Origin: Polaromonas sp.
GTDB lineage: Bacteria; Pseudomonadota; Gammaproteobacteria; Burkholderiales; Burkholderiaceae_C
Direction: 5' to 3'
Length of the DNA: 64,000 bases
Assembly (NCBI GenBank): GCA_030655515.1
Contig: JAURVI010000015.1
Location: forward strand, 1-64,000
Shown here piece after piece: positions 1-64,000 of this stretch; the first letter of the stretch is position 1, and every line of letters begins with the position of its first letter. A program made the translations under genes and the position numbers. The notes under the pieces are model-generated. The model searched no databases and was not told the origin of the DNA. It worked only from the letters and a program-made list of their open reading frames with translations.

Positions 1-3000
1 GATGTCGATACCGAGCGAACGAATTTCCTTGACCAGCACGTTGAACGACTCCGGCATGCCGGCCGTGATGGCGTGCTCGCCCTTGACGATGCTTTCGTAC
101 ACCTTGGTCCGGCCCTGCACGTCGTCGGATTTCACCGTCAACATTTCCTGCAGGGTGTAGGCGGCGCCGTAGGCTTCCAGTGCCCAGACTTCCATTTCGC
201 CGAAACGCTGGCCACCGAACTGCGCCTTGCCGCCCAGCGGTTGCTGGGTAACGAGGGAGTAAGGACCGGTCGAACGGGCGTGCATCTTGTCGTCCACCAG
301 ATGGTGAAGCTTCAGGACGTGCATGTAGCCGACGGTCGTCGTGCGTTCAAACTGGTCGCCGGTGCGTCCGTCGTACAACTGCGCCTGCGTGCGGGTCGGG
401 GTCAAGCCCTTCGCCTTGGCGATGTCGTCCGGGAAGGCCAATTGCAACATGGCCATGATCTCGGCTTCCGATGCGCCATCGAACACGGGGGTCGCAAATG
501 GAACGCCGGTAGACAGGTTGCCCGCCATCTCGATGACTTCGGCGTCCGACAGCTTGCCCAGGTCTTCCTGACGGCCGGACTTGTTGTACAGCGTCTCCAT
601 GAACTTGCGCACTTCGGCCACCTTGGCCTCGGCCTGCAGCATGTCGCCGATGCGCTGGCCCAGGCCCTTGGCGGCCCAGCCCAGGTGGACTTCCAGCACC
701 TGGCCCACGTTCATGCGCGATGGCACACCCAGCGGGTTGAGCACGATGTCGCACGGCGTGCCGTCGGCCATGTATGGCATGTCTTCGACCGGTACGATCT
801 TGGAAACCACACCCTTGTTGCCGTGGCGGCCGGCCATCTTGTCACCGGGCTGCAAGCGGCGCTTGACGGCCAGGTAAACCTTGACCATCTTCAGCACGCC
901 GGCTGGCAGCTCATCACCCTGGGTCAACTTCTTGCGCTTTTCTTCAAAAGCGAGGTCGAAGCTGTGGCGCGTCTGCTCCATCGAGTTCTTGATGCTTTCC
1001 AGTTGTGACGCAATTTCGTCATCGGCCGGACGGATATCGAACCAGTGATATTTCTCCACATCGGCCAGGTAGGCCTTGTCGATCTTGGTGCCCTTGGCGA
1101 GCTTCTTCGGACCGCCATTGGCGACCTTGCCGTTCAGCAGTTTTTCGATCCGGTCAAACGCGTCGGCTTCGACGATGCGCAACTGGTCGTTCAGGTCCAG
1201 GCGGAAGCGTTTCAGCTCGTCGTCGATGATCTGCTGGGCGCGCTTGTCGCGCACGATGCCTTCACGGGTGAAGACCTGCACGTCGATGACGGTGCCCTGC
1301 GAACCCTGGCTCACGCGCAGCGACGTGTCTTTCACGTCACTGGCCTTCTCGCCGAAGATGGCGCGCAGAAGTTTTTCTTCCGGTGTCAGCGTGGTCTCGC
1401 CCTTCGGCGTGACTTTGCCGACCAGCGTGTCGCCCGGCTGGACTTCAGCGCCGACATAAATAATGCCGGACTCGTCGAGACGGTTCAGTTGCTGCTCAGA
1501 CAGGTTGGGGATGTCACGCGTGATTTCTTCGGAGCCCAGCTTGGTATCGCGGGCCATCACCACGAGTTCTTCGATGTGAATCGAGGTGTAGCGGTCTTCG
1601 GCAACCACACGCTCGGAAATCAGGATCGAATCCTCGAAGTTGTAGCCGTTCCACGGCATGAACGCCACCAGCATGTTCTGACCCAGCGCCAGCTCGCCGA
1701 TGTCGGTCGATGCGCCGTCGGCAATCACATCACCCTTGGCCAGCTTGTCGCCCATCTTGACAATAGGACGCTGGTGGATATTGGTGTTCTGGTTGGAGCG
1801 CTGGTACTTGATCAGGTTGTAGATGTCCACACCGACCTCGCCCGCCTGCGCTTCCGCGTCGTTGACGCGAACCACGATGCGGGTGGCATCGACGTAATCC
1901 ACGACGCCGCCGCGATTGGCGGTGACGACGGTACCCGAGTCGATCGCGGAAACGCGCTCGATGCCGGTGCCGACGAAAGCCTTTTCGGGACGCAGCACAG
2001 GTACGGCCTGACGCTGCATGTTGGCGCCCATCAGTGCGCGGTTGGCATCATCGTGCTCCAGGAAGGGCACCAGCGATGCCGCGACCGACACGATCTGTGC
2101 GGGCGACACGTCCATGTACTGGATGCGCTCGGCGCTCACCAGCACCGACTCGCCGTTTTCACGGGCGGACACGAGGTCACCCGTCAGCTTGCCGGCGTTG
2201 TCGAGTAGCGCATTGGCCTGTGCAATGACGTACTTGCCTTCCTCGATGGCGGACAGGTAGTCGATCTGCGTGGTGATCTTGCTGTCGATCACGCGGCGAT
2301 ATGGCGTTTCAATGAAGCCGTACTCGTTCAGGCGGGCATACAGGGCCAGCGAGTTGATCAGGCCGATGTTCGGGCCTTCCGGTGTTTCGATCGGGCAAAC
2401 GCGGCCGTAATGGGTCACGTGCACGTCGCGCACTTCGAAGCCGGCACGTTCACGGGTCAAGCCGCCAGGGCCAAGGGCCGATACACGGCGCTTGTGGGTG
2501 ATCTCGGACAGCGGATTGGTCTGGTCCATGAACTGGGACAACTGCGATGCACCGAAGAACTCCTTCAAGGCAGCCGAAATCGGCTTGCTGTTGATGAGGT
2601 CATGTGGCATCAGGGGCTCCTGCTCGGCCTGGCCGAGACGTTCCTTGACAGCCTTTTCAATCCGGGCCAGACCGGTGCGGTACTGGTTTTCGGCAAGCTC
2701 ACCAACGCAACGCACGCGACGGTTGCCGAGGTGATCGATGTCGTCGACCTCGCCATTGCCGTTGCGCAGGTCCACCAGAATCTTCACGACTGCGAGGATG
2801 TCCTCGTTGGTCATGACCATCGGGCCGGTGGACGTGTCGCGGCCGACGCGGGCGTTGAACTTCATGCGGCCGACCTTGGACAAATCGTAGGTGTCCGGGT
2901 TGTAGAACAGGCGCTGGAACAGGGCCTGAACAGCATCTTCTGTCGGCGGCTCGCCGGGACGCATCATGCGGTAGATGGCAACACGGGCAGCAAACTCGTC

Positions 3001-4095
3001 GGCTGTTTCATCGGCGCGCAGGGTCTGCGAAATGTAGGCGCCCTGGTCGAGTTCGTTGGTGTACAGGACCTGCAGGTCCTGCACGCTGGCCAGACGCAGC
3101 TTCTTCAGCAGCACTTCGGTCAGCTCGTCGTTGGCCTTGGCGATGATTTCACCGGTTTCGGCGTCAACAATGTTCTTGGCGACCACACGGCCGATCAGGA
3201 AATCTTCAGGGACGCTGATGGTGGACGTGCCGCTCTGCTCGAGCTCGCGCGTATGGCGCACAGTGATGCGCTTGTCCTTGGCGACAACAACCTTGCCGTT
3301 CTTGTCGGTAATGTCGAAACGCGCCACCTCGCCGCGCATGCGCTCGGCGACGAATTCCATTTGCGCGCCGCTGTCCATCAGGCGGAAATTGTCGAACACA
3401 AAGAAGTTCGCGAGGATGGACTCCGGGTTCAGGCCGATGGCCTTCAGCAGGATCGTGACCGGCATTTTGCGGCGGCGGTCCACACGGAAGTACAACACGT
3501 CTTTCGGGTCGAACTCGAAGTCGAGCCATGAACCGCGGTAAGGAATGATGCGGGCCGAGAACAGCAGCTTGCCCGAGCTGTGGGTCTTGCCCTTGTCGTG
3601 TTCAAAAAACACGCCGGGCGAGCGGTGGAGCTGGGACACGATGACACGCTCGGTACCGTTGATGACGAAGGAGCCCTTGTCGGTCATGAGCGGAACTTCA
3701 CCCATGTAAACCTCTTGCTCCTTGACTTCCTTGACAACCTTGGATTGCGACGTCGACGACTCGCGGTCATAGATGATCAACTGGACTTTGGCGCGTACGG
3801 CCGACGCGAAGGTCAGGCCGCGGGTCTGGCACTCGCGCACGTCGAACGCGGGCTTGGCCAGGTTGTACTCGATGAACTTCATCTCGACAAAACCGTTGTG
3901 CGAGACGATCGGGAAGGCGTTTTCAAATGCAGCCTGCAGGCCTTCGATCTCGCGCTTCTGCGGCGCGCGATCTGCTTGCAGGAACGCCGTATAGGCGTCT
4001 TTCTGCATCTGGAGCAGGTAAGGGACATTCAGCACACTTTCGCGGCTGCCGAAACTTTTGCGAATTCGCTTGCGTTCGGTATAGGAATAGGCCAT
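1..4095 (-). CDS. rpoB: RNA polymerase beta subunit (partial, C-terminal end beyond window)
   Basis: Beta subunit of the core RNA polymerase, forming one side of the catalytic cleft and the rifampicin pocket. The frame is open from the ATG at 4095 to base 1 (1365 codons). The last visible residues are the LGIDI that precedes the short end of betaproteobacterial RpoB, so only about five residues are missing. The protein starts [16 protein letters not shown]. The rifampicin cluster around 2480-2560 reads [20 protein letters not shown], the sensitive form. The [10 protein letters not shown] motif and the C-terminal beta clamp are present. It is last of the visible superoperon, 335 bases after rplL, and rpoC presumably follows outside. 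Identification is certain. Confidence 0.98.
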
Positions 4096-4282
4096 GAGTT
4101 CTCCGCTTTGATGGAACACAAACCGGAATGGGCAACCGGCTTGTTAAGCTCTGGCGACTGTCTTGAATGAATACACCACGTAATCAAACAGACTTGGTGG
4201 TTGGCCACTACCAACCATGGCGGACGGCAACGCATTGCACGTTGCCCGAACCAAGGCGTTTCCTGCAGTCGGGGTCAGGAAA

Positions 4283-4415
4283 CACTGGCAAGAAGATTTT
4301 GCACAAATCTGCTTGCCAGTGATTCCAAGGGTGCCAAAACCCGGCGCTTGTCCGGCTTTTGAACGGGTCCTTGAAAGCACGAAAGGCTGGAAGCCGAACC
4401 CGGTCTTCCAGCCTT
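4283..4415 (-). promoter_or_regulatory. rplL-rpoB intergenic hairpins (candidate RNase III site and attenuator)
   Basis: The 335-base gap between rplL and rpoB holds two strong hairpins. The first, nearest rplL, pairs 4383-4393 with 4405-4415, 11 perfect base pairs around an 11-base loop; no long U-run follows it in the minus-strand RNA. The second pairs 4283-4292 with 4312-4321 (10 bp), then after one A/G mismatch pairs 4294-4299 with 4305-4310 (6 bp). In E. coli the equivalent gap holds an attenuator and an RNase III processing site that set the L7/L12 to RpoB ratio. Assigning those roles here is inference by position and shape. Confidence 0.6.
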
Positions 4416-4430
4416 CGAAAAACACAAGGA

Positions 4431-4808
<378 letters not shown>

Positions 4809-4851
4809 TTTGATTTCCTAACAATTGATTTGAATGGAAGTGCCGCGCCAC

Positions 4852-5379
4852 TCAGGCAGCAGCCGCTTCTTCAGCTACCGGTGCGGCAGCGCCTTCGCCT
4901 TTTTTGGCCGCCAAAGCGCCCAGCACAACGGCCGTGCGCGAGATGGGGGACATCAGCAAGCCACACAGCTGCGCCAACAACACTTCCTTCGAAGGAATGC
5001 TGGCAAGCGTCTTCACGCCCTCGACATCCAGGGCCTTGCCTCCGTACACACCGCCGCGAATCACCAACTTGTCGTTGGTCTTCGCGAACTCGGCCACCAC
5101 TTTCGCGGCGGCCACAGCGTCTTCAGAGAAGCCATAGATCAGCGGGCCGGTCATCTGGTCAGCGGCCACTTCAAACGGGCTGCCAGCCACAGCACGGCGA
5201 GCCAGGGTGTTTTTCAACACGCTCAGGGTCACACCGTTGCTGCGAGCTGTCACGCGCAGTTTGTCCATGTTCGCGACCGTAATGCCACGGTATTCCGCCA
5301 TCACGAGCGTTTGAGCTTTTGCGGCGAGGCTGGTCACTTCGGAAATGACCGCTTCTTTCTCACTGCGATTCAGACTCAA
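4852..5379 (-). CDS. rplJ: 50S ribosomal protein L10
   Basis: Base of the ribosomal stalk; binds 23S rRNA through its N-terminal domain and L7/L12 dimers through its C-terminal helix. It is 175 residues, starting [15 protein letters not shown], with the family segment [18 protein letters not shown] near residues 25-42 and an Ala/Glu-rich C-terminal tail. The leader before it is 267 bases long, as expected for an mRNA on which the L10-L12 complex represses its own translation. Confidence 0.97.
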
Positions 5380-5646
5380 GGTCTACTCCTTAAATGTGTC
5401 CTCGGTCCGTTGAGACCTGGAACACGCCTCATTGCAGCGATCAACTGTTTCGGAATTGCTTCCATCTGCAGCGGGATCGCCATCTGCGTTGGCTTGTCAC
5501 TATTAAGTCCGGCGATGTCCCGAAGGACCCCACCCGACACCAACGGTCTTGGATGGCTCCACAGCCTGTTCTTCAACAGCTCTGTGAACCCACCACACCC
5601 AGGCAGCCTTGGCCGCCCGAATTCTTTTTTCGCCTCTATCCGGCGA
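5380..5646 (-). promoter_or_regulatory. rplJ leader, probable L10 autoregulatory region
   Basis: This is the 267-base untranslated interval between the rplA stop and the rplJ start. No other gap between rplK and rplL is comparable. In bacteria a structured rplJ leader binds the L10-(L12)4 complex and represses rplJL translation. No start codon with a credible Shine-Dalgarno lies in it. Position and length support the call; I did not derive the consensus kink-turn fold by hand. Confidence 0.5.
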
Positions 5647-6342
5647 TCACGCCGAGATGGATTGCGTGTCCACGCGAACGCCGACACCCATGGTCGACGA
5701 CACCGCCACCTTGCGCAGGTACACACCCTTGCTCGTGGCGGGCTTGGCCTTGGTCAGTGCGTCGAGCAGCGCCACCAGGTTGCCCTGGAGCTTGTCGGTG
5801 TCGAACGAGCGACGGCCGATCGTGCCGTGCACGATACCGGCCTTGTCGACGCGAAACTGCACCTGACCTGCCTTTGCATTGCGAACAGCCTGGGCCACAT
5901 CCGGCGTCACCGTACCGACCTTCGGGTTGGGCATCAGGCCGCGTGGGCCCAGGACCTGACCCAAGGTGCCGACGATGCGCATGGCGTCCGGCGAAGCGAT
6001 GACCACGTCGAAGTTCATGTTGCCGGCCTTGATGTCGGCAGCAAGGTCGTCCATGCCGACGATGTCGGCACCAGCAGCTTTGGCTTCTTCAGCCTTGGCG
6101 CCTTGGGCGAACACCGCCACGCGCTTGGTCTTGCCGGTGCCGTTGGGCATCACGACGGCGCCACGCACCACCTGATCCGACTTCTTGGCATCCACGCCGA
6201 GCTGGACCGCCACGTCGATCGACTCATCGAACTTGGCGTTCGCGCATTCCTTGATGATCGCGATGGCGTCGGTCAGGCTGTACAGCTTGTTGCTGTCAAC
6301 CTTGCCTTCGAAGGCTTTCTGTTTTTTGGTCAGCTTGGCCAT
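5647..6342 (-). CDS. rplA: 50S ribosomal protein L1
   Basis: L1 stalk protein controlling E-site tRNA release; in many bacteria it also represses the rplKA mRNA. It is 231 residues, starting [15 protein letters not shown], with the two-domain L1 pattern: [14 protein letters not shown] (about 38-51), [12 protein letters not shown] and the [15 protein letters not shown] signature near residue 130. Its ATG directly abuts the rplK stop, indicating translational coupling. Confidence 0.98.
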
Positions 6343-6774
6343 TTACACGCCCTCCACAATCACGCCCATCGAGCGGGCCGAACCGGCGATGGTGCGCACA
6401 GCAGCGTCCACATCGGCAGCGGTCATGTCTTTCATCTTGACTTTGGCAATCTCTTCGAGCTGGGCTCGGGTGATCTTGCCAACCTTGTTCTTGTTGGGCA
6501 CCGACGAGCCCTTGTCCAGCTTGATGGCCTTCTTGATCAAGGTCGTCGCGGGCGGCGTCTTGATGATGAAGGTGAAGCTCTTGTCCGCGAATGCCGTGAT
6601 CACCACGGGCAGCGGCAGACCTGGCTCAACGCCTTGGGTCTGGGCGTTGAACGCCTTGCAGAACTCCATGATGTTCAGGCCGCGCTGACCCAGCGCCGGA
6701 CCGATCGGGGGAGAGGGGTTGGCTTTACCAGCTGGCACTTGCAGCTTGATGAAGCCGACGATTTTTTTCGCCAT
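6343..6774 (-). CDS. rplK: 50S ribosomal protein L11
   Basis: RNA-binding protein of the GTPase-associated centre, needed for the RelA response and for binding the 1067 region of 23S rRNA. It is 143 residues, starting [20 protein letters not shown], with the proline-rich [18 protein letters not shown] segment and the C-terminal [12 protein letters not shown]. The ribosome-binding site AGGAGCTAAAAA lies just before the ATG. A 117-base gap separates it from nusG, which may hold a separate promoter as in other bacteria. Confidence 0.98.
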
Positions 6775-6891
6775 TTTTTAGCTCCTGCGAGTGCAGACGG
6801 TTGCCATCAAGACAACCTCCTCGCGGTTAAGGACCCGGGAAAGAACCAATGACACAGACGTCGGGTCGACCCGCCTGCGCCAAGAAAAATC

Positions 6892-7455
6892 TCAAGTCTT
6901 CTCGACCTGGCTGAACTCGAGCTCGACAGGCGTGGCCCGACCAAAAATGGTCACCGACACGCGCATCTTGTTCTTCTCGTAGTTGACTTCTTCAACGGTG
7001 CCGTTGAAGTCGGTGAACGGGCCTTCCTTGACGCGCACATATTCGCCGACCACAAATTCAACCTTGTGGCGCGGCTTGTCGGTGCCTTCCTGCATCTGGT
7101 TGACGATTTTCTGAACGTCTTCCTCGGAGATGGGCGCCGGGCGGTTTTTCGCGCCGCCGACAAAGCCGGTGACCTTGTTGGTGTGCTTGACCAGATGCCA
7201 GGTGTCGTCGTCCATCACCATTTCCACCAACACGTAGCCAGGGAAAAACTTGCGTTCGGTCGTGCGCTTCTGGCCGTTCTTCATTTCCACCACTTCTTCG
7301 GTGGGAACGAGGATGCGACCAAACTTGTCTTGCATACCAGCGCGGTTGATGCGCTCAACAATGTTGCGTTCGGCGGCCTTCTCCATGCCGGAGTAGGCAT
7401 GGACCACGTACCAACGCATGCCATCGGCAGCCACGGGGCTCTGTTGCTCGGTCAT
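6892..7455 (-). CDS. nusG: Transcription termination/antitermination factor NusG
   Basis: General elongation factor that bridges the RNA polymerase clamp and links to Rho or S10. It is 187 residues from the chosen [23 protein letters not shown]. The NGN domain spans roughly 14-125 and a C-terminal KOW domain ends in [17 protein letters not shown] longer frame to 7518 exists. The ATG at 7455 is preferred because GGAGG stands 5 bases upstream and it overlaps the secE stop as TAATG, the classic secE-nusG coupling. Confidence 0.97.
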
Positions 7456-7838
7456 TATTTCCTCCAGCCCAGGATCAGGTCGTAAAACACCCATTCGACG
7501 GTCTTGTCGGTCAGCCACAGAAACAGGGCCATCACGAACACGAACGCGAACACATAGGCCGTCATCTGTATGGCTTCTTTGCGAGCCGGCCAGACCACCT
7601 TTTTGACTTCACGCCAAGCGTCGCGGCCGAAAGCAATCAGCTGCTTGCCCGACTCGGAAACCGTGAATGCCACCACCGCTGCACCCAGCAGCACGATCAA
7701 GGCGCCCCACTGCGCCAATGCACCACGCGAAGACAACAAATAGAACGCCACGAACGAGCCCACCAGCAAGGCAATCGCAGCCGCCAGCTTGGCCTTGTCG
7801 GCGCCGGTGTGGACGGTTTGAACTTCGGAAGTGGCCAT
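7455..7838 (-). CDS. secE: Preprotein translocase subunit SecE
   Basis: Small essential clamp subunit of the SecYEG channel in the inner membrane. It is 127 residues from [12 protein letters not shown]; a 19-residue longer reading is rejected because it has no family-like sequence. Two hydrophobic segments at about 18-65 match the three-helix proteobacterial form. They are followed by the conserved amphipathic helix with [19 protein letters not shown] and a last membrane helix (about 95-115). The stop overlaps the nusG start by one base. Confidence 0.96.
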
Positions 7839-7996
7839 GAGGATCCAGACAATTCGTATCAAAAGGCGTGTCAAAAACCCAAAAGCTTGAGACACGCAAG
7901 CCCACCAGAGGTCTTCGCGACTTCGGCGGGCTTGTCAACCACACAATAAGATGAATTCAAGGCCCTGAAATCAGGCTCCGGAGACATCCCATCGAG

Positions 7997-8072
7997 TGGC
8001 AGGGGCAGTAGGAATCGAACCTACAACCTTCGGTTTTGGAGACCGACGCTCTGCCAATTGAGCTATACCCCT
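7997..8072 (-). tRNA. tRNA-Trp (CCA)
   Basis: A 76-base cloverleaf on the minus strand beginning AGGGGTATAGCTC and ending with TGCCCCT plus an encoded CCA. The T-loop GGTTCGATTCC and the D-stem AGCTCAATTGGCAGAGC are clear. The anticodon loop CTCCAAA gives anticodon CCA. It lies between tuf and secE, the conserved place for trpT in betaproteobacteria, so it is probably cut from the long transcript. Confidence 0.97.
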
Positions 8073-8157
8073 ACTGGCTTCTACCCCAACAAAAGGGCTG
8101 TTCAACAGCAAGGGTCAGAGCATGCCGCTAACGCCACGATCCGACCCAACGCTTCCT

Positions 8158-9348
<1,191 letters not shown>

Positions 9349-9495
9349 TTCAAAACTCCAGTAAAGAACGCGCCCGTGTATGGTTTAACGTTTGCACTGT
9401 GTTGCTTGTTCCATCACCACGGGCAGTGAGGGGCACACAATCGCAGACAAGAAATGGAGATGCCGGCGTCTCTCGAAACCGGCATCCGTTGTTGC

Positions 9496-11598
9496 TTACT
9501 TGGCTCTCGCAGCCATGATGGCTTCCGACACATTGCGCGGCGCTTCCGAGTAGTGCTTGAACTCCATCGAGTAGGTCGCACGACCCTGCGACATCGAACG
9601 CAGCGTGGTCGAGTAGCCGAACATTTCGGACAGGGGCACCTCGGCCTTGATGGCCTTGCCGCCGCCGACCATGTCTTCCATGCCTTGCACCATGCCGCGG
9701 CGTGAGGACAGATCGCCCATCACGTTGCCGGCGTAGTCTTCAGGCGTCTCGACTTCCACGGCCATCATCGGCTCCAGAATCACCGGGCTGGCCTTGCGGC
9801 AGCCTTCCTTGAAGCCAAAAATCGCGGCCATCTTGAACGCGAGTTCGTTCGAGTCCACGTCGTGGTACGAACCGAAGTGCAGCGTCACCTTGACGTCCAC
9901 CACCGGATAACCGGCCAGCACGCCCGTGGTCACGGCTTCGTGAATGCCTTTTTCAACCGCCGGAATGTATTCGCGCGGCACCACACCGCCCTTGATCGCG
10001 TCGATGAATTCAATGCCCTTGCCCGCTTCGTTCGGCTCGATCTTGAGCACCACATGACCGTACTGGCCCTTGCCGCCGGACTGGCGCACGAACTTGCCTT
10101 CGGCTTCTTCGACGGTCTTGCGGATGGTCTCGCGGTAAGCCACTTGCGGCTTGCCGACGTTGGCCTCCACACCGAATTCGCGCTTCATGCGGTCAACAAT
10201 GATCTCCAGGTGCAGCTCACCCATGCCGGCAATGATGGTCTGGCCGGATTCCTCGTCGGTCTTGACGCGGAACGACGGGTCTTCCTGCGCCAGGCGCTGC
10301 AGGGCGATGCCCATTTTTTCCTGGTCGGCCTTGGTCTTGGGCTCGACCGCCTGTGCAATCACCGGCTCGGGGAACACCATGCGCTCGAGCATGATGATGG
10401 CGTCCGGATCGCACAGCGTCTCGCCGGTCGTCACGTCTTTCAGGCCGACGCAGGCGGCAATGTCGCCGGCGCGGATTTCGCTGACTTCTTCACGGTTGTT
10501 GGCATGCATCTGCACGATACGGCCGATGCGCTCTTTCTTGCCCTTGATCGGGTTGAAAACGCTGTCGCCCTTTTTCAGAACGCCGGAGTACACGCGGACG
10601 AAGGTGAGCTGGCCCACAAACGGGTCGGTCATCAGCTTGAATGCGAGTGCAGAGAACTTCTCGGAGTCGTCGGCCTTGCGGGTCACCGGCGCTTCGTCTT
10701 CGTCCATGCCCTTGACGGGAGGAATATCGACCGGCGACGGCATGAATTCAACCACGGCGTCCAGCATGCGCTGCACACCCTTGTTCTTGAACGCGGAGCC
10801 GCAATACATCGGCTGGATTTCGCTGGCAATGGTGCGCGTGCGAATACCGAACTTGATTTCGTCTTCGCTCAGATCGCCCTCTTCGAGGTATTTGTTCATC
10901 AGCTCTTCCGACGCCTCGGCCGCAGCCTCGACCATTTTTTCACGCCATTCCTTGGCCAAAGCCACCAGCTCAGCCGGAATTTCACGGTAGTCGAACTTCA
11001 TGCCTTGTGAGGCTTCGTCCCAGATGATGGCTTTCATTTTGATCAGGTCCACCACGCCGGTGAAGTTTTCTTCAGCGCCGATGGGGATCACCATGGGAAT
11101 CGGACTGGCCTTCAGGCGCAGCTTCATCTGCTCGACGACCTTGAAGAAGTTCGCGCCGGTGCGGTCCATCTTGTTGACGAAGGCCAGGCGCGGCACCTTG
11201 TACTTGTTGGCCTGGCGCCAGACCGTCTCGGACTGGGGCTGCACGCCGCCGACCGCGCAGTAAACCATGCAGGCGCCGTCGAGCACACGCATCGAACGCT
11301 CCACCTCGATGGTGAAGTCCACGTGGCCGGGGGTGTCGATGATGTTGATGCGGTGCTCGGGCAGGGTTGTGTCCATGCCCTTCCAGAAACAGGTGGTCGC
11401 GGCGGAAGTGATCGTGATGCCACGCTCTTGCTCCTGCTCCATCCAGTCCATGGTGGCCGCACCGTCGTGGACTTCACCAATCTTGTGGTTCACACCGGTG
11501 TAAAAAAGAATCCGTTCGGTGGTCGTGGTCTTGCCGGCGTCAATGTGCGCGGAAATACCAATGTTGCGGTAGTTTTGAATGGGGGTAGCGCGGGACAT
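9496..11598 (-). CDS. fusA: Elongation factor G
   Basis: Translocation GTPase of the ribosome. It is 700 residues. The G domain carries [13 protein letters not shown] (about 18-30), DTPGHVDF (about 88-95) and NKMDRTGA (about 142-149); domains II-V follow with [10 protein letters not shown] and the C-terminal [19 protein letters not shown]-like region. The ATG is in the str operon position, 210 bases after rpsG and 147 bases before tuf. Confidence 0.98.
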
Positions 11599-11808
11599 AA
11601 ATTACTTTCAGTTCGGATTTACGAACAAAGACTCGTTGCCAAGACATTTCTGTTTTTTCTACGCGTCTGCCGGTTGTGGGTCGTGGACCCAGCGGGCAGA
11701 AATTGGGGTTGAACCGCCCGCAGTCAAGGCACTTGATACCTTGAGTCCGTCCGGCAACCCGTCAAATCCGCACAGTAAAACTTGCGGTCAAAAACTGCAA
11801 TCGAAAAA

Positions 11809-12282
<474 letters not shown>

Positions 12283-12488
12283 TTTTTCACCTCTTTGCTT
12301 CAGTTGGCACCGCTTTTGGGGGCAGCACCGCGAGAGTTATCAAAACCCTCACTTACTCGACCGGCGCAACAATTTGCACTTGGGTCACTTCGCTTGAAAC
12401 ACCTGCCGGGGTGATTCAAACACCTGTCTTTGAAGACGTCATGACAACTTCTTCTGGCACGAACCGCAAGGCCCGGGCCGGCCGGGCT

Positions 12489-12866
12489 TTATTTGGCCTT
12501 TGGCTTCTTCGCACCGTACTTGGAGCGCGACTGCTTGCGGTCTTTCACGCCTTGCAGGTCGAGCGAGCCACGGACGATGTGGTAACGCACGCCGGGCAAG
12601 TCCTTGACACGACCGCCGCGAACCAGCACCACGCTGTGTTCCTGCAGGTTGTGGCCTTCGCCGCCGATGTAGGAAATGACTTCAAACCCGTTGGTCAGGC
12701 GCACCTTGGCGACTTTACGCAAAGCGGAGTTTGGCTTTTTAGGCGTCGTGGTGTACACACGGGTACACACACCGCGCCGCTGGGGAGAGTTCTGCATCGC
12801 AGGGCTCTTGGACTTGATCTTTTCGACCTCGCGCCCCTGACGCACTAGCTGATTAATGGTTGGCAT
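12489..12866 (-). CDS. rpsL: 30S ribosomal protein S12
   Basis: Decoding-centre protein controlling accuracy. It is 125 residues, starting [13 protein letters not shown]. The loop [12 protein letters not shown] around residue 43 and [13 protein letters not shown] around residue 88 carry the wild-type lysines associated with streptomycin sensitivity. It is first in the operon; the promoter is about 100 bases upstream. A 206-base gap with no gene separates it from rpsG. Confidence 0.98.
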
Positions 12867-12962
12867 GTAAAAACGTCCCTAAACGTCTGGATATCTGACT
12901 TGACACGTGAATATTCGCGTGAAAATGGAAAAATCTCCCCGGAAATTCCGGAAAAGCTTTTG

Positions 12963-12991
12963 AGTGTAGCAGTTTGGGGGGTGATCTGCAA
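12963..12991 (-). promoter_or_regulatory. rpsL: Sigma70-type promoter of the rpsL operon
   Basis: On the minus strand the -35 hexamer TTGCAG (12986-12991) is separated by exactly 17 bases from the -10 hexamer TACACT (12963-12968). The leader to the rpsL ATG at 12866 is then about 90 bases and contains the palindrome CCGGAATTTCCGG. This matches the expected start of the str operon transcript. Prediction by eye only. Confidence 0.65.
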
Positions 12992-13042
12992 ATTCACCCG
13001 GTTCACCCCTAACCAGTCGCAGGCCATGGGCGGCACGGAGGG

Positions 13043-14242
13043 CTATTTGATCCAGAGCCGGATCGCATCCCAGGCGCGACCCAGAATGCCGGCTTCTTCA
13101 ACGGCCTCCAGCGCCACCAGCGGGACATCGACCACGGTCTGGCCGCCGCCGAGGCTGACTTTCAGCGTGCCCAGCGCCTGTCCTTTGACAAAAGGCGCGA
13201 CCAGCGGGTCGGGCCGGGCGAGCTGGGTCTGGACCTTGGCCGAGCTGCCGGCGGCGATGGCGATCACAATGGCTTCGGGCCGGCCCAGCTTGACCGTGCC
13301 GGACTTGCCTTTCCAGACGCTGGGCGAAGCCACCGCCTGGCCGGCGTCGAACAGCTTGACCGCTTCAAACGCGGTGTAACCCCAATTGAGCAGTTTTTGC
13401 GATTCGTTGGCGCGGGCGCTGTCGCTGGTGGTTCCCAGGACGATGGCCAGCAGGCGCCGGGGGCCGGGCGTTGCGCCGACACCCAGATTGGGAAAGTCAC
13501 GCCTGGCCGTGGCGATCATGCAGTAGCCGGCCGCATCGGTGTGGCCGGTTTTGAGGCCGTCCACGGTGGGGTCACGGAACAGCAGGGTGTTGCGGTTGGT
13601 GTCATTGGCGGCTGGCGTGCCGGCGTAGCGGTACTTCCTGATCGCTGAATAGCCGATGTAGTCGGGGAAATCCTGCATCAGGCGGGTCGACAGGATGCTC
13701 AGATCGCGCGCCGTGGTGGTATGGCCCGGCTCGGTCAGGCCTTCCGGATTTTTGTAGGTCGTCGATTTCATGCCCAGTGCTTTGGCCTGCTCGTTCATGA
13801 GTTGCACAAAGTGTTCGGCAGTGCCGCCCACCCCCTCGGCCAGCGCCATGGTGGCGTCGTTACCCGACTGCACCACCATGCCCTTGATGAGGTCTTCCAC
13901 GGGAACCTTCATCTTGGGGTCGATGAACATGCGCGAACCCGGCATTTTCCAGGCGCGTTCGCTGACGCTGAAGGTTTGTTTGAGGTCGATTTTCTTGGAC
14001 TTGAGCGCGTCAAACACCAGGTACTCGGTCATCAGCTTGGTCAGCGAGGCCGGTTCGACCGGGGAATCAATATCCTTGGCGGCCAGAATCTGGTTGGCGG
14101 TGACATCGAGCAGCAAATAGGAGCGGGCGGCCACTTCGGGCGGCTGCGGTATCTGGGCTTGCGCCACCGGCAAAAAAACCGCGAAAGAAACCAGCACGAG
14201 CGGCGCGGAAAAGCCGCGAAAGGCAGTCAGAAAACGATGCAT
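13043..14242 (-). CDS. dacC: D-alanyl-D-alanine carboxypeptidase (PBP5/6 family)
   Basis: Periplasmic enzyme that removes the terminal D-Ala from peptidoglycan pentapeptides. It is 399 residues from MHRFLTAFRGFS; a 22-residue upstream extension is rejected because the signal peptide begins here and ends at AQAQ. The serine-peptidase motifs are SLTK (about 68-71), SGN (about 126-128) and KTG (about 233-235), followed by the PBP5 C-terminal beta domain and a terminal amphipathic anchor, LGRAWDAIRLWIK. The symbol dacC versus dacA is not decidable from sequence alone. Confidence 0.93.
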   Translation of the reverse strand: MHRFLTAFRGFSAPLVLVSFAVFLPVAQAQIPQPPEVAARSYLLLDVTANQILAAKDIDSPVEPASLTKLMTEYLVFDALKSKKIDLKQTFSVSERAWKMPGSRMFIDPKMKVPVEDLIKGMVVQSGNDATMALAEGVGGTAEHFVQLMNEQAKALGMKSTTYKNPEGLTEPGHTTTARDLSILSTRLMQDFPDYIGYSAIRKYRYAGTPAANDTNRNTLLFRDPTVDGLKTGHTDAAGYCMIATARRDFPNLGVGATPGPRRLLAIVLGTTSDSARANESQKLLNWGYTAFEAVKLFDAGQAVASPSVWKGKSGTVKLGRPEAIVIAIAAGSSAKVQTQLARPDPLVAPFVKGQALGTLKVSLGGGQTVVDVPLVALEAVEEAGILGRAWDAIRLWIK

Positions 14243-14300
14243 GGAAAAAAAGGCCCTGGAAATAAAGAGGTAAGGAAAGGGTCGAATCCGGCCTGAAAAT

Positions 14301-14921
14301 TCAGCCAAGGTGGCGCACCACCAGATTTTTCAGAAGCGGCAATTGTCCATGAAAGAAGTGTCCGCCGCCGGGGATAACCGTAACAGGCAGTGCCTGCGGC
14401 CGCGCCCAGTCCAGCACTGCCTGCAGCGGCACCGTGTCGTCCTGCTCACCATGGATGACCAGCGTCTGCTGATGCGCGGATTCGGGAATCTCCGCCACCG
14501 CAAAGCGGCTGGCGGCGGTGCCGACCAGCACCAGCTTGGCGATGGGGCGTTCCGCACTCAAACGCTCACAGACATGCGAGGTCACAAAAGCCCCGAAGGA
14601 AAAGCCCGCCAGCGCCAGCGCGCCCGCGGGCGCCACCTGCTGCACCACCGCCAGCATGTCGTCGATCTCGCCGCGGCCTTCGTCGTACACCCCCCCGCTC
14701 GCGCCGACACCGCGAAAATTAAAGCGCACGGCGGTCCAGCCGCTCTGGGTAAAGGCGCGCGCCAGTGTCTGCACCACTTTGTTGTCCAGTGTGCCGCCGA
14801 ACAACGGATGCGGGTGCGCGATCACGGCCACGCCGCGCGCAACGCCGGTCGGCGCATCCAGCGCCATCTCGATGGCACCGGACGGGCCGGGGAAACTCGT
14901 TTTTTGGGTTTTCGCGTTCAA
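14301..14921 (-). CDS. Alpha/beta hydrolase (COG2945-like)
   Basis: Cytoplasmic hydrolase-fold protein of 206 residues with unknown substrate. The oxyanion segment HPHPLFGGTLDNKVV (about 37-51) is typical of this small family. The nucleophile elbow is GFSFGA (about 107-112), the acid lies in HGEQDDTVP (about 160-168), and the catalytic His is in GGGHFFHG near residue 187. There is no signal peptide. It sits 58 bases upstream of dacC on the same strand and may be co-transcribed. Confidence 0.85.
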   Translation of the reverse strand: MNAKTQKTSFPGPSGAIEMALDAPTGVARGVAVIAHPHPLFGGTLDNKVVQTLARAFTQSGWTAVRFNFRGVGASGGVYDEGRGEIDDMLAVVQQVAPAGALALAGFSFGAFVTSHVCERLSAERPIAKLVLVGTAASRFAVAEIPESAHQQTLVIHGEQDDTVPLQAVLDWARPQALPVTVIPGGGHFFHGQLPLLKNLVVRHLG

Positions 14922-15033
14922 AATACAACCTTCGCCGGGTCTTCGATGCTATTGAAAAAAACAGCCGCTCGCGCCTGTCAACAAAGGGCGCCTTGCCCGA
15001 AAACGCTCTCGAATTTTCAGGTTTTTTGCGATG

Positions 15034-15411
15034 TCAGCGCCCGAGCTGCGCGGGCATGAGCAGGCGCTCGACGATCCGGCCGTTTTTAAGGTGCGATTCG
15101 ACAATTTCATCAATGTCCTGCGCGTCCACATAGGTGTACCAGACCGCCTCGGGGTAGACCACGGCCACCGGCCCGGCCGCGCAGCGGTCCAGGCAACCGG
15201 CCTTGTTGACACGCACCTTGCCCGGCCCCGCCAGGCCGGCGGCCTTGACTTGCGACTTGCAGCGGTCAAAGCCCTCCTGCGCGCGGTGGTCGGCACAGCA
15301 GTCTTCACCGCCACTGCGCTGGTTCAGGCAAAAGAAGATGTGCCGCTCGTAATAAGAAGGGTCGGGTTGCGCGGCAGCCTGTGCCGCGCCTGAAGCGTTG
15401 GTTGGAGTCAT
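15034..15411 (-). CDS. Thioredoxin-like [2Fe-2S] ferredoxin
   Basis: Small soluble electron carrier of 125 residues. The core begins RHIFFCLNQR (about 23-32). Cysteines follow in GGEDCCADH and in KAGCLDRCAAGP, the four-cysteine pattern of the thioredoxin-like ferredoxin family. A 22-residue Ala/Pro-rich N-terminus precedes the domain. The partner is unknown. It is packed between a VanZ-like protein (9 bases upstream) and the alpha/beta hydrolase. Confidence 0.87.
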   Translation of the reverse strand: MTPTNASGAAQAAAQPDPSYYERHIFFCLNQRSGGEDCCADHRAQEGFDRCKSQVKAAGLAGPGKVRVNKAGCLDRCAAGPVAVVYPEAVWYTYVDAQDIDEIVESHLKNGRIVERLLMPAQLGR

Positions 15412-15420
15412 GGCCTGATT

Positions 15421-16524
15421 TTACTTTTCGGCGGTTGGGGTCGTTGCGCGGCTGGACAGACGCACCAGCACATAAAGCAGGGCGGCATAAGGCCAAAGCC
15501 AGCCTATCCACTGCACCAGGCCGTTAAAACGGACAAAACGCCCTTGTTCCCAGATTTGCCGGGTCTCGGCAAAGTAAGGGCCGGCGGGGGCCTGGTTGAG
15601 CAGCGACAGATGGATGCACAGGGCCAGCAGCAACAGCGCGGCGCTGGCCCGGCGCGGCGCCAGGAGCAGCAGCAGGGCCAGCACGCCACCGAGCCCCACG
15701 CCGACGCGCACCGGCAGGTCCAGCCAGGCCCACGCGTGCTCGGGGCCATAACTGAGCGCGGCGGACAAGGCGGTCAGCGCCATGCCGGCAGCCAGCGTGA
15801 GGATCAGGAAGACGGCGCGTTGCACCAGCGTACGTATCACGCAATAACCGAGCAGGCACGGTATCAGCGCGCCCAGTGCCACACAAATCACTTCGGCGCC
15901 GGGCACCAGCGGCTGCAGTTCGATGTCGCGCACTGGCAGCCACTCCAAAAAAGGCGTATCGGCCAGGACGTCGGCGAGCGCGACCTCCAGCCGCTCCAGC
16001 ACCTGCCCCAGGCCCAGCGGCACCGAGGCCGGAAACAACAGCGCCACCGGCCACAAGGCCAGCAGCACCAGCGCGCCCCGGGCGTCGCGTACAAACCAGC
16101 GCGCCCGCACACGGCTCCAGCGATCCAGCGCGCCCGCCTTTTCCAGCAGCCAGGCGCTGCAGGCACCGAGCCAGGCGCCCGCCGTGTTGAGGGCAAAGTC
16201 CACATTGGAAGGCACGCGCGAAGGCAGGTAACTTTGCAGCGTTTCCATTCCCAGCGACAAAGCTCCCGCGCTGAGCACCGCCACGCTGACGGTCCAGCGT
16301 GTGCGGCCGCTTCGCAACGCCGACAGGGCCAGTAAAAAGCCGATGGGCATGTAACCGGCCAGGTTGATGCCGACATCAAAACCGGTCCAGTAGCGCGGCA
16401 GGGGCGCCGTCAGAAAATTCAGCGGCGAGATGCCCTGGTTGCGCCAGTCGGCGAAGGGGTAGAGGCTGGCATAAACAATCAGGCAGACCGTGGCTAGCGC
16501 CAGCGGCCAGGAAGCAGTTTTCAC
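15421..16524 (-). CDS. VanZ-family integral membrane protein
   Basis: Polytopic inner-membrane protein of about 367 residues of unknown function. The VanZ-like N-terminal half includes SLYPFADWRNQG, FDVGINLAGYMPIGFLLAL and SLGMETLQSYLPSRVPSNVD. About nine hydrophobic helices are seen overall. The frame stays open upstream to a GTG at 16656. That extra part is a translated intergenic repeat (16568-16608), so I prefer the GTG at 16524 (VKTASWPLALATV). The choice of start is uncertain. Confidence 0.8.
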   Translation of the reverse strand: MKTASWPLALATVCLIVYASLYPFADWRNQGISPLNFLTAPLPRYWTGFDVGINLAGYMPIGFLLALSALRSGRTRWTVSVAVLSAGALSLGMETLQSYLPSRVPSNVDFALNTAGAWLGACSAWLLEKAGALDRWSRVRARWFVRDARGALVLLALWPVALLFPASVPLGLGQVLERLEVALADVLADTPFLEWLPVRDIELQPLVPGAEVICVALGALIPCLLGYCVIRTLVQRAVFLILTLAAGMALTALSAALSYGPEHAWAWLDLPVRVGVGLGGVLALLLLLAPRRASAALLLLALCIHLSLLNQAPAGPYFAETRQIWEQGRFVRFNGLVQWIGWLWPYAALLYVLVRLSSRATTPTAEK

Positions 16525-16567
16525 ACCCCCATCGTTCTCACTGCGCTTCGCTTCGTGTAGTGCCTTT

Positions 16568-16608
16568 CCCCCTTGCAGGGGGCGACGCAAGTCATCCGGC
16601 GAAGCCGG
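16568..16608. repeat. Short palindromic repeat, REP-like
   Basis: Two adjacent small hairpins: CCCCC-TTGCA-GGGGG (16568-16582) and CCGGC-GAA-GCCGG (16596-16608). This arrangement recurs between genes in Comamonadaceae. Its presence inside the apparent 5' end of the VanZ-like frame argues that the frame there is not coding. Confidence 0.55.
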
Positions 16609-16670
16609 CCTGACCGCGTCTGCTGGTGAATTCGGGTTAGGCACGTCGCGTGTCACTGCGTTTGCCGCGC

Positions 16671-17108
16671 TCAGAAGGGCTTGACAACGACCAGGATGAC
16701 CGCCGTGAGCAACAGCAGCACCGGCACCTCATTGAACCAGCGCCACCACACGTGGCTGCGGGTATTGCGCCGGGCAACAAACGTCGACAGCATGCGGCCG
16801 CAGGCATGGTGGTAGCCCAGGCTCAAGGCCACGACGACGAGCTTGGCGTGCATCCAGCCGTTGCCTGCTGCAGCCGGACCGCGCCCAATGCCGTAACCCA
16901 GCCACAACCACAGGCCAAAAAACAGCGCGGGCACGGCCAGCAGCGTCGTAAAGCGCAGCAGCTTGCGCGCCATCAGGATCAGGCGCTCATGCTCGGCCAC
17001 GCTTTCCGGTGGCACCATCGCCAGATTGACAAAAATTCGCGGCAGATAAAAGAGGCCCGCAAACCAACTGGCGACAAAAACAATGTGAAGGGATTTGACC
17101 CAGAGCAT
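16671..17108 (-). CDS. hemJ: Protoporphyrinogen oxidase HemJ
   Basis: Inner-membrane enzyme of the UPF0093/HemJ family that oxidises protoporphyrinogen IX to protoporphyrin IX in haem synthesis. It is 145 residues from MLWVKSLHIVFVASWFAGL; a 22-residue upstream extension is rejected. The conserved histidine of LHIVFVASW (about residue 8) and lysine of GWMHAKL (about residue 85) are present, with four membrane helices. hemA lies 850 bases away on the opposite strand, giving two haem steps close together. Confidence 0.88.
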   Translation of the reverse strand: MLWVKSLHIVFVASWFAGLFYLPRIFVNLAMVPPESVAEHERLILMARKLLRFTTLLAVPALFFGLWLWLGYGIGRGPAAAGNGWMHAKLVVVALSLGYHHACGRMLSTFVARRNTRSHVWWRWFNEVPVLLLLTAVILVVVKPF

Positions 17109-17224
17109 GCTGGAAGTGTAGCCCGCTGGCGGGATTTTGCGCCTTGCGGGCCGTGCCCTGCACGCACTGCTCACCCGTGCCTCCTCCGGGAGAGGGGGTC
17201 TATCGGGTTGGGGACGGTCAAACC

Positions 17225-17259
17225 AAAAAAATGCCCGGATGACGCAAGGTCAGCCGGGC
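17225..17259 (-). terminator. Rho-independent terminator, minus strand
   Basis: On the minus strand GCCCGG (17259-17254) pairs with CCGGGC (17238-17233), with further pairing of the inner TGAC/GTCA, and is followed by ATTTTTTT (17231-17225). It would stop transcripts arriving from the 17.5-17.8 kb side before hemJ. Confidence 0.7.
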
Positions 17260-17400
17260 CTGGAAGCCTTTTTGTTGTAACACGTCAAGGCACCCGCTCA
17301 GGGAGGAAAAGCGGGATGCAGGCATCAAAAGACGACTGCACACGGCAATTTTAGCGACATTGAGGCGAGATTAGCAACTGGCAACGGCGCTACTCGCAGG

Positions 17401-17518
17401 GTGTATGAGTTCGAGTTTGTCGGACTCGTTCACGCCATGCGTGGCGAAGCGTTCTTTGCCAGATCAATGCCAACGGTGACGATAGCGACGATTTTCCCTT
17501 TCTGTCCATGGAAACGGG
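17401..17518 (-). pseudogene. IS110-family transposase remnant (N-terminus, frameshifted)
   Basis: Read on the minus strand, this gives GKIVAIVTVGIDLAKN, then after a shift of frame near 17450 FATHGVNESDKLELI. Together they match the RuvC-like N-terminus of IS110/IS116 transposases (a V-x-GIDLAKN start followed by a HGV segment). One base seems lost at the junction, and nothing further of the transposase is present. It is a decayed fragment in the 434-base stretch between hemJ and the small membrane gene. Apart from this fragment and the terminator at 17225-17259, I see nothing in that stretch. Confidence 0.6.
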
Positions 17519-17542
17519 TCAAGTCCAACTCCAGCACCAAGC

Positions 17543-17833
17543 TTAGGCTTTCCAGCCGCGCAGCAACACCCACTGACAAGTCGCCGCGCCCAAGGCCAGC
17601 AGCGCGTAGCTGGCCATCTTGCCGTCGCGGCCAAAAACCACCAGTCCGATCACGAGCAGCAGCACGGACGCTGCAAAAACAATAGCTAATTGTGCTCGAA
17701 AAGAGGGGAGGAAAGGCTTTTTCGGCCCGAAGAATCGGGCAAAAGGGCGGGCCAAGAGCACCACGATCAACGCGACAAACGCCGCTGGCGCCATGAAGTT
17801 GAGCAATTGATTGGTCAGGTTAAATGCGGTCAT
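17543..17833 (-). CDS. Small hypothetical membrane protein
   Basis: A 96-residue protein starting MTAFNLTNQLLNFMAPAAF, with three predicted membrane helices at about 12-30, 47-66 and 74-92 and positive residues between the first two. I recognise no family. A longer frame reaching 17956 would overlap the hemA promoter and adds no recognisable sequence, so the ATG at 17833 is preferred. It is divergent from hemA. Confidence 0.6.
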   Translation of the reverse strand: MTAFNLTNQLLNFMAPAAFVALIVVLLARPFARFFGPKKPFLPSFRAQLAIVFAASVLLLVIGLVVFGRDGKMASYALLALGAATCQWVLLRGWKA

Positions 17834-17946
17834 GGCAGTGGCGTGGCAAACGGACAATGTGCATACGGCAGAGGCCGGGGAATCCGGGATATGACCCGTA
17901 TCAAGGTGATTGAAAGAATGTAAGCACCCCCTCACCCCTTCGATTT

Positions 17947-17958
17947 TATAATTCACGA
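17947..17958 (+). promoter_or_regulatory. hemA: hemA -10 element; possible leaderless start
   Basis: A perfect TATAAT (17947-17952) ends only 6 bases before the hemA ATG at 17959. If it is used, the transcript would start at or next to the A of the ATG. No Shine-Dalgarno-like sequence precedes the ATG. The -35 region is poor: TTGAAA at 17910 is too far upstream. The motif is seen; its use is inference. Confidence 0.45.
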
Positions 17959-19239
17959 ATGTCAGTCTGGGCCTTAGGCATCAACCATACCACTGCGCCG
18001 CTCGATTTGCGCGGACGGTTTGCTTTCGCCATCGACCAGATTGAACCGACTTTGAGGGGTTTGCGCGAGTCCCTGGCGCGCCAGCCCGAAGCCACGCTGC
18101 TGTCCACCTGCAACCGCACCGAGATTTATTGCGCCGGCGACAAGCCCGACCTCGACCACACGCTCGAATGGCTGGCGCACCACGGCGGCGTCTCGCCGGC
18201 CCTGCTGCGCTCCCATGCCTACACGCTGGAAAACGACCGGGCGGCGCGCCATGCCTTTCGCGTCGCCAGCGGGCTCGATTCGATGGTGCTGGGCGAGCCG
18301 CAGATTCTGGGCCAGATGAAGGACGCGGTGCGCGCCGCCGAAGACGCCGGCGCCATGGGCAGCACGCTGCACCAGTTGTTCCAGCGTTCCTTCGCGGTCG
18401 CCAAGGAGGTGCGCACCAGCACCGAAATCGGCGTACACAGCATCAGCCTGGCCGCGGCGTCGGTCCGGCTGGCGGGTCAGCTCTTTGAAGACCTGGGAGA
18501 CATCCGGGTGCTGTTCGTCGGTGCCGGCGAGATGATCGATCTGGCCGCCACCCACTTTGCCGCCAAGAACCCGAAAGCGATGACCGTGGCCAACCGGACA
18601 CTGGAGCGCGGCGAAAAACTGGCCAGCCGCTTTGGCGCGGCGGTGATGCGCCTGGCAGACCTGCCCAGCCGCCTGCACGAGTTCGACGCCGTGATCAGTT
18701 GCACCGCCAGCACGCTGCCCATCATTGGCCTGGGGGCAGTCGAGCGCGCCGTCAAGCTGCGCAAACATCGCCCGATGTTCATGGTTGACCTGGCCGTGCC
18801 GCGCGACATCGAACCGGAAGTCAAGGCGCTGCCGGATATTTATCTGTACACGGTGGACGACCTGGCGCATGTGGTGCAAACCGGCAAGGACAGCCGGCTG
18901 GCGGCAGTCGCCGAGGCCGAAGTCATCATTGACGCGGGGGTGCAGAACTTCATGCATTGGCTGGGGCAAAGGCGCACCGTGCCGCTGATTCAGCAACTCA
19001 ATGCCCAAACCGACGAATGGCGCGCCGCCGAGATCGCCCGCGCCAAAAAGCTGCTGGCCCGGGGCGAGCCGGTCGATGCGGTGCTCGAAGCGCTGTCGCG
19101 TGGCCTGACGCAAAAAATGCTGCACGGCGCGCTGGCCGAGCTGCATGCCGGCAATGCAGACAGCCGCGAAGCAACGGCGCAAACCGTGTCCCGGCTGTTT
19201 TTGCGCGGCAAGCTGCCCGACGAACACAAAGAGCGTTAG
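17959..19239 (+). CDS. hemA: Glutamyl-tRNA reductase
   Basis: First committed step of C5 haem synthesis: reduces Glu-tRNA(Glu) to glutamate-1-semialdehyde with NADPH. It is 426 residues, starting [20 protein letters not shown]. The catalytic cysteine is in [12 protein letters not shown] near residue 50. The NADPH-binding Rossmann domain has [14 protein letters not shown] (about 188-201). The C-terminal dimerisation helix ends in [14 protein letters not shown]. It is first of the hemA-prfA-prmC-grxD run; the hemA-prfA pairing is conserved in many bacteria. Confidence 0.97.
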
Positions 19240-19427
19240 CGCTGCTCACGCAGATGCGTTCAGCGTCGTTGGCCGCCAGGCCGGCGCTGAACGCTCGCAG
19301 AGCCCTCACCCCCACCCTGGCCCAAGGGGAGAGGGGGTAAGAACTCTCTAGAACCCTCTATCTCCCAGAGTCAAAGGGCGCGCAGTAGCCACTTTTCATC
19401 TTCTCGCTTTCCTCGCTGAATTTCTCC

Positions 19428-20546
19428 ATGAAACTCTTTCTCCGCCAGACCCTGGAACGCCAGATTTTTCGCCTGCACGAGCTGGACGCGCTGCTGTCGG
19501 CCAGCGATGTGGTCAGCAACATGGAGCGCTTTCGCAAGCTGACGCGCGAACATTCCGAGGCCAGCATCGTGGCCGGGCAGTACCTGCAACTGACAGCGCG
19601 CGAATCCGATCTGGCCAGCGCGCAAGCCATGCTGGCCGAGGCCAAAGACGATGCTGATCTGGCCGCGATGGCCGAAGAGGAAATCGCCGCGGCACAGGCC
19701 GACATCGCCCGGCTGGACGAAGCGCTGCAGTTGATGCTGATTCCGAAAGACCCGGACGATGCGCGCCCGGCTTTTGTCGAAATACGCGCCGGCACCGGCG
19801 GCGATGAGTCGGCGCTGTTCGCGGGTGACCTGTTTCGCATGTACACCCGTTACGCCGAGCGCAAGCGCTGGGCCGTCGAGATCATCAGCGAGTCGGCCAG
19901 CGAGCTGGGCGGCTACAAGGAGGTGGTGCTGCGCATCGACGGCCCGCCCGATGCCATGGGCGTGGGCGTCTACGGCAAGCTGCGTTTCGAGTCGGGCGGC
20001 CACCGCGTGCAGCGCGTGCCGGCCACGGAAACCCAGGGCCGCATCCACACCAGCGCCTGCACGGTCGCCGTGCTGCCCGAGCCCGACGAAGCGGTCGCCA
20101 TCCAGATCAACCCGGCCGACCTGCGCATCGACACCTACCGGGCCAGCGGCGCCGGCGGCCAGCACATCAACAAAACCGACTCGGCGGTGCGCATCACCCA
20201 CCTGCCGACCGGTATCGTCGCCGAATGCCAGGAAGGCCGCAGCCAGCACGGCAACAAGGCCCAGGCAATGAAGGTGCTGACGGCGCGCATCCATGAAAAG
20301 GACCGCTCCGAGCGGGCCGCCAAGGATGCGGCCATGCGCAAGGGGCTGATCGGCAGCGGCGACCGCAGCGACCGCATCCGGACCTACAACTTTCCGCAGG
20401 GCCGGCTGACCGACCACCGCATCAACCTGACGCTGTACAAGCTCCTGAGCATCATGGAAGGGGATCTGGACGATGTGCTTACCGCCCTGCAGGTGGCACG
20501 CGGCGCCGAACTGCTGGCGGCGCTGGAAGCGGACGTCTCGCCTTGA
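19428..20546 (+). CDS. prfA: Peptide chain release factor 1
   Basis: Reads UAA and UAG and triggers peptide release. It is 372 residues, slightly longer than the usual 360. It carries the GGQ motif in [16 protein letters not shown] near residue 240, preceded by a PAT-like stop-codon region ([13 protein letters not shown]). The 188-base gap after hemA contains a CCCTCACCCC-type repeat and no gene. The following prmC product methylates the glutamine of this GGQ motif. Confidence 0.97.
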
Positions 20547-21436
20547 ACACCCTCACCTGCGCGCAAGCGCTGTCAGCCGTCCAGGCCCTGGGGCTGGCGC
20601 GCCTGGACGCCCAACTGCTGCTGTTGCATGCGCTGGACAAACCCGGCAGCGACCGGGCCTGGCTGCTGGCGCATGACACTGACCTGCTGCCGGACCGGGT
20701 TGCGCAAGATTTCAGGCAATCAAGCCTGCGCCGCGCCGCTGGCGAGCCGCTGGCCTACATCACCGGCAGCAAGGAGTTTTTCGGTCTGAACCTGCAGGTC
20801 GATGCCCGCGTGCTAGTGCCGCGGCCCGACACGGAAACCCTGGTGGAATGGGCGTTGCAATGTTTGGCAGAAGCGGACAGGCCCCCTTCTGCCCGCGTGC
20901 TGGACTTGGGAACCGGCAGCGGTGCGGTGGCTTTGGCCCTGAAAAAAAGCCTGCCCGCGCTGGAGGTCACGGCGGTGGATGCCAGCGTGGATGCCCTGGC
21001 GTTGGCGCGCGCCAACGCGCAGCAGCACCACTTGCCGGTCCACTTCATTCATGGCAACTGGTTTTCAAATGTGAGCGGACACTTTCACCTGATCGTAAGC
21101 AACCCGCCTTATGTGGCCGATGCCGATCCCCACTTGTCGGCCCTGATCCATGAGCCTTTGCAGGCGCTGGCGGCCGGCCCCGATGGGCTGAACGACATCC
21201 GCCAGATTATTGAACAGGCCCCCGCGCACCTGCACCCGCAAGGCTGGCTGCTGCTGGAGCATGGCTACGACCAGGCCCAGGCCGTGCGCGGTTTGCTGGT
21301 TCACAGTGGCTTTACCGAGGTGCAAAGCCGTGCCGACTTGTCGGGCATAGCCCGTTGCTCGGGTGGGCGTTGGCCGGGCTGCGGGACAGATCGAGGAAAA
21401 CGGCGGGATAATAACCAGTTAATTTCCAGCTTTTGA
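20543..21436 (+). CDS. prmC: Release factor glutamine methyltransferase
   Basis: SAM-dependent methylase of the GGQ glutamine in RF1 and RF2. It is 297 residues from a TTG start that overlaps the prfA stop by 4 bases, so the two are translationally coupled. The SAM motif is [15 protein letters not shown] (about 119-133) and the NPPY catalytic motif is [12 protein letters not shown] near residue 191. After the usual end ([11 protein letters not shown]) there is an atypical tail of about 20 residues, suggesting the ancestral stop was lost. Confidence 0.95.
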
Positions 21437-21518
21437 ATTCCACCTATCGATTGACTGCTGTCATGCGCAAGCCGGATTTGAACTGGCTGCCCCGTGCCAC
21501 CCATCCAAAGGACCCGAA

Positions 21519-21839
21519 ATGAATGATACCCAGCAACGCATTGACCAGCTTGTCAAGTCCAGTGACGTGGTGCTTTTCATGAAAGGCACGGCCCAGTTTC
21601 CGATGTGCGGTTTTTCCGGTCGCGCGATCCAGGTGCTCAAAGCCTGCGGCGTCAACAAACCCGTTACCGTGAATGTGCTGGAAGACGAAGAAATTCGCCA
21701 CGGCATCAAGGAATACAGCAACTGGCCGACGATTCCCCAGCTTTATGTGAAAGGCGAATTCGTCGGCGGCTCGGACATCATGATGGAGATGTACCAGAAC
21801 GGTGAGCTGCAGCAGGTGCTGGGAACGCCCGCCGCCTGA
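21519..21839 (+). CDS. grxD: Monothiol glutaredoxin (Grx4 family)
   Basis: Iron-sulfur cluster carrier/storage protein. It is 106 residues with the monothiol active site CGFS (about 30-33) in a KGTAQFPMCGFSGRA context. The glutathione-binding WPTIPQLYVKGEFVGGSDI follows at about 70-88. AAAGGA precedes the ATG. It lies 82 bases after prmC in the same direction. Confidence 0.96.
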   Translation: MNDTQQRIDQLVKSSDVVLFMKGTAQFPMCGFSGRAIQVLKACGVNKPVTVNVLEDEEIRHGIKEYSNWPTIPQLYVKGEFVGGSDIMMEMYQNGELQQVLGTPAA

Positions 21840-21882
21840 GCCGTCTTTCCGGTCGGCAGCGTGAGGGCTGCTCGTCTTGTCT

Positions 21883-22131
21883 TTACTGCGTATACCCTTC
21901 ACAGGCCCCGGCGTTGACACGGCCCTTGCATTCGCGCTTGAGCCGCGTCGCCCGTTCCCTGGCCGTTTCCTGCGAGCCGGGGATGAATTTGGCGGTCTTG
22001 CCCTGACTGGAAGCCGCAGTTTTCTTGGCTTTTCCGCTGGCGGCCAGACTGGGCGCGGCAGCCAGGCCGAATAACAGGGCCGCCCCCGTCAGCACGACCA
22101 GCGCGGGCCGGACAAACGATTGTCGAATCAT
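21883..22131 (-). CDS. Small secreted protein, PsiF-like tail
   Basis: An 82-residue protein beginning MIRQSFVRPALVVLTGAALL, with a signal peptide cleaved near AAPSLAASG. A Lys/Ala-rich stretch follows. A C-terminal segment ERATRLKRECKGRVNAGACEG has two cysteines and resembles the short PsiF repeat. The role is unknown. The upstream 20 residues of the longer frame look non-coding. It is convergent with grxD. Confidence 0.6.
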   Translation of the reverse strand: MIRQSFVRPALVVLTGAALLFGLAAAPSLAASGKAKKTAASSQGKTAKFIPGSQETARERATRLKRECKGRVNAGACEGYTQ

Positions 22132-22194
22132 TTTTTCTTTCCTTTTGGCTGGCTGGGCGGTCTGCTGCCGCTTTTTTGAACAAGTTAACAATAT

Positions 22195-22401
22195 CTACTG
22201 CAACCGGGCATCGCCATAAATCGGGTCATCCGGTGGCGTATCGGCCGGCATGCGGAAATTCTCGCTGGCCCACGCGCCCAGATCGACATTTTTGCAGCGT
22301 TCACTGCAAAAGGGACGGAAGCGGTTGCCAGGCGCGTAAACACTGGGCCCGCCGCAGGTGGGGCACACCACCATTTTGGGTTTTGACTGATCTGGATTCA
22401 T
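22195..22401 (-). CDS. yacG: DNA gyrase inhibitor YacG
   Basis: Small zinc protein of 68 residues that in E. coli binds GyrB and blocks DNA binding. The zinc site is formed by CPTCGG (about 13-18) and FCSERCKNVDLGAWA (about 31-45). It is last in pilBCD-coaE-zapD-yacG, a widely conserved order, 14 bases after zapD. Confidence 0.93.
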   Translation of the reverse strand: MNPDQSKPKMVVCPTCGGPSVYAPGNRFRPFCSERCKNVDLGAWASENFRMPADTPPDDPIYGDARLQ

Positions 22402-22415
22402 CGTCGAAGGGGCGA

Positions 22416-23171
22416 TCAGGAACAGAGCGTCAATTCAAAAGCGGCGTCATCCGTGGAAGAATGCAGCCGATCATCACGTTCATGCCTCATCAAGCGAACA
22501 GAAACGATCAGGCGATTCCCGCTGATTTCCGGAATCAGTCCCAGGGCCGGATCAATCAGCAGGCGCAACAGATGAAAAGTACGCCCTTGCGGCAGGGTTT
22601 GCTGGTACTGCCCGCCAGTCGCCACAACCTTTTGCGGTGAGCCGGAGTCGCGCAGTAATTTCAGCAGCATGCGAATCGACTCGGCCAGCGGCACCAGGGT
22701 AGCGGTCCAGCGTTGCAAATCGTTTTGGCGCGTGGCCGCGTCAAAGTGCTGCCAGGCGAAATAAGCCGGCAAATCGAATTCGCAGGTTCCCCCGGGAATG
22801 CCGACGCGGCTGCGAATGCTCATCAGCCAATCGTTCTCCGTCAGGGACTGGCCCGCCTTGCCGGGCAGGCTGTTCAGGGCCGAGAAGCACTCGTCGAGCT
22901 GCCCCGTCACCTCGTCGAGCACCGCTTCGGAAATCGCCGGGTTGCCGCGGTAGCCATTGAGCGCGTGTTTTTGCCTGTCGAGGTCCTTGAGCACATCGGT
23001 TTTCAGGTCGGCACGGGCCGCCACATCCATGATTTCAAAAATGGTCGTGATGGCGTAGTGGTGGTCGGTCGGGTGCTCCCGCACGGCCAGATCGCCCAGA
23101 CGGTGAAACAGATGCTCAAGTCGCAAATAGGTACGTATGCGCTCGTTGAAGGGATACTCGTAAAGAATCAC
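22416..23171 (-). CDS. zapD: Cell division protein ZapD
   Basis: FtsZ-binding protein that bundles FtsZ filaments at midcell. It is 251 residues, with the family start ILYEYPFNERIRTYLRLEHLF and the later CEFDLPAYFAWQ segment. It lies between coaE and yacG, its usual place. Mostly helical N-terminal half, beta-rich C-terminal half. Confidence 0.95.
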   Translation of the reverse strand: MILYEYPFNERIRTYLRLEHLFHRLGDLAVREHPTDHHYAITTIFEIMDVAARADLKTDVLKDLDRQKHALNGYRGNPAISEAVLDEVTGQLDECFSALNSLPGKAGQSLTENDWLMSIRSRVGIPGGTCEFDLPAYFAWQHFDAATRQNDLQRWTATLVPLAESIRMLLKLLRDSGSPQKVVATGGQYQQTLPQGRTFHLLRLLIDPALGLIPEISGNRLIVSVRLMRHERDDRLHSSTDDAAFELTLCS

Positions 23172-23207
23172 TGCGGTATCTTTGTCGGCTGGTTGTTTGT
23201 TGGCGCA

Positions 23208-23807
23208 TCATAGCCCGAAGCGCTGCGCCAGTTGCCGCACCATCACGGCCAGAGCAGCCAGCGACAGGGGCGCGTCGTTGTAAATACAGACATCGGCGGC
23301 CGCCAGCCGCTGGGCGCGGCTGGCCTGTCCGGCCATGACGCGCTCCACCACTTCGCGCGCCCAGCCGTTGCGCACCATCACGCGGCTGACCTGTGTCGTC
23401 TCGTTGCAGTCCACCACCAGCACCCGGTCCACCTGCTGCCGCCAGCGGCCCGACTCCACCAGCAGGGGCACGTCGAACACAATGCAGGCGCTGCCCGCCT
23501 GCGCGGCCTGCCGGGCCGTCTCTTCTCCGACCAAAGGATGGACAATGGCTTCCAGTTGCTTTTTGGCCTGCTCATCGCTAAAGACGAGTTGACGCATCCT
23601 GTCGCGGTTCAGTGCGCCTTCGGGTGTGATGAAAAGGGCGCCAAACTGTTTCGCAATCAGGTCGATGGCGGCGCCGCCCGGTGCGGTGACCTGGCGTGCA
23701 ATGGCATCAGAATCAATCACCGCAGCGCCACAGTCAGCCAGCATTTTGGCAACGGTGCTTTTCCCACTGCCGATACCGCCCGTCAATCCCACGCGCAGCG
23801 TCCGCAT
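23208..23807 (-). CDS. coaE: Dephospho-CoA kinase
   Basis: Last step of coenzyme A synthesis: ATP-dependent phosphorylation of the 3'-OH of dephospho-CoA. It is 199 residues with a P-loop GLTGGIGSGKSTVAK (about 8-22), the DSDAIARQV lid/CoA region and FDVPLLVESGRW near residue 105. It lies 4 bases downstream of pilD, as in most proteobacteria with this cluster. Confidence 0.96.
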   Translation of the reverse strand: MRTLRVGLTGGIGSGKSTVAKMLADCGAAVIDSDAIARQVTAPGGAAIDLIAKQFGALFITPEGALNRDRMRQLVFSDEQAKKQLEAIVHPLVGEETARQAAQAGSACIVFDVPLLVESGRWRQQVDRVLVVDCNETTQVSRVMVRNGWAREVVERVMAGQASRAQRLAAADVCIYNDAPLSLAALAVMVRQLAQRFGL

Positions 23808-23811
23808 ACCC

Positions 23812-24675
23812 TTACAGACCCATAAAGCGCAGGATCGACTGGGGACCGAACAGCATCGCTGTCAACCCCGCACCTGCCAGAAAGGGGCCGAAGGGCACGT
23901 AACCCCCTTCACGCAAGCCGCTGGACAACTTCATGGCGATACCCACCACGGCGCCAATCACCGACGCCATCAGGATCATTGGGACCAGAGCCGACCAGCC
24001 GAACCAGGCGCCCAAGACGGCAAAGAGCTTGAAGTCCCCATAGCCCATGCCCTCTTTACCGGTCGCCAGCTTAAAGGCCCAGTACACCAGCCACAGCGAC
24101 AGGTAGCCCGCCACTGCGCCCCACAAGGCCTGGTTCAGTTGAACCCCGGGGTTCCAGCCCAGCGCCGCGATGATCAGACCGGCCCAAAGCAGCGGCAGCG
24201 TGATGTCGTCCGGCAGCAGGGTGGTGTCCCAGTCAATCAGCGCGAGCGCCAGCAGAGCCGCCGCAAAGCCACTCCAGGCCAGCCCGGTGGCCGTCAAGCC
24301 CCAGCGCCAGGCGCAGAAGAAAAACAAGGCCCCGGTCGCAATCTCCACCAGCGGATAACGCAATCCGAATCTTGTACCGCAAACCGAGCATTGTCCCTTC
24401 AAAAAAAGGTAACTCAGGATGGGAATGTTTTCATACCAACGAATGACGTGCCCGCAGTTCGAGCAGCGGGACCGGGGCACCAGCAAATTGAATTTTTCAA
24501 CGCTCTCGGGTGTTTTTCCCGCAATCTCGGCACATTCCAGCGCCCACTGCCGCTCCATCATTTTCGGTAAGCGATAGATGACGACATTCAAAAAACTGCC
24601 AATCAGCAGGCCCAGGATGCCGGCCAACGCGGCACTGAACTCGGGAGGCAAACCGAGTGCCAGCCCGGACATCAA
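23812..24675 (-). CDS. pilD: Type IV prepilin peptidase / N-methyltransferase
   Basis: Inner-membrane aspartic protease that cleaves and N-methylates prepilins. It is 287 residues. The cytoplasmic zinc-binding domain has the cysteine pairs CSNCGH and CSVCG (about 70-100). The catalytic aspartates lie in LIDWDTTLLPDD (about 148-159) and GMGYGDFKL (about 212-220). About eight membrane helices. It overlaps the pilC stop by 4 bases, so the two are coupled. Confidence 0.96.
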   Translation of the reverse strand: MMSGLALGLPPEFSAALAGILGLLIGSFLNVVIYRLPKMMERQWALECAEIAGKTPESVEKFNLLVPRSRCSNCGHVIRWYENIPILSYLFLKGQCSVCGTRFGLRYPLVEIATGALFFFCAWRWGLTATGLAWSGFAAALLALALIDWDTTLLPDDITLPLLWAGLIIAALGWNPGVQLNQALWGAVAGYLSLWLVYWAFKLATGKEGMGYGDFKLFAVLGAWFGWSALVPMILMASVIGAVVGIAMKLSSGLREGGYVPFGPFLAGAGLTAMLFGPQSILRFMGL

Positions 24676-25889
24676 ACGACTTGACCCAGCTTGAAGATCG
24701 GCAGGTACATGGAGACCACGATACCGCCGATCAAACTACCGAGAAAAACAATGATGATGGGTTCCATCAAACTGGACAGGCCGGCGACCATTTCGTCAAC
24801 CTCCGCCTCATAAAAGTCCGCCGCTTTTCCGAGCATGTGATCCACCGAGCCCGATTCTTCGCCGATCGCGCACATCTGCAGCACCATGGTCGGAAACAGG
24901 TTGGCATTGCCCATGGCCGCCGTCAGGCTGGTGCCGGTCGAGACTTCCTGCTGGATTTTTTCGGTGGCCACCTCATACACCGAGTTGCCGGAAGCACCGC
25001 CCACGGAATCTAGCGCCTCAACCAGCGGCACACCGGCTGCAAACATGGTGGACAGGGTACGCGTCCAGCGCGCGATGCATGATTTCTCGATCAACGCACC
25101 AAACACAGGCACCTTGAGCAGTAGCCGGTCCATGAAACGCTGCATTTTTTCATTGCGCTTCCAGGCCTGCATGAAAAAATACAGTCCACCGCCAATCCCC
25201 CCGAAAATCAGCCACCAGTACGCAACAAAAAACTCGCTGATGGCAATCACAATCAAGGTAGGTGCCGGCAAATCCGCCCCGAATGACGAAAAGACCGTCT
25301 TGAAAGAGGGAATCACAAAAATCATGATCACCGCGACCACCACAAAAGCCACGACCACGACTGAAGCCGGGTACATCAGCGCTGACTTGATTTTGGACTT
25401 GATGGCCTCGGTTTTTTCCATATACACCGCGAGGCGATCCAGCAGTTGCTCCAAAATGCCGGCCGCCTCGCCCGCCTCGACCAGGTTGCAATACAGCGCA
25501 TTGAAGTACAAGGGGTATTTGCGGAACGCCGCGCTCAAGGATGTTCCGGTTTCCACATCGGTGCGGACATCGTTGAGCAGCTTGGTGACGCTGGCATTGG
25601 GGTTGCCGCGCCCGACAATGTCAAAAGCCTGCAAAAGCGGAACGCCGGCTTTCATCATGGTGGCCAACTGCCGCGTGAAAATGGCGATGTCCTTGGGCTT
25701 GATGGACTTGCCGGAGCGCATGCTGCGCTTTTTGATCTTGGTCGGGAGCACCCCCTGCCGGCGCAGGGAGGCCTTGACCTGATTCTCGCCAACGGCCCGG
25801 GTTTCGCCCCGCACCTGCTTGCCATTGCGGTCCTTGCCTTCCCACTCGAAGACAAATTCCTTGACGTCTCGGGATGTTGCAGTTGCCAT
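24672..25889 (-). CDS. pilC: Type IV pilus inner-membrane platform protein
   Basis: Polytopic platform that couples the PilB ATPase to pilin assembly. It is 405 residues from MATATSRDVKEFVFEWEGKD; an 18-residue upstream extension is rejected. Two T2SSF domains are seen: FTRQLATMMKAGVPLLQAF (about 70-88) and its second copy WTRTLSTMFAAGVPLVEAL (about 272-290). Three membrane helices. It lies 93 bases after pilB. Confidence 0.95.
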   Translation of the reverse strand: MATATSRDVKEFVFEWEGKDRNGKQVRGETRAVGENQVKASLRRQGVLPTKIKKRSMRSGKSIKPKDIAIFTRQLATMMKAGVPLLQAFDIVGRGNPNASVTKLLNDVRTDVETGTSLSAAFRKYPLYFNALYCNLVEAGEAAGILEQLLDRLAVYMEKTEAIKSKIKSALMYPASVVVVAFVVVAVIMIFVIPSFKTVFSSFGADLPAPTLIVIAISEFFVAYWWLIFGGIGGGLYFFMQAWKRNEKMQRFMDRLLLKVPVFGALIEKSCIARWTRTLSTMFAAGVPLVEALDSVGGASGNSVYEVATEKIQQEVSTGTSLTAAMGNANLFPTMVLQMCAIGEESGSVDHMLGKAADFYEAEVDEMVAGLSSLMEPIIIVFLGSLIGGIVVSMYLPIFKLGQVV

Positions 25890-25982
25890 GTTGCCTTCTC
25901 GCCTTCTTGCTAATGCGAACTTGATGGTTCGGATTGGAAACATTCAGTGACGCCATGGCGCAGGCTTGTCACCGGTAGCCGC

Positions 25983-27719
25983 TTAAACATTGGTACAACC
26001 CAGGACTTCTTCCAGCGAAGTCATGCCGATCTTGACTTTTTGCAAACCCGCGCCGCGCAAGCTTTTGACGCCTTCGCGTTCTGCCTGCTCGGCAATTTCC
26101 AGGGCGCTGCCGTCACGCAGGATGATTCTCTGAATTTCGTCCGTGATGGGCATGACCTGGTAAACACCGACCCGGCCTTTATAACCGTTGTTGCACATGG
26201 CGCACCCCACCGGGCGATACGGCGTCCAGGAGCCATCGACATCTTCTTCCTTGAACCCGGCGTCCAGCAAAGTTTCACGCGGGATATCCGCCGGCGCTTT
26301 GCAATGGGGGCACAAGCGTCGCGCCAGGCGTTGGGCAGTGATCAGAATCACACTCGACGCGATGTTAAAGGGCGCGATACCCATGTTGCGCAGGCGCGTC
26401 AGGGTGGCAGGCGCGTCATTGGTATGCAGGGTAGACAGCACCAGGTGGCCGGTTTGCGCGGCCTTGATGGAAATTTCCGCCGTTTCCAGGTCGCGGATCT
26501 CGCCCACCATGATGATGTCCGGGTCCTGGCGCAGAAACGCTTTCAGCGCCACGGAAAAGTTCAGTCCGGCCTTCTCGTTCATGCTGACCTGATTCACGCC
26601 AGGCAAATTGATCTCGGCCGGGTCTTCAGCCGTGGCGATGTTCACGCCCGGCTTGTTCAGGATGTTCAGGCAGGTGTAGAGCGAGACGGTTTTTCCGGAG
26701 CCGGTGGGACCCGTTACCAGCACCATGCCGTAAGGACGCTGCACGGCAGTGAGCAGACGCTCTTTTTCTATCGGCTCGTAACCGAGCGCATCAATGCCCA
26801 GTTTCGCGCTGCTGGGATCAAGAATACGAATGACGACCTTTTCGCCGAACATCGTGGGCAAGGTGCTGACCCGAAAATCGATCACACGATCAGGCCCGAT
26901 CTTCAGCTTCATTTTCCCGTCTTGCGGAACCCGCTTTTCCGAGATGTCCATTTTCGAGATGACTTTGATGCGCGAGGCCAGTTTTTCCTTGATGGCAACA
27001 GGTGGTGATGCAATCTCTCGCAACTCGCCGTCGATGCGAAAGCGCACCCGGTAGGTATGTTCAAAGGGCTCGAAATGCAGATCCGATGCCCGCATATTGA
27101 AAGCATCCAGCAGCATTTTGTGCAGGAATTTGACGACCGGTGCGTCGTCGACTTCTGCAACGCCGGTGTCGTTGCTGTCGGCACTGGCCGCCTCTGCGCT
27201 GTCCTCGTCGAATTCGAAATCATCGCCGATGATGCTTTCCATCGCTTCGGAGGCCGTGGTGGTCGATGTTTCCACCAGTTTGGACAACTTGTCGTATTCC
27301 GCAATCACCCAGTCCACGCCCATTTGCGTGGAAAACTTGATTTTCTCCGCCGCCTCCTGGTCTGAGGGGTCCGCGGTGGCAACCATCAGGCGATTGCTGC
27401 GCTTGCTCAATACGACAATGCGGTAGGCTTGGCAGATTTTGGTGTCGAGCAAGCCCTTGGGCAGGCGCTGTGTATCTATCGCATCCAGATCGAGGAGCGG
27501 GGCCGCGAACGCGGAAGACATGGTGTGCGCCAGGTCAGAGGCAGACACTGCGCCGGAACCGGTCAATTCGGCGATAAAACTGGTGCGCCCGCTTTGGGCC
27601 TTGCGGAAGATGTCTTCCGCGGCTTTCTGCCCGAGCTTGCCGGCAACCACCAAAGCCCTGCCCAAGCCGGGCAGGGCCAGTGAAGCGGGCGCACTAGTCA
27701 CGGTATCGACAACTGCCAT
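25983..27719 (-). CDS. pilB: Type IV pilus assembly ATPase
   Basis: Hexameric ATPase that drives pilus extension. It is 578 residues: an N-terminal MshEN-like domain, then Walker A GPTGSGKTVSLYT (about 335-347), Asp box and Walker B GEIRDLETAEI, and a four-cysteine zinc site (CPHC then CAMC, about 475-510). It is first of pilB-pilC-pilD. No pilin gene is nearby. Confidence 0.96.
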   Translation of the reverse strand: MAVVDTVTSAPASLALPGLGRALVVAGKLGQKAAEDIFRKAQSGRTSFIAELTGSGAVSASDLAHTMSSAFAAPLLDLDAIDTQRLPKGLLDTKICQAYRIVVLSKRSNRLMVATADPSDQEAAEKIKFSTQMGVDWVIAEYDKLSKLVETSTTTASEAMESIIGDDFEFDEDSAEAASADSNDTGVAEVDDAPVVKFLHKMLLDAFNMRASDLHFEPFEHTYRVRFRIDGELREIASPPVAIKEKLASRIKVISKMDISEKRVPQDGKMKLKIGPDRVIDFRVSTLPTMFGEKVVIRILDPSSAKLGIDALGYEPIEKERLLTAVQRPYGMVLVTGPTGSGKTVSLYTCLNILNKPGVNIATAEDPAEINLPGVNQVSMNEKAGLNFSVALKAFLRQDPDIIMVGEIRDLETAEISIKAAQTGHLVLSTLHTNDAPATLTRLRNMGIAPFNIASSVILITAQRLARRLCPHCKAPADIPRETLLDAGFKEEDVDGSWTPYRPVGCAMCNNGYKGRVGVYQVMPITDEIQRIILRDGSALEIAEQAEREGVKSLRGAGLQKVKIGMTSLEEVLGCTNV

Positions 27720-27877
27720 GGTTTTACGAATCTATCCCGAATTGACAAAATTGACATCATCGCCGATAGCTCGGGCGGTGTAAATCGAAAAGCATTCTGG
27801 CCGGGCTCAGTGTTGGAACCAAGGCAAAAGACTCAAGGGACAGACGCGACAGGACGGGGCGTGAATGGGCCGGAAGT

Positions 27878-27954
27878 TGGTCGGGGTGAGAGGATTCGAA
27901 CCTCCGGCCTCTACGTCCCGAACGTAGCGCTCTACCAGGCTAAGCTACACCCCG
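27878..27954 (-). tRNA. tRNA-Pro (CGG)
   Basis: A 77-base cloverleaf on the minus strand beginning CGGGGTGTAGC and ending CCCCGACCA. The anticodon stem CTACG/CGTAG closes a TTCGGGA loop, giving anticodon CGG, which reads CCG. The T-loop GGTTCGAATCC and the encoded CCA are clear. It lies between ispB and pilB. Confidence 0.97.
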
Positions 27955-27973
27955 CAAAGTGCTGAGTCGGACG

Positions 27974-28957
27974 TCATGAACGGCGCTGCAGCAATTGCGA
28001 CGCCAATTGTAGCAAGGCCTCACTGTAGGGGTTGTGCCCGAGCACCGCCAAAGCCCGGATCGCTCGCTGCGCCTCCGCTGCGGCTGCATCGCGGGTCGCC
28101 TGCAAGGCGCCGGTTTGCCTGACGATGGCCACAATCTGGGCCAACTGCTCAGTCCCGCCGGTCTCTATGGCCTGGCGAATGGTGTTCTGTTCAGAGGCCG
28201 TGCCGCGCTGCATGGCGATGATCAGCGGTAGCGTGGCCTTGCCTTCACGCAGGTCGTCCCCGAGGTTTTTGCCCATTTCTGCGGCGTCGCCGTCATAGTC
28301 CAGCACATCGTCAATCACCTGGAACGCCGTTCCCATGGCCTGCCCGTAATCGGCGCAAGCGCGTTCGATAACGGCAGGGGCCTGCGCCAGCAACGCCGCC
28401 AGACGGGCGCTCGCTTCAAACAGCTTGGCGGTTTTGGACCGGATCACACGCAAATAAGCCTCTTCCGACAAACTGGCGTCATGCATGTTCATCAACTGCA
28501 AGACCTCGCCTTCGGCAATGATGTTGGTGGCCTCGGCCAGGGTTTGCATGATTCGCATATCACCGGCATCGACCATCATCTGGAAGGCCCGGGAATACAG
28601 AAAATCGCCCACCAGGACGCTGGCCGGGTTGCCGAAAGCCGCATTCGCGGTCGCCCGGCCGCGGCGCAAGGCGGACTCATCGACCACATCGTCATGCAGC
28701 AAAGTGGCCGTGTGTATGAATTCCACCACGGCCGCCAGATTGAAGCGCTGATCACCCTGGTAGCCCAGAGCGCCACACATCAGCAGCAAGAGTGCGGGGC
28801 GCAAACGTTTGCCGCCAGCGGCGACAATGTACTGGGACACTTGGCTGACCAGTAACACGTCGGAGCTCAGGCGGCGTTCGATCACCGCGTCCATGGCGCG
28901 CATGTCGCCGGCAATCAGGGCCAGCGCGGCGGCCGTGCTAGAAGAATTTACAGTCAA
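27974..28957 (-). CDS. ispB: Octaprenyl diphosphate synthase
   Basis: Makes the polyprenyl tail of ubiquinone from FPP and IPP. It is 327 residues with the first aspartate-rich motif LLHDDVVDES (about 87-96), the second FQVIDDVLDYDGD (about 210-222), and KRLRPALLLLMCGA near residue 50. It is divergent from rplU, a common arrangement. The exact chain length made cannot be read from sequence. Confidence 0.94.
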   Translation of the reverse strand: MTVNSSSTAAALALIAGDMRAMDAVIERRLSSDVLLVSQVSQYIVAAGGKRLRPALLLLMCGALGYQGDQRFNLAAVVEFIHTATLLHDDVVDESALRRGRATANAAFGNPASVLVGDFLYSRAFQMMVDAGDMRIMQTLAEATNIIAEGEVLQLMNMHDASLSEEAYLRVIRSKTAKLFEASARLAALLAQAPAVIERACADYGQAMGTAFQVIDDVLDYDGDAAEMGKNLGDDLREGKATLPLIIAMQRGTASEQNTIRQAIETGGTEQLAQIVAIVRQTGALQATRDAAAAEAQRAIRALAVLGHNPYSEALLQLASQLLQRRS

Positions 28958-29058
28958 GACGATCCAGACAAGAGATTTTGAAGATTATAGAAAGCCAATA
29001 CCCGCCGCAGGACGGCAAACCCTGCGAATTCGACCCCCCAAGGCGTTTATTCGCCTCG

Positions 29059-29067
29059 TGCTAGAAT
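29059..29067 (+). promoter_or_regulatory. rplU: Extended -10 promoter of rplU-rpmA
   Basis: TGCTAGAAT (29059-29067) is an extended -10 element (TGn plus TAGAAT) 50 bases upstream of the rplU ATG. A good -35 hexamer is not seen, which fits an extended -10 promoter. Prediction by eye only. Confidence 0.5.
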
Positions 29068-29117
29068 GAAAGGCTCTGCGGAAATCCGTCCGCAAAACTC
29101 AATATACGAGGTCTTAC

Positions 29118-29429
29118 ATGTACGCGGTCATAAAAACCGGTGGCAAACAATACAAAGTTGCTTCCGGTGAAAAAATTAAAGTAGAACAGATTGCTGCGGA
29201 CGTAGGCCAAGAGATCGTTATCGACCAGGTATTGGCTGTCGGAACCGGCAGCACGATCACGGTTGGTACGCCCTTGGTGTCCGGCGCTACTGTTACAGTC
29301 ACGGTGGTGGCTCACGGCAGGCACGACAAAGTGCGCATTTTCAAAATGCGCCGTCGCAAGCACTATCAGAAACGCCAGGGACACCGGCAGAACTTCACTG
29401 AATTGCAAATCGGCGCCATCGTCGGTTAA
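29118..29429 (+). CDS. rplU: 50S ribosomal protein L21
   Basis: Large-subunit protein binding 23S rRNA with L20. It is 103 residues, starting [20 protein letters not shown], and carries the signature [19 protein letters not shown] (about 76-94). It is first of rplU-rpmA-obgE, 27 bases before rpmA. Confidence 0.98.
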
Positions 29430-29456
29430 GCAAGGAAGTACCAGGAGTAACGAAAA

Positions 29457-29714
29457 ATGGCACAGAAAAAAGGCGGCGGCTCTACGCGAAACGGGCGCGA
29501 TTCGCAGCCCAAGATGTTGGGTGTCAAGAAGTTTGGCGGCGAAGTGATCAACGCAGGCAGCATCATTGTGCGTCAGCGCGGCACCAAGTTCCATCCGGGC
29601 ACCAATGTCGGCATTGGCAAGGACCACACTTTGTTTGCGCTGGTCGATGGCCAGGTTTCATTTGCGATCAAGGGCTCTTTGAACAAGCACACCGTCAGTG
29701 TGACTCCGGCGTAA
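29457..29714 (+). CDS. rpmA: 50S ribosomal protein L27
   Basis: Large-subunit protein whose N-terminus reaches the peptidyl transferase centre. It is 85 residues, starting [19 protein letters not shown], with the [19 protein letters not shown] signature (about 34-52). GGAGTAACGAAA precedes the ATG. A terminator follows it. Confidence 0.98.
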
Positions 29715-29736
29715 GCCGATCACTTCGATGGCATCG

Positions 29737-29767
29737 AAGCCCCGCTTGGTCGGGGCTTTGTTGTTTT
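29737..29767 (+). terminator. Rho-independent terminator after rpmA
   Basis: AAGCCCCG (29737-29744) pairs with CGGGGCTT (29751-29758) around a six-base loop and is followed by TGTTGTTTT. It lies 22 bases after the rpmA stop and 47 bases before obgE, so obgE depends on readthrough or its own promoter. Confidence 0.75.
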
Positions 29768-29813
29768 AGCCCCGCTTATTTGCGAACCACTCCCAGGATT
29801 CACCTTTAAACCC

Positions 29814-30899
29814 ATGAAATTCGTTGACGAAGCCTATATCGACATCGCCGCAGGCGATGGCGGGAGTGGCTGCGTCTCGTTCCGTCACGAAAAATACAAG
29901 GAATTCGGCGGCCCGAACGGTGGTGACGGCGGGCGCGGCGGCCATGTCTACGCGCTGGCCGACATCAACCTCAACACCCTGGTGGATTTCCGCTTTGCGC
30001 GCCGCCACCACGCCAGAAATGGCGAGCACGGCAAAGGTTCGGACATGTTCGGCGCCAAAGGCGACGACATCATTCTGAAAATGCCGGTGGGCACCATCTT
30101 GAGCGATGCTGAAACCGGTGAAGTCCTGTATGAACTTCTGGTGCCGGGCGAGCAAGTCCTGATCGGCAAGGGCGGCGACGGCGGTTTTGGCAATTTGCGT
30201 TTCAAAAGCGCCACCAACCGGGCACCCCGCAGCAAAACGCCAGGCTGGCCGGGCGAGCACAAAAGTCTCAAACTGGAACTCAAGGTGCTGGCTGATGTCG
30301 GCCTGCTGGGCATGCCCAATGCCGGCAAATCAACCTTTATCACGGCGGTCTCGAACGCCCGCCCCCGAATCGCCGACTACCCGTTCACGACCCTGCACCC
30401 CAACCTCGGTGTCGTGCGTGTGGCGCCGGAACAAAGCTTTGTGGTGGCCGATCTGCCCGGCCTGATCGAGGGCGCGTCGGAAGGCGCCGGGCTTGGGCAC
30501 CTGTTCCTGCGCCACCTGCAGCGTACCCGCCTGCTGCTGCATATTGTCGACATCGCGCCTTTTGACGCAGGGGTGGACCCGGTCGCCCAGGCCCAGGCCA
30601 TTGTCGGCGAGCTGAAAAAATACGATGAAGCACTGTATGAAAAGCCGCGTTGGCTGGTCTTGAACAAGCTGGACATGGTCGACAGCAAGGACCGCGCGGC
30701 ACGGGTCAAGGACTTTGTCAAACGCCTCAAGTTCAAAGGCCCGGTGTTCGAAATCTCGGCCCTCACCCGCGAAGGGTGCGAGCCTTTGGTCAAGGCGATT
30801 TACCAGCACGTCAAATCGGTGCAAAAAAGCGAGCAGGAGCCGGAAGAAATTGACCCGCGGTTTGCAGAGCCGCTGCCCGAGCCGCCAGCACCCGGATGA
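29814..30899 (+). CDS. obgE: GTPase Obg
   Basis: Ribosome-associated GTPase for 50S maturation and stress control. It is 361 residues. The glycine-rich Obg fold (about 1-158) begins [19 protein letters not shown]. The G domain has [11 protein letters not shown] (about 166-176), switch segment [30 protein letters not shown] and the NKLD motif near residue 284. The C-terminal tail is short and Pro/Glu-rich. Confidence 0.97.
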
Positions 30900-30982
30900 A
30901 AAGGCGGTAATCGTTTTTTTACCCTACAAACAATAGCTGCCTGCGTCAACCCACAAAGGACAAGTTCTAAAATTACCTGAAC

Positions 30983-32140
30983 ATGCAACAACCCCCAGGT
31001 TCCCAGGTTCTTCTCAACGCCAAGCGCATTGTGGTCAAGGTCGGCTCCAGCCTGGTCACCGACGAAGGCCGGGGGCTGGATGCCCAGGCCATTGGGCAGT
31101 GGTGCCAGCAACTGGCGCTGCTGGTCCAAAGCGGGCGCGAGGTCATCATGGTCAGCAGCGGCGCGATCGCCGAGGGCATGAAACGGCTGGGGTGGACCAC
31201 CCGGCCCAAGGCCATCCATGAGCTGCAGGCCGCCGCCGCCGTCGGGCAGATGGGCCTGGCTCAGGTGTATGAAAGCGAGCTGCGCAAAAACGGCGTCGGC
31301 AGCGCCCAGGTGCTGCTGACCCATGCCGACCTGGCCGACCGCGAACGGTATCTCAATGCACGCTCCACCCTGCTGACCTTGCTGCAGCTCGGCGTGGTGC
31401 CGGTGATCAATGAAAATGACACCGTGGTCAACGACGAAATCAAGTTCGGCGACAACGACACCCTGGGCGCCCTGGTCGCCAACCTGGTGGACGCGGATGC
31501 GCTGATCATCCTGACCGATCAAAAAGGCCTGTACAGCGCCGACCCGCGCAAGGACCCTGCGGCCCGTTTTGTCCATGAGGCCATCGCCGGCGCCCCTTCG
31601 CTGGAGGCCATGGCGGGCGGCACCGGTTCGAGCCTGGGCAAAGGCGGCATGATCACCAAAATCCTGGCGGCCAAGCGCGCGGCCGGTTCGGGCGCATCGA
31701 CCGTGATTGCCTGGGGGCGCGAGCCGAACGCGCTGATCCGCCTGTCACAAGGCGAGGCGATTGGCACCTTGCTGCTCGCCCAGACACCGAAAAACCAGGC
31801 CCGCAAGCAATGGATGGCAGACCATCTGCAACTGCGCGGCGCTGTCACGGTCGATGCCGGCGCCGCGGCCAAAGTCCGCGACGAAGGCAAAAGCCTGCTG
31901 CCGATCGGCATGACATCGGTTCAGGGCGAGTTTTCCCGCGGTGATGTGATTGCCATACGCGATGCCAATGGCGCCGAAGTCGCCCGGGGACTGGCCAACT
32001 ACTCAAGCGCTGAAGCCCGGCTGATCTGCCGAAAACCTTCTCAAGAATTTGAAAAGCTGCTGGGTTATACCGGAGAATCTGAAATGATTCACCGGACCAA
32101 TTTGGTGCTGCAACCTGGTACTGCAACCCCTAATTGTTGA
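30983..32140 (+). CDS. proB: Glutamate 5-kinase
   Basis: First step of proline synthesis, ATP-dependent phosphorylation of glutamate. It is 385 residues, the two-domain form. The amino-acid-kinase domain has [17 protein letters not shown] (about 15-31), [20 protein letters not shown] (about 140-159) and [17 protein letters not shown]-terminal PUA domain starts near residue 285. Feedback by proline is expected from the family. It follows obgE by 83 bases. Confidence 0.96.
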
Positions 32141-32152
32141 CGGACAAGTTTC

Positions 32153-32656
32153 TTACTGGCTGAACTTGCTGGCTTTGAGGCGCCGCACGATCTCGTTGAC
32201 CGACGAAGCCGGCGTCATGTTATCGCAAGCGCCGGACCGGGCAAACTGCAGCGCGTGCCTGGAGGGCAGGTTCCCGAACACGGAGCGCCACTCGGGACGG
32301 GTCACCTTGACCCATGCGCCTTCCGGGGTGTAGCGTGCATAGGTCTTGAATTCCCCGCTTGAGCAGCGCAAACCCTCGTAAAACACATTGCGCACACCGC
32401 TGGCACTGGTGGCGACCATCACGTAGCGAACGATGCCATCGTCGGCAATGCTCAAGGTGGCCGGGTCCACGCCGTACACAAGCGATGATGCGGCCGACAC
32501 CTCGAAGGTCAGCAGTTTGGCCACATCAAAAGCAGGCGGCGGCGGTATGGCGCCTTCTTTCCAGTCCATGAGTTCAGCATCGCGTTGTGCCCAGGCTGTC
32601 AGGGACAGACCCAGCAAAATTGCCAGCGCCAGAGGTTTAAATTTCATGCTCGTCAT
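32153..32656 (-). CDS. CNP1-like secreted protein
   Basis: A 167-residue exported protein of the CNP1-like family, known mostly from Neisseria and Burkholderiales; function unknown. The signal peptide [19 protein letters not shown] is followed by a mature part with the family segment [21 protein letters not shown] and a second cysteine near the C-terminus. The start overlaps the end of rppH. An alternative ATG at 32647, four codons in, has GACGAG upstream and fits a signal peptide equally well. It is convergent with proB. Confidence 0.82.
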
Positions 32657-33302
32657 TCATGGGCGCCGCCACCAGACCGGTTTTCGGATCGGGGTCAAAC
32701 GCCGCCCCCGGCGGTAACTCGTAAGAGGCACCGGGCAGCCTCGCATCAACTGGATCGCACTGGCGGATACCGCCGCGCAAATAACGATTGCGGTGATCCG
32801 GACGCGGCTCAAAGCGGGGAGCGGTGCGCGGCACAAAACGCGACAATTCGGTCAGCGCCATTTCGTAGACGCCGCGCTTGAATTCCACCACCACATCCAG
32901 CGGCACCCAGTAGTCGTGCCAGCGCCAGGCATCGAACTCCGGATGGTCTGTCGCGCGCAGGTTCAGGTCCCAGTCGTGACCGACCAGTTGCAGCAGAAAC
33001 CAGATCTGTTTCTGGCCTTTGTAATATCCGCGCGCATCGCGGCGGATAAACCGGTCAGGCACCTCATAGCGCAACCAGTCCCGGGTCCGGGCAAGCACCT
33101 GCACATGATGCGGCATCAGCCCCACTTCTTCGTGCAATTCGCGGAACATGGCCTGCTCGGGATTTTCACCCCGGTCAATGCCACCCTGCGGAAACTGCCA
33201 AGAGTGGGTGCGGATACGCTTGCCCCAAAATACCTGACTTCTCTGGTTGAGCAAGACGATGCCGACATTGGGCCGAAAGCCGTCCCGGTCAAGCATAATC
33301 AA
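32637..33302 (-). CDS. rppH: RNA pyrophosphohydrolase
   Basis: Nudix hydrolase that removes 5' pyrophosphate from mRNA and so triggers RNase E decay. It is 221 residues. It starts [20 protein letters not shown] and has a complete Nudix box, [20 protein letters not shown] followed by VGL (about 38-60). The C-terminal extension of about 50 residues beyond E. coli RppH is typical of betaproteobacteria. It is divergent from proS. Confidence 0.95.
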
Positions 33303-33411
33303 ACCTCAAATTTTTTAAACTGAGTCCATTATGCACAGCGAAGGCCTTCTCGCCAAGCGCGTGCCCGGCGCCCGGCCGCGACGATAGTTTCACCGACCGA
33401 AAAAACAGTCC

Positions 33412-35157
33412 ATGAAAGCCTCCCAGTTCTTCATTTCCACGCTCAAGGAAGCGCCTGCCGATGCCGAGGTGGTCAGCCATCGGTTGATGATGCGCGCCGG
33501 CATGATCAAAAAGCTGGGCGCCGGCATTTACAACTACATGCCCATGGGCCTGCGCGTGATCCGCAAGGTCGAAGCCATCGTGCGCGAGGAAATGAACCGC
33601 GCCGGGGCGGTCGAGCTGAGCATGCCAGTGGTCCAGCCGGCCGAGCTCTGGCAGGAAACCGGCCGCTTTGAAACAATGGGCCCCGAGCTGCTGCGCATCA
33701 AAGACCGCCATGGCCGCGATTTTGTGGTCCAGCCGACCAGCGAGGAAGTCATCACCGACGTGATGCGTCAGGACATCAAGAGCTACAAGCAGTTGCCAAA
33801 AAACCTGTACCAGATCCAGACCAAGTTCCGCGACGAGCGCCGACCGCGTTTCGGCCTGATGCGCGGGCGCGAGTTCATCATGAAAGACGCCTACAGCTTC
33901 GACCGCGACCAAGCCGCGGCCAAGGCCAGCTACCAGACCATGGCGCAGGCTTACCGCCGGATTTTTGACCGCTTTGGCCTGAGCTACCGTGCCGTGACCG
34001 CCGACAGCGGGGCGATTGGCGGTGATCTGAGCGAAGAGTTCCAGGTCATCGCCGCGACGGGCGAAGACGCCATCGTTTATTGCCCGGGCAGCGACTACGC
34101 CGCCAATATGGAAAAGGCCGAAGCCCTGCCGCCTCAAGGCCCGCGCCCGGCCCCGGCGCAGGCCATGACCAGGACGCCCACGCCGGGCAAGAGCACCTGC
34201 CCTGATGTGGCCGAGCTGCTGGGGCAGCCACTGGCACGAACTGTCAAGTCGCTGGTGCTGGCCACCGATGAACTCAACGATTACGAAGAAGTGGTCAAAA
34301 CCCAGGTCTGGCTGCTGCTGCTGCGCGGCGACCACGACATGAACGAAGTCAAGCTTGGCAAGCTGCCGGGGCTGGACGCGGGCTTTCGCTTTGCCACCGT
34401 GGATGAAGTCGAAGCGCACTTTGGCTGCAAGCCGGGTTACCTCGGCCCGGTGAACCTGAAAAAGCCGCTCAACATTGTGGCCGACCGTGACGTGGCGGTG
34501 ATGAGCGACTGGACTTGCGGCGCCAACGAAGCAGACTTTCACATCCTGGGGGTCAACTGGGGACGCGACCTGCCCGAGCCCGACCTCGTGGCCGACATCC
34601 GCAACGTCGTCGCGGGCGATCCGTCGCCCGACGGCAAGGGTGTGCTGGCCATTGAACGCGGCATCGAGGTCGGCCATGTGTTCTACCTCGGCACCAAATA
34701 CAGCCAGGCGATGAATGCCACTTTTCTCGACGAAAACGGCAAGCCGCAGTTCATGGAAATGGGTTGTTACGGCATTGGCATCACCCGCCTGCCCGCAGCC
34801 GCCATTGAACAAAACCACGACGAGCGCGGCATCATCTGGCCCGACGCGATTGCGCCGTTCACGGTTGTGATCTGCCCCATCGGCATGGACCGCAGTGCCG
34901 AGGTCAAGGCAGCGGCGGAGAAGCTGCATGAGGCCTTGCTGGCCGACGGTGTGGATGTGATTCTCGATGACCGCGGCGAGCGCCCCGGCGCCATGTTTGC
35001 CGATTGGGAGTTGATCGGTGTGCCGCACCGCGTGACCATCGGCGACCGCGGGCTCAAGGACGGGCAGGTCGAGTACCAGCATCGCCGCGACAGCGCGGCC
35101 AGCAAAGTGGCAACTGACGACGTGTTCGCTTTCCTGAAAGGCAAACTGGCGGCATGA
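33412..35157 (+). CDS. proS: Prolyl-tRNA synthetase
   Basis: Charges tRNA-Pro. It is 581 residues, the bacterial type with an editing insertion between motifs 2 and 3. It starts [20 protein letters not shown]. Motif 2 lies around [20 protein letters not shown] (about 139-158), the INS editing domain spans roughly 225-395, motif 3 is around [19 protein letters not shown], and the anticodon-binding domain is C-terminal. Its stop overlaps the start of the transglycosylase. Confidence 0.97.
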
Positions 35158-35792
35158 CGGCGCTGGCGCCTGCTTCGGTCTCAAGGAGAAAGTGCCTTCT
35201 GTCCCTGTCGGCAGGAAGTTTGTCACTATTATTTTCGGAGCGATCAAGCGCCGGCGCGCAGATTGAGGAGCCGCTGATCGACTCGGTCCGCAGCGCGCTG
35301 AGTTCGGCCGTTGCCAACCGCGCGCCGCCGGTCCCCGAATTTCCTGATATCGAAAGCCGCCTGGCTTACCTGCGCTGGCTGGGCGCCATGAGTGCGCGGC
35401 TCAAAAAGAAAAAACCAGAGTGGCGTGTGCGCAAGGAGTTTTTGCAAACCGTCTGGTACGAAAGCAGACGCGCCGGGCTGGACTCGGCGCTGGTGCTGGG
35501 TTTGATTCAGGTGGAAAGCAACTTCCGCAAGTTCGCGGTCAGCGCTGTCGGCGCACGCGGCTACATGCAGGTCATGCCCTTCTGGAGCCGCGTGATTGGC
35601 GACGGTGATGCCGGAAAACTATTTCACATGCAGACCAATCTGCGCTTTGGCTGCGTCATCCTGCGCCATTACCTGGACCGGGAAAAAGGCGACCTGTTCA
35701 TGGGCCTGGGGCGCTACAACGGCTCCCGCGGCAAGGCGGCGTACCCCGATGCCGTCTTGGGTGCCCGCAAGCGGTGGGAATTTAGCGCTTGA
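35154..35792 (+). CDS. Lytic transglycosylase, SLT domain
   Basis: Exported peptidoglycan-cleaving enzyme of 212 residues. The N-terminus is a signal sequence with basic residues ([20 protein letters not shown]). The SLT domain has the catalytic glutamate in [14 protein letters not shown] (about 117-130), then [12 protein letters not shown] and [10 protein letters not shown]. The ATG overlaps the proS stop by 4 bases (ATGA), which implies coupling. The functional link to proS is unknown. Confidence 0.9.
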
Positions 35793-35847
35793 TGGGGTGG
35801 GTGGCCGGGTTGAAGTGGTACTTGCGAATGCAGCGCTTTGCCCCATA

Positions 35848-35988
35848 ATCCTGGAAATCGCAGTTGGACACGCCCAATCGGGTGTGTAGCGCGCTCACCC
35901 AAAAGATGAAGTTCGTCGTGGTCAAGAATGTCAGCATTCATGGGCATCTCCAGCGGAAAATGAGCGGTCAACTGCGGTTATCCAGGAT
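35848..35988 (-). mobile_element. MITE-like repeat, copy 1 (short form)
   Basis: About 141 bases bounded by imperfect inverted repeats: ATCCTGGAAATCGCAGTTG at the left and CAACTGCGGTTATCCAGGAT at the right. The body is nearly identical to the copies at 47462-47595 and 49850-50087. In minus-strand sense it begins three bases after the recG stop codon. Its internal ORF (start 35941, MNADILDHDELHLLGERATH) runs on out of the element into non-coding frame because this copy has the short middle section. Confidence 0.8.
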
Positions 35989-35991
35989 AAA

Positions 35992-38130
35992 TCAAGCCTT
36001 CAAAAACTCCGCCTTCCCCCCCAGCCACCGCTGAATATGCCGATGCGCCAAGTCAGCGTGCTGGTCGAGCATCTCGGGGGCCAGCGCCCGCGCCCAGGCC
36101 AGCCAGTCGGCATCAAGTGCCAAATCTGCAAAGCGCAACAAAGGCGCACCCGACTGGCGCGCCCCTAAAAATTCACCCGGTCCGCGAATGTCCAGATCAC
36201 GCCGGGCAATCTCGAAACCGTCCTGCGTTTCGACCATGGCCTTGAGGCGGGCTCTCGCGGTCTCGCCGAGGCGCGGCGCATCGCCGGTCGAATACAGCAG
36301 CACACAGGCCGCTGCCGCCGCGCCGCGCCCGACCCGTCCGCGCAACTGGTGCAACTGCGACAGGCCAAAGCGCTCGGCGTGTTCAATCACCATCAGCGAA
36401 GCATTGGGCACGTCCACCCCCACCTCGATCACCGTGGTGCTGACCAGCACACCGAGCTGGCCGCTGGTGAAGAGGCTCATCACCGCCCTCTTTTCGGCCA
36501 CCGGCATACGCGAATGCAGCAGCCCGACGGGGGTGCCGGGCAGGGCCGCGGTCAAGGCCTCGTGGGTCTGCGTCGCGTTGGTCAAATCCACCGCTTCGCT
36601 CTCTTCAATCAGCGGGCACACCCAGTAGACCTGCCGGCCCTGGTTCAGTTGCCCGCGAATGCGCTCTACCACTTCATCGCGCCGTGCTTCGTTGACCACT
36701 TTGGTCACGATGGGCGTGCGTCCGGGCGGCAGCTCGTCGATGGTGGAGACATCGAGGTCGGCGTAATAACTCATCGCCAGCGTGCGCGGGATCGGCGTGG
36801 CGGTCATCATCAAAAGATGGGGATCCTGCCCGCCCTCGGTCATCTTGCTGCGCAGCGCGAGGCGCTGGGCCACACCGAAGCGATGCTGCTCGTCGATGAT
36901 GGCCAGCGCCAGGTTTTTGAACAGCACCTTGTTCTGGATCACCGCATGGGTGCCGACCACCAGGCCGGCCGCGCCGCTTTCGATCATCGCCAGCGCCTCG
37001 CGCCGCTCTTTGGCCTTCTGGCTGCCGGTCAGCCAGGCGGTCTGGATGCCCAGCGGTTCAAGCCAGCCGATCAGCTTGCGAAAGTGCTGCTCGGCCAGGA
37101 TCTCGGTCGGCGCCATCAGCGCGCACTGCCAGCCGGCGTCCATGCAGCGCGCCGCGGCCAGCGCCGCCACCACGGTTTTACCGGAACCCACGTCGCCCTG
37201 CAGCAAGCGGTGCATGGGGATGTTCTTTTTCAGGTCGGCATCGATCTCGATGCCGACGCGCTGCTGCGCGGCCGTCAGGCGAAACGGCAGGCGTTCCAGC
37301 AACTGCTCGTGCAGCGTGCAGTGCGTGCCCCGCATCGCGGGGCCGGCCAGGGCCGGCGCGCGCATGGCCGCGCGCACGCGGCGCGCCTGCAACTGCGACA
37401 GTTGCTGGGCCAGCAGTTCCTCGGCCTTCAGGCGTTGCCAGGCCGGGTGGCTGCGGTTTTCCAGTGTGGCCAGCGCCGCATCCGGGGTGGGATGATGCAA
37501 AAACTGTAGCGCTTCACGAAGACTCCACAAGGGCTTCGACAGCTTTTTTCTTGAGAAGCCAGTCTCCGGTACGGTTTCCGCGAGGTCTGCCCGGCTCAAG
37601 CCGCTGAGCACGGCCTTGCGCAGATAGGCTTGCGGCAAACCAGCCACCGTCGGATACACCGGCGTCAACGCGGATGGCAAGTCACCACCGGCCGGCCGGA
37701 AGCCGGGATGCACCATTTCGCGGCCAAAACCTCCCGCGAAGGAGCCGCCGCGAATCTCGCCGCGCACGCGCACGCGGGCACCCACGCTCAGGGTTTTCTG
37801 GTGCGAGGGGTAAAAATTGATGAAGCGCAGCACACAGGTGTCGCTGCCGTCGTCCACCGTCACGCGCAATTGCCGACGCGGCCGGAACGTGATTTCGCTG
37901 CGGGTCACCTGCGCCTCGATTTGCACCAGCTCGCCGTCGCGCGCGTCGGCCAGAGCGGTGACGCGGGTTTCATCTTCGTAGCGCAGCGGCAGGTGCAACG
38001 CCAGGTCGATGTCGCGGCGCAGGCCGAGTTTTTCGAGCGCTTGTTGAGCCTGCGATTTGGCGGAGGGGGACCGTGCCTTGCCCGCCGTCTCAAGAGCGGA
38101 TGTGGAAGCCTTTATGACGGGTGGCGGCAT
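35992..38130 (-). CDS. recG: ATP-dependent DNA helicase RecG
   Basis: Branch-migrating helicase that reverses stalled forks. It is 712 residues. An N-terminal wedge/OB domain (about 40-210) precedes helicase motif [16 protein letters not shown] (about 317-331), motif II DEQH (about 417-420), motif [14 protein letters not shown], and motif [11 protein letters not shown] (about 600-608). The ATG at 38130 is only 17 bases from the divergent queA ATG. A MITE-like element starts three bases after its stop. Confidence 0.96.
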
Positions 38131-38147
38131 GGGACAATTGTGCCTTC

Positions 38148-39212
38148 ATGAAGACGCATTTCAGCCTCAGTGATTTTGATTTCACGCTCCCGCCCGAACT
38201 GATTGCCCAACACCCCGCCGCCCAGCGCAGTAGCTCGCGCCTGCTGGATGGCCAGGCCACCGCTGCGGTAGACCGCCGCTTTGCCGACCTGCCCGGCCTG
38301 CTGAGGCCCGGCGATCTGCTGGTGTTTAACGACACCAAAGTGGTCAAGGCGCGGCTGTTTGGCCAAAAGTCCAGCGGCGGCAAGCTGGAGTTGTTGATTG
38401 AACGGGTGCTCTCCCCTGGTGCGGATTCAGGCCACGAAGTCGCGGCCCACATGAAGGTCAGCAAAAAACCTTTGCCCGGTGCGGTGCTACAGATGGACGG
38501 CGGCTTCACCGCCACGCTGCTGGGCCGCTGGCCCAACGAAGACGGGCCGCTGTACCGCTTTGCCCTGAGCAGCGACCCGTATGCGCTGATGGCGCAACAC
38601 GGCCACGTACCGCTGCCGCCGTACATCACGCACGCTGACTCGGCCGACGACGAACAACGCTACCAGACCGTGTTTGCCAAACATCCGGGCGCGGTCGCGG
38701 CACCGACCGCCGCGCTGCATTTTGACGCGGCCGTGCTGGCGCAGCTCGAATCCCGTGGCGTGCAGCGCGCCAGCGTCACGCTGCATGTGGGCGCAGGCAC
38801 CTTTCAGCCGGTCAAGACGGACAACATTGCCGACCACATCATGCATTTCGAGCGCTTTGAAGTGCCGCTCGCGACGCACGAGGCCATTGCCGCCTGCAAG
38901 GCGCGCGGCGGCCGCGTGGTGGCCGTGGGCACCACGACCGTGCGGGCGCTGGAGTCAAGCGCCCGGTTCGGCCCCGCCTGCAATGACACCAATATCTTCA
39001 TCACGCCGGGCTTCGAATTCAGGATGGTGGACCTGCTGCTGACCAACTTTCATCTGCCCAAAAGCACCTTGATGCTGCTGGTCAGCGCCTTTGCCGGCTA
39101 CGAACACATCATGGCGCTGTACCGCCACGCCATCGACCAGCGTTACCGCTTCTTCAGTTATGGCGACGCCATGCTTCTTGATCGACATACAGCAAGTAAA
39201 GCGATAGAATGA
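38148..39212 (+). CDS. queA: S-adenosylmethionine:tRNA ribosyltransferase-isomerase
   Basis: Adds the epoxycyclopentanediol precursor to preQ1 at tRNA position 34 in queuosine synthesis. It is 354 residues from [20 protein letters not shown]; a nine-residue upstream extension is rejected. Family segments include [34 protein letters not shown] and [19 protein letters not shown]. The C-terminus runs on about ten residues past the usual YGDAMLL end. The stop overlaps the antitoxin start by 4 bases. The product of the downstream tgt acts one step earlier. Confidence 0.96.
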
Positions 39213-39438
39213 TCGATGTGAAATCCACCACCAATACCGTCACGCTGTCAAGCAAATACCAGGTTGTCATCCCGGCCTCGGTACGCAAGCACCTGAACCT
39301 CAAACCCGGCGCCAAGCTGACCTGGATTGAGTTTGACGGTGTGGCGCACTTGGTTCCCCTTCAGCCCGTCAGCGCCTACCGCGGGATCGCAAGCGCACTG
39401 AAAGACAGCGATATTCCCAATGAGCCGGATCGCCTTTG

Positions 39439-39439
<1 letters not shown>
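39209..39439 (+). CDS. AbrB/MazE-type antitoxin of a type II toxin-antitoxin pair
   Basis: A 76-residue protein with an N-terminal SpoVT-AbrB swapped-hairpin DNA-binding domain, [20 protein letters not shown] then LKPGAKLTW (about 10-40). The C-terminal tail, about 25 residues, would bind the toxin. ATG overlaps the queA TGA (ATGA), and its own TGA overlaps the toxin ATG (TGATG). By analogy with VapB it should autorepress, but no separate promoter or operator is visible, so it may be driven by the queA transcript. Confidence 0.88.
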
Positions 39440-40964
<1,525 letters not shown>

Positions 40965-40997
40965 TACTGCGCAAACCATCACTGACAAGGAGTTCTC

Positions 40998-42002
40998 ATG
41001 CAATACCGCCGCCTCGGAAACAGCAACCTGAAAGTCTCCACCCTCTGTCTGGGCACCATGATGTTCGGCCAGCAGACGCTATTCGACGAAGCGGCGCGCA
41101 TCGTCGCTTCAGCGCGCGAACACGGGCTCAACTTCATCGACACGGCCGACGTCTACAACGAAGGCCGGGCGGAGACCATGCTGGGCGAGTTGCTGGCGGG
41201 CCAGCGTTCGCACTGGGTGCTGGCCAGCAAACTCGGCAACCGGGTGGGCAAGGACGTGAACCAGGGCCACTACTCGCGCCGCTGGCTGATGCAGCAGACC
41301 GACACCATCCTGTCGCGGCTGGGTACCGACTACCTGGACATTTTGTACCTGCACCGCGACTTCCCCGGTGAAAACCTCGAAGAAGCGGTGCGTGCGCTGG
41401 GCGATCTGATCCGGGCCGGTAAAATCCGCAGCTTCGGGCTGTCCAACTTTCGCGGCTGGCGCATTGCCGAAATCATGCGCCTGTGCGAGAAAACCGGTGT
41501 GCCGCAACCGGCTGTCTGCCAGCCTTATTACAACCTGCTCAACCGCGGCCCCGAGGTCGAAATCTTGCCGGCCTGCGGTCACTACGGGCTGGGTGTGGTG
41601 CCCTACAGCCCGCTGGCGCGCGGTGTGCTGACCGGCAAATACCCGCCCGGCCAGCCGCCGGCCGAGGGCACCCGGGCCGGGCGGGGCGACAAACGCATTC
41701 TGGAGACCGAGTTCCGCGAAGAGTCGCTGTTGATCGCGCAAAAAATCAAGGTCCGTTGTGAGGCCCGAGGCATTGCACCGGGGCACTTTGCCGCAGCCTG
41801 GGTGCTGGCCAATCCGCTGGTCAGCTCGGTGATCGTCGGCCCGCGCCTGCTGTCGCATCTGGAAGATGTCTATGGCGCGACCGAACTGGTGCTGGACAGC
41901 GAAGACGAAACCTTCGTCAACGCGCTGGTCATTCCCGGCCACGCCTCCAGCCACGGCTACAACGACCCGAGCTACCCCTTCTTCGGGCGGCCGGTGGCCT
42001 GA
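40998..42002 (+). CDS. Aldo/keto reductase
   Basis: NADPH-dependent (alpha/beta)8-barrel reductase of 334 residues, close to the YajO/Tas-like group. It starts MQYRRLGNSNLKVSTLCLGT. The catalytic tetrad is visible: Asp in FIDTADVYNEG (about residue 45), Tyr in the same segment, Lys in VLASKLGNRVG (about 78) and His in ILYLHRDFPGE (about 119). AAGGAG lies before the ATG. The substrate is unknown. A 9-bp hairpin (42023-42043) lies between it and the convergent gene. Confidence 0.92.
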   Translation: MQYRRLGNSNLKVSTLCLGTMMFGQQTLFDEAARIVASAREHGLNFIDTADVYNEGRAETMLGELLAGQRSHWVLASKLGNRVGKDVNQGHYSRRWLMQQTDTILSRLGTDYLDILYLHRDFPGENLEEAVRALGDLIRAGKIRSFGLSNFRGWRIAEIMRLCEKTGVPQPAVCQPYYNLLNRGPEVEILPACGHYGLGVVPYSPLARGVLTGKYPPGQPPAEGTRAGRGDKRILETEFREESLLIAQKIKVRCEARGIAPGHFAAAWVLANPLVSSVIVGPRLLSHLEDVYGATELVLDSEDETFVNALVIPGHASSHGYNDPSYPFFGRPVA

Positions 42003-42032
42003 GCGGTTGTTGTGGTCACGCCCGACAGGCTG

Positions 42033-43103
42033 CTAGCCTGTCGCGGACTCGGGCGGTAACAGCTTGCGCCGTTCGCTGCTGACACCGCAGGCGTGGCAAA
42101 ATTTGGCAAACGCGCTTTTGCGGGTGTTGCAGGCGCCGCAATGGTCATGCAGGCCAATCCCGCAGTGCGGGCAAAAATCAATCGCCGTGTTTTTCAGATC
42201 CACGGTCCGTTCACAGCCCGGGCAAACCCCTTTGGACAGCCGCGTGAGCGCGGTGTCGTAACTCAGCTCTTCGCGACGCTGCGCGTCAGGCAATTGCTCG
42301 GCCAGTTTTTGGCGTTCCAGGTAGCGGTTCAGCGAAACAATCGCCTGCCGACCGACCAGCACCGTGATGAGAATACCCACGACATAGCGCACATAACCAC
42401 CGTAACTGGGCAGGTAAGGCACCAGTTCGACAAAAAACGCGAACAGCGCAAAAAAGATGAAGCCCCAGACAAAAGGCCAGTAAGTGCTTTTGCGCTTTTT
42501 GGCAAACAGCCAGCCGGCCGCCACCAGCAGCGGCAGCGTGAGCGCCAGGCGGTAGACAAACACGCGCAGCTCCTGGGCCCGCTGGGCCTTGTGCCAGGCG
42601 TCCCGCGCGCTGTTCTGCAACTCCTGCAACTGCGACTGCGCGCGGCTTTCAGCCTGCCGCGCGTTCAGCGCGATTTGCTGCTGCGCCTCCACGGCGGTGA
42701 GCGCCTCGCGTTCAGCCCGACGCAAGCCATCGAGTTTCGCGGTGCGCCCGATGAGTTCATCGTCCTGCTGCGAAAGAGCGGTGGCGCGCCGGGTGGCCAG
42801 CCAGTTGCCAAAGGTCTCGCGCGCGGCCTGGTTGTCGGCCTGCGCCACCTTGAGCCTGAGCTGGGCCTGCTCCAGCGCCTCCTTCGCATCCTTGCCGGTG
42901 CGCTGGGCATCCTTGACGGCCTGGCGCAGCCTTGCACTGAGTGCCGGGTCCATGAAGTCATCGAGCGTCTGGCGCTGCTCCACCTTGGGCAGGTCGCCCA
43001 CGATGGTGCCGCCCAGCCCGATCAGGAAACCGGCAAACACAAAAGCCACCAGCCACAGGCCACGGCGGAACCATTTTTCAGACAGTCGCAGCGATTTGCT
43101 CAT
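42033..43103 (-). CDS. Zinc-ribbon membrane protein
   Basis: A 356-residue protein of unknown function. There is one N-terminal membrane helix (about 13-33), then a long charged coiled coil (about 40-185). Three hydrophobic helices follow at about 190-275. The C-terminal cytoplasmic part has zinc-ribbon pairs GVCPGCERT, FCPHCGIGL, HCGACNTRK and FCHACGVS (about 300-345). The four CxxC pairs suggest two zinc sites. No pathway is suggested by neighbours. Confidence 0.75.
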   Translation of the reverse strand: MSKSLRLSEKWFRRGLWLVAFVFAGFLIGLGGTIVGDLPKVEQRQTLDDFMDPALSARLRQAVKDAQRTGKDAKEALEQAQLRLKVAQADNQAARETFGNWLATRRATALSQQDDELIGRTAKLDGLRRAEREALTAVEAQQQIALNARQAESRAQSQLQELQNSARDAWHKAQRAQELRVFVYRLALTLPLLVAAGWLFAKKRKSTYWPFVWGFIFFALFAFFVELVPYLPSYGGYVRYVVGILITVLVGRQAIVSLNRYLERQKLAEQLPDAQRREELSYDTALTRLSKGVCPGCERTVDLKNTAIDFCPHCGIGLHDHCGACNTRKSAFAKFCHACGVSSERRKLLPPESATG

Positions 43104-43426
43104 TTTTCACCTCAATGCTTTTATTTTGATGGCAGGCGAATTAATGGAATCCGGACAAATGCCCTGAATCATGCCCCTACCACCAACAGCATGTCGTTAT
43201 ACACAAGTCCGCGCTGCACGGGAAGAGGACCGCCAGGAATGAAACCCATCTCCCAGCAGTCATTCACGTCAACAGGCAGCAACTGAATGTCGGCAATTGA
43301 CCGTCCTCCAATTCACTGGCTGAACTGGAATGACGGCTCCCGCCGCATTGCAGACCCCAAAGCAGGAAGCATTGCCCGCCCGGTTTGGCTCGGCACGCCG
43401 CCTGCCGCTTCAATGAAGCGCCTTCA
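43104..43426. other. 323-base intergenic stretch with an ORF remnant
   Basis: No credible gene. On the minus strand an open frame from 43312 to a stop at 43169 reads protein-like text such as VDVNDCWEMGFIPGG and LVYNDMLLVVGA, but it has no start codon and is cut by a stop upstream. It may be the end of a lost gene or a repeat. Nothing else is seen. Confidence 0.4.
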
Positions 43427-45349
43427 TCACCCCTGCGCCATCAGGGCTGCCACCCGCCCGCGCAACACTTCCGGCTGCACCTGGCCCGCCGGCATGGCCG
43501 CGCCCACGTTCAGCCCGACCCGGCTGAACCAGCCGCGCCGGAAGGGCCGCACCATGGCGCCGCCCTGCTCGATGCGGCTGAAGTAGGAACCCCACAGATG
43601 GGTCAGCGCCATCGGGATCACCGGCACGCTCTGGCGCTCCAGAATCTTCATGACGCCGCCCTTGAACTCCTGCAGCGTCCCGTCGCGGGTGATGCCGCCC
43701 TCGGGGAAGATGGCGAGCAGGTCGCCTTCTTTCAGCACGTTGGCTGCCGCATCGAAAGCGGCCTCATAGGCCGCCGGGTCTTCAGCGCGCGGGGCGATGG
43801 GAATGGCCCGGGCCAACCTGAACAACCAGCCCAGCAGCGGCACCCTGAAGATGCGGTGGTCCATGAGGAAGCGGATCGGGCGCGGGCTGGCGGCGATCAG
43901 CAGCACGGCGTCCACAAAGCTCACGTGGTTGCACACCAGCACGGCCGCCCCCTGGGACGGAATATGTTCGTCCCCGGTGACCTTGAAGCGGTACACGAAG
44001 TGGGAGGCCGCCCAGGCCACAAAGCGCAGCAGGTATTCCGGCACCAGCATGAAGATGTAAAACGCCACCACCGCATTGGCCAGGCCCACGAACAGGAAAA
44101 TCTGCGGAATGCTGAAATCAGCCTGGAGCAGCGCGCCGGCCAGGATGGAACTGACAATCATGAACAGCGCGTTGAGGATGTTGTTGGCCGCGATGATGCG
44201 GGCCCGGTGCGTGGGCTGGCTGCGCAGCTGGATCAGCGCGTACATGGGCACGCTGTACAGGCCGGCAAACAGGCTGAGCAGCATCAGGTCGGCCATCACG
44301 CGCCAATGCGCGGGCTGCGCGAGAAAGGCCGCCAGGCCCATCACCGCGGAAGCCGGCAACCCCCGCGACGAAAAATACAGGTCGATGGCAAACACGCTCA
44401 TGCCGATGGCGCCCAGCGGCACCAGGCCGATTTCCACATGGCGGCGGCTCAGCACCTCGCACAAGAGCGAGCCGGTGCCGATGCCGACCGAAAACACCAC
44501 CAGCAGGAGGGAGGCGACCTGCTCGTCCCCATGCAGCACCTCCTTGGCAAAGCTGGGGAACTGGCTCAGGAACACGGCGCCGAAAAACCACATCCAACTG
44601 ATGCCCAGCAGCGAGCGGAACACGACGATGTTGTTGTGCGCCAGTTTCAGGTTGCGCCAGGTCTCGGACACCGGGTTCCAGTTGATTGTCAAACCCGGGT
44701 CGGTGGCTGGCACTGCGGGAATGCGCCCCGCCATGAAACGCCCCACCACGGCCAGCGCGACGCAGGCCACGGCGACGTTTTGATGACCGACCTCGGGGAT
44801 GGCCACCGCCAGGCCGCCCACCACATTGCCGAGCAGGATGGCGACAAAGGTGCCCATCTCGACCATGCCGTTGCCGCCGGTCAGCTCGCGCTCGCTCAGT
44901 ACCTGCGGCAGGTAGGCAAACTTCACCGGGCCGAACAGGGTGGAGTGCAGGCCCATGAGAAAGGTGCAGGCCAGCAGCGCCGGCACGTTGCCCATGATGA
45001 AGCCCCAGGCCGCGATCAGCATGATCACGATTTCCAGGTTCTTCACCAAGCGGATCATCCGCGTCTTTTCATACTTGTCGGTGAGCTGCCCGCTGGTGGC
45101 GCTGAACAGCAAAAAGGGCAGGATGAACAGCGCGCCGATCACCAGGCCGGCCATGCCTGGGGGCAGCCAGCTCACGCTGAGCTGGTAGGTCACCATCACG
45201 GTGAAGGCGAACTTGAACAGGTTGTCGTTCGCGGCACCGGAGAACTGTGTCCAAAAAAACGGTGCGAAGCGGCGCTGCCTGAGAAGCGCAAACTGGTTCG
45301 GGTGCTCGTGGCCTGCGGATGGCAGCACCGGTGCGTGGTCAACACTCAT
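43427..45349 (-). CDS. LplT-like transporter fused to PlsC-like acyltransferase
   Basis: A 640-residue inner-membrane fusion. Residues about 1-410 are an MFS-type lysophospholipid transporter (FSGAANDNLFKFAFTVMV, LTDKYEKTRMI, FGPVKFAYLPQVLSERE). Residues about 430-640 are a 1-acyl-glycerol-3-phosphate acyltransferase domain with NHVSFVD (the HX4D motif) and IFPEGGIT. It resembles E. coli LplT-Aas without the acyl-ACP synthetase part, so it likely flips lysophospholipid and re-acylates it. It lies 10 bases after the FIST gene. Confidence 0.9.
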   Translation of the reverse strand: MSVDHAPVLPSAGHEHPNQFALLRQRRFAPFFWTQFSGAANDNLFKFAFTVMVTYQLSVSWLPPGMAGLVIGALFILPFLLFSATSGQLTDKYEKTRMIRLVKNLEIVIMLIAAWGFIMGNVPALLACTFLMGLHSTLFGPVKFAYLPQVLSERELTGGNGMVEMGTFVAILLGNVVGGLAVAIPEVGHQNVAVACVALAVVGRFMAGRIPAVPATDPGLTINWNPVSETWRNLKLAHNNIVVFRSLLGISWMWFFGAVFLSQFPSFAKEVLHGDEQVASLLLVVFSVGIGTGSLLCEVLSRRHVEIGLVPLGAIGMSVFAIDLYFSSRGLPASAVMGLAAFLAQPAHWRVMADLMLLSLFAGLYSVPMYALIQLRSQPTHRARIIAANNILNALFMIVSSILAGALLQADFSIPQIFLFVGLANAVVAFYIFMLVPEYLLRFVAWAASHFVYRFKVTGDEHIPSQGAAVLVCNHVSFVDAVLLIAASPRPIRFLMDHRIFRVPLLGWLFRLARAIPIAPRAEDPAAYEAAFDAAANVLKEGDLLAIFPEGGITRDGTLQEFKGGVMKILERQSVPVIPMALTHLWGSYFSRIEQGGAMVRPFRRGWFSRVGLNVGAAMPAGQVQPEVLRGRVAALMAQG

Positions 45350-45359
45350 GACGCCCGGA

Positions 45360-46649
45360 TCAGGGCCGGTCTACCGGCGCGGTAAATACCGTCAACACAC
45401 CGGTGTAGCCGTACAGGTGATGGCGCGCAATCTCGCCGCCGGCAAAAAACCCGACCAGCGGCACGTCCCCCAAGGCCCGGCGCACGATTTGCAGCTCGGC
45501 GCTGGGCGCACCGAAGTGCGGGCCGCCGCGCCCGGCGCAACTGATATAAATGGCGCCGGCAATCCGCCGGGCCGGATGCGGCGCCGAGTCGGCTTGCGTA
45601 CCGCGCAAGGCGCTGGCGACTTCCAGCGTGACTTCTTCCGGCTCCAGCTCTTCGCGGATTTCGGCGCAGATGCGTACCAGGTCGGCACGCGCCGCGGCGG
45701 CGTTGCGTTCGCAAAAAGCCAGCTTCATGCCCACGCTGGGCGCATCGGCAATCGCAATGCCGCTCCTCGCCGGGTCCAGGCCGATGATGTGGCGCACCAG
45801 AACATCGGCACCGAACTGGCCGGGGCGTTGAATACGACCGTCCTGCAGGCCGGCACCGGGGCTGCGCAGGCCGACCAGCGTGGTGCGCATTTTTTCCAGC
45901 GCATCGCGCGGCTTGTCCAGCGACACGCCAAGGTCGGCCAGCATCACGTCCAGCGCGTTGCGGCCGTCCAGCTCGGTGACCACATTGGCGTCGCAGGCGG
46001 TGATCTCGTGCTCCCCGGTGATTGGCTGGCAACCCTGGGTGACGCGCGACATCAGGGCCGCACCCTGGGCAAAAGCCACACCGCTCAAACCGCCGCGAAA
46101 CACCCCGCTGGCCGCGCCCTGCCCCTTGACATTGCCGCTGCCGCTGAGCGCGAACTGGATCGCGTTGCCGCGGCTGGACGCGAGCCCGCCAAACACATAA
46201 CCACTGCCGGTGCGCTGGGCCATCTCGTCGATCAGCTCGGCCACATCGGGCGTGCCCGGGTCGGCATGTACCAACGCGGTGTGGGCCTTGAAGTGGCTGG
46301 CGCCAGGCGGCGGCAGGGGCGAGACGCCGGAAAACACCCGGTACTGGTCGCTCGGCAGCCCGCACAGCATCACTGCCAGCGCCGGTTCGTCGAAATACTC
46401 GACGTTGTTCGAGGCAATGCCGACGCCGACCGTGCCCGCCCAGTCGGTGATCTCCGGCAGCTCGGCGCCGAGGAAATCGAGAATGTCCTGCGCCTGCCCC
46501 GCGTAATGGTCGGTGATGTAGAGCAGCGCCAGCGTCGGTGCATCGGCGTAGCCGGGCAAAGCCATCTGGGCACGCAGTTGCGCCAGCACCAGGCCTGCCG
46601 CCATGCGCCATTGCGGATGGGTGGCGTGGCCGTAGGGAAAAAGCTTCAT
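45360..46649 (-). CDS. FIST-domain sensory protein
   Basis: A 429-residue soluble protein with FIST N (about 35-250) and FIST C (about 260-400) domains, thought to bind small ligands such as amino acids. Key segments: LGAELPEITDWAGTVGVGIA, YVFGGLASSRGNAIQF and the FIST C ending VPLVGFFAGGEIARHHLYGY. The ATG at 46649 (MKLFPYGHATHPQ) is preferred over a longer frame rich in Pro/Arg. No kinase or cyclase is attached. It is the downstream neighbour of phaM. Confidence 0.87.
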   Translation of the reverse strand: MKLFPYGHATHPQWRMAAGLVLAQLRAQMALPGYADAPTLALLYITDHYAGQAQDILDFLGAELPEITDWAGTVGVGIASNNVEYFDEPALAVMLCGLPSDQYRVFSGVSPLPPPGASHFKAHTALVHADPGTPDVAELIDEMAQRTGSGYVFGGLASSRGNAIQFALSGSGNVKGQGAASGVFRGGLSGVAFAQGAALMSRVTQGCQPITGEHEITACDANVVTELDGRNALDVMLADLGVSLDKPRDALEKMRTTLVGLRSPGAGLQDGRIQRPGQFGADVLVRHIIGLDPARSGIAIADAPSVGMKLAFCERNAAAARADLVRICAEIREELEPEEVTLEVASALRGTQADSAPHPARRIAGAIYISCAGRGGPHFGAPSAELQIVRRALGDVPLVGFFAGGEIARHHLYGYTGVLTVFTAPVDRP

Positions 46650-46671
46650 GGCGCGACGCCTTGCCGCAGCG

Positions 46672-47244
46672 TCAGCGGCTCCGGGCTCCGCCGGTCTTGC
46701 CGGCTTTCCTGGCCGGCGCCTTTGGCTTGCCGGCGCCGGCATTTTCTGATTTGCCAGCCCCCGGCTTTACCACATCCTTCATGGCATCGGCAGCAATCTG
46801 CTGGAACTGTTGCGACAGTGCCCCCCACAATTGCATGGGATCGATCATGCCGGCCGCTGCGGAAGCCGGGTTGGCTTTTTTTGCAGCAGGTTTCGCGGTG
46901 TGTGACGCGACCGACGGCGCAGGGCCGGCGGTTCCGGTCTGGAATGCATTGACCATCTCGCCCATGTTGAAGTTCATGCCCTTGAGCGTGGCCAGGGTCA
47001 TCTTCTGCACTTCCAGCGCCTGAATGGTGGCCTTGAGCGCCATGGCATTCTGGTCCAGCCAGAACTGAACCGCTTTGAGCTCTTCGATGCGTTTGTCGAG
47101 CTCTTCCACGTTGAGCGTGGGGGCAATCCAGTTGGCCAGATTGGGCATTTGCGGAATCGTCCCGGACGCCCCCTTCGCCAGGTTCTGGAGAAAGTCAAAA
47201 CCGGGGACGAACTTACCGAAACCAGTGTTTTGTGAATCACGCAT
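46672..47244 (-). CDS. phaM: PHB granule regulatory protein PhaM
   Basis: Poly(3-hydroxybutyrate) granule protein that activates PhaC1 and links granules to DNA in Ralstonia. It is 190 residues from MRDSQNTGFGKFVPGFDFLQ. The conserved core is WIAPTLNVEELDKRIEELKA followed by VQFWLDQN and LEVQKMTLATLKGMN (about 38-95). The C-terminus is Ala/Lys/Pro-rich (KPKAPARKAGKTGG), fitting the DNA-binding tail of PhaM. It implies PHB storage; no phaC is in view. Confidence 0.88.
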   Translation of the reverse strand: MRDSQNTGFGKFVPGFDFLQNLAKGASGTIPQMPNLANWIAPTLNVEELDKRIEELKAVQFWLDQNAMALKATIQALEVQKMTLATLKGMNFNMGEMVNAFQTGTAGPAPSVASHTAKPAAKKANPASAAAGMIDPMQLWGALSQQFQQIAADAMKDVVKPGAGKSENAGAGKPKAPARKAGKTGGARSR

Positions 47245-47372
47245 GGTTGCTCCAGAAATAGGGATAAGCATCAGCAGTCAGGTGCGGACAGCTTACCCCA
47301 GTGTGGCGATGCCTGTTTGGCTCGCCTTTGTAGCCGGCTAGCTGCAATGCTGTTCATTGAAGCGCTACAACC

Positions 47373-47441
47373 CCGTTCGCCCTGAGCCTGTCGAAGGGTC
47401 GTCACAGTGCAAACAGGCTTCGACAAGCTCAGCCCGAACGG
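47373..47441. repeat. Palindromic intergenic repeat
   Basis: CCGTTCGCCCTGAGCCTG plus TCGAAG (47373-47396) is mirrored by the near-perfect inverse CTTCGACAAGCTCAGCCC plus GAACGG (47418-47441), with a 21-base spacer. This palindrome is a common REP-like repeat in high-GC proteobacteria. It lies between phaM and MITE-like copy 2, in phaM's upstream region. Confidence 0.75.
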
Positions 47442-47461
47442 TTAAGCGAACAGTATTGCGG

Positions 47462-47595
47462 CTAGAAACCGCAGTTGGACACGCCCCATCGGGTGTGTCG
47501 CGCGCTCACCCAAAAGGTGAAGTTCGTCGTGGGCAAGAATGTCAGCATTCATGGGCATCTCCAGCGGAAAATGAGCGATCAACTGCGGTTTCTAG
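47462..47595 (-). mobile_element. MITE-like repeat, copy 2 (short form)
   Basis: 134 bases bounded by a perfect 16-bp inverted repeat, CTAGAAACCGCAGTTG and CAACTGCGGTTTCTAG. In minus-strand sense it begins two bases after the stop of the thioredoxin-fold gene. It carries GGAGATGCCC then ATG (47552) and the ORF MNADILAHDELHLLGERATH. Here the frame leaves the element and stops shortly after. The middle section is short, like copy 1. Confidence 0.88.
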
Positions 47596-47597
47596 GT

Positions 47598-48137
47598 TCA
47601 AGCCAGCCAGCGCTTCAGCATCGTGGCTTCGGGCGGGCCAATGCTTCGCTGGACCGACCCGTTGCGGCCCAGCAGCACGATGTAGGGCGTGACATTGGGC
47701 CACTTCGGGTCCACGCTTTGCCGGATGGCGGGTTCAAATCCGTCAAAGGCATAGAGCTTGGTGGCGCCGACAAAATGACGTGCATGGGCCAGCGCCCGGA
47801 CGCCCTGCACGTCCATGACCACGGCAACCAATTCAACCTTTTTGCGCGAGGCCGCGATGAAGGCCTGCAGCTTGTCGAATGCATCCGGACAGGTGGAGCA
47901 GTAGGTGGTGGTGAACACGTAGGCCGCCGGACGCGGACCGCTCTTGAGCAGTTCAGCCCACGTCGTCTGATCGAAGTCCGCTACCGCCGTTAGCGCGGGC
48001 GGTGCATGCTTGACGGCGACTGGCGCCGGGTTTGACCATGAAGCCAGCGGAACAACAGCGGCCGAGAGCAAGATGCCGCGCCGCGTCATCGGCGGCCATG
48101 GCCCGACTTTCTCCGCCAACTCAGAATTCAAGGTCAT
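47598..48137 (-). CDS. Exported thioredoxin-fold protein
   Basis: A 179-residue protein with a thioredoxin-like fold. The active-site-like segment TTTYCSTCPDAFDKL (about 76-90) has a CxxC, followed by beta strands ending NVTPYIVLLGRNGSV. A likely signal sequence begins at an internal ATG (48089, MTRRGILLSAAVV, twin-arginine-like), so the mature product may start there. The first ATG overlaps the preceding Asp-box gene by 17 bases. It probably handles redox or metal delivery in the periplasm. Confidence 0.78.
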   Translation of the reverse strand: MTLNSELAEKVGPWPPMTRRGILLSAAVVPLASWSNPAPVAVKHAPPALTAVADFDQTTWAELLKSGPRPAAYVFTTTYCSTCPDAFDKLQAFIAASRKKVELVAVVMDVQGVRALAHARHFVGATKLYAFDGFEPAIRQSVDPKWPNVTPYIVLLGRNGSVQRSIGPPEATMLKRWLA

Positions 48138-49413
48138 GAATCTGTACCTCGGTTGCGTTGCGCCACACCACCGTCATGCGCGGGCCGTGTTGCACCAGGC
48201 GGGGGAAGTCGTTGTCGCCGTTTATCTGACCCAGGGTTTGCAGCCGGAATGACTGACCCCCATCGGTGGACAACCAGGCCTTGAGCGTGCTGCTCATGCC
48301 GTCGATGCTGCGCCAGACCACGGCCACACGCTGGCCGTTGGCCATCACATCCGCGTGTTCGGCGCGCTCGTCGGGCAAACGCCGCACCGTATCAAGCCGC
48401 GGGCTGCCATCGGGCTTGAGCCGGGCGTAGCGCACGCCCGCCACGGGCGCATCGCCCTCTTGGCGGATGCCAAACCAGACCGCGTGAAAACCATTGTCCG
48501 CCGCCGCCAGGCCCGGGCCGTGATGCGGGCAGGCGTCGACGCGCCAGTCGTCAAAGGTGGCGCGCACGAGGGGGGCGTGCGCTGCGGCCGGGCTCAAAGC
48601 CGCAATAGCGTGGTCGCGCACATTGGGTTCGAACACATGCCGCCACATGGCGCGCAGCACGCCGTCCGCGCCGCGCCCCAGGGCAATGCGGCAACACTCG
48701 CAGGAATGATCGGCGAGCTTGATGTCCGGGCCGAAGGTGGCGCCGCCATCGGGGGAGGTGTTGCGGTAGATGGCGGCGCCCCGGTAGCTGGACTTGGTGC
48801 CCACCCGGGGCGCGGCTTGCAGGTCGCGCTTGTCGATCCAGACCGCGTGCAAGATGCCTTGACCATCAAACCCCAGCGCCTCAAAACGGTGGGTGATTTC
48901 CTGACGGTCCGCATGCACCGTGACCGGCGCCGCAAAGGTCTGGCCCGCGTCCACCGAGCGCAGCAGGCGGACATAGCCGGTGTTGGGCCTGGCCAGCGGT
49001 TTGGTGTACGCAATCAGCACCGTGGCGTCCGGGCCAAACAGCAGTTTGGGGTGGTTCTCGCCGTCGGCCGAGATGGCGTCACCTGCCGTGTCGAGTACAC
49101 GCGGCGCGCCCCACTGGAGCGAAGCCGCCCCCGCCGCCGCGCTTTGAACAAACAGTTGCCCCTGGGCGTTGAGACCCGCCAGCCACAGCGAACCGTCTGG
49201 CGCAAACGCGGCACCGGTGCCGAGCTGGGGGCGCGGTTTGCGCAGCACCGGCTTGCTGGCGTTCGTGGCCGGGTCTGCGGCAACGACCGCGCTGGCTGCC
49301 GCCTTGGGCGGCGGGTGTTCATGCTGCGCCCAGCCGGCGGTGCAACTCAAAACCGTGGCGGCAAGCAGGACAGCCAGCCTGCGAACGGGCCACTCAAATT
49401 TTTGAAAAGACAT
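48121..49413 (-). CDS. Secreted Asp-box (sialidase-fold) protein
   Basis: A 430-residue exported protein. The signal peptide ends near SCTAGWAQ and is followed by a His-rich HEHPPPK. At least three Asp-box repeats are seen: SVDAGQTF, SPDGGATF and STDGGQSF, indicating a beta-propeller. A CECC cluster lies in LADHSCECCRIALG (about residue 236). No sialidase catalytic arginine triad could be confirmed. It sits in the TonB gene block after exbD, so a role in metal or ligand capture is possible; this is inference. Confidence 0.75.
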   Translation of the reverse strand: MSFQKFEWPVRRLAVLLAATVLSCTAGWAQHEHPPPKAAASAVVAADPATNASKPVLRKPRPQLGTGAAFAPDGSLWLAGLNAQGQLFVQSAAAGAASLQWGAPRVLDTAGDAISADGENHPKLLFGPDATVLIAYTKPLARPNTGYVRLLRSVDAGQTFAAPVTVHADRQEITHRFEALGFDGQGILHAVWIDKRDLQAAPRVGTKSSYRGAAIYRNTSPDGGATFGPDIKLADHSCECCRIALGRGADGVLRAMWRHVFEPNVRDHAIAALSPAAAHAPLVRATFDDWRVDACPHHGPGLAAADNGFHAVWFGIRQEGDAPVAGVRYARLKPDGSPRLDTVRRLPDERAEHADVMANGQRVAVVWRSIDGMSSTLKAWLSTDGGQSFRLQTLGQINGDNDFPRLVQHGPRMTVVWRNATEVQIHDLEF

Positions 49414-49437
49414 CGAAAACCTCGGCCTGTTGATGGT

Positions 49438-49848
49438 TTACTGAACGGGTTCGGTGATGAAGCCGATTTTGCGCAAACCGGCCTGCTGCGCCGCCGCCAT
49501 GACCTGGGCCACGCGCTCGTAGCGCACCGCCTTGTCAGCGCGGATGTGCAGCTCGGGCTGCGGTTGCCGGGCGGCTGCCGCCTGGAGCTGCGGTGCCAGA
49601 TCGGCCGCAGCCAGCGGCGCTTCATTCCAGTAGTACCTGCCCGCCGCATCCACGCTCAGACGGATGGTTTGCGGCTGGCTGTCCTGCGGCTGGCTGGTGG
49701 CGCGCGGCAGGTCGATGTTGACCGCGTGTTTCATCACCGGCACGGTGATGATGAAGATGATGAGCAGCACCAGCATGACGTCAACCAGCGGCGTCATGTT
49801 GATCTCGTTCATCACCTCGTCGCTATCGTCCTGGGTTCCGAAAGCCAT
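49438..49848 (-). CDS. exbD: Biopolymer transport protein ExbD
   Basis: Proton-channel component of the TonB energising complex. It is 136 residues. The single membrane helix has the essential aspartate in MTPLVDVMLVLLIIFII (about 18-34), followed by a periplasmic domain ending KIGFITEPVQ. The AGGA before its ATG lies within the terminal repeat of MITE-like copy 3, and that copy's internal ORF stops 4 bases before the ATG. Confidence 0.94.
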   Translation of the reverse strand: MAFGTQDDSDEVMNEINMTPLVDVMLVLLIIFIITVPVMKHAVNIDLPRATSQPQDSQPQTIRLSVDAAGRYYWNEAPLAAADLAPQLQAAAARQPQPELHIRADKAVRYERVAQVMAAAQQAGLRKIGFITEPVQ

Positions 49849-49849
49849 G

Positions 49850-50087
49850 ATCCTAGAAACCGCAGTTGGACAGGCCCGAGTGGGCCGTCATGGGGTGGGC
49901 TGGGAAGGCGCGACGACGCGGCTGGCTACTGCCAGCAAGGAGGAGCAACGCGCCTGGCGCGCCCCAGGGCGGCTCAATCGGGCCTGTAGCGCGCTCACCC
50001 AAAAGGTGAAGTTCGTCGTGGTCAAGAATGTCAGCATTCATGGGTATCTCCAGCGGAAAATGAGCGGTCAACTGCGGTTTCTAGGAT
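49850..50087 (-). mobile_element. MITE-like repeat, copy 3 (long form)
   Basis: 238 bases bounded by a perfect 19-bp inverted repeat, ATCCTAGAAACCGCAGTTG and CAACTGCGGTTTCTAGGAT. It fills almost the whole gap between exbB and exbD, beginning 5 bases after the exbB stop. Compared with copies 1 and 2 it has about 100 more bases in the middle, GC-rich. Its ends and right half are over 90% the same as theirs by eye. Confidence 0.9.
49853..50041 (-). CDS. Micro-ORF inside MITE-like copy 3
   Basis: A 62-residue frame, starting MNADILDHDELHLLGERATG and ending MTAHSGLSNCGF, wholly inside the repeat. GGAG lies 6 bases before its ATG. Its last codons and the TAG stop come from the terminal inverted repeat (TCCAACTGCGGTTTCTAG). 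The stop is 4 bases before the exbD ATG, so translation could be coupled. The start peptide is shared with copies 1 and 2, and the ending SNCGF with copy 4. No known family is recognised; expression is unproven. Confidence 0.45.
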   Translation of the reverse strand: MNADILDHDELHLLGERATGPIEPPWGAPGALLLLAGSSQPRRRAFPAHPMTAHSGLSNCGF

Positions 50088-50092
50088 GATGT

Positions 50093-50821
50093 TCAGGCCT
50101 TGCGCAGTGGCAGAACTTTGCTGCCGTTGAACGCGCTGGTCGATCCGACCCGTGAGCCGGTCACAAAGAGCGCGTGCAGGTCATGGGCAAAGCGGTTGAG
50201 CTTGGTCAGCACGCCCTTGTTGCCACGCACCAGCGCGTTGTAGCCGAGCACGGCGGGAATCGCCACCGCCAGGCCGAGCGCCGTCATGATCAAGGCCTCG
50301 CCAATCGGCCCGGCCACCTTGTCGATGGTGGACTGACCGGAGACTCCGATCGCCAGCAGCGCGTGGTAAATGCCCCAGACGGTGCCGAACAGGCCCACAA
50401 AAGGGGCGGTGGAGCCGACCGATGCCAATACCGCCAGACCCGACTGCAAGCGGGCCGTGGCATCGTCAATGGCGCTGCGCAGGCAGCGCGTCACCCAGTC
50501 GCTGCGGTCCAGCGAATCGTTCAGGGGGGGCTGGCTGCTCCGTGCTTGAAAGTGCGCATCCGCCTCCCGGCCCTGGAGGGCGAGTTGGCGAAACGGGTTG
50601 CCGGCGTCGCCGCCCAGTTGGCTCAGGCCGGCGGCAAAATCAGGGGCCAGCCAGAAGCTTTCCGTGGCCTGGGCCTCTTTTGATATTTGGCGCAGGCCCA
50701 AAGCCTTGATCAGGATGACGATCCACGACGCCAGGGACATGAGCAACAACAACAGCGCCACGGCGCGGGTCACCAGGTCGCCCTGGGTCCAGAGGGTCAA
50801 AAGACCGGATTGAGCATTCAT
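50093..50821 (-). CDS. exbB: Biopolymer transport protein ExbB
   Basis: MotA/TolQ/ExbB proton-channel protein of 242 residues. The N-terminal helix (about 16-40) is followed by a cytoplasmic loop. The paired helices contain LAVLASVGSTAPFVGLFGTV (about 128-147) and EALIMTALGLAVAIPAVLGY (about 175-194), the family signature. It is 6 bases downstream of tonB. It is separated from exbD by MITE-like copy 3. Confidence 0.95.
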   Translation of the reverse strand: MNAQSGLLTLWTQGDLVTRAVALLLLLMSLASWIVILIKALGLRQISKEAQATESFWLAPDFAAGLSQLGGDAGNPFRQLALQGREADAHFQARSSQPPLNDSLDRSDWVTRCLRSAIDDATARLQSGLAVLASVGSTAPFVGLFGTVWGIYHALLAIGVSGQSTIDKVAGPIGEALIMTALGLAVAIPAVLGYNALVRGNKGVLTKLNRFAHDLHALFVTGSRVGSTSAFNGSKVLPLRKA

Positions 50822-50827
50822 GAAAAT

Positions 50828-51505
50828 TTACTCCAAAACAAAATTGATGGGCACGTTAACCCACATGGCCTCCGGCACGCCGCCCCGTTTGCCGGGCACG
50901 TAGCGCCAGCGCTGCGCCGTAGTCCATGCGGCCTGATCGAGCCGGTCGAAACCGCTGGAGTGGCGGATTTCAGCCTTTTGCGCCACACCGTCCACACCGA
51001 TCAACACCCGCACCACGACTTTGCCCTGCTCCCCGAGGCGTTTGCTCATGGCCGGGTAAGCGGGCTTGGGGTTTTGCAGGTAGTCGGCGTTGCTGGACGG
51101 CAGCTCGACCCGGGCTGCAGCGACGGGCGTGGCGGTTGCGGCCACGGGCGCCGCCATGGGTGGCAACAACGCTGTGGGCGGGGCTGGCACACCGGTCGGC
51201 GCGTCGATCACGGGCGCCGGGTCTGCAATGGCAAGCGGCATCGGCGGTGGCGGCAGGGACTTGGCTTTCCTGGGCGCAGCTTGCACGACTGGCTTGGACA
51301 CCGGCGCTGGCGCCGGCGGCTCAACTCTGGGTTGGGGCGGCTCAATCAATTCACTGAGCACCACCACCGGCACAAGAACTTCGACCACGCGCCGGATCAA
51401 CCCGGTTTGCAGCGCCCACAACGCAGCCACGTGAAACAGCACAACAACACCAGCAATGGCGAGGTGACGGCGCGAAGAGGCCGATGGTGCAATGGAAACC
51501 GCCAT
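50828..51505 (-). CDS. tonB: Energy transducer TonB
   Basis: Transmits proton-motive force to outer-membrane receptors. It is 225 residues: an N-terminal anchor helix (HLAIAGVVVLFHVAALWAL, about 14-32), a Pro/Ala-rich periplasmic linker (about 55-135), and a C-terminal domain with NPKPAYPAMSKRLGEQGKVV then SSGFDRLDQAAW and the final VNVPINFVLE. It is 13 bases after the receptor gene. Confidence 0.94.
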   Translation of the reverse strand: MAVSIAPSASSRRHLAIAGVVVLFHVAALWALQTGLIRRVVEVLVPVVVLSELIEPPQPRVEPPAPAPVSKPVVQAAPRKAKSLPPPPMPLAIADPAPVIDAPTGVPAPPTALLPPMAAPVAATATPVAAARVELPSSNADYLQNPKPAYPAMSKRLGEQGKVVVRVLIGVDGVAQKAEIRHSSGFDRLDQAAWTTAQRWRYVPGKRGGVPEAMWVNVPINFVLE

Positions 51506-51518
51506 GCGCAGACTCCTG

Positions 51519-53837
51519 CTACTTCAGACTGTAGCGCAACTCGGCCTGAACCGAGCGCTGCGGCAAGCTGTGCGCCTGCCATGAGGACTGGTTGGTCACG
51601 TTGTTGATGCCAGCACCCCACTCCCACCCTTTGGCAAACTTCCAGGCCGCCTTCAGGTCAAGCTGGTTCACGCTGGAGGTGCCGCCATAGGTGTCCGGGT
51701 TGCCATCCACATTCAACTCGGTGTTGAACTGCCTACCGGCAAAACGCCACGTCGCCCCGAACAGCCATTCGGCGTTGGGCCGGTAGCCGGCCTGCACGGT
51801 GTAGCGCTGCTTGGGGATGCGCAGCCAAGTCTTGCCCACCTGCGCGGGGTTGGCGGCATTGGCCTTGACGGTGGCGTCGGTGAAAGTGGCGCTGCCCCCG
51901 ATGTCCAGCCCCTTGATGGCCACGTCGCGAGACTGCCAGACCAGCTCGATGCCCCGGGTCAGCACCCGGTCCACGTTGCTCACGCGGGTCACGCTGGGCG
52001 CGACGGTGTTGTCGGTCTGGCGCAGGATGGTGTCCGTCACGTCGTCACGGAAGTAACTGGCCCGCAGCGTGTGGCTGTCCCAGTATTTCTCGGCGGACAG
52101 CTCCAGTGAATCGGAGCGTTCGGGGCGCAAATTGGGGTCGCTGGTGGTGATGTTGCTGCCCGTTTTGGTGCCGTTGAACAGTTCATCCACATTGGGGAAC
52201 CGCACGCCCCGGCCCAGGCTGGCGCGCAGCAGCAAGTCATCACGAGCGGTCCAGGCCAGCGACAGTTTGGGACTGGCCGCGTTGATGGTGCGCGTGGCAT
52301 AGGCGGTCTGCGCCACGGGCGGTCCAGTGAAGAATTGCGAGCCGTCATGCGACTCAAAGCGCTCCAGACGCACGCCACCGGTCAGCAGCAGGTCCGGAGT
52401 CAGGCGCCAGGCATCCTGGGCGTAAAGCGCGGTGATGGTGGTCTTGCCGTAATAGTTTTGATCAAGCGCGGTTTCAACACTGCGCCAGTCGCTGGCTTTG
52501 TTCACCACGTTTTGCAATTGGTACTGGTTGCGGTGCAGTCCGAACGTCAGCGCGTGCTTGCCGTCGCCAAAGTCGCCCTTGACCGGGGTGTACGTGCTTT
52601 GCACTTCAAAGGTGTTCCAGCCTGTGCCGTCGCGACGGGTCACGGTGCCCGCGCCGCCCTGGGCCGCCAGCGGCTGCGCCGTGTTGGCCTGCCGATTGGC
52701 ATCACTCACTATTTCGTAGTCAGTCACCACGACGGAGGCATTCCAGCCGGTGGCGTGGCGGGTCTTCCAGGTCAGCCCCAGCTGGCGGTGTGACTCGTCG
52801 CGCTGGCTGGGCGCAAAGGCGTTGGCGGGCAGCGTGAAGCGGTTGACGCCGTCGTTAACCACCCCGCTCCAGACCGGGTTGCCGGCGGCGTCGCGCAGGC
52901 CGGTCTGGTTACGCACGGTGCTGTCGCTGCGCCATGTCGAGACCCGGCCTTCAATCGACTGGGTGGATGAAATGTCATAGCCCAGGCGGATATTGAACGT
53001 GTCCTGCACCGAGTGGTCCATGCCGGTGGCGCCAAATATCGCGCGGTCGCGGCTCTGCGCATCTTTGTCGTAGCGAATGCCCGTCACCGCGGTGCCCGAG
53101 GTGGGCGCCAGAAAAGAATTGGCCGTCACCCCGCGCACGGCGTTGGCATAGCCCATCGGGTGACCCTCGCTGTCCTGATGCTGGACACCCAGCGAAAACC
53201 ACAGGCCGGAGGCCAGCCGTGAGGCCAGACGCGCCGACAACATCTTGCCGGCATAGCCCTCCGAGGTGCCGTACTCGCTGAACGATTGATGGTTGTACTT
53301 GATGCTGGCAGACGCCTCCAGCCCGGTGGGTTTGCGCTCGGAGATCGCCAGCGTGGTGCCAATCGAGTTGCCCGGGTAAATGGCGGAGTACGGCCCGTAG
53401 AGGGCATCTATCCGCTCGATGGATTCGATGTTGACCATGTTCCAGCGCGGCGCATCGAACCGCCCCAGAAAGTTCGAAATCAGGTACCCGTCCAGGTACA
53501 CCAGGGCACGGCCCGGCTGCAGCACGCCAAAGCTGCGCCCGCCGATATTGGCGTTGCGGTCGCCAAAGTAGCGCTTGCGCACGGTGGTGCTGGGCAGGGT
53601 GGCGGCCGCGTCTTCGGCGTTAAAGATGTTTTGCTCACGCAACTGCTCCGCGGTTTTGCTGGCGGTGCTGTTGGGCAGGTTGGGGTCGAGCTGTGAGCGG
53701 GTTTCGGTCACGCTGATGGTCTTGAGCTGGGCTTCAGTGGCAACGCCTTGGGCGAGGCTGAAGGCGGGGATCAGCGCCAAGGCGACAAGAAAGAGCCAGC
53801 GAAAGGACACGCCAGAAGTAACATGATTTTCCCGCAT
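51519..53837 (-). CDS. TonB-dependent outer-membrane receptor
   Basis: A 772-residue receptor. The signal peptide ends near AFSLAQG. A TonB-box-like LKTISVTETR lies near residue 40. The plug domain has RYFGDRNANIGGRSFGVLQP and RIDALYGPYSAIYPGNSIG (about 90-165). A 22-strand barrel follows, with the C-terminal RSVQAELRYSLK. The ligand is not readable; siderophore, haem or copper are all possible. It heads receptor-tonB-exbB-exbD. A 78-base gap separates it from the DUF2946 gene. Confidence 0.93.
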   Translation of the reverse strand: MRENHVTSGVSFRWLFLVALALIPAFSLAQGVATEAQLKTISVTETRSQLDPNLPNSTASKTAEQLREQNIFNAEDAAATLPSTTVRKRYFGDRNANIGGRSFGVLQPGRALVYLDGYLISNFLGRFDAPRWNMVNIESIERIDALYGPYSAIYPGNSIGTTLAISERKPTGLEASASIKYNHQSFSEYGTSEGYAGKMLSARLASRLASGLWFSLGVQHQDSEGHPMGYANAVRGVTANSFLAPTSGTAVTGIRYDKDAQSRDRAIFGATGMDHSVQDTFNIRLGYDISSTQSIEGRVSTWRSDSTVRNQTGLRDAAGNPVWSGVVNDGVNRFTLPANAFAPSQRDESHRQLGLTWKTRHATGWNASVVVTDYEIVSDANRQANTAQPLAAQGGAGTVTRRDGTGWNTFEVQSTYTPVKGDFGDGKHALTFGLHRNQYQLQNVVNKASDWRSVETALDQNYYGKTTITALYAQDAWRLTPDLLLTGGVRLERFESHDGSQFFTGPPVAQTAYATRTINAASPKLSLAWTARDDLLLRASLGRGVRFPNVDELFNGTKTGSNITTSDPNLRPERSDSLELSAEKYWDSHTLRASYFRDDVTDTILRQTDNTVAPSVTRVSNVDRVLTRGIELVWQSRDVAIKGLDIGGSATFTDATVKANAANPAQVGKTWLRIPKQRYTVQAGYRPNAEWLFGATWRFAGRQFNTELNVDGNPDTYGGTSSVNQLDLKAAWKFAKGWEWGAGINNVTNQSSWQAHSLPQRSVQAELRYSLK

Positions 53838-53915
53838 GAGAAATCTCCAAAAATATCAAGCCAAGGTGCCGCTCGCCATTTTTGAATGGGCGAGAGGCGC
53901 TATGAATTCAATAGT

Positions 53916-54272
53916 TCAGGAGAAAGAGGGAGGTCCGCGCGCTGGCGGCGGCGTAGCGGTGAGAGAAGCAATACGGGCTGCCGGGATGCTCCGCAGCACG
54001 TAGGCCAGGGGGGACACGGGTTGAGCCGTCTGCCGGGTGACCGGCGGTGGCGCGCCGAGGGATGCACACAGCGGGCAATCCAGCGTGTGACCGGACTGCG
54101 CCCGGGTGCCGTCATCGGTCTTGACCAGCACCTTCAGTGCGCCCGAGCCCGAGCAGATCAGCTCGATGGCCTGTGGCTTGACGATAGGTGAGGCAATCGC
54201 CACCCCGATGGACAACGCAAACCACACCAGCACGAAGCGGGCTATGGTGCGGGCGTTGCGCAAAGTCTGCAT
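53916..54272 (-). CDS. DUF2946-family protein
   Basis: A 118-residue small exported protein from MQTLRNARTIARFVLVWFAL; a longer frame upstream is rejected. It has one N-terminal hydrophobic segment and cysteines in AIELICSGSGALKV and TLDCPLCASLG (about residues 30 and 63). This DUF2946 pattern is often found beside copper or TonB receptor genes. It probably binds metal; this is inference from the CPLC motif and the neighbours. Confidence 0.8.
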   Translation of the reverse strand: MQTLRNARTIARFVLVWFALSIGVAIASPIVKPQAIELICSGSGALKVLVKTDDGTRAQSGHTLDCPLCASLGAPPPVTRQTAQPVSPLAYVLRSIPAARIASLTATPPPARGPPSFS

Positions 54273-54304
54273 AAGCGAAATTATGACCGATGGCGCCGGA
54301 TGAC

Positions 54305-54427
54305 CTAAAACTTCGGCGCCCGCTTCTCGCACACATCCGACTCGCACATCAACAGGTAGTACTTGGCCTTGCCCATGCTGCACAGCAGTGGCCAGACGAT
54401 CCGGCAGCGGATTGACGAAAGCCCCAT
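54305..54427 (-). CDS. Candidate small Cys-rich protein, coupled to the polyferredoxin gene
   Basis: A 40-residue frame, MGLSSIRCRIVWPLLC followed by SMGKAKYYLLMCESDVCEKR. Its ATG overlaps the TAA of the upstream gene as TAATG, the same coupling seen at secE-nusG. It has four cysteines, the last two as CESDVC, and a hydrophobic centre. It fills the 154-base gap before DUF2946. No family is recognised; chance openness in GC-rich DNA cannot be excluded. Confidence 0.4.
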   Translation of the reverse strand: MGLSSIRCRIVWPLLCSMGKAKYYLLMCESDVCEKRAPKF

Positions 54428-55827
54428 TAGACAAAAAATGTAGCGGCCCATATCAAGTCGCCCAAGGCGATCGGCAGCATATACGCGGCGAATGCGCGCA
54501 GGCGGCGCATGGAAGGATTGCCGGCGAGAAGTTTCCAGCCCAGCCAGGCTGAAAACCCGCTTCCCAGCACCAGCAGGCTCACCCGCGCGGCGGGCACCCA
54601 TTCCAGCGAAATTCTTTCTGCCTTGAGATGCGCCAGGGTCAACATGGACAGGCCCAGAAAAATCCCCATGCCGGCCAGCGGCACCAAGGCCAGCGACAAG
54701 CGCTGCCAGGATAGCGCTGGATTATTCGCCAGCCGTGCCGCCAGCCAGACGCAGGCCAGGATGGCCAAACCCAGCACAGCCCCGCCACCGAGAAGGTAGA
54801 GGAGGATGCAAACGCCATCGAGCCAGGTGAACAGGTCGTTGGCTGCCGGGTAGTGGGTCAGCAGCCACCATGGCGCATTGTCTTGCAACAGCAGCAAGGC
54901 ATCGTGCTCGATCAGCCACCCGGCCAGGGCCGTCTTCATTTGCACGAACCAGGGGCTGGAAGACCACTGGAACGCTGCCGTGGCGATCCCGAGAACGCCA
55001 AAAATGAGCGTCAGCGCTTCTTCCGTTCTGACGTCCTTGTTGCGCGTGTTCAGTATGTCGTGCGCGGGCGTGCGCCCGGCAAGCTGCACGGCGCCGCGGT
55101 AATCGCTGCAGCGACCGCAGGCATGGCAGGCCGAAGCGCTTTTCATGTGGCGAATATCGATCAGCGGCGCACAGTTCACCCGCGGCGGACGCTCTGTGCC
55201 TTGCACCCAGATTTTTTCATCCACGCGAAAATGCACCGGGGCAATTTTCGCCAGCAGCGCAAACACACTGTTGGCCGGGCACAGATAACGGCACCAGACG
55301 CGTTTGCCCCGGCCATAGACAAACCCGACCGCGACGGCGGCCACGCTCGATCCCCCCAGCACCAGCAGCGCGGCTTGCGGATACTCGTAGACACTGACCA
55401 ACTGGCCATACACCGTGGTGCAGACAAAGGCCGTGAATGGCCAGCCACTCCAACGCATCCAGCGCGGAATGGGACGCCCCAGGCCATGGTGACTGGCGAA
55501 CTCCGTCAACGCGCCTTCCGGACAGAAAACGCCGCACCAGACGCGTCCGAACAACATCATGCTGACCATCACGAACGGCCACCAGATGCCCCAGAAGAGG
55601 AACTGCGCAAACAGGCGCAGATTGTTGTAGATGTGGGCATCTTCAGGCGGCAGCGGCATGAGCGCCGGAACGATCAGCAGCAACAGGTAAAAGAAGACAA
55701 CGATCCACTGGATCGCCAGAATCGCGCGGCGGTGGCGTTGCATGGCGGCGCCGATTCGGGCCAGCCAGCCGGCGCCACGGCCAGGGTTCCCGCCGGCGCG
55801 TTCTGCATTGGGAAACATGTCATGCAT
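54427..55827 (-). CDS. Membrane polyferredoxin (NosR/FtrD-like)
   Basis: A 466-residue inner-membrane 4Fe-4S protein with about ten helices. Cysteine motifs are GRVWCGVFCPEGALTEF (about 94-110), KRVWCRYLCPANSVF (about 176-190) and SACHACGRCSDYRG (about 237-250), like the NosR C-terminal domain and FtrD of FtrABCD iron uptake. It likely passes electrons through the membrane for iron or copper handling with the P19 protein upstream. It lies 59 bases after the outer-membrane protein gene. Confidence 0.85.
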   Translation of the reverse strand: MHDMFPNAERAGGNPGRGAGWLARIGAAMQRHRRAILAIQWIVVFFYLLLLIVPALMPLPPEDAHIYNNLRLFAQFLFWGIWWPFVMVSMMLFGRVWCGVFCPEGALTEFASHHGLGRPIPRWMRWSGWPFTAFVCTTVYGQLVSVYEYPQAALLVLGGSSVAAVAVGFVYGRGKRVWCRYLCPANSVFALLAKIAPVHFRVDEKIWVQGTERPPRVNCAPLIDIRHMKSASACHACGRCSDYRGAVQLAGRTPAHDILNTRNKDVRTEEALTLIFGVLGIATAAFQWSSSPWFVQMKTALAGWLIEHDALLLLQDNAPWWLLTHYPAANDLFTWLDGVCILLYLLGGGAVLGLAILACVWLAARLANNPALSWQRLSLALVPLAGMGIFLGLSMLTLAHLKAERISLEWVPAARVSLLVLGSGFSAWLGWKLLAGNPSMRRLRAFAAYMLPIALGDLIWAATFFV

Positions 55828-55886
55828 GGCGGCTTCGTCTTCGCTGGCAACGGCGGGCCTGGTTCAGGGCTGTCATCATGTTCCCG

Positions 55887-57407
55887 TCAGAAAGTCAGTT
55901 GCGCGCGCAGGCCGAACACCTTGATCGCCGCCGCGCCGGGCGCGCCGCCGGGCTTGCCGATGTACTGGAAGTCGGGCGACAGCTCGAACTGCCTGTTGAT
56001 GCGGTAGCGGTAATAAATTTCGGCGACCTGCTCGCCGCTCCCGGCGGTGTAGCCGAAGTCCGGAATGCCGTTGCCGTTGGCATCCACCCTGGCCGAGCCA
56101 CGCGAGAAATCGTTGTTGGTGTGCAGCCAGCCGAACGCCACGCCGATCGCGTCACCGCCCCGATTCCAGCCGTACCCTGCGATTTCGCCGCCGACCGTCA
56201 CGGCCCGGTCGAAGCGGGCGCCGGCACCGGAGATGTGCTGGCCGTAACGGCCAAAGACAGTCACGGCGTCGCCCAGGCGCTGGTCCGCGGAGAACCCCCA
56301 GCCGCTGCGTTGGGAGACGCTGCCGTCGTAGCCCGGCGCCTGGCCGTTGCGCCAGTAATAGGCACGGTAGTTGCCGACGCCGTCAAACAGGCGCAACTGG
56401 GTTTCGGCCTGGGCAATGACCAGCGGCGAACTGAAAAAGCGCTCGTAGTTGGCACCGCGCCCGGCGCCGAAGACACCGAGGGACAGACGCCAGGCTTCGC
56501 TCTTGGTGCGGTAGTTCGAGTAGGAGACGCGCAAGCCCGGCGTGAAGCCGTTGGCGTCCACGCCGATGTCGCCGCCGGCATCGAGCAGGGCGTTATGCAC
56601 GAAAACGGTGTTGAGAAACTGCTTCGTTTCATCGTTGGCCGCCGCATTCTGGTCGAAGAAAACGAAGGGGTCCATCTTGCCGAAGTTGATCTCCAGCGTT
56701 TCCTTCGAATGCGGCTTGAAGCCGCCGAAGGGCAGTGGAATGCTTGCCTGGTACCAGGCCTGGCCGAGCACCGCCACCGAGTCATCCGGCTGGGCGGAGA
56801 GCACGCGGAACGCACTGGCATTGGGCTTGGAGTAAGTCGCCAGGCCATTGAGGCCGGTGCCCTGGCCCATGCGGAACTGGGCAAAGAGGCGACTCGCGGT
56901 ATCGCCGACCTTGGGCAGTGGCAGCGTCACGAAGGCATCGGCCCGGTAGTTGAACTGGCTGTTGTCGGTCCCCGCAGCCGAGCCCGTGGCGACGCCGCCC
57001 GGACGTTGCGCCACGGTGGTCAGGCTGACGCCGGCGGTGACGCCATCGAGCGCCTCGATCACACGCGCCGCCTTGAGCGAGTTCAGCGACTGGTACTCGA
57101 CCGCCTTCAGGCGCGAGGTCAGCTCCGGCTCATACTGGCTGATGTCCTCGGAGTTCAGACCTTGGGTGATCTTCGCCTGGGCTTCTTCAAGGCTCTGCAC
57201 GCGCCTGTCGAGCGGCGCGGCGGCAGGTTGGGCTTGAATCTGTTTTTCAAGCTCCCCGTTGCGTTTTTCCAGCAGATCGAGGCGGGCGTTCATTTTTTCC
57301 AGCAGGCGAAGCAACTCTTTCTGCGACGGTGCGGCCCAGGCTGGCGCGGTCAACAGTGCGGCACCAGCCAGCGCCAGCGGCCGCAGACGATGGTTCAGGC
57401 GCGTCAT
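55887..57407 (-). CDS. Outer-membrane beta-barrel protein (porin-like)
   Basis: A 506-residue exported protein. The signal peptide ends near LTAPAWAA. A short coiled coil (about 28-60, LLRLLEKMNARLDLLEKRNG) suggests a trimer. The rest alternates as a barrel and ends in the C-terminal aromatic LRAQLTF. Segments such as LFAQFRMGQGTGLNG and GWLHTNNDFSRG resemble porins of the OprB type, but the family is uncertain. Two bases separate it from the P19 gene, indicating one operon. Confidence 0.8.
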   Translation of the reverse strand: MTRLNHRLRPLALAGAALLTAPAWAAPSQKELLRLLEKMNARLDLLEKRNGELEKQIQAQPAAAPLDRRVQSLEEAQAKITQGLNSEDISQYEPELTSRLKAVEYQSLNSLKAARVIEALDGVTAGVSLTTVAQRPGGVATGSAAGTDNSQFNYRADAFVTLPLPKVGDTASRLFAQFRMGQGTGLNGLATYSKPNASAFRVLSAQPDDSVAVLGQAWYQASIPLPFGGFKPHSKETLEINFGKMDPFVFFDQNAAANDETKQFLNTVFVHNALLDAGGDIGVDANGFTPGLRVSYSNYRTKSEAWRLSLGVFGAGRGANYERFFSSPLVIAQAETQLRLFDGVGNYRAYYWRNGQAPGYDGSVSQRSGWGFSADQRLGDAVTVFGRYGQHISGAGARFDRAVTVGGEIAGYGWNRGGDAIGVAFGWLHTNNDFSRGSARVDANGNGIPDFGYTAGSGEQVAEIYYRYRINRQFELSPDFQYIGKPGGAPGAAAIKVFGLRAQLTF

Positions 57408-57409
57408 GT

Positions 57410-57967
57410 TCAATAGCCGCCTTTTTTGCCGATGCCCGCATAGACGAAGTCGTATTCGACCTCGAAGGGCTTGAACCACGGCCGCACGCCGGTGAGGCGG
57501 TCGGTATGGCGGCCGAAATGGGCGTGTGCGTTCCCGGACGGCGGCAGGATGGTGAGCTTGACGTGGTACTTGCCCGGGCCGAAGAGCTTGACGTTGTCGC
57601 CGTAGTGCGGGCCGTCGTTGGCCACCATCGGCATGAAGTCGCCGCTGACTTTCTGGTTGGTGCCGGTCTTGCTGATTTCGAACTTGACGACCAGGTACGG
57701 CACCCAGGCGCCCTCCTCGAAGCCGTTCGGGTTGTTGGCCAGGGCCTTGATGTCGGCCTCGATGTGGATGTCCGACTCCTCGGCTTTCTTCATCATGCCG
57801 TCCGGCTCCATGGTCACCGGCTGCAGATAGACGGCGGCGATTTCCATGCCGGCGCGCTGGTGCGGCGTGCCGATCGGATATTCGACAGCGTAGGCATTCA
57901 GGGCCGACGCCGCAGCCAGCATCAGAAAGAGTCGTTTGGCCGGGGCCGCCACCGTTGCTGAGAACAT
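57410..57967 (-). CDS. P19-family periplasmic iron-uptake protein
   Basis: A 185-residue exported protein of the P19/Tp34/FetP family that binds copper and iron(II)/(III) in the periplasm. The signal peptide ends near ASALNAYA. Metal-site residues are expected in PIGTPHQRAGMEIAAVYLQP (about 31-50), MVANDGPHYGDNVKLFGPG and NAHAHFGRHTD. ATG at 57967 is chosen; a TTG three bases upstream is equally close to AAGGAG. Partners FTR1 permease and cupredoxin, common in FtrABC systems, are absent here. Confidence 0.9.
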   Translation of the reverse strand: MFSATVAAPAKRLFLMLAAASALNAYAVEYPIGTPHQRAGMEIAAVYLQPVTMEPDGMMKKAEESDIHIEADIKALANNPNGFEEGAWVPYLVVKFEISKTGTNQKVSGDFMPMVANDGPHYGDNVKLFGPGKYHVKLTILPPSGNAHAHFGRHTDRLTGVRPWFKPFEVEYDFVYAGIGKKGGY

Positions 57968-58027
57968 CAAGGCTCCTTGAAAAGTGCAGGGGATTGTTTA
58001 AATGATGTTTTTTTACACCATAATGAA

Positions 58028-58042
58028 TGATAACAGTTCTCA
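58028..58042. promoter_or_regulatory. Fur-box-like site upstream of the P19 operon
   Basis: TGATAACAGTTCTCA matches the 15-base Fur 7-1-7 consensus at 11 positions and lies in an AT-rich segment 60 bases upstream of the P19 ATG. It would place this operon under iron control. Beyond it, 58043-58255 holds no gene. Confidence 0.55.
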
Positions 58043-58255
58043 TTTGCATTCAATTAAATAATGAGAAAAAAGACCTGATTCCGATGGCGCCCCTCGGGTT
58101 GACGATCAACGACGGGGCTGGCGCATACGGCCAGTGCATGGACGGCACTGGCATCCCGGCCACCCGAGCGATCCGCCGCTCGTGGTCCTGGCCCGCCAAT
58201 ATTTCCTCCGGTTCAACAAGATGCAGGACGGGACGTGCAGCCCCGCCCCGCCGGA

Positions 58256-59266
58256 TCATTGGGCCAGCGGCGCAATTTTCTGTTCGATGGCACCGAACAT
58301 GCTCTGCCCATCCTGGCCCTTCATTTCAATCCGGATGGTGTCGCCGTACTTCATGAAACCGGTCGAGGGCTTGCCGTCCTGGATGGTTTCGATCGCGCGC
58401 TTTTCGGCGATGCAACTGTAACCCTTGGGCCAGTCGGTCTTGCCCTTGACTTCAACCCCCTTGTTGCTGACCGGACCCGAGCCCACGATGGAGCCGGCGC
58501 GCACATGGCGGGTCTTGCAGATGTGGGCGATCAACTGGCCGAAGTGAAACGTCATCTCCGGCCCGGTCTCGCACAGGCCGACCTTGCGGCCATTCCAGGT
58601 GCTTTGCAGAGTCAGGTCGAGGCGGCCCGCCTGCCACGCATCGCCCAACTCATCAAGTGTCACGGCCACCGGGCTGAAGGCGGTGGCCGGTTTGCTCTGG
58701 AAAAATCCAAAACCCTCGGCCAGTTCGTCGGGAATCAGCTTGCGCAGGCTCATATCGTTGGCCAGCATCACCAGCCGTATGCCTTCGAGCGCCTGCTCGG
58801 GCGTGCTGGTCATGGCCACGTCGCCGGTAATCACCGCGACTTCGGCTTCGAAGTCGATGCCGTAGTCCTCGCTCGGGCACACCACCTCATCACAGGGGCC
58901 GAGGAAGCCGTCGCTGCCGCCCTGGTACATCAGCGGGTCCTTGTAAAAGCTGTCGGGCATCTCGGACTCGCGCGCCTTGCGCATCAGCGCCACATGGTTG
59001 ATGTAGGCCGTGCCGGCGGCCCACTGGCAGGCGCGCGGCAGCGGCGCCATGCATTGCACCGGCTCGAACGGGAAGGCGTGGCGCGTCTTGCCAGCGTTCA
59101 GCGTGTCGTACAAGTCCTGCAATTGCGGCGACAGGAAGTTCCAGTCGTCCAGCACCTGCTGCAGTTTGTTGGCGATGCCCGTCGCATAATGGGCCGTCGC
59201 CAGGTCGCGCGAGACCACCAGCAACTGGCCGTCACGCGAGCCGTCTTTGTACGTAGCGAGTTTCAT
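58256..59266 (-). CDS. Fumarylacetoacetate hydrolase-family protein
   Basis: A 336-residue enzyme of the FAH superfamily, probably a fumarylacetoacetase of tyrosine degradation or a related hydrolase. It starts MKLATYKDGSRDGQLLVVSR; a longer frame is rejected. Metal-binding residues are expected in SEDYGIDFEAEVAVITGDV (about 140-158) and the catalytic region around RLVMLANDMSLR. The C-terminal part carries VGSGPVSNKG and GDTIRIEM. No other tyrosine-degradation gene is nearby. Confidence 0.9.
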   Translation of the reverse strand: MKLATYKDGSRDGQLLVVSRDLATAHYATGIANKLQQVLDDWNFLSPQLQDLYDTLNAGKTRHAFPFEPVQCMAPLPRACQWAAGTAYINHVALMRKARESEMPDSFYKDPLMYQGGSDGFLGPCDEVVCPSEDYGIDFEAEVAVITGDVAMTSTPEQALEGIRLVMLANDMSLRKLIPDELAEGFGFFQSKPATAFSPVAVTLDELGDAWQAGRLDLTLQSTWNGRKVGLCETGPEMTFHFGQLIAHICKTRHVRAGSIVGSGPVSNKGVEVKGKTDWPKGYSCIAEKRAIETIQDGKPSTGFMKYGDTIRIEMKGQDGQSMFGAIEQKIAPLAQ

Positions 59267-59368
59267 TGGTTTTTCTCTTGATTTTTGGGCAGCTCGGTCA
59301 GGCTGATGACACACGGTGCCGGCTGGCCGCGGCACTGCGTTAGCGTTACGATGAGAGGAATCAGTTTA

Positions 59369-59525
59369 CCGAAACCGCAGTTGACGGCTTCTTTGCCGCC
59401 GGCAGAACCTCATGAACACACACCTACTCACTTACGTACGAGGTCACCTTTTTGGGGACAGCGCTACGCACCCGATTGCCAGTCCCATGACGGTCCACCC
59501 GGGCGCGTCCAACTGCGGCTTCTAT
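59369..59525 (+). mobile_element. MITE-like repeat, copy 4 (diverged, opposite orientation)
   Basis: About 157 bases bounded by GAAACCGCAGTTG (59371-59383) and CAACTGCGGCTTCTA (59510-59524), the same ends as copies 1-3. The interior aligns to the others when they are reversed, for example CACCTTTTTGGGG and GCGCTACGCACCCGATTG, and shares CCCATGACGG with copy 3 only. It is more diverged and is the only copy in plus orientation. It lies between the FAH gene and the DUF3108 gene. Confidence 0.78.
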
Positions 59526-59528
59526 TGA
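59412..59528 (+). CDS. Micro-ORF inside MITE-like copy 4
   Basis: A 38-residue frame starting MNTHLLTYVRGHLFGDSATH and ending GASNCGFY, aligned with the micro-ORF of copy 3 at both ends (MN at the start, SNCGF at the end). Its TGA overlaps the proposed TTG start of the following DUF3108 gene as TTGA, so the two could be coupled. The upstream Shine-Dalgarno is weak. Expression is unproven. Confidence 0.35.
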   Translation: MNTHLLTYVRGHLFGDSATHPIASPMTVHPGASNCGFY

Positions 59529-60586
59529 ATACCTTGCCAGTCCGACAGGCCGCAGCACTGCCGGCGCGACCCCTGATCGTGCTGACCTCGCTGGTGCTGC
59601 TGGTTCATGTTCTGCTGCTGCAAGCGAGGCCGATGCAGTGGAACCAAGAGGAGAACGCCGGCCCGGCCCGGCATCGCCCGTTCATCACGCGAACCCTAGA
59701 GATCAAGCCCGCACCCACCGTGGCTGCCGCGCCCGCGCCGGTGCGCCCGCCAGCGGCCCGGGTAGCCGCTGTCCCATCACAAAAAAAAATAGCCCCGGCC
59801 CTTGATATACAAGTGCAAGCTATCGAATCAGTCGCAACGCCAGTCGCCGAAACAAGTGTGGCCAGCGACACGCCCGCCCCGGCACCGGCATCGGAACTAA
59901 CGACTGTTGAAGCCGCATCTGGCCCTGGCGCTGGCGCAACCACGGCACTGACCATCCCCGGTTCCGTGCGCCTCAAATACGCGATGACAGGCCGCTCCAA
60001 AGGCCTGGACTACAGCGCCTGGGCCGAGTTGGACTGGCTGCAGGACGGCCAGAGCTACGACGCCAAAATGGTGGTCAGCGCGCTGTTTCTGGGCTCTCGC
60101 ACCATGACCAGCAGCGGCCGCATCACCGCCGATGGCCTGGCGCCGACACGTTTTTCCGACAAGTCCCGTAGCGAGCGGGCGGCGCATTTTCAGGCCGACC
60201 TGGGAAAAATAAGCTTTAGCGCCAACACACCCGACGCCCCTTGGCTCAAGGGCGCGCAAGACCGCGTCAGCGTGTTCGTACAACTCACCAGCCTGCTGGC
60301 CGGCGACCCTGCCAAGTACCCGGTCGGCAGCACGGTGTCGCTGTACACAGCCGGCCCGAGCAGTGCCGACACCTGGACGTTTACCGTGGAGGCGGAGGAA
60401 AAACTCAACCTGCCCGCCGGCGAAGTGAGCACCGTCAAACTCACCCGCAAGCCGCAGCGCGACTACGACCAGACCATCGAAGTCTGGTTCGCGCCGACCC
60501 TGGCCTATCTGCCGGTACGCAACCGGATTACCCAGCACAACGGCGATTTTGTCGATCAGCAGTTGCGTGGCACCGAAAAGCCCTGA
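59525..60586 (+). CDS. DUF3108-domain protein
   Basis: A 353-residue envelope protein of unknown function. It has an N-terminal hydrophobic helix (PLIVLTSLVLLVHVLLLQ, about 18-35), a long Pro/Ala linker (about 55-130), then the DUF3108 domain with VRLKYAMTGRSKGLDYSAWA and VWFAPTLAYLPVRNRI. The frame is open to 59285. The start is assigned to TTG at 59525 because the frame upstream is MITE-like repeat DNA and this TTG begins a normal membrane-anchor sequence. The start is uncertain. Confidence 0.8.
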   Translation: MNTLPVRQAAALPARPLIVLTSLVLLVHVLLLQARPMQWNQEENAGPARHRPFITRTLEIKPAPTVAAAPAPVRPPAARVAAVPSQKKIAPALDIQVQAIESVATPVAETSVASDTPAPAPASELTTVEAASGPGAGATTALTIPGSVRLKYAMTGRSKGLDYSAWAELDWLQDGQSYDAKMVVSALFLGSRTMTSSGRITADGLAPTRFSDKSRSERAAHFQADLGKISFSANTPDAPWLKGAQDRVSVFVQLTSLLAGDPAKYPVGSTVSLYTAGPSSADTWTFTVEAEEKLNLPAGEVSTVKLTRKPQRDYDQTIEVWFAPTLAYLPVRNRITQHNGDFVDQQLRGTEKP

Positions 60587-60684
60587 GTACCACTTCATGA
60601 ATTGGTTGGCATTCCACGGACTGACCCTGTGGCTCTTGAACTTGGCTCAATCGTTATTATCTGAAGAGCAAGGACGAAATACTT

Positions 60685-60966
60685 ATGCAAATGCTTTACG
60701 ACTCCGAATCTTTTGTGGTGGTGCGGATTCACGCCAACGCGCCGGAAGAGTCTGCGCCGGTGCCGACCGTGCCCCAACTGGCGCGCAACGGTTTTGAAAT
60801 TGTCGACAAACGCTCCGGCAAAGAGGTCTATCTGGATGGCTCCTGGGCCGAACTGTTCCAGCAGCGTGTCACGGCCTGGCAGCAAAACACGCCAACGCAG
60901 GAAGAAATCGAAAACACGCTCGAAGGCTATGCCGAGCTGGCGCACACGCCCATATCGCTGCACTGA
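60685..60966 (+). CDS. DUF3567 protein (BTH_I0359-like)
   Basis: A 93-residue cytoplasmic protein of a family confined to betaproteobacteria; function unknown. It starts MQMLYDSESFVVVRIHANAP and has FEIVDKRSGKEVYLDGSWAE (about 37-56) in the central part. AAGGA precedes the ATG. It lies 98 bases after the DUF3108 gene. Confidence 0.88.
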   Translation: MQMLYDSESFVVVRIHANAPEESAPVPTVPQLARNGFEIVDKRSGKEVYLDGSWAELFQQRVTAWQQNTPTQEEIENTLEGYAELAHTPISLH

Positions 60967-60997
60967 CGCACGGTCATCACGTTAATTCACTCAAGCC

Positions 60998-61870
60998 TTG
61001 AACCTGTCACAAAAAAGCGCGCGCTGGGGCCTGGTTGCCCCGTTCGTGCTGCTGGCTGCCTGCGCCCAGGGACCCGGACCCCGGCTGCTTCCGCTTCCGC
61101 CCGACAACATCACCGCTCAAACCGATGCCCTGCTGCCAACCGATGCCATTTTGCTGGGCGAGCAGCACGATGCCGCCGAGCACCAGACAATTCACCGGCA
61201 GGTGATCGCACATCTGGCCGTTCGCGGCCAGCTCGGCGCCGTGGCGCTGGAGATGGCCGAGGCCGGCCGCGGCACCGCCGCCCTGAAATCAAACAGCACC
61301 CCGCTGCAGGTGCAGGACGCTCTCGGCTGGAACAGCAAAAACTGGCCCTGGCCGGACTACGGCCCGGCAGTGATGGCGGCGGTCAAGGCGGGTGTGCCGG
61401 TTCTTGGCGCGAATCTGCCTGCCGCCGAGATGCGCGAAGCGATGGCCGACAGCCGGCTGGACCAGCAGTTGCCCGGACCGGCCCTGAAGGCGCAGCAACA
61501 ACTGATACGCATCGGCCATTGCGGCGTGTTGCCGGAAAGCCGGATATCGCCAATGACGCGCATCCAGATCGCCCGCGACATCCGCATGGCGCGCGTCATC
61601 ACCCAGGCCGCACTGCCAGGCAAAGTGGTGGTGTTGTTGGCCGGCAGCGGCCACGTCAACCGCGTGCTGGGGGTGCCGCAGCACCTGCCGCCCGGGTTAA
61701 AAGTCAAGGCCGTACACCTGCGGGCCGCCCCGGCCCGGCTCGATCCCGATGCGCGGCTGGACGCCGAAGACAAAGCGGCCTTCGACGCGGTCTGGCTGAC
61801 GCCGGACCTGCCGGCGCGGGACTATTGCGCAGAAATGCAAAACCTGCGTCAGCAACCGGACGCGAAATAG
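60998..61870 (+). CDS. ChaN-family lipoprotein
   Basis: A 290-residue haem-iron-regulated lipoprotein-like protein from a TTG start. A lipobox LLAAC ends near residue 22. The ChaN fold has LLGEQHDAAEHQTIHRQVI (about 53-71), ALEMAEAGR and LAGSGHVNRVLGVP. The family can bind haem in Campylobacter, but function is generally unknown. It follows DUF3567 by 31 bases and may share its transcript. Confidence 0.86.
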   Translation: MNLSQKSARWGLVAPFVLLAACAQGPGPRLLPLPPDNITAQTDALLPTDAILLGEQHDAAEHQTIHRQVIAHLAVRGQLGAVALEMAEAGRGTAALKSNSTPLQVQDALGWNSKNWPWPDYGPAVMAAVKAGVPVLGANLPAAEMREAMADSRLDQQLPGPALKAQQQLIRIGHCGVLPESRISPMTRIQIARDIRMARVITQAALPGKVVVLLAGSGHVNRVLGVPQHLPPGLKVKAVHLRAAPARLDPDARLDAEDKAAFDAVWLTPDLPARDYCAEMQNLRQQPDAK

Positions 61871-61891
61871 ACCGGGTGGGCGGCCTTTCGT

Positions 61892-63232
61892 TCAGGCGTT
61901 TTTGCGAATCGCATCGGCCACGACATTGACGATGCGGTCTATCTGTTCTTTCTCGACGATGTAAGGCGGGCAGATCACGAGGTTGTCGGCCGCCGGCCGC
62001 ACCAGCACGCCGTGCTTGAAGCAGTCGATGAAGATGTCGTAGGCGCGCTTGCCCGGCGCACCGGCGACGGGCGCCAGCTCCACCGCACCGGCCAGCCCCA
62101 GGCTGCGGATGCCAATCACGTTGGGCAGGCCCTTGAAACCGCTATGCATCGCGTCGCCCAGCACCTTGCCCATCTGGCCGGCACGTTCAAACAGCTTTTC
62201 TTCCTTGAACAGGCCCAGCGTGGCAATCGCCGCCGCACAGGCTACCGGGTGGCCCGAGTAGGTGTAGCCATGGAAAAACTCCACCGTGTGGTCGGGGCTG
62301 TCGGCGTTGGCAGCCATCATGGTGTTGTAAATGCGGTCGGTGCAGATCACGCCGCCCAGCGGAATCACGCCGTTGGTGACGCACTTGGCAAAGTTCAGCA
62401 TGTCGGGCACCACGCCGTAGTAGTCCGAGGCAAAGTTGCAACCCATGCGGCCAAAGCCGGTGATGACTTCGTCAAAAATGAGCAAAATGCCGTGTTTGTC
62501 GCAAATCTCGCGCAGGCGTTGGAGGTAGCCCCTGGGCGGCAGGTACCAGCCGGCGCTGCCGGCCACCGGCTCCACGATGACGGCGGCGATGTTGCTGGCG
62601 TCGTGCAGCGGCAAAATGCGCTGCTCCAGCTCCAGCAGGATGTCTTCCTTCCACTCGGGCTCGACGCCGTTGATGTAGGCATGGTTGACCGGGTCATGGA
62701 TGAAGCGCAGGTGGTCCACCCGCGGCAAAAAGGCCGAGCCGTAGACCTTGCGGTTGGCCGGAATGCCGCCCACACTCATGCCGCCGAAACCCACTCCGTG
62801 GTAGCCTTTTTCGCGGCCGATGAAAACATTGCGGTGCCCCTCGCCGCGGGCGCGGTGGTAGGCCAGCGCCACTTTGAGCGAGGTGTCGGCCGCTTCCGAG
62901 CCGGAGTTGCAGAACAGCACCTGGTTCAGCTCGCCCGGCGCCATCGCGGCAATCATTTCGGCGGCTTTGAACGCCTGGTCGTTGCTGGCCTGGAAGGCGG
63001 TCGCATAGTCCAGCGTGTCGAGCTGCTTCTTGATGGCTTCGTTGATCGGCTTGCGGTTATGGCCGGCCCCCACGCACCACAGGCTGGAAATGCCGTCGAG
63101 CACCTGCTTGCCGTCGTGGGTGGTGAAAAACATGCCATCCGCTTTCACAAAAACCCGCGGGTCCTTCTTGAAGCTGCGGTTCGGCGTGAAGGGCAACCAG
63201 TGGTGGTCCATGTTGAAGTCGTGATGAGCCAT
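61892..63232 (-). CDS. Omega-amino acid--pyruvate aminotransferase (class III)
   Basis: PLP-dependent class III aminotransferase of 446 residues, most like beta-alanine/omega-amino acid:pyruvate transaminases. It starts MAHHDFNMDHHWLPFTPNRS; a longer frame is rejected. Key parts are FCNSGSEAADTSLKVALAYH (about 105-124), LLIFDEVITGFGRMG (about 245-259, the PLP Asp) and NFAKCVTNGVIPLGG with the Schiff-base lysine. It would feed beta-alanine or similar amines into pyruvate/alanine metabolism. It is divergent from purU. Confidence 0.92.
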   Translation of the reverse strand: MAHHDFNMDHHWLPFTPNRSFKKDPRVFVKADGMFFTTHDGKQVLDGISSLWCVGAGHNRKPINEAIKKQLDTLDYATAFQASNDQAFKAAEMIAAMAPGELNQVLFCNSGSEAADTSLKVALAYHRARGEGHRNVFIGREKGYHGVGFGGMSVGGIPANRKVYGSAFLPRVDHLRFIHDPVNHAYINGVEPEWKEDILLELEQRILPLHDASNIAAVIVEPVAGSAGWYLPPRGYLQRLREICDKHGILLIFDEVITGFGRMGCNFASDYYGVVPDMLNFAKCVTNGVIPLGGVICTDRIYNTMMAANADSPDHTVEFFHGYTYSGHPVACAAAIATLGLFKEEKLFERAGQMGKVLGDAMHSGFKGLPNVIGIRSLGLAGAVELAPVAGAPGKRAYDIFIDCFKHGVLVRPAADNLVICPPYIVEKEQIDRIVNVVADAIRKNA

Positions 63233-63345
63233 TCGATATCTCCTGCTGCAAATAGAGGTCAGGCGGGTTTGCGTGTGAACCGTGCATTCTGGCACTGTCG
63301 GCAACAATCCGCTTTGCGCCGGAGTCCTGCGACAATTCAGGTTCC

Positions 63346-64000
63346 ATGAGCCCCATTTACATTCTCACCCTGTCCTGCCCGGATCGCCCGGGCATTGTTC
63401 ATGCGGTCTCCGGCTTTCTGTTCGAGCGCGGCGGCAACATCCTGGAAGCGGCGCAATTCAGCGACGACAAGCAGGGCGATGCCGCGGCGGACGCCACGGG
63501 CCTGTTTTTCATGCGCGTCAGTTTTGCCTGCGGTCAGTTGCCTTTCGAAGCGCTGAAGGAAGAGGTCGGCGTGCTGGGCGCGCTGTTCGACATGCGCTGG
63601 AGCCTGCACCGGGCCACCCAGCCGATGCGCACCGTCATTCTGGTCAGCAAGGAAGGACATTGCCTGAACGATTTGCTGTTCCGCTGGAAGTCGGGCCTGC
63701 TGCCGCTGGACATTCGCGCCATCGTCTCCAACCACCGCGAATTTGACCAACTGGCCGCCGGCTACAACGTGCCCTTCCACCACATCCCGGTCACGGCCGC
63801 GACCAGGGAAAAAGCCGAAAAACGGCAATACGGCATCATCGAGGCCGAAGGCGCCGAGCTGGTGGTGCTGGCGCGCTACATGCAGATTTTGAGCAACGAT
63901 TTGTGCCACAAGCTGGCGGGCCGGGCCATCAACATCCACCACTCGTTCCTGCCCAGTTTCAAGGGCGCCAAGCCCTACTACCAGGCGCACGCCCGCGGCG
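63346..64000 (+). CDS. purU: Formyltetrahydrofolate deformylase (partial, 3' end beyond window)
   Basis: Hydrolyses 10-formyl-THF to THF and formate. The first 218 residues are visible. It starts MSPIYILTLSCPDRPGIVHA with an ACT regulatory domain (about 5-85). A formyltransferase domain follows, with HHIPVTAATREKAEK, VVLARYMQILSNDLC and the catalytic NIHHSFLPSFKGAKPYYQAH near the window edge. Only the C-terminal part is missing. Confidence 0.95.
   Translation, partial: MSPIYILTLSCPDRPGIVHAVSGFLFERGGNILEAAQFSDDKQGDAAADATGLFFMRVSFACGQLPFEALKEEVGVLGALFDMRWSLHRATQPMRTVILVSKEGHCLNDLLFRWKSGLLPLDIRAIVSNHREFDQLAAGYNVPFHHIPVTAATREKAEKRQYGIIEAEGAELVVLARYMQILSNDLCHKLAGRAINIHHSFLPSFKGAKPYYQAHARG

What the first reader, a model, noticed from the sequence alone, without database searches (positions are those of the whole stretch)
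35848..59528. Small repeat family with 16-19 bp inverted ends, each copy carrying a short ORF
Four copies (35848-35988, 47462-47595, 49850-50087, 59369-59525) share the ends CTAGAAACCGCAGTTG and CAACTGCGGTTTCTAG. All contain an ORF that starts MN in the same place. In copies 3 and 4 it ends SNCGF or SNCGFY, and those last codons are the terminal repeat itself. Copies 1 and 2 look like internal deletions of a longer form. A MITE-like element with a built-in Shine-Dalgarno and cistron is not a type I can name.
Basis: partly seen in the sequence, partly recalled or inferred. Interest (0 to 1): 0.75.

Follow-up and report, generated by a model that had tools for sequence, protein, structure and literature searches.

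The report
Small mobile element with folded RNA
A short 'parasite of a parasite' DNA element, about 234 letters long, has spread through many Burkholderiales bacteria, apparently using ends shared with a larger jumping gene; what evolution preserves in it is a folded shape on one strand, not the tiny protein first suspected on the other.

Summary
The repeat family is real. The window holds one full copy and three shortened ones; the arm model finds relatives in 106 of 399 Burkholderiales genomes. The intact unit is 234 bp: 17-bp inverted ends (CCTRGAAACNGCAGTTG), 5-bp target duplications (WTNAW), nearly fixed length. A Polaromonas plasmid holds a 1,630-bp insertion sequence with the same kind of ends and duplication and an IS1380-related transposase. 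So this is a MITE, probably moved in trans by such an element; its body does not come from that IS.

The body is no ordinary peptide gene: substitutions fall evenly over codon positions, and most copies of a second size class are open in another frame. What is conserved is a fold: 34 of 39 long-arm pairs show compensatory changes, and pairs decay to G-U twice as often as to A-C (227 v 113) on the strand opposite the ORF. That points to selection on RNA (or single-stranded DNA) of that strand. The ORF still has a conserved ATG and few stops and runs with tandem neighbour genes 53:19, so it may be read as a translated spacer.

A new MITE family with an unusual structured body; the fold's function is unknown.

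The parts
35850..35986 (+). Copy 1, shortened (137 bp); + is the strand with the conserved fold; long arm reduced to its base
   Evidence: flanks ATAAT / ATAAA
47461..47596 (+). Copy 2, shortened (136 bp), nearly the same arm deletion as copy 1
49852..50085 (+). Copy 3, full-length element (234 bp); + strand carries the conserved fold (predicted -135.5 kcal/mol, z -8.95; minus strand -111.3, z -7.10)
59369..59524 (-). Copy 4, degenerate and shortened; fold strand is minus, ORF strand plus
49852..49868 (+). Terminal inverted repeat, left end of copy 3 (CCTAGAAACCGCAGTTG)
50069..50085 (-). Terminal inverted repeat, right end of copy 3
49847..49851 (.). Target duplication ATGAT, left
50086..50090 (.). 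Target duplication ATGAT, right
49868..49988 (+). Long hairpin arm (121 nt), matched by covariance model R1 over its whole length (this copy is also in the model's alignment)
49853..50041 (-). Micro-ORF of copy 3 (62 aa), ends with the TAG of the terminal repeat, 4 nt before the exbD-like ATG
50093..50821 (-). ExbB-like gene upstream of copy 3 on the ORF strand
   Evidence: PF01618
49438..49848 (-). ExbD-like gene downstream of copy 3 on the ORF strand; the closest relatives have the two genes 2 and 5 nt apart, without the element
   Evidence: (PF02472)

Best explanation
The repeats are copies of a non-autonomous transposable element (a MITE) of Burkholderiales. SHOWN: a 234-bp unit, 17-bp inverted ends starting CC, 5-bp duplications of a palindromic WTNAW target, an empty site in close relatives, and an insertion sequence with the same kind of ends and target whose transposase is IS1380-related. 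INFERRED: that transposase, or a relative of it, recognises CCT...CAGTT and moves the element in trans by ordinary DDE transposition; insertions survive mainly between genes, often exactly at stop codons, because the target core TNA is a stop codon on one strand and is rare inside GC-rich genes. SHOWN: the body is not a deletion product of that IS; it is predicted to fold into a three-way junction (the terminal repeats form the closing helix; a 121-nt long arm; a side arm with a small hairpin), its length is nearly fixed, and the pairs covary. The excess of G-U over A-C puts the selected fold on the strand opposite the micro-ORF. INFERRED: the fold acts as RNA when that strand is transcribed, more likely than as single-stranded DNA; what it does is not known, and the orientation bias suggests that it is tolerated less well in sense inside operons. 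The micro-ORF encodes no conserved peptide; at most it is a translated spacer.
For: Ends and duplications: 38 of 82 full copies have a perfect 5-bp duplication; shuffled pairing gives 4.8 on average and at most 12 in 1000 shuffles. Of 89 full copies in the named-genome loci (86 with distinct flanks) 80 (77) are exactly 234 bp. Spread: 29 of 101 genomes by DNA, own included; 106 of 399 order genomes and 55 of 159 genera with the arm model; 116+116 end matches in one Ramlibacter genome, control 0. Parent-type IS: Polaromonas sp. P1-6 plasmid, 1,630 bp, ends CCTATTTTCGGCAGTTAGC / CCTAGAAACGGCAGTTAGC, TTAAA/TTAAA, transposase PF13701 86.5 bits and NF033539 155.5 bits; both ends of the neighbouring element copy match the right end of that IS, 16/16 and 15/16; a second IS of 1,648 bp in G476. 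Fold: 34 of 39 pairs with changes on both sides, 276 cells v 82.5 shuffled, covariation 0.572 v 0.217, slid versions 0.043-0.185. Strand: on the 60 pairs common to the folds of both strands, WC->GU 227 v WC->AC 113 events, p 6e-10; in the terminal helix 56 v 29. Not a peptide. Empty site: none of 29 relatives' exbD loci has the element upstream, the own locus has.
Against: No transposition was observed. No matching transposase was found in the window's own genome, nor end pairs 1-3 kb apart in the lists for two complete genomes rich in copies, G042 and G080. Matches to the P1-6 transposase are rare: 10 of 45 genomes that I listed as having the element and 3 of 35 listed as without, nearly all fragments. 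It scores below NCBI's IS1380 cut-off (155.5 v 180), and the left end of its IS differs from its right end at 4 positions. The second IS has flanks ATCAT / TTCAT, not a perfect duplication. Copies 1 and 2 share nearly the same arm deletion at two sites, so the arm tip may not be needed for movement. No transcript data exist here, so RNA function is inferred; G-T wobble in single-stranded DNA could also give the asymmetry. Stops are depleted in the ORF frame and its ATG is conserved, which a pure RNA account does not predict.
Confidence: 0.78

Rival explanations
1. Translational bridge: the micro-ORF strand is the one that matters in operons. An insert between tightly spaced genes cuts translational coupling; the element's own start codon lets ribosomes cross it and stop at its very end, next to the downstream start. 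Selection is for openness and stop position, not for amino acids.
For: Tandem neighbours run with the ORF strand 53 times and against it 19 times among 144 insertions (p 7.6e-5). The adjoining gene's stop codon lies in the duplication in 30 cases with the ORF strand following that gene and 13 with the fold strand following it (p 0.014). The ORF stop lies at -10..+5 of the element end in 95 of 144 copies. 4 stops in 86 copies in this frame v 33.1 shuffled; the ATG columns show 12, 9 and 10 events v 13-38 in the other columns from 25 to 75; SD-like motif in 16 of 69 v 2.75. Copy 3 sits between exbB and exbD, which are 2 and 5 nt apart in the two closest relatives.
Against: The bias is as strong in copies whose ORF runs past the end (13:3) as in those that stop at the boundary (40:15), so coupling is not needed to explain it; and it is absent in G080 (3:3). 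On a tree the stop depletion is mild (13-17 observed v 23-26 expected) and the complementary frame on the other strand is depleted too (38 v 68). Only 5 coupled junctions in ORF orientation v 2 in the other were counted.
Confidence: 0.25
2. The fold is selected as single-stranded DNA (for instance during transposition or replication), not as RNA.
For: The terminal helix covaries together with the body, and copies of one genome carry different end variants that mostly match within a copy. No evidence of transcription was available.
Against: G-U is the commonest state at several pairs of the arm, e.g. 30 of 42 and 22 of 42 copies, and is twice as common an outcome as A-C, which fits RNA better. 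DDE transposition with short duplications normally uses double-stranded ends (recalled).
Confidence: 0.2
3. No selection on the fold: imperfect palindromes are made perfect by template switching or slippage, which mimics covariation, in an otherwise ordinary MITE.
For: Shortened copies in the own genome have lost the tip or all of the arm, in several cases on both sides of the hairpin, as slippage does.
Against: Such correction makes Watson-Crick pairs and gives no reason for G-U over A-C on one strand; stretches of the arm that the model leaves unpaired are also conserved and the length is nearly fixed across genera.
Confidence: 0.12
4. The micro-ORF encodes a functional conserved peptide.
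For: Conserved start, few stops, some SD-like motifs.
Against: Even codon positions over the whole ORF and pN/pS 0.89 within the range of the control frames; no Pfam match worth the name for 3 micro-ORFs (best E 0.25); 15 of 20 copies of the other size class have their longest frame elsewhere.
Confidence: 0.05

Closest known systems
MITEs of bacterial insertion sequences (class)
   Same: Short, inverted ends, target duplications, no transposase, ends like those of an autonomous IS
   Different: Body is not a deleted IS; nearly fixed length and strong strand-specific covariation across many genera
IS1380 family (e.g. ISEcp1)
   Same: Ends beginning CC, 5-bp duplication; the transposase of the P1-6 IS matches PF13701 and NF033539
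   Different: Transposase below the NCBIfam cut-off; IS1380 copies seen in G036, G459 and G242 have other ends (CCTGAATCCGTGA, CCCGGATATTTCAC)
ERIC and Correia elements
   Same: Hairpin repeats mostly between genes; PMC10969869 (passages only) reports RNase III and RNase E effects on transcripts holding them and ORFs inside some
   Different: Other hosts; no sequence relation was tested
MITE of Polaromonas sp. JS666 (Mattes et al. 2008)
   Same: A genus in which this element also occurs; cited in PMC10969869 (passage)
   Different: Paper not held; whether it is this family could not be checked
Rickettsia palindromic elements
   Same: Repeats compatible with translation (named in a PMC10969869 passage; the rest recalled)
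   Different: Those lie inside genes (recalled); of 152 insertions here 4 lay inside a called ORF

Membership tests
MITE | Short element with terminal inverted repeats | tested here: met
   234 bp, 17-bp ends
MITE | Target-site duplication | tested here: met
   5 bp; 38 of 82 perfect v 4.8 shuffled
MITE | No transposase of its own | tested here: met
   micro-ORF about 62 aa, no Pfam family for the 3 tested
MITE | Autonomous IS with the same ends and target | tested here: met
   P1-6 IS (right end 16/16 and 15/16, left end 4 differences from its right end; TTAAA/TTAAA) and, less exactly, G476 IS
MITE | Mobility shown or implied by an empty site | tested here: met
   exbD upstream region without the element in 29 of 29 relatives' loci; the two closest (L481, L482) look like orthologues, others may be paralogues
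IS1380 family (partner) | Transposase over the family's curated cut-off | tested here: not met
   155.5 bits v 180 for NF033539; PF13701 86.5 v 34.7 is met. Called IS1380-related, not a member
IS1380 family (partner) | Ends starting CC and 4-5-bp duplication (recalled) | tested here: met
   CCT ends, TTAAA/TTAAA
Structured RNA | Covarying helices beyond column shuffles and slid controls | tested here: met
Structured RNA | Transcribed | not testable with these tools
   no expression data
Known Rfam family | Match at gathering score | tested here: not met
   none over any copy in the window; 6 loci at E<=5 gave one match, a miRNA family far below its threshold
Protein-coding gene | Excess of third-position changes, pN/pS well under control frames | tested here: not met
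IS110 with bridge RNA (considered) | No target duplication, no terminal inverted repeats of this kind (recalled) | tested here: not met
   5-bp duplications and 17-bp ends

The most novel reading that the evidence does not exclude
A selfish element adapted on both strands: one strand is a mobile structured RNA maintained across some fifty genera, which does a job for the element or blunts its harm to the host, while the other strand keeps an open frame with its own start and, in most copies, a stop at the very end, so that insertion between co-translated genes is repaired at the level of translation.
Probability: 0.2. Interest if true: 0.82.

Novelty: new variant of a known kind. Interest (0 to 1): 0.6.

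Why it matters
MITE bodies are usually expected to drift once the ends are kept (recalled). Here the body keeps a nearly fixed length and a strand-specific fold across an order and is not derived from the candidate helper IS. That makes a clean question: what does an RNA have to do to be carried as MITE cargo? The system is tractable, with a candidate helper transposase, a genome with over 100 end matches in each direction (Ramlibacter sp. H39-3-26) and an insertion inside an exbB-exbD pair. It also shows that an open, start-bearing small frame in a repeat need not be a gene.

Tried and rejected
Rejected: a conserved micro-peptide. Rejected: the IS1380 copies of G036, G459 and G242 as helpers, since their ends differ. 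Considered and set aside: IS200/IS605, IS110, Tn3 and Tn7 types, because 5-bp duplications with CC ends do not fit them (recalled). Led nowhere: viral contigs and phages, 0 matches; papers on MITEs with Comamonadaceae or translational coupling. That I know of no description in print rests on searches (listings only; of PMC10969869 also passages) and on Rfam; the JS666 paper was not readable, so a prior description cannot be excluded.

Weak points of my own tests. Column shuffles ignore relatedness; the tree test is milder. In one search the even spread holds for the whole ORF and its 5' part, but in the stretch 104-152 position 1 changes less (0.226/0.403/0.371); the shifted frames there are uneven too. 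Genes were called by a simple GC-frame script, not a gene finder; of 152 insertions with enough flank, 4 inside ORFs and 4 at edges were dropped, leaving 144; one search is an earlier run on part of the same copies, not independent. The tandem bias by group is 46:14 in named and other genomes, 4:1 in G459, 3:3 in G080, 0:1 in the own genome. Searches used only copies of 228-238 bp, only the own genus and G080. The 399-genome count uses roughly calibrated E-values up to 1e-3, so its weak rows may include false matches. The list stopped at its limit.
Full report
WHAT IS THERE. The four repeats are real and far above chance. In the window's own genome the core of the end occurs 17 times (control 3) and the full body gives 24 matching pieces, including full-length copies at C3, C27, C49 and C51. 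Relatives: 29 of 101 genomes by DNA similarity, the own genome included.

ANATOMY. I collected 82 copies with both ends from own-genus and other-family genomes and 89 from the loci of named genomes (133 matches, 89 with both ends, 86 of them with distinct flanks). Length is almost fixed: 80 of 89 (77 of 86 distinct) are 234 bp; 20 copies from other families measure 235-237 bp. Ends are CCTRGAAACNGCAGTTG with variants (CCTAGATTCCTCAGTTG, CCTAAAAACCYCAGTTG); the outer CC and the inner AGTTG change least and the middle varies, mostly matched at both ends of one copy. Flanks are 5-bp direct repeats, WTNAW: 38 of 82 perfect against a mean of 4.8 and a maximum of 12 in 1000 shuffled pairings. Because WTNAW is itself palindromic, the inverted repeat seems to run on into the flanks.

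EMPTY SITE. Copy 3 lies between ExbB- and ExbD-like genes. Of 30 exbD loci fetched, only the window's own has the element. In the two closest relatives (ExbD 90% and 85% identical, L481 and L482) the exbB stop is 2 and 5 nt before the exbD ATG; in L482 the junction reads TGAGCATCATG. For the 29 relatives the script placed the upstream stop 2-20 nt away in 19, 28-107 nt away in 5, and could not place it in 5 (L481 among these, read by eye). The own genome has a second ExbD at 76% identity, so some of the more distant loci may be paralogues.

HELPER. End pairs 1-3 kb apart were not found in the lists for G042 and G080 (the G459 list was cut short and says little). IS1380 copies in G036, G459 and G242 had other ends. 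Reading the annotated plasmid hit in Polaromonas sp. P1-6 showed, 357 bases from a full copy of the element, a 1,630-bp insertion sequence with ends CCTATTTTCGGCAGTTAGC and CCTAGAAACGGCAGTTAGC, flanked by TTAAA on both sides. Its 510-aa transposase matches PF13701 (86.5 bits, cut-off 34.7) and NF033539 transpos_IS1380 (155.5, cut-off 180). Both ends of the element copy match the right end of that IS, 16/16 and 15/16; the left end of the IS differs from its right end at 4 positions. Beyond the ends blastn found nothing below E 0.5; nhmmer gave one weak match of about 50 bases (E 0.009, 5.2 bits) around the transposase start. A 50%-identical transposase in G476 sits in a 1,648-bp IS with the same kind of ends and flanks ATCAT / TTCAT. 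Of 80 genomes searched, 13 had a match, G476 the only one nearly full-length without stops; by my lists 10 of 45 genomes with the element and 3 of 35 without. The own genome had none.

THE ORF. Over 82 copies the ORF frame is open in 72, the terminal repeat left out of account. Yet substitutions in own-genus copies are even over codon positions (0.321/0.341/0.338) and pN/pS is 0.891, between 1.013 and 0.758 for the two shifted frames; G080 copies give 0.959. In 15 of 20 copies of 235-237 bp the longest frame is a different one. Signals that remain: 4 stops in 86 dereplicated copies against 33.1 in column shuffles, but only 13-17 stop-creating events against 23-26 expected on a tree, and the complementary frame is depleted too; ATG is the most conserved triplet of its region, and SD-like motifs occur in 16 of 69. 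I read this as weak to moderate evidence that the frame is translated, and good evidence that the peptide sequence does not matter.

THE FOLD. RNAalifold on 33 copies gave 39 pairs, 21 with changes on both sides. Folding the opposite strand gave a better and longer structure (-176 v -139 on 82 copies). Since a fold chosen on one strand favours that strand's G-U pairs, I used only the 60 pairs common to the folds of both strands: among 44 dereplicated copies G-U 154, A-C 58; as events on a tree of 162 distinct copies WC to G-U 227, WC to A-C 113 (p 6e-10), 56 v 29 in the terminal helix and 171 v 84 elsewhere, with 146 double WC-to-WC changes (first of four runs that agree closely). For the 121-nt arm, 42 copies: 93.9% of cells paired, 34 of 39 pairs with compensatory change, covariation 0.572 against 0.217 shuffled and at most 0.185 when slid. 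Copy 3 folds well below shuffles (z -8.95 on the fold strand, -7.10 on the ORF strand). Rfam has no such family at threshold.

SPREAD. The arm model finds 106 of 399 order genomes, 55 of 159 genera. Named hits include Ramlibacter, Variovorax, Acidovorax, Roseateles, Pelomonas, Paucibacter, Rhodoferax, Polaromonas, Giesbergeria, Inhella, Rubrivivax and Azonexus; a MAG labelled Desulfobulbus also has it, perhaps a binning error (list stopped at its limit). One set of exact end variants occurs in 37 of 399 genomes of the family, 0 in the reversed control. None in viral contigs or phages, 2 plasmids.

CONTEXT. Of 144 insertions, tandem neighbours run with the ORF strand in 53 and with the fold strand in 19; 36 are convergent, 36 divergent; G080 alone shows no bias (3:3). 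In 30 of 89 cases with a co-directional upstream gene its stop codon lies inside the left duplication; for fold-strand orientation the like number is 13. The palindromic target gives no reason for an orientation bias, so selection after insertion is likely: either the fold is harmful in a sense transcript or the open frame helps. The bias is present whether or not the ORF stops at the boundary (40:15 and 13:3), which speaks for the first.

DELETIONS. In six shortened copies of the own genome that I aligned, part or all of the long arm is lost, in several on both sides of the hairpin; one (L041) is altered in the side arm too. That is expected of slippage at hairpins. Copies 1 and 2 share nearly the same deletion at two sites, so a shortened form may still move.

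VERDICT. A new MITE family of an IS1380-related helper, with a conserved, strand-specific fold as its body. The kind is known; the body is the unusual part.

Noticed in passing
window 44534-44655 (-) and 17225-17316 (-): Rfam matches above threshold to Burkholderia sRNAs Bcj11 (RF02835) and anti-hemB (RF02837).
   Followed up: no
window about 47378-47446: Next to copy 2 lies another palindromic repeat (CCCTGAGCCTGTCGAAGGG ... CTTCGACAAGCTCAG), which looks like a separate dispersed repeat.
   Followed up: no
L412 3038-3213; L522 903-1078: A second short element of 176 bp with the same kind of ends but a different body, two copies in the Ramlibacter genome.
   Followed up: partly
L222, L223, L227, L085: Longer copies in G042 (about 318 bp in L222 and L223) in which part of the long arm seems duplicated.
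   Followed up: no
G042 C1 777286, 1272437, 3258049 (L218-L220); C1 2952037 (L221): Three identical CCTACTACCAGCAGTTG sites and one near-identical one in a complete genome, possibly ends of yet another element.
   Followed up: no
L510 1561-1740 (+): The plasmid annotation calls a 'hypothetical protein' on the fold strand of the element, i.e. opposite to the micro-ORF of this finding.
   Followed up: no
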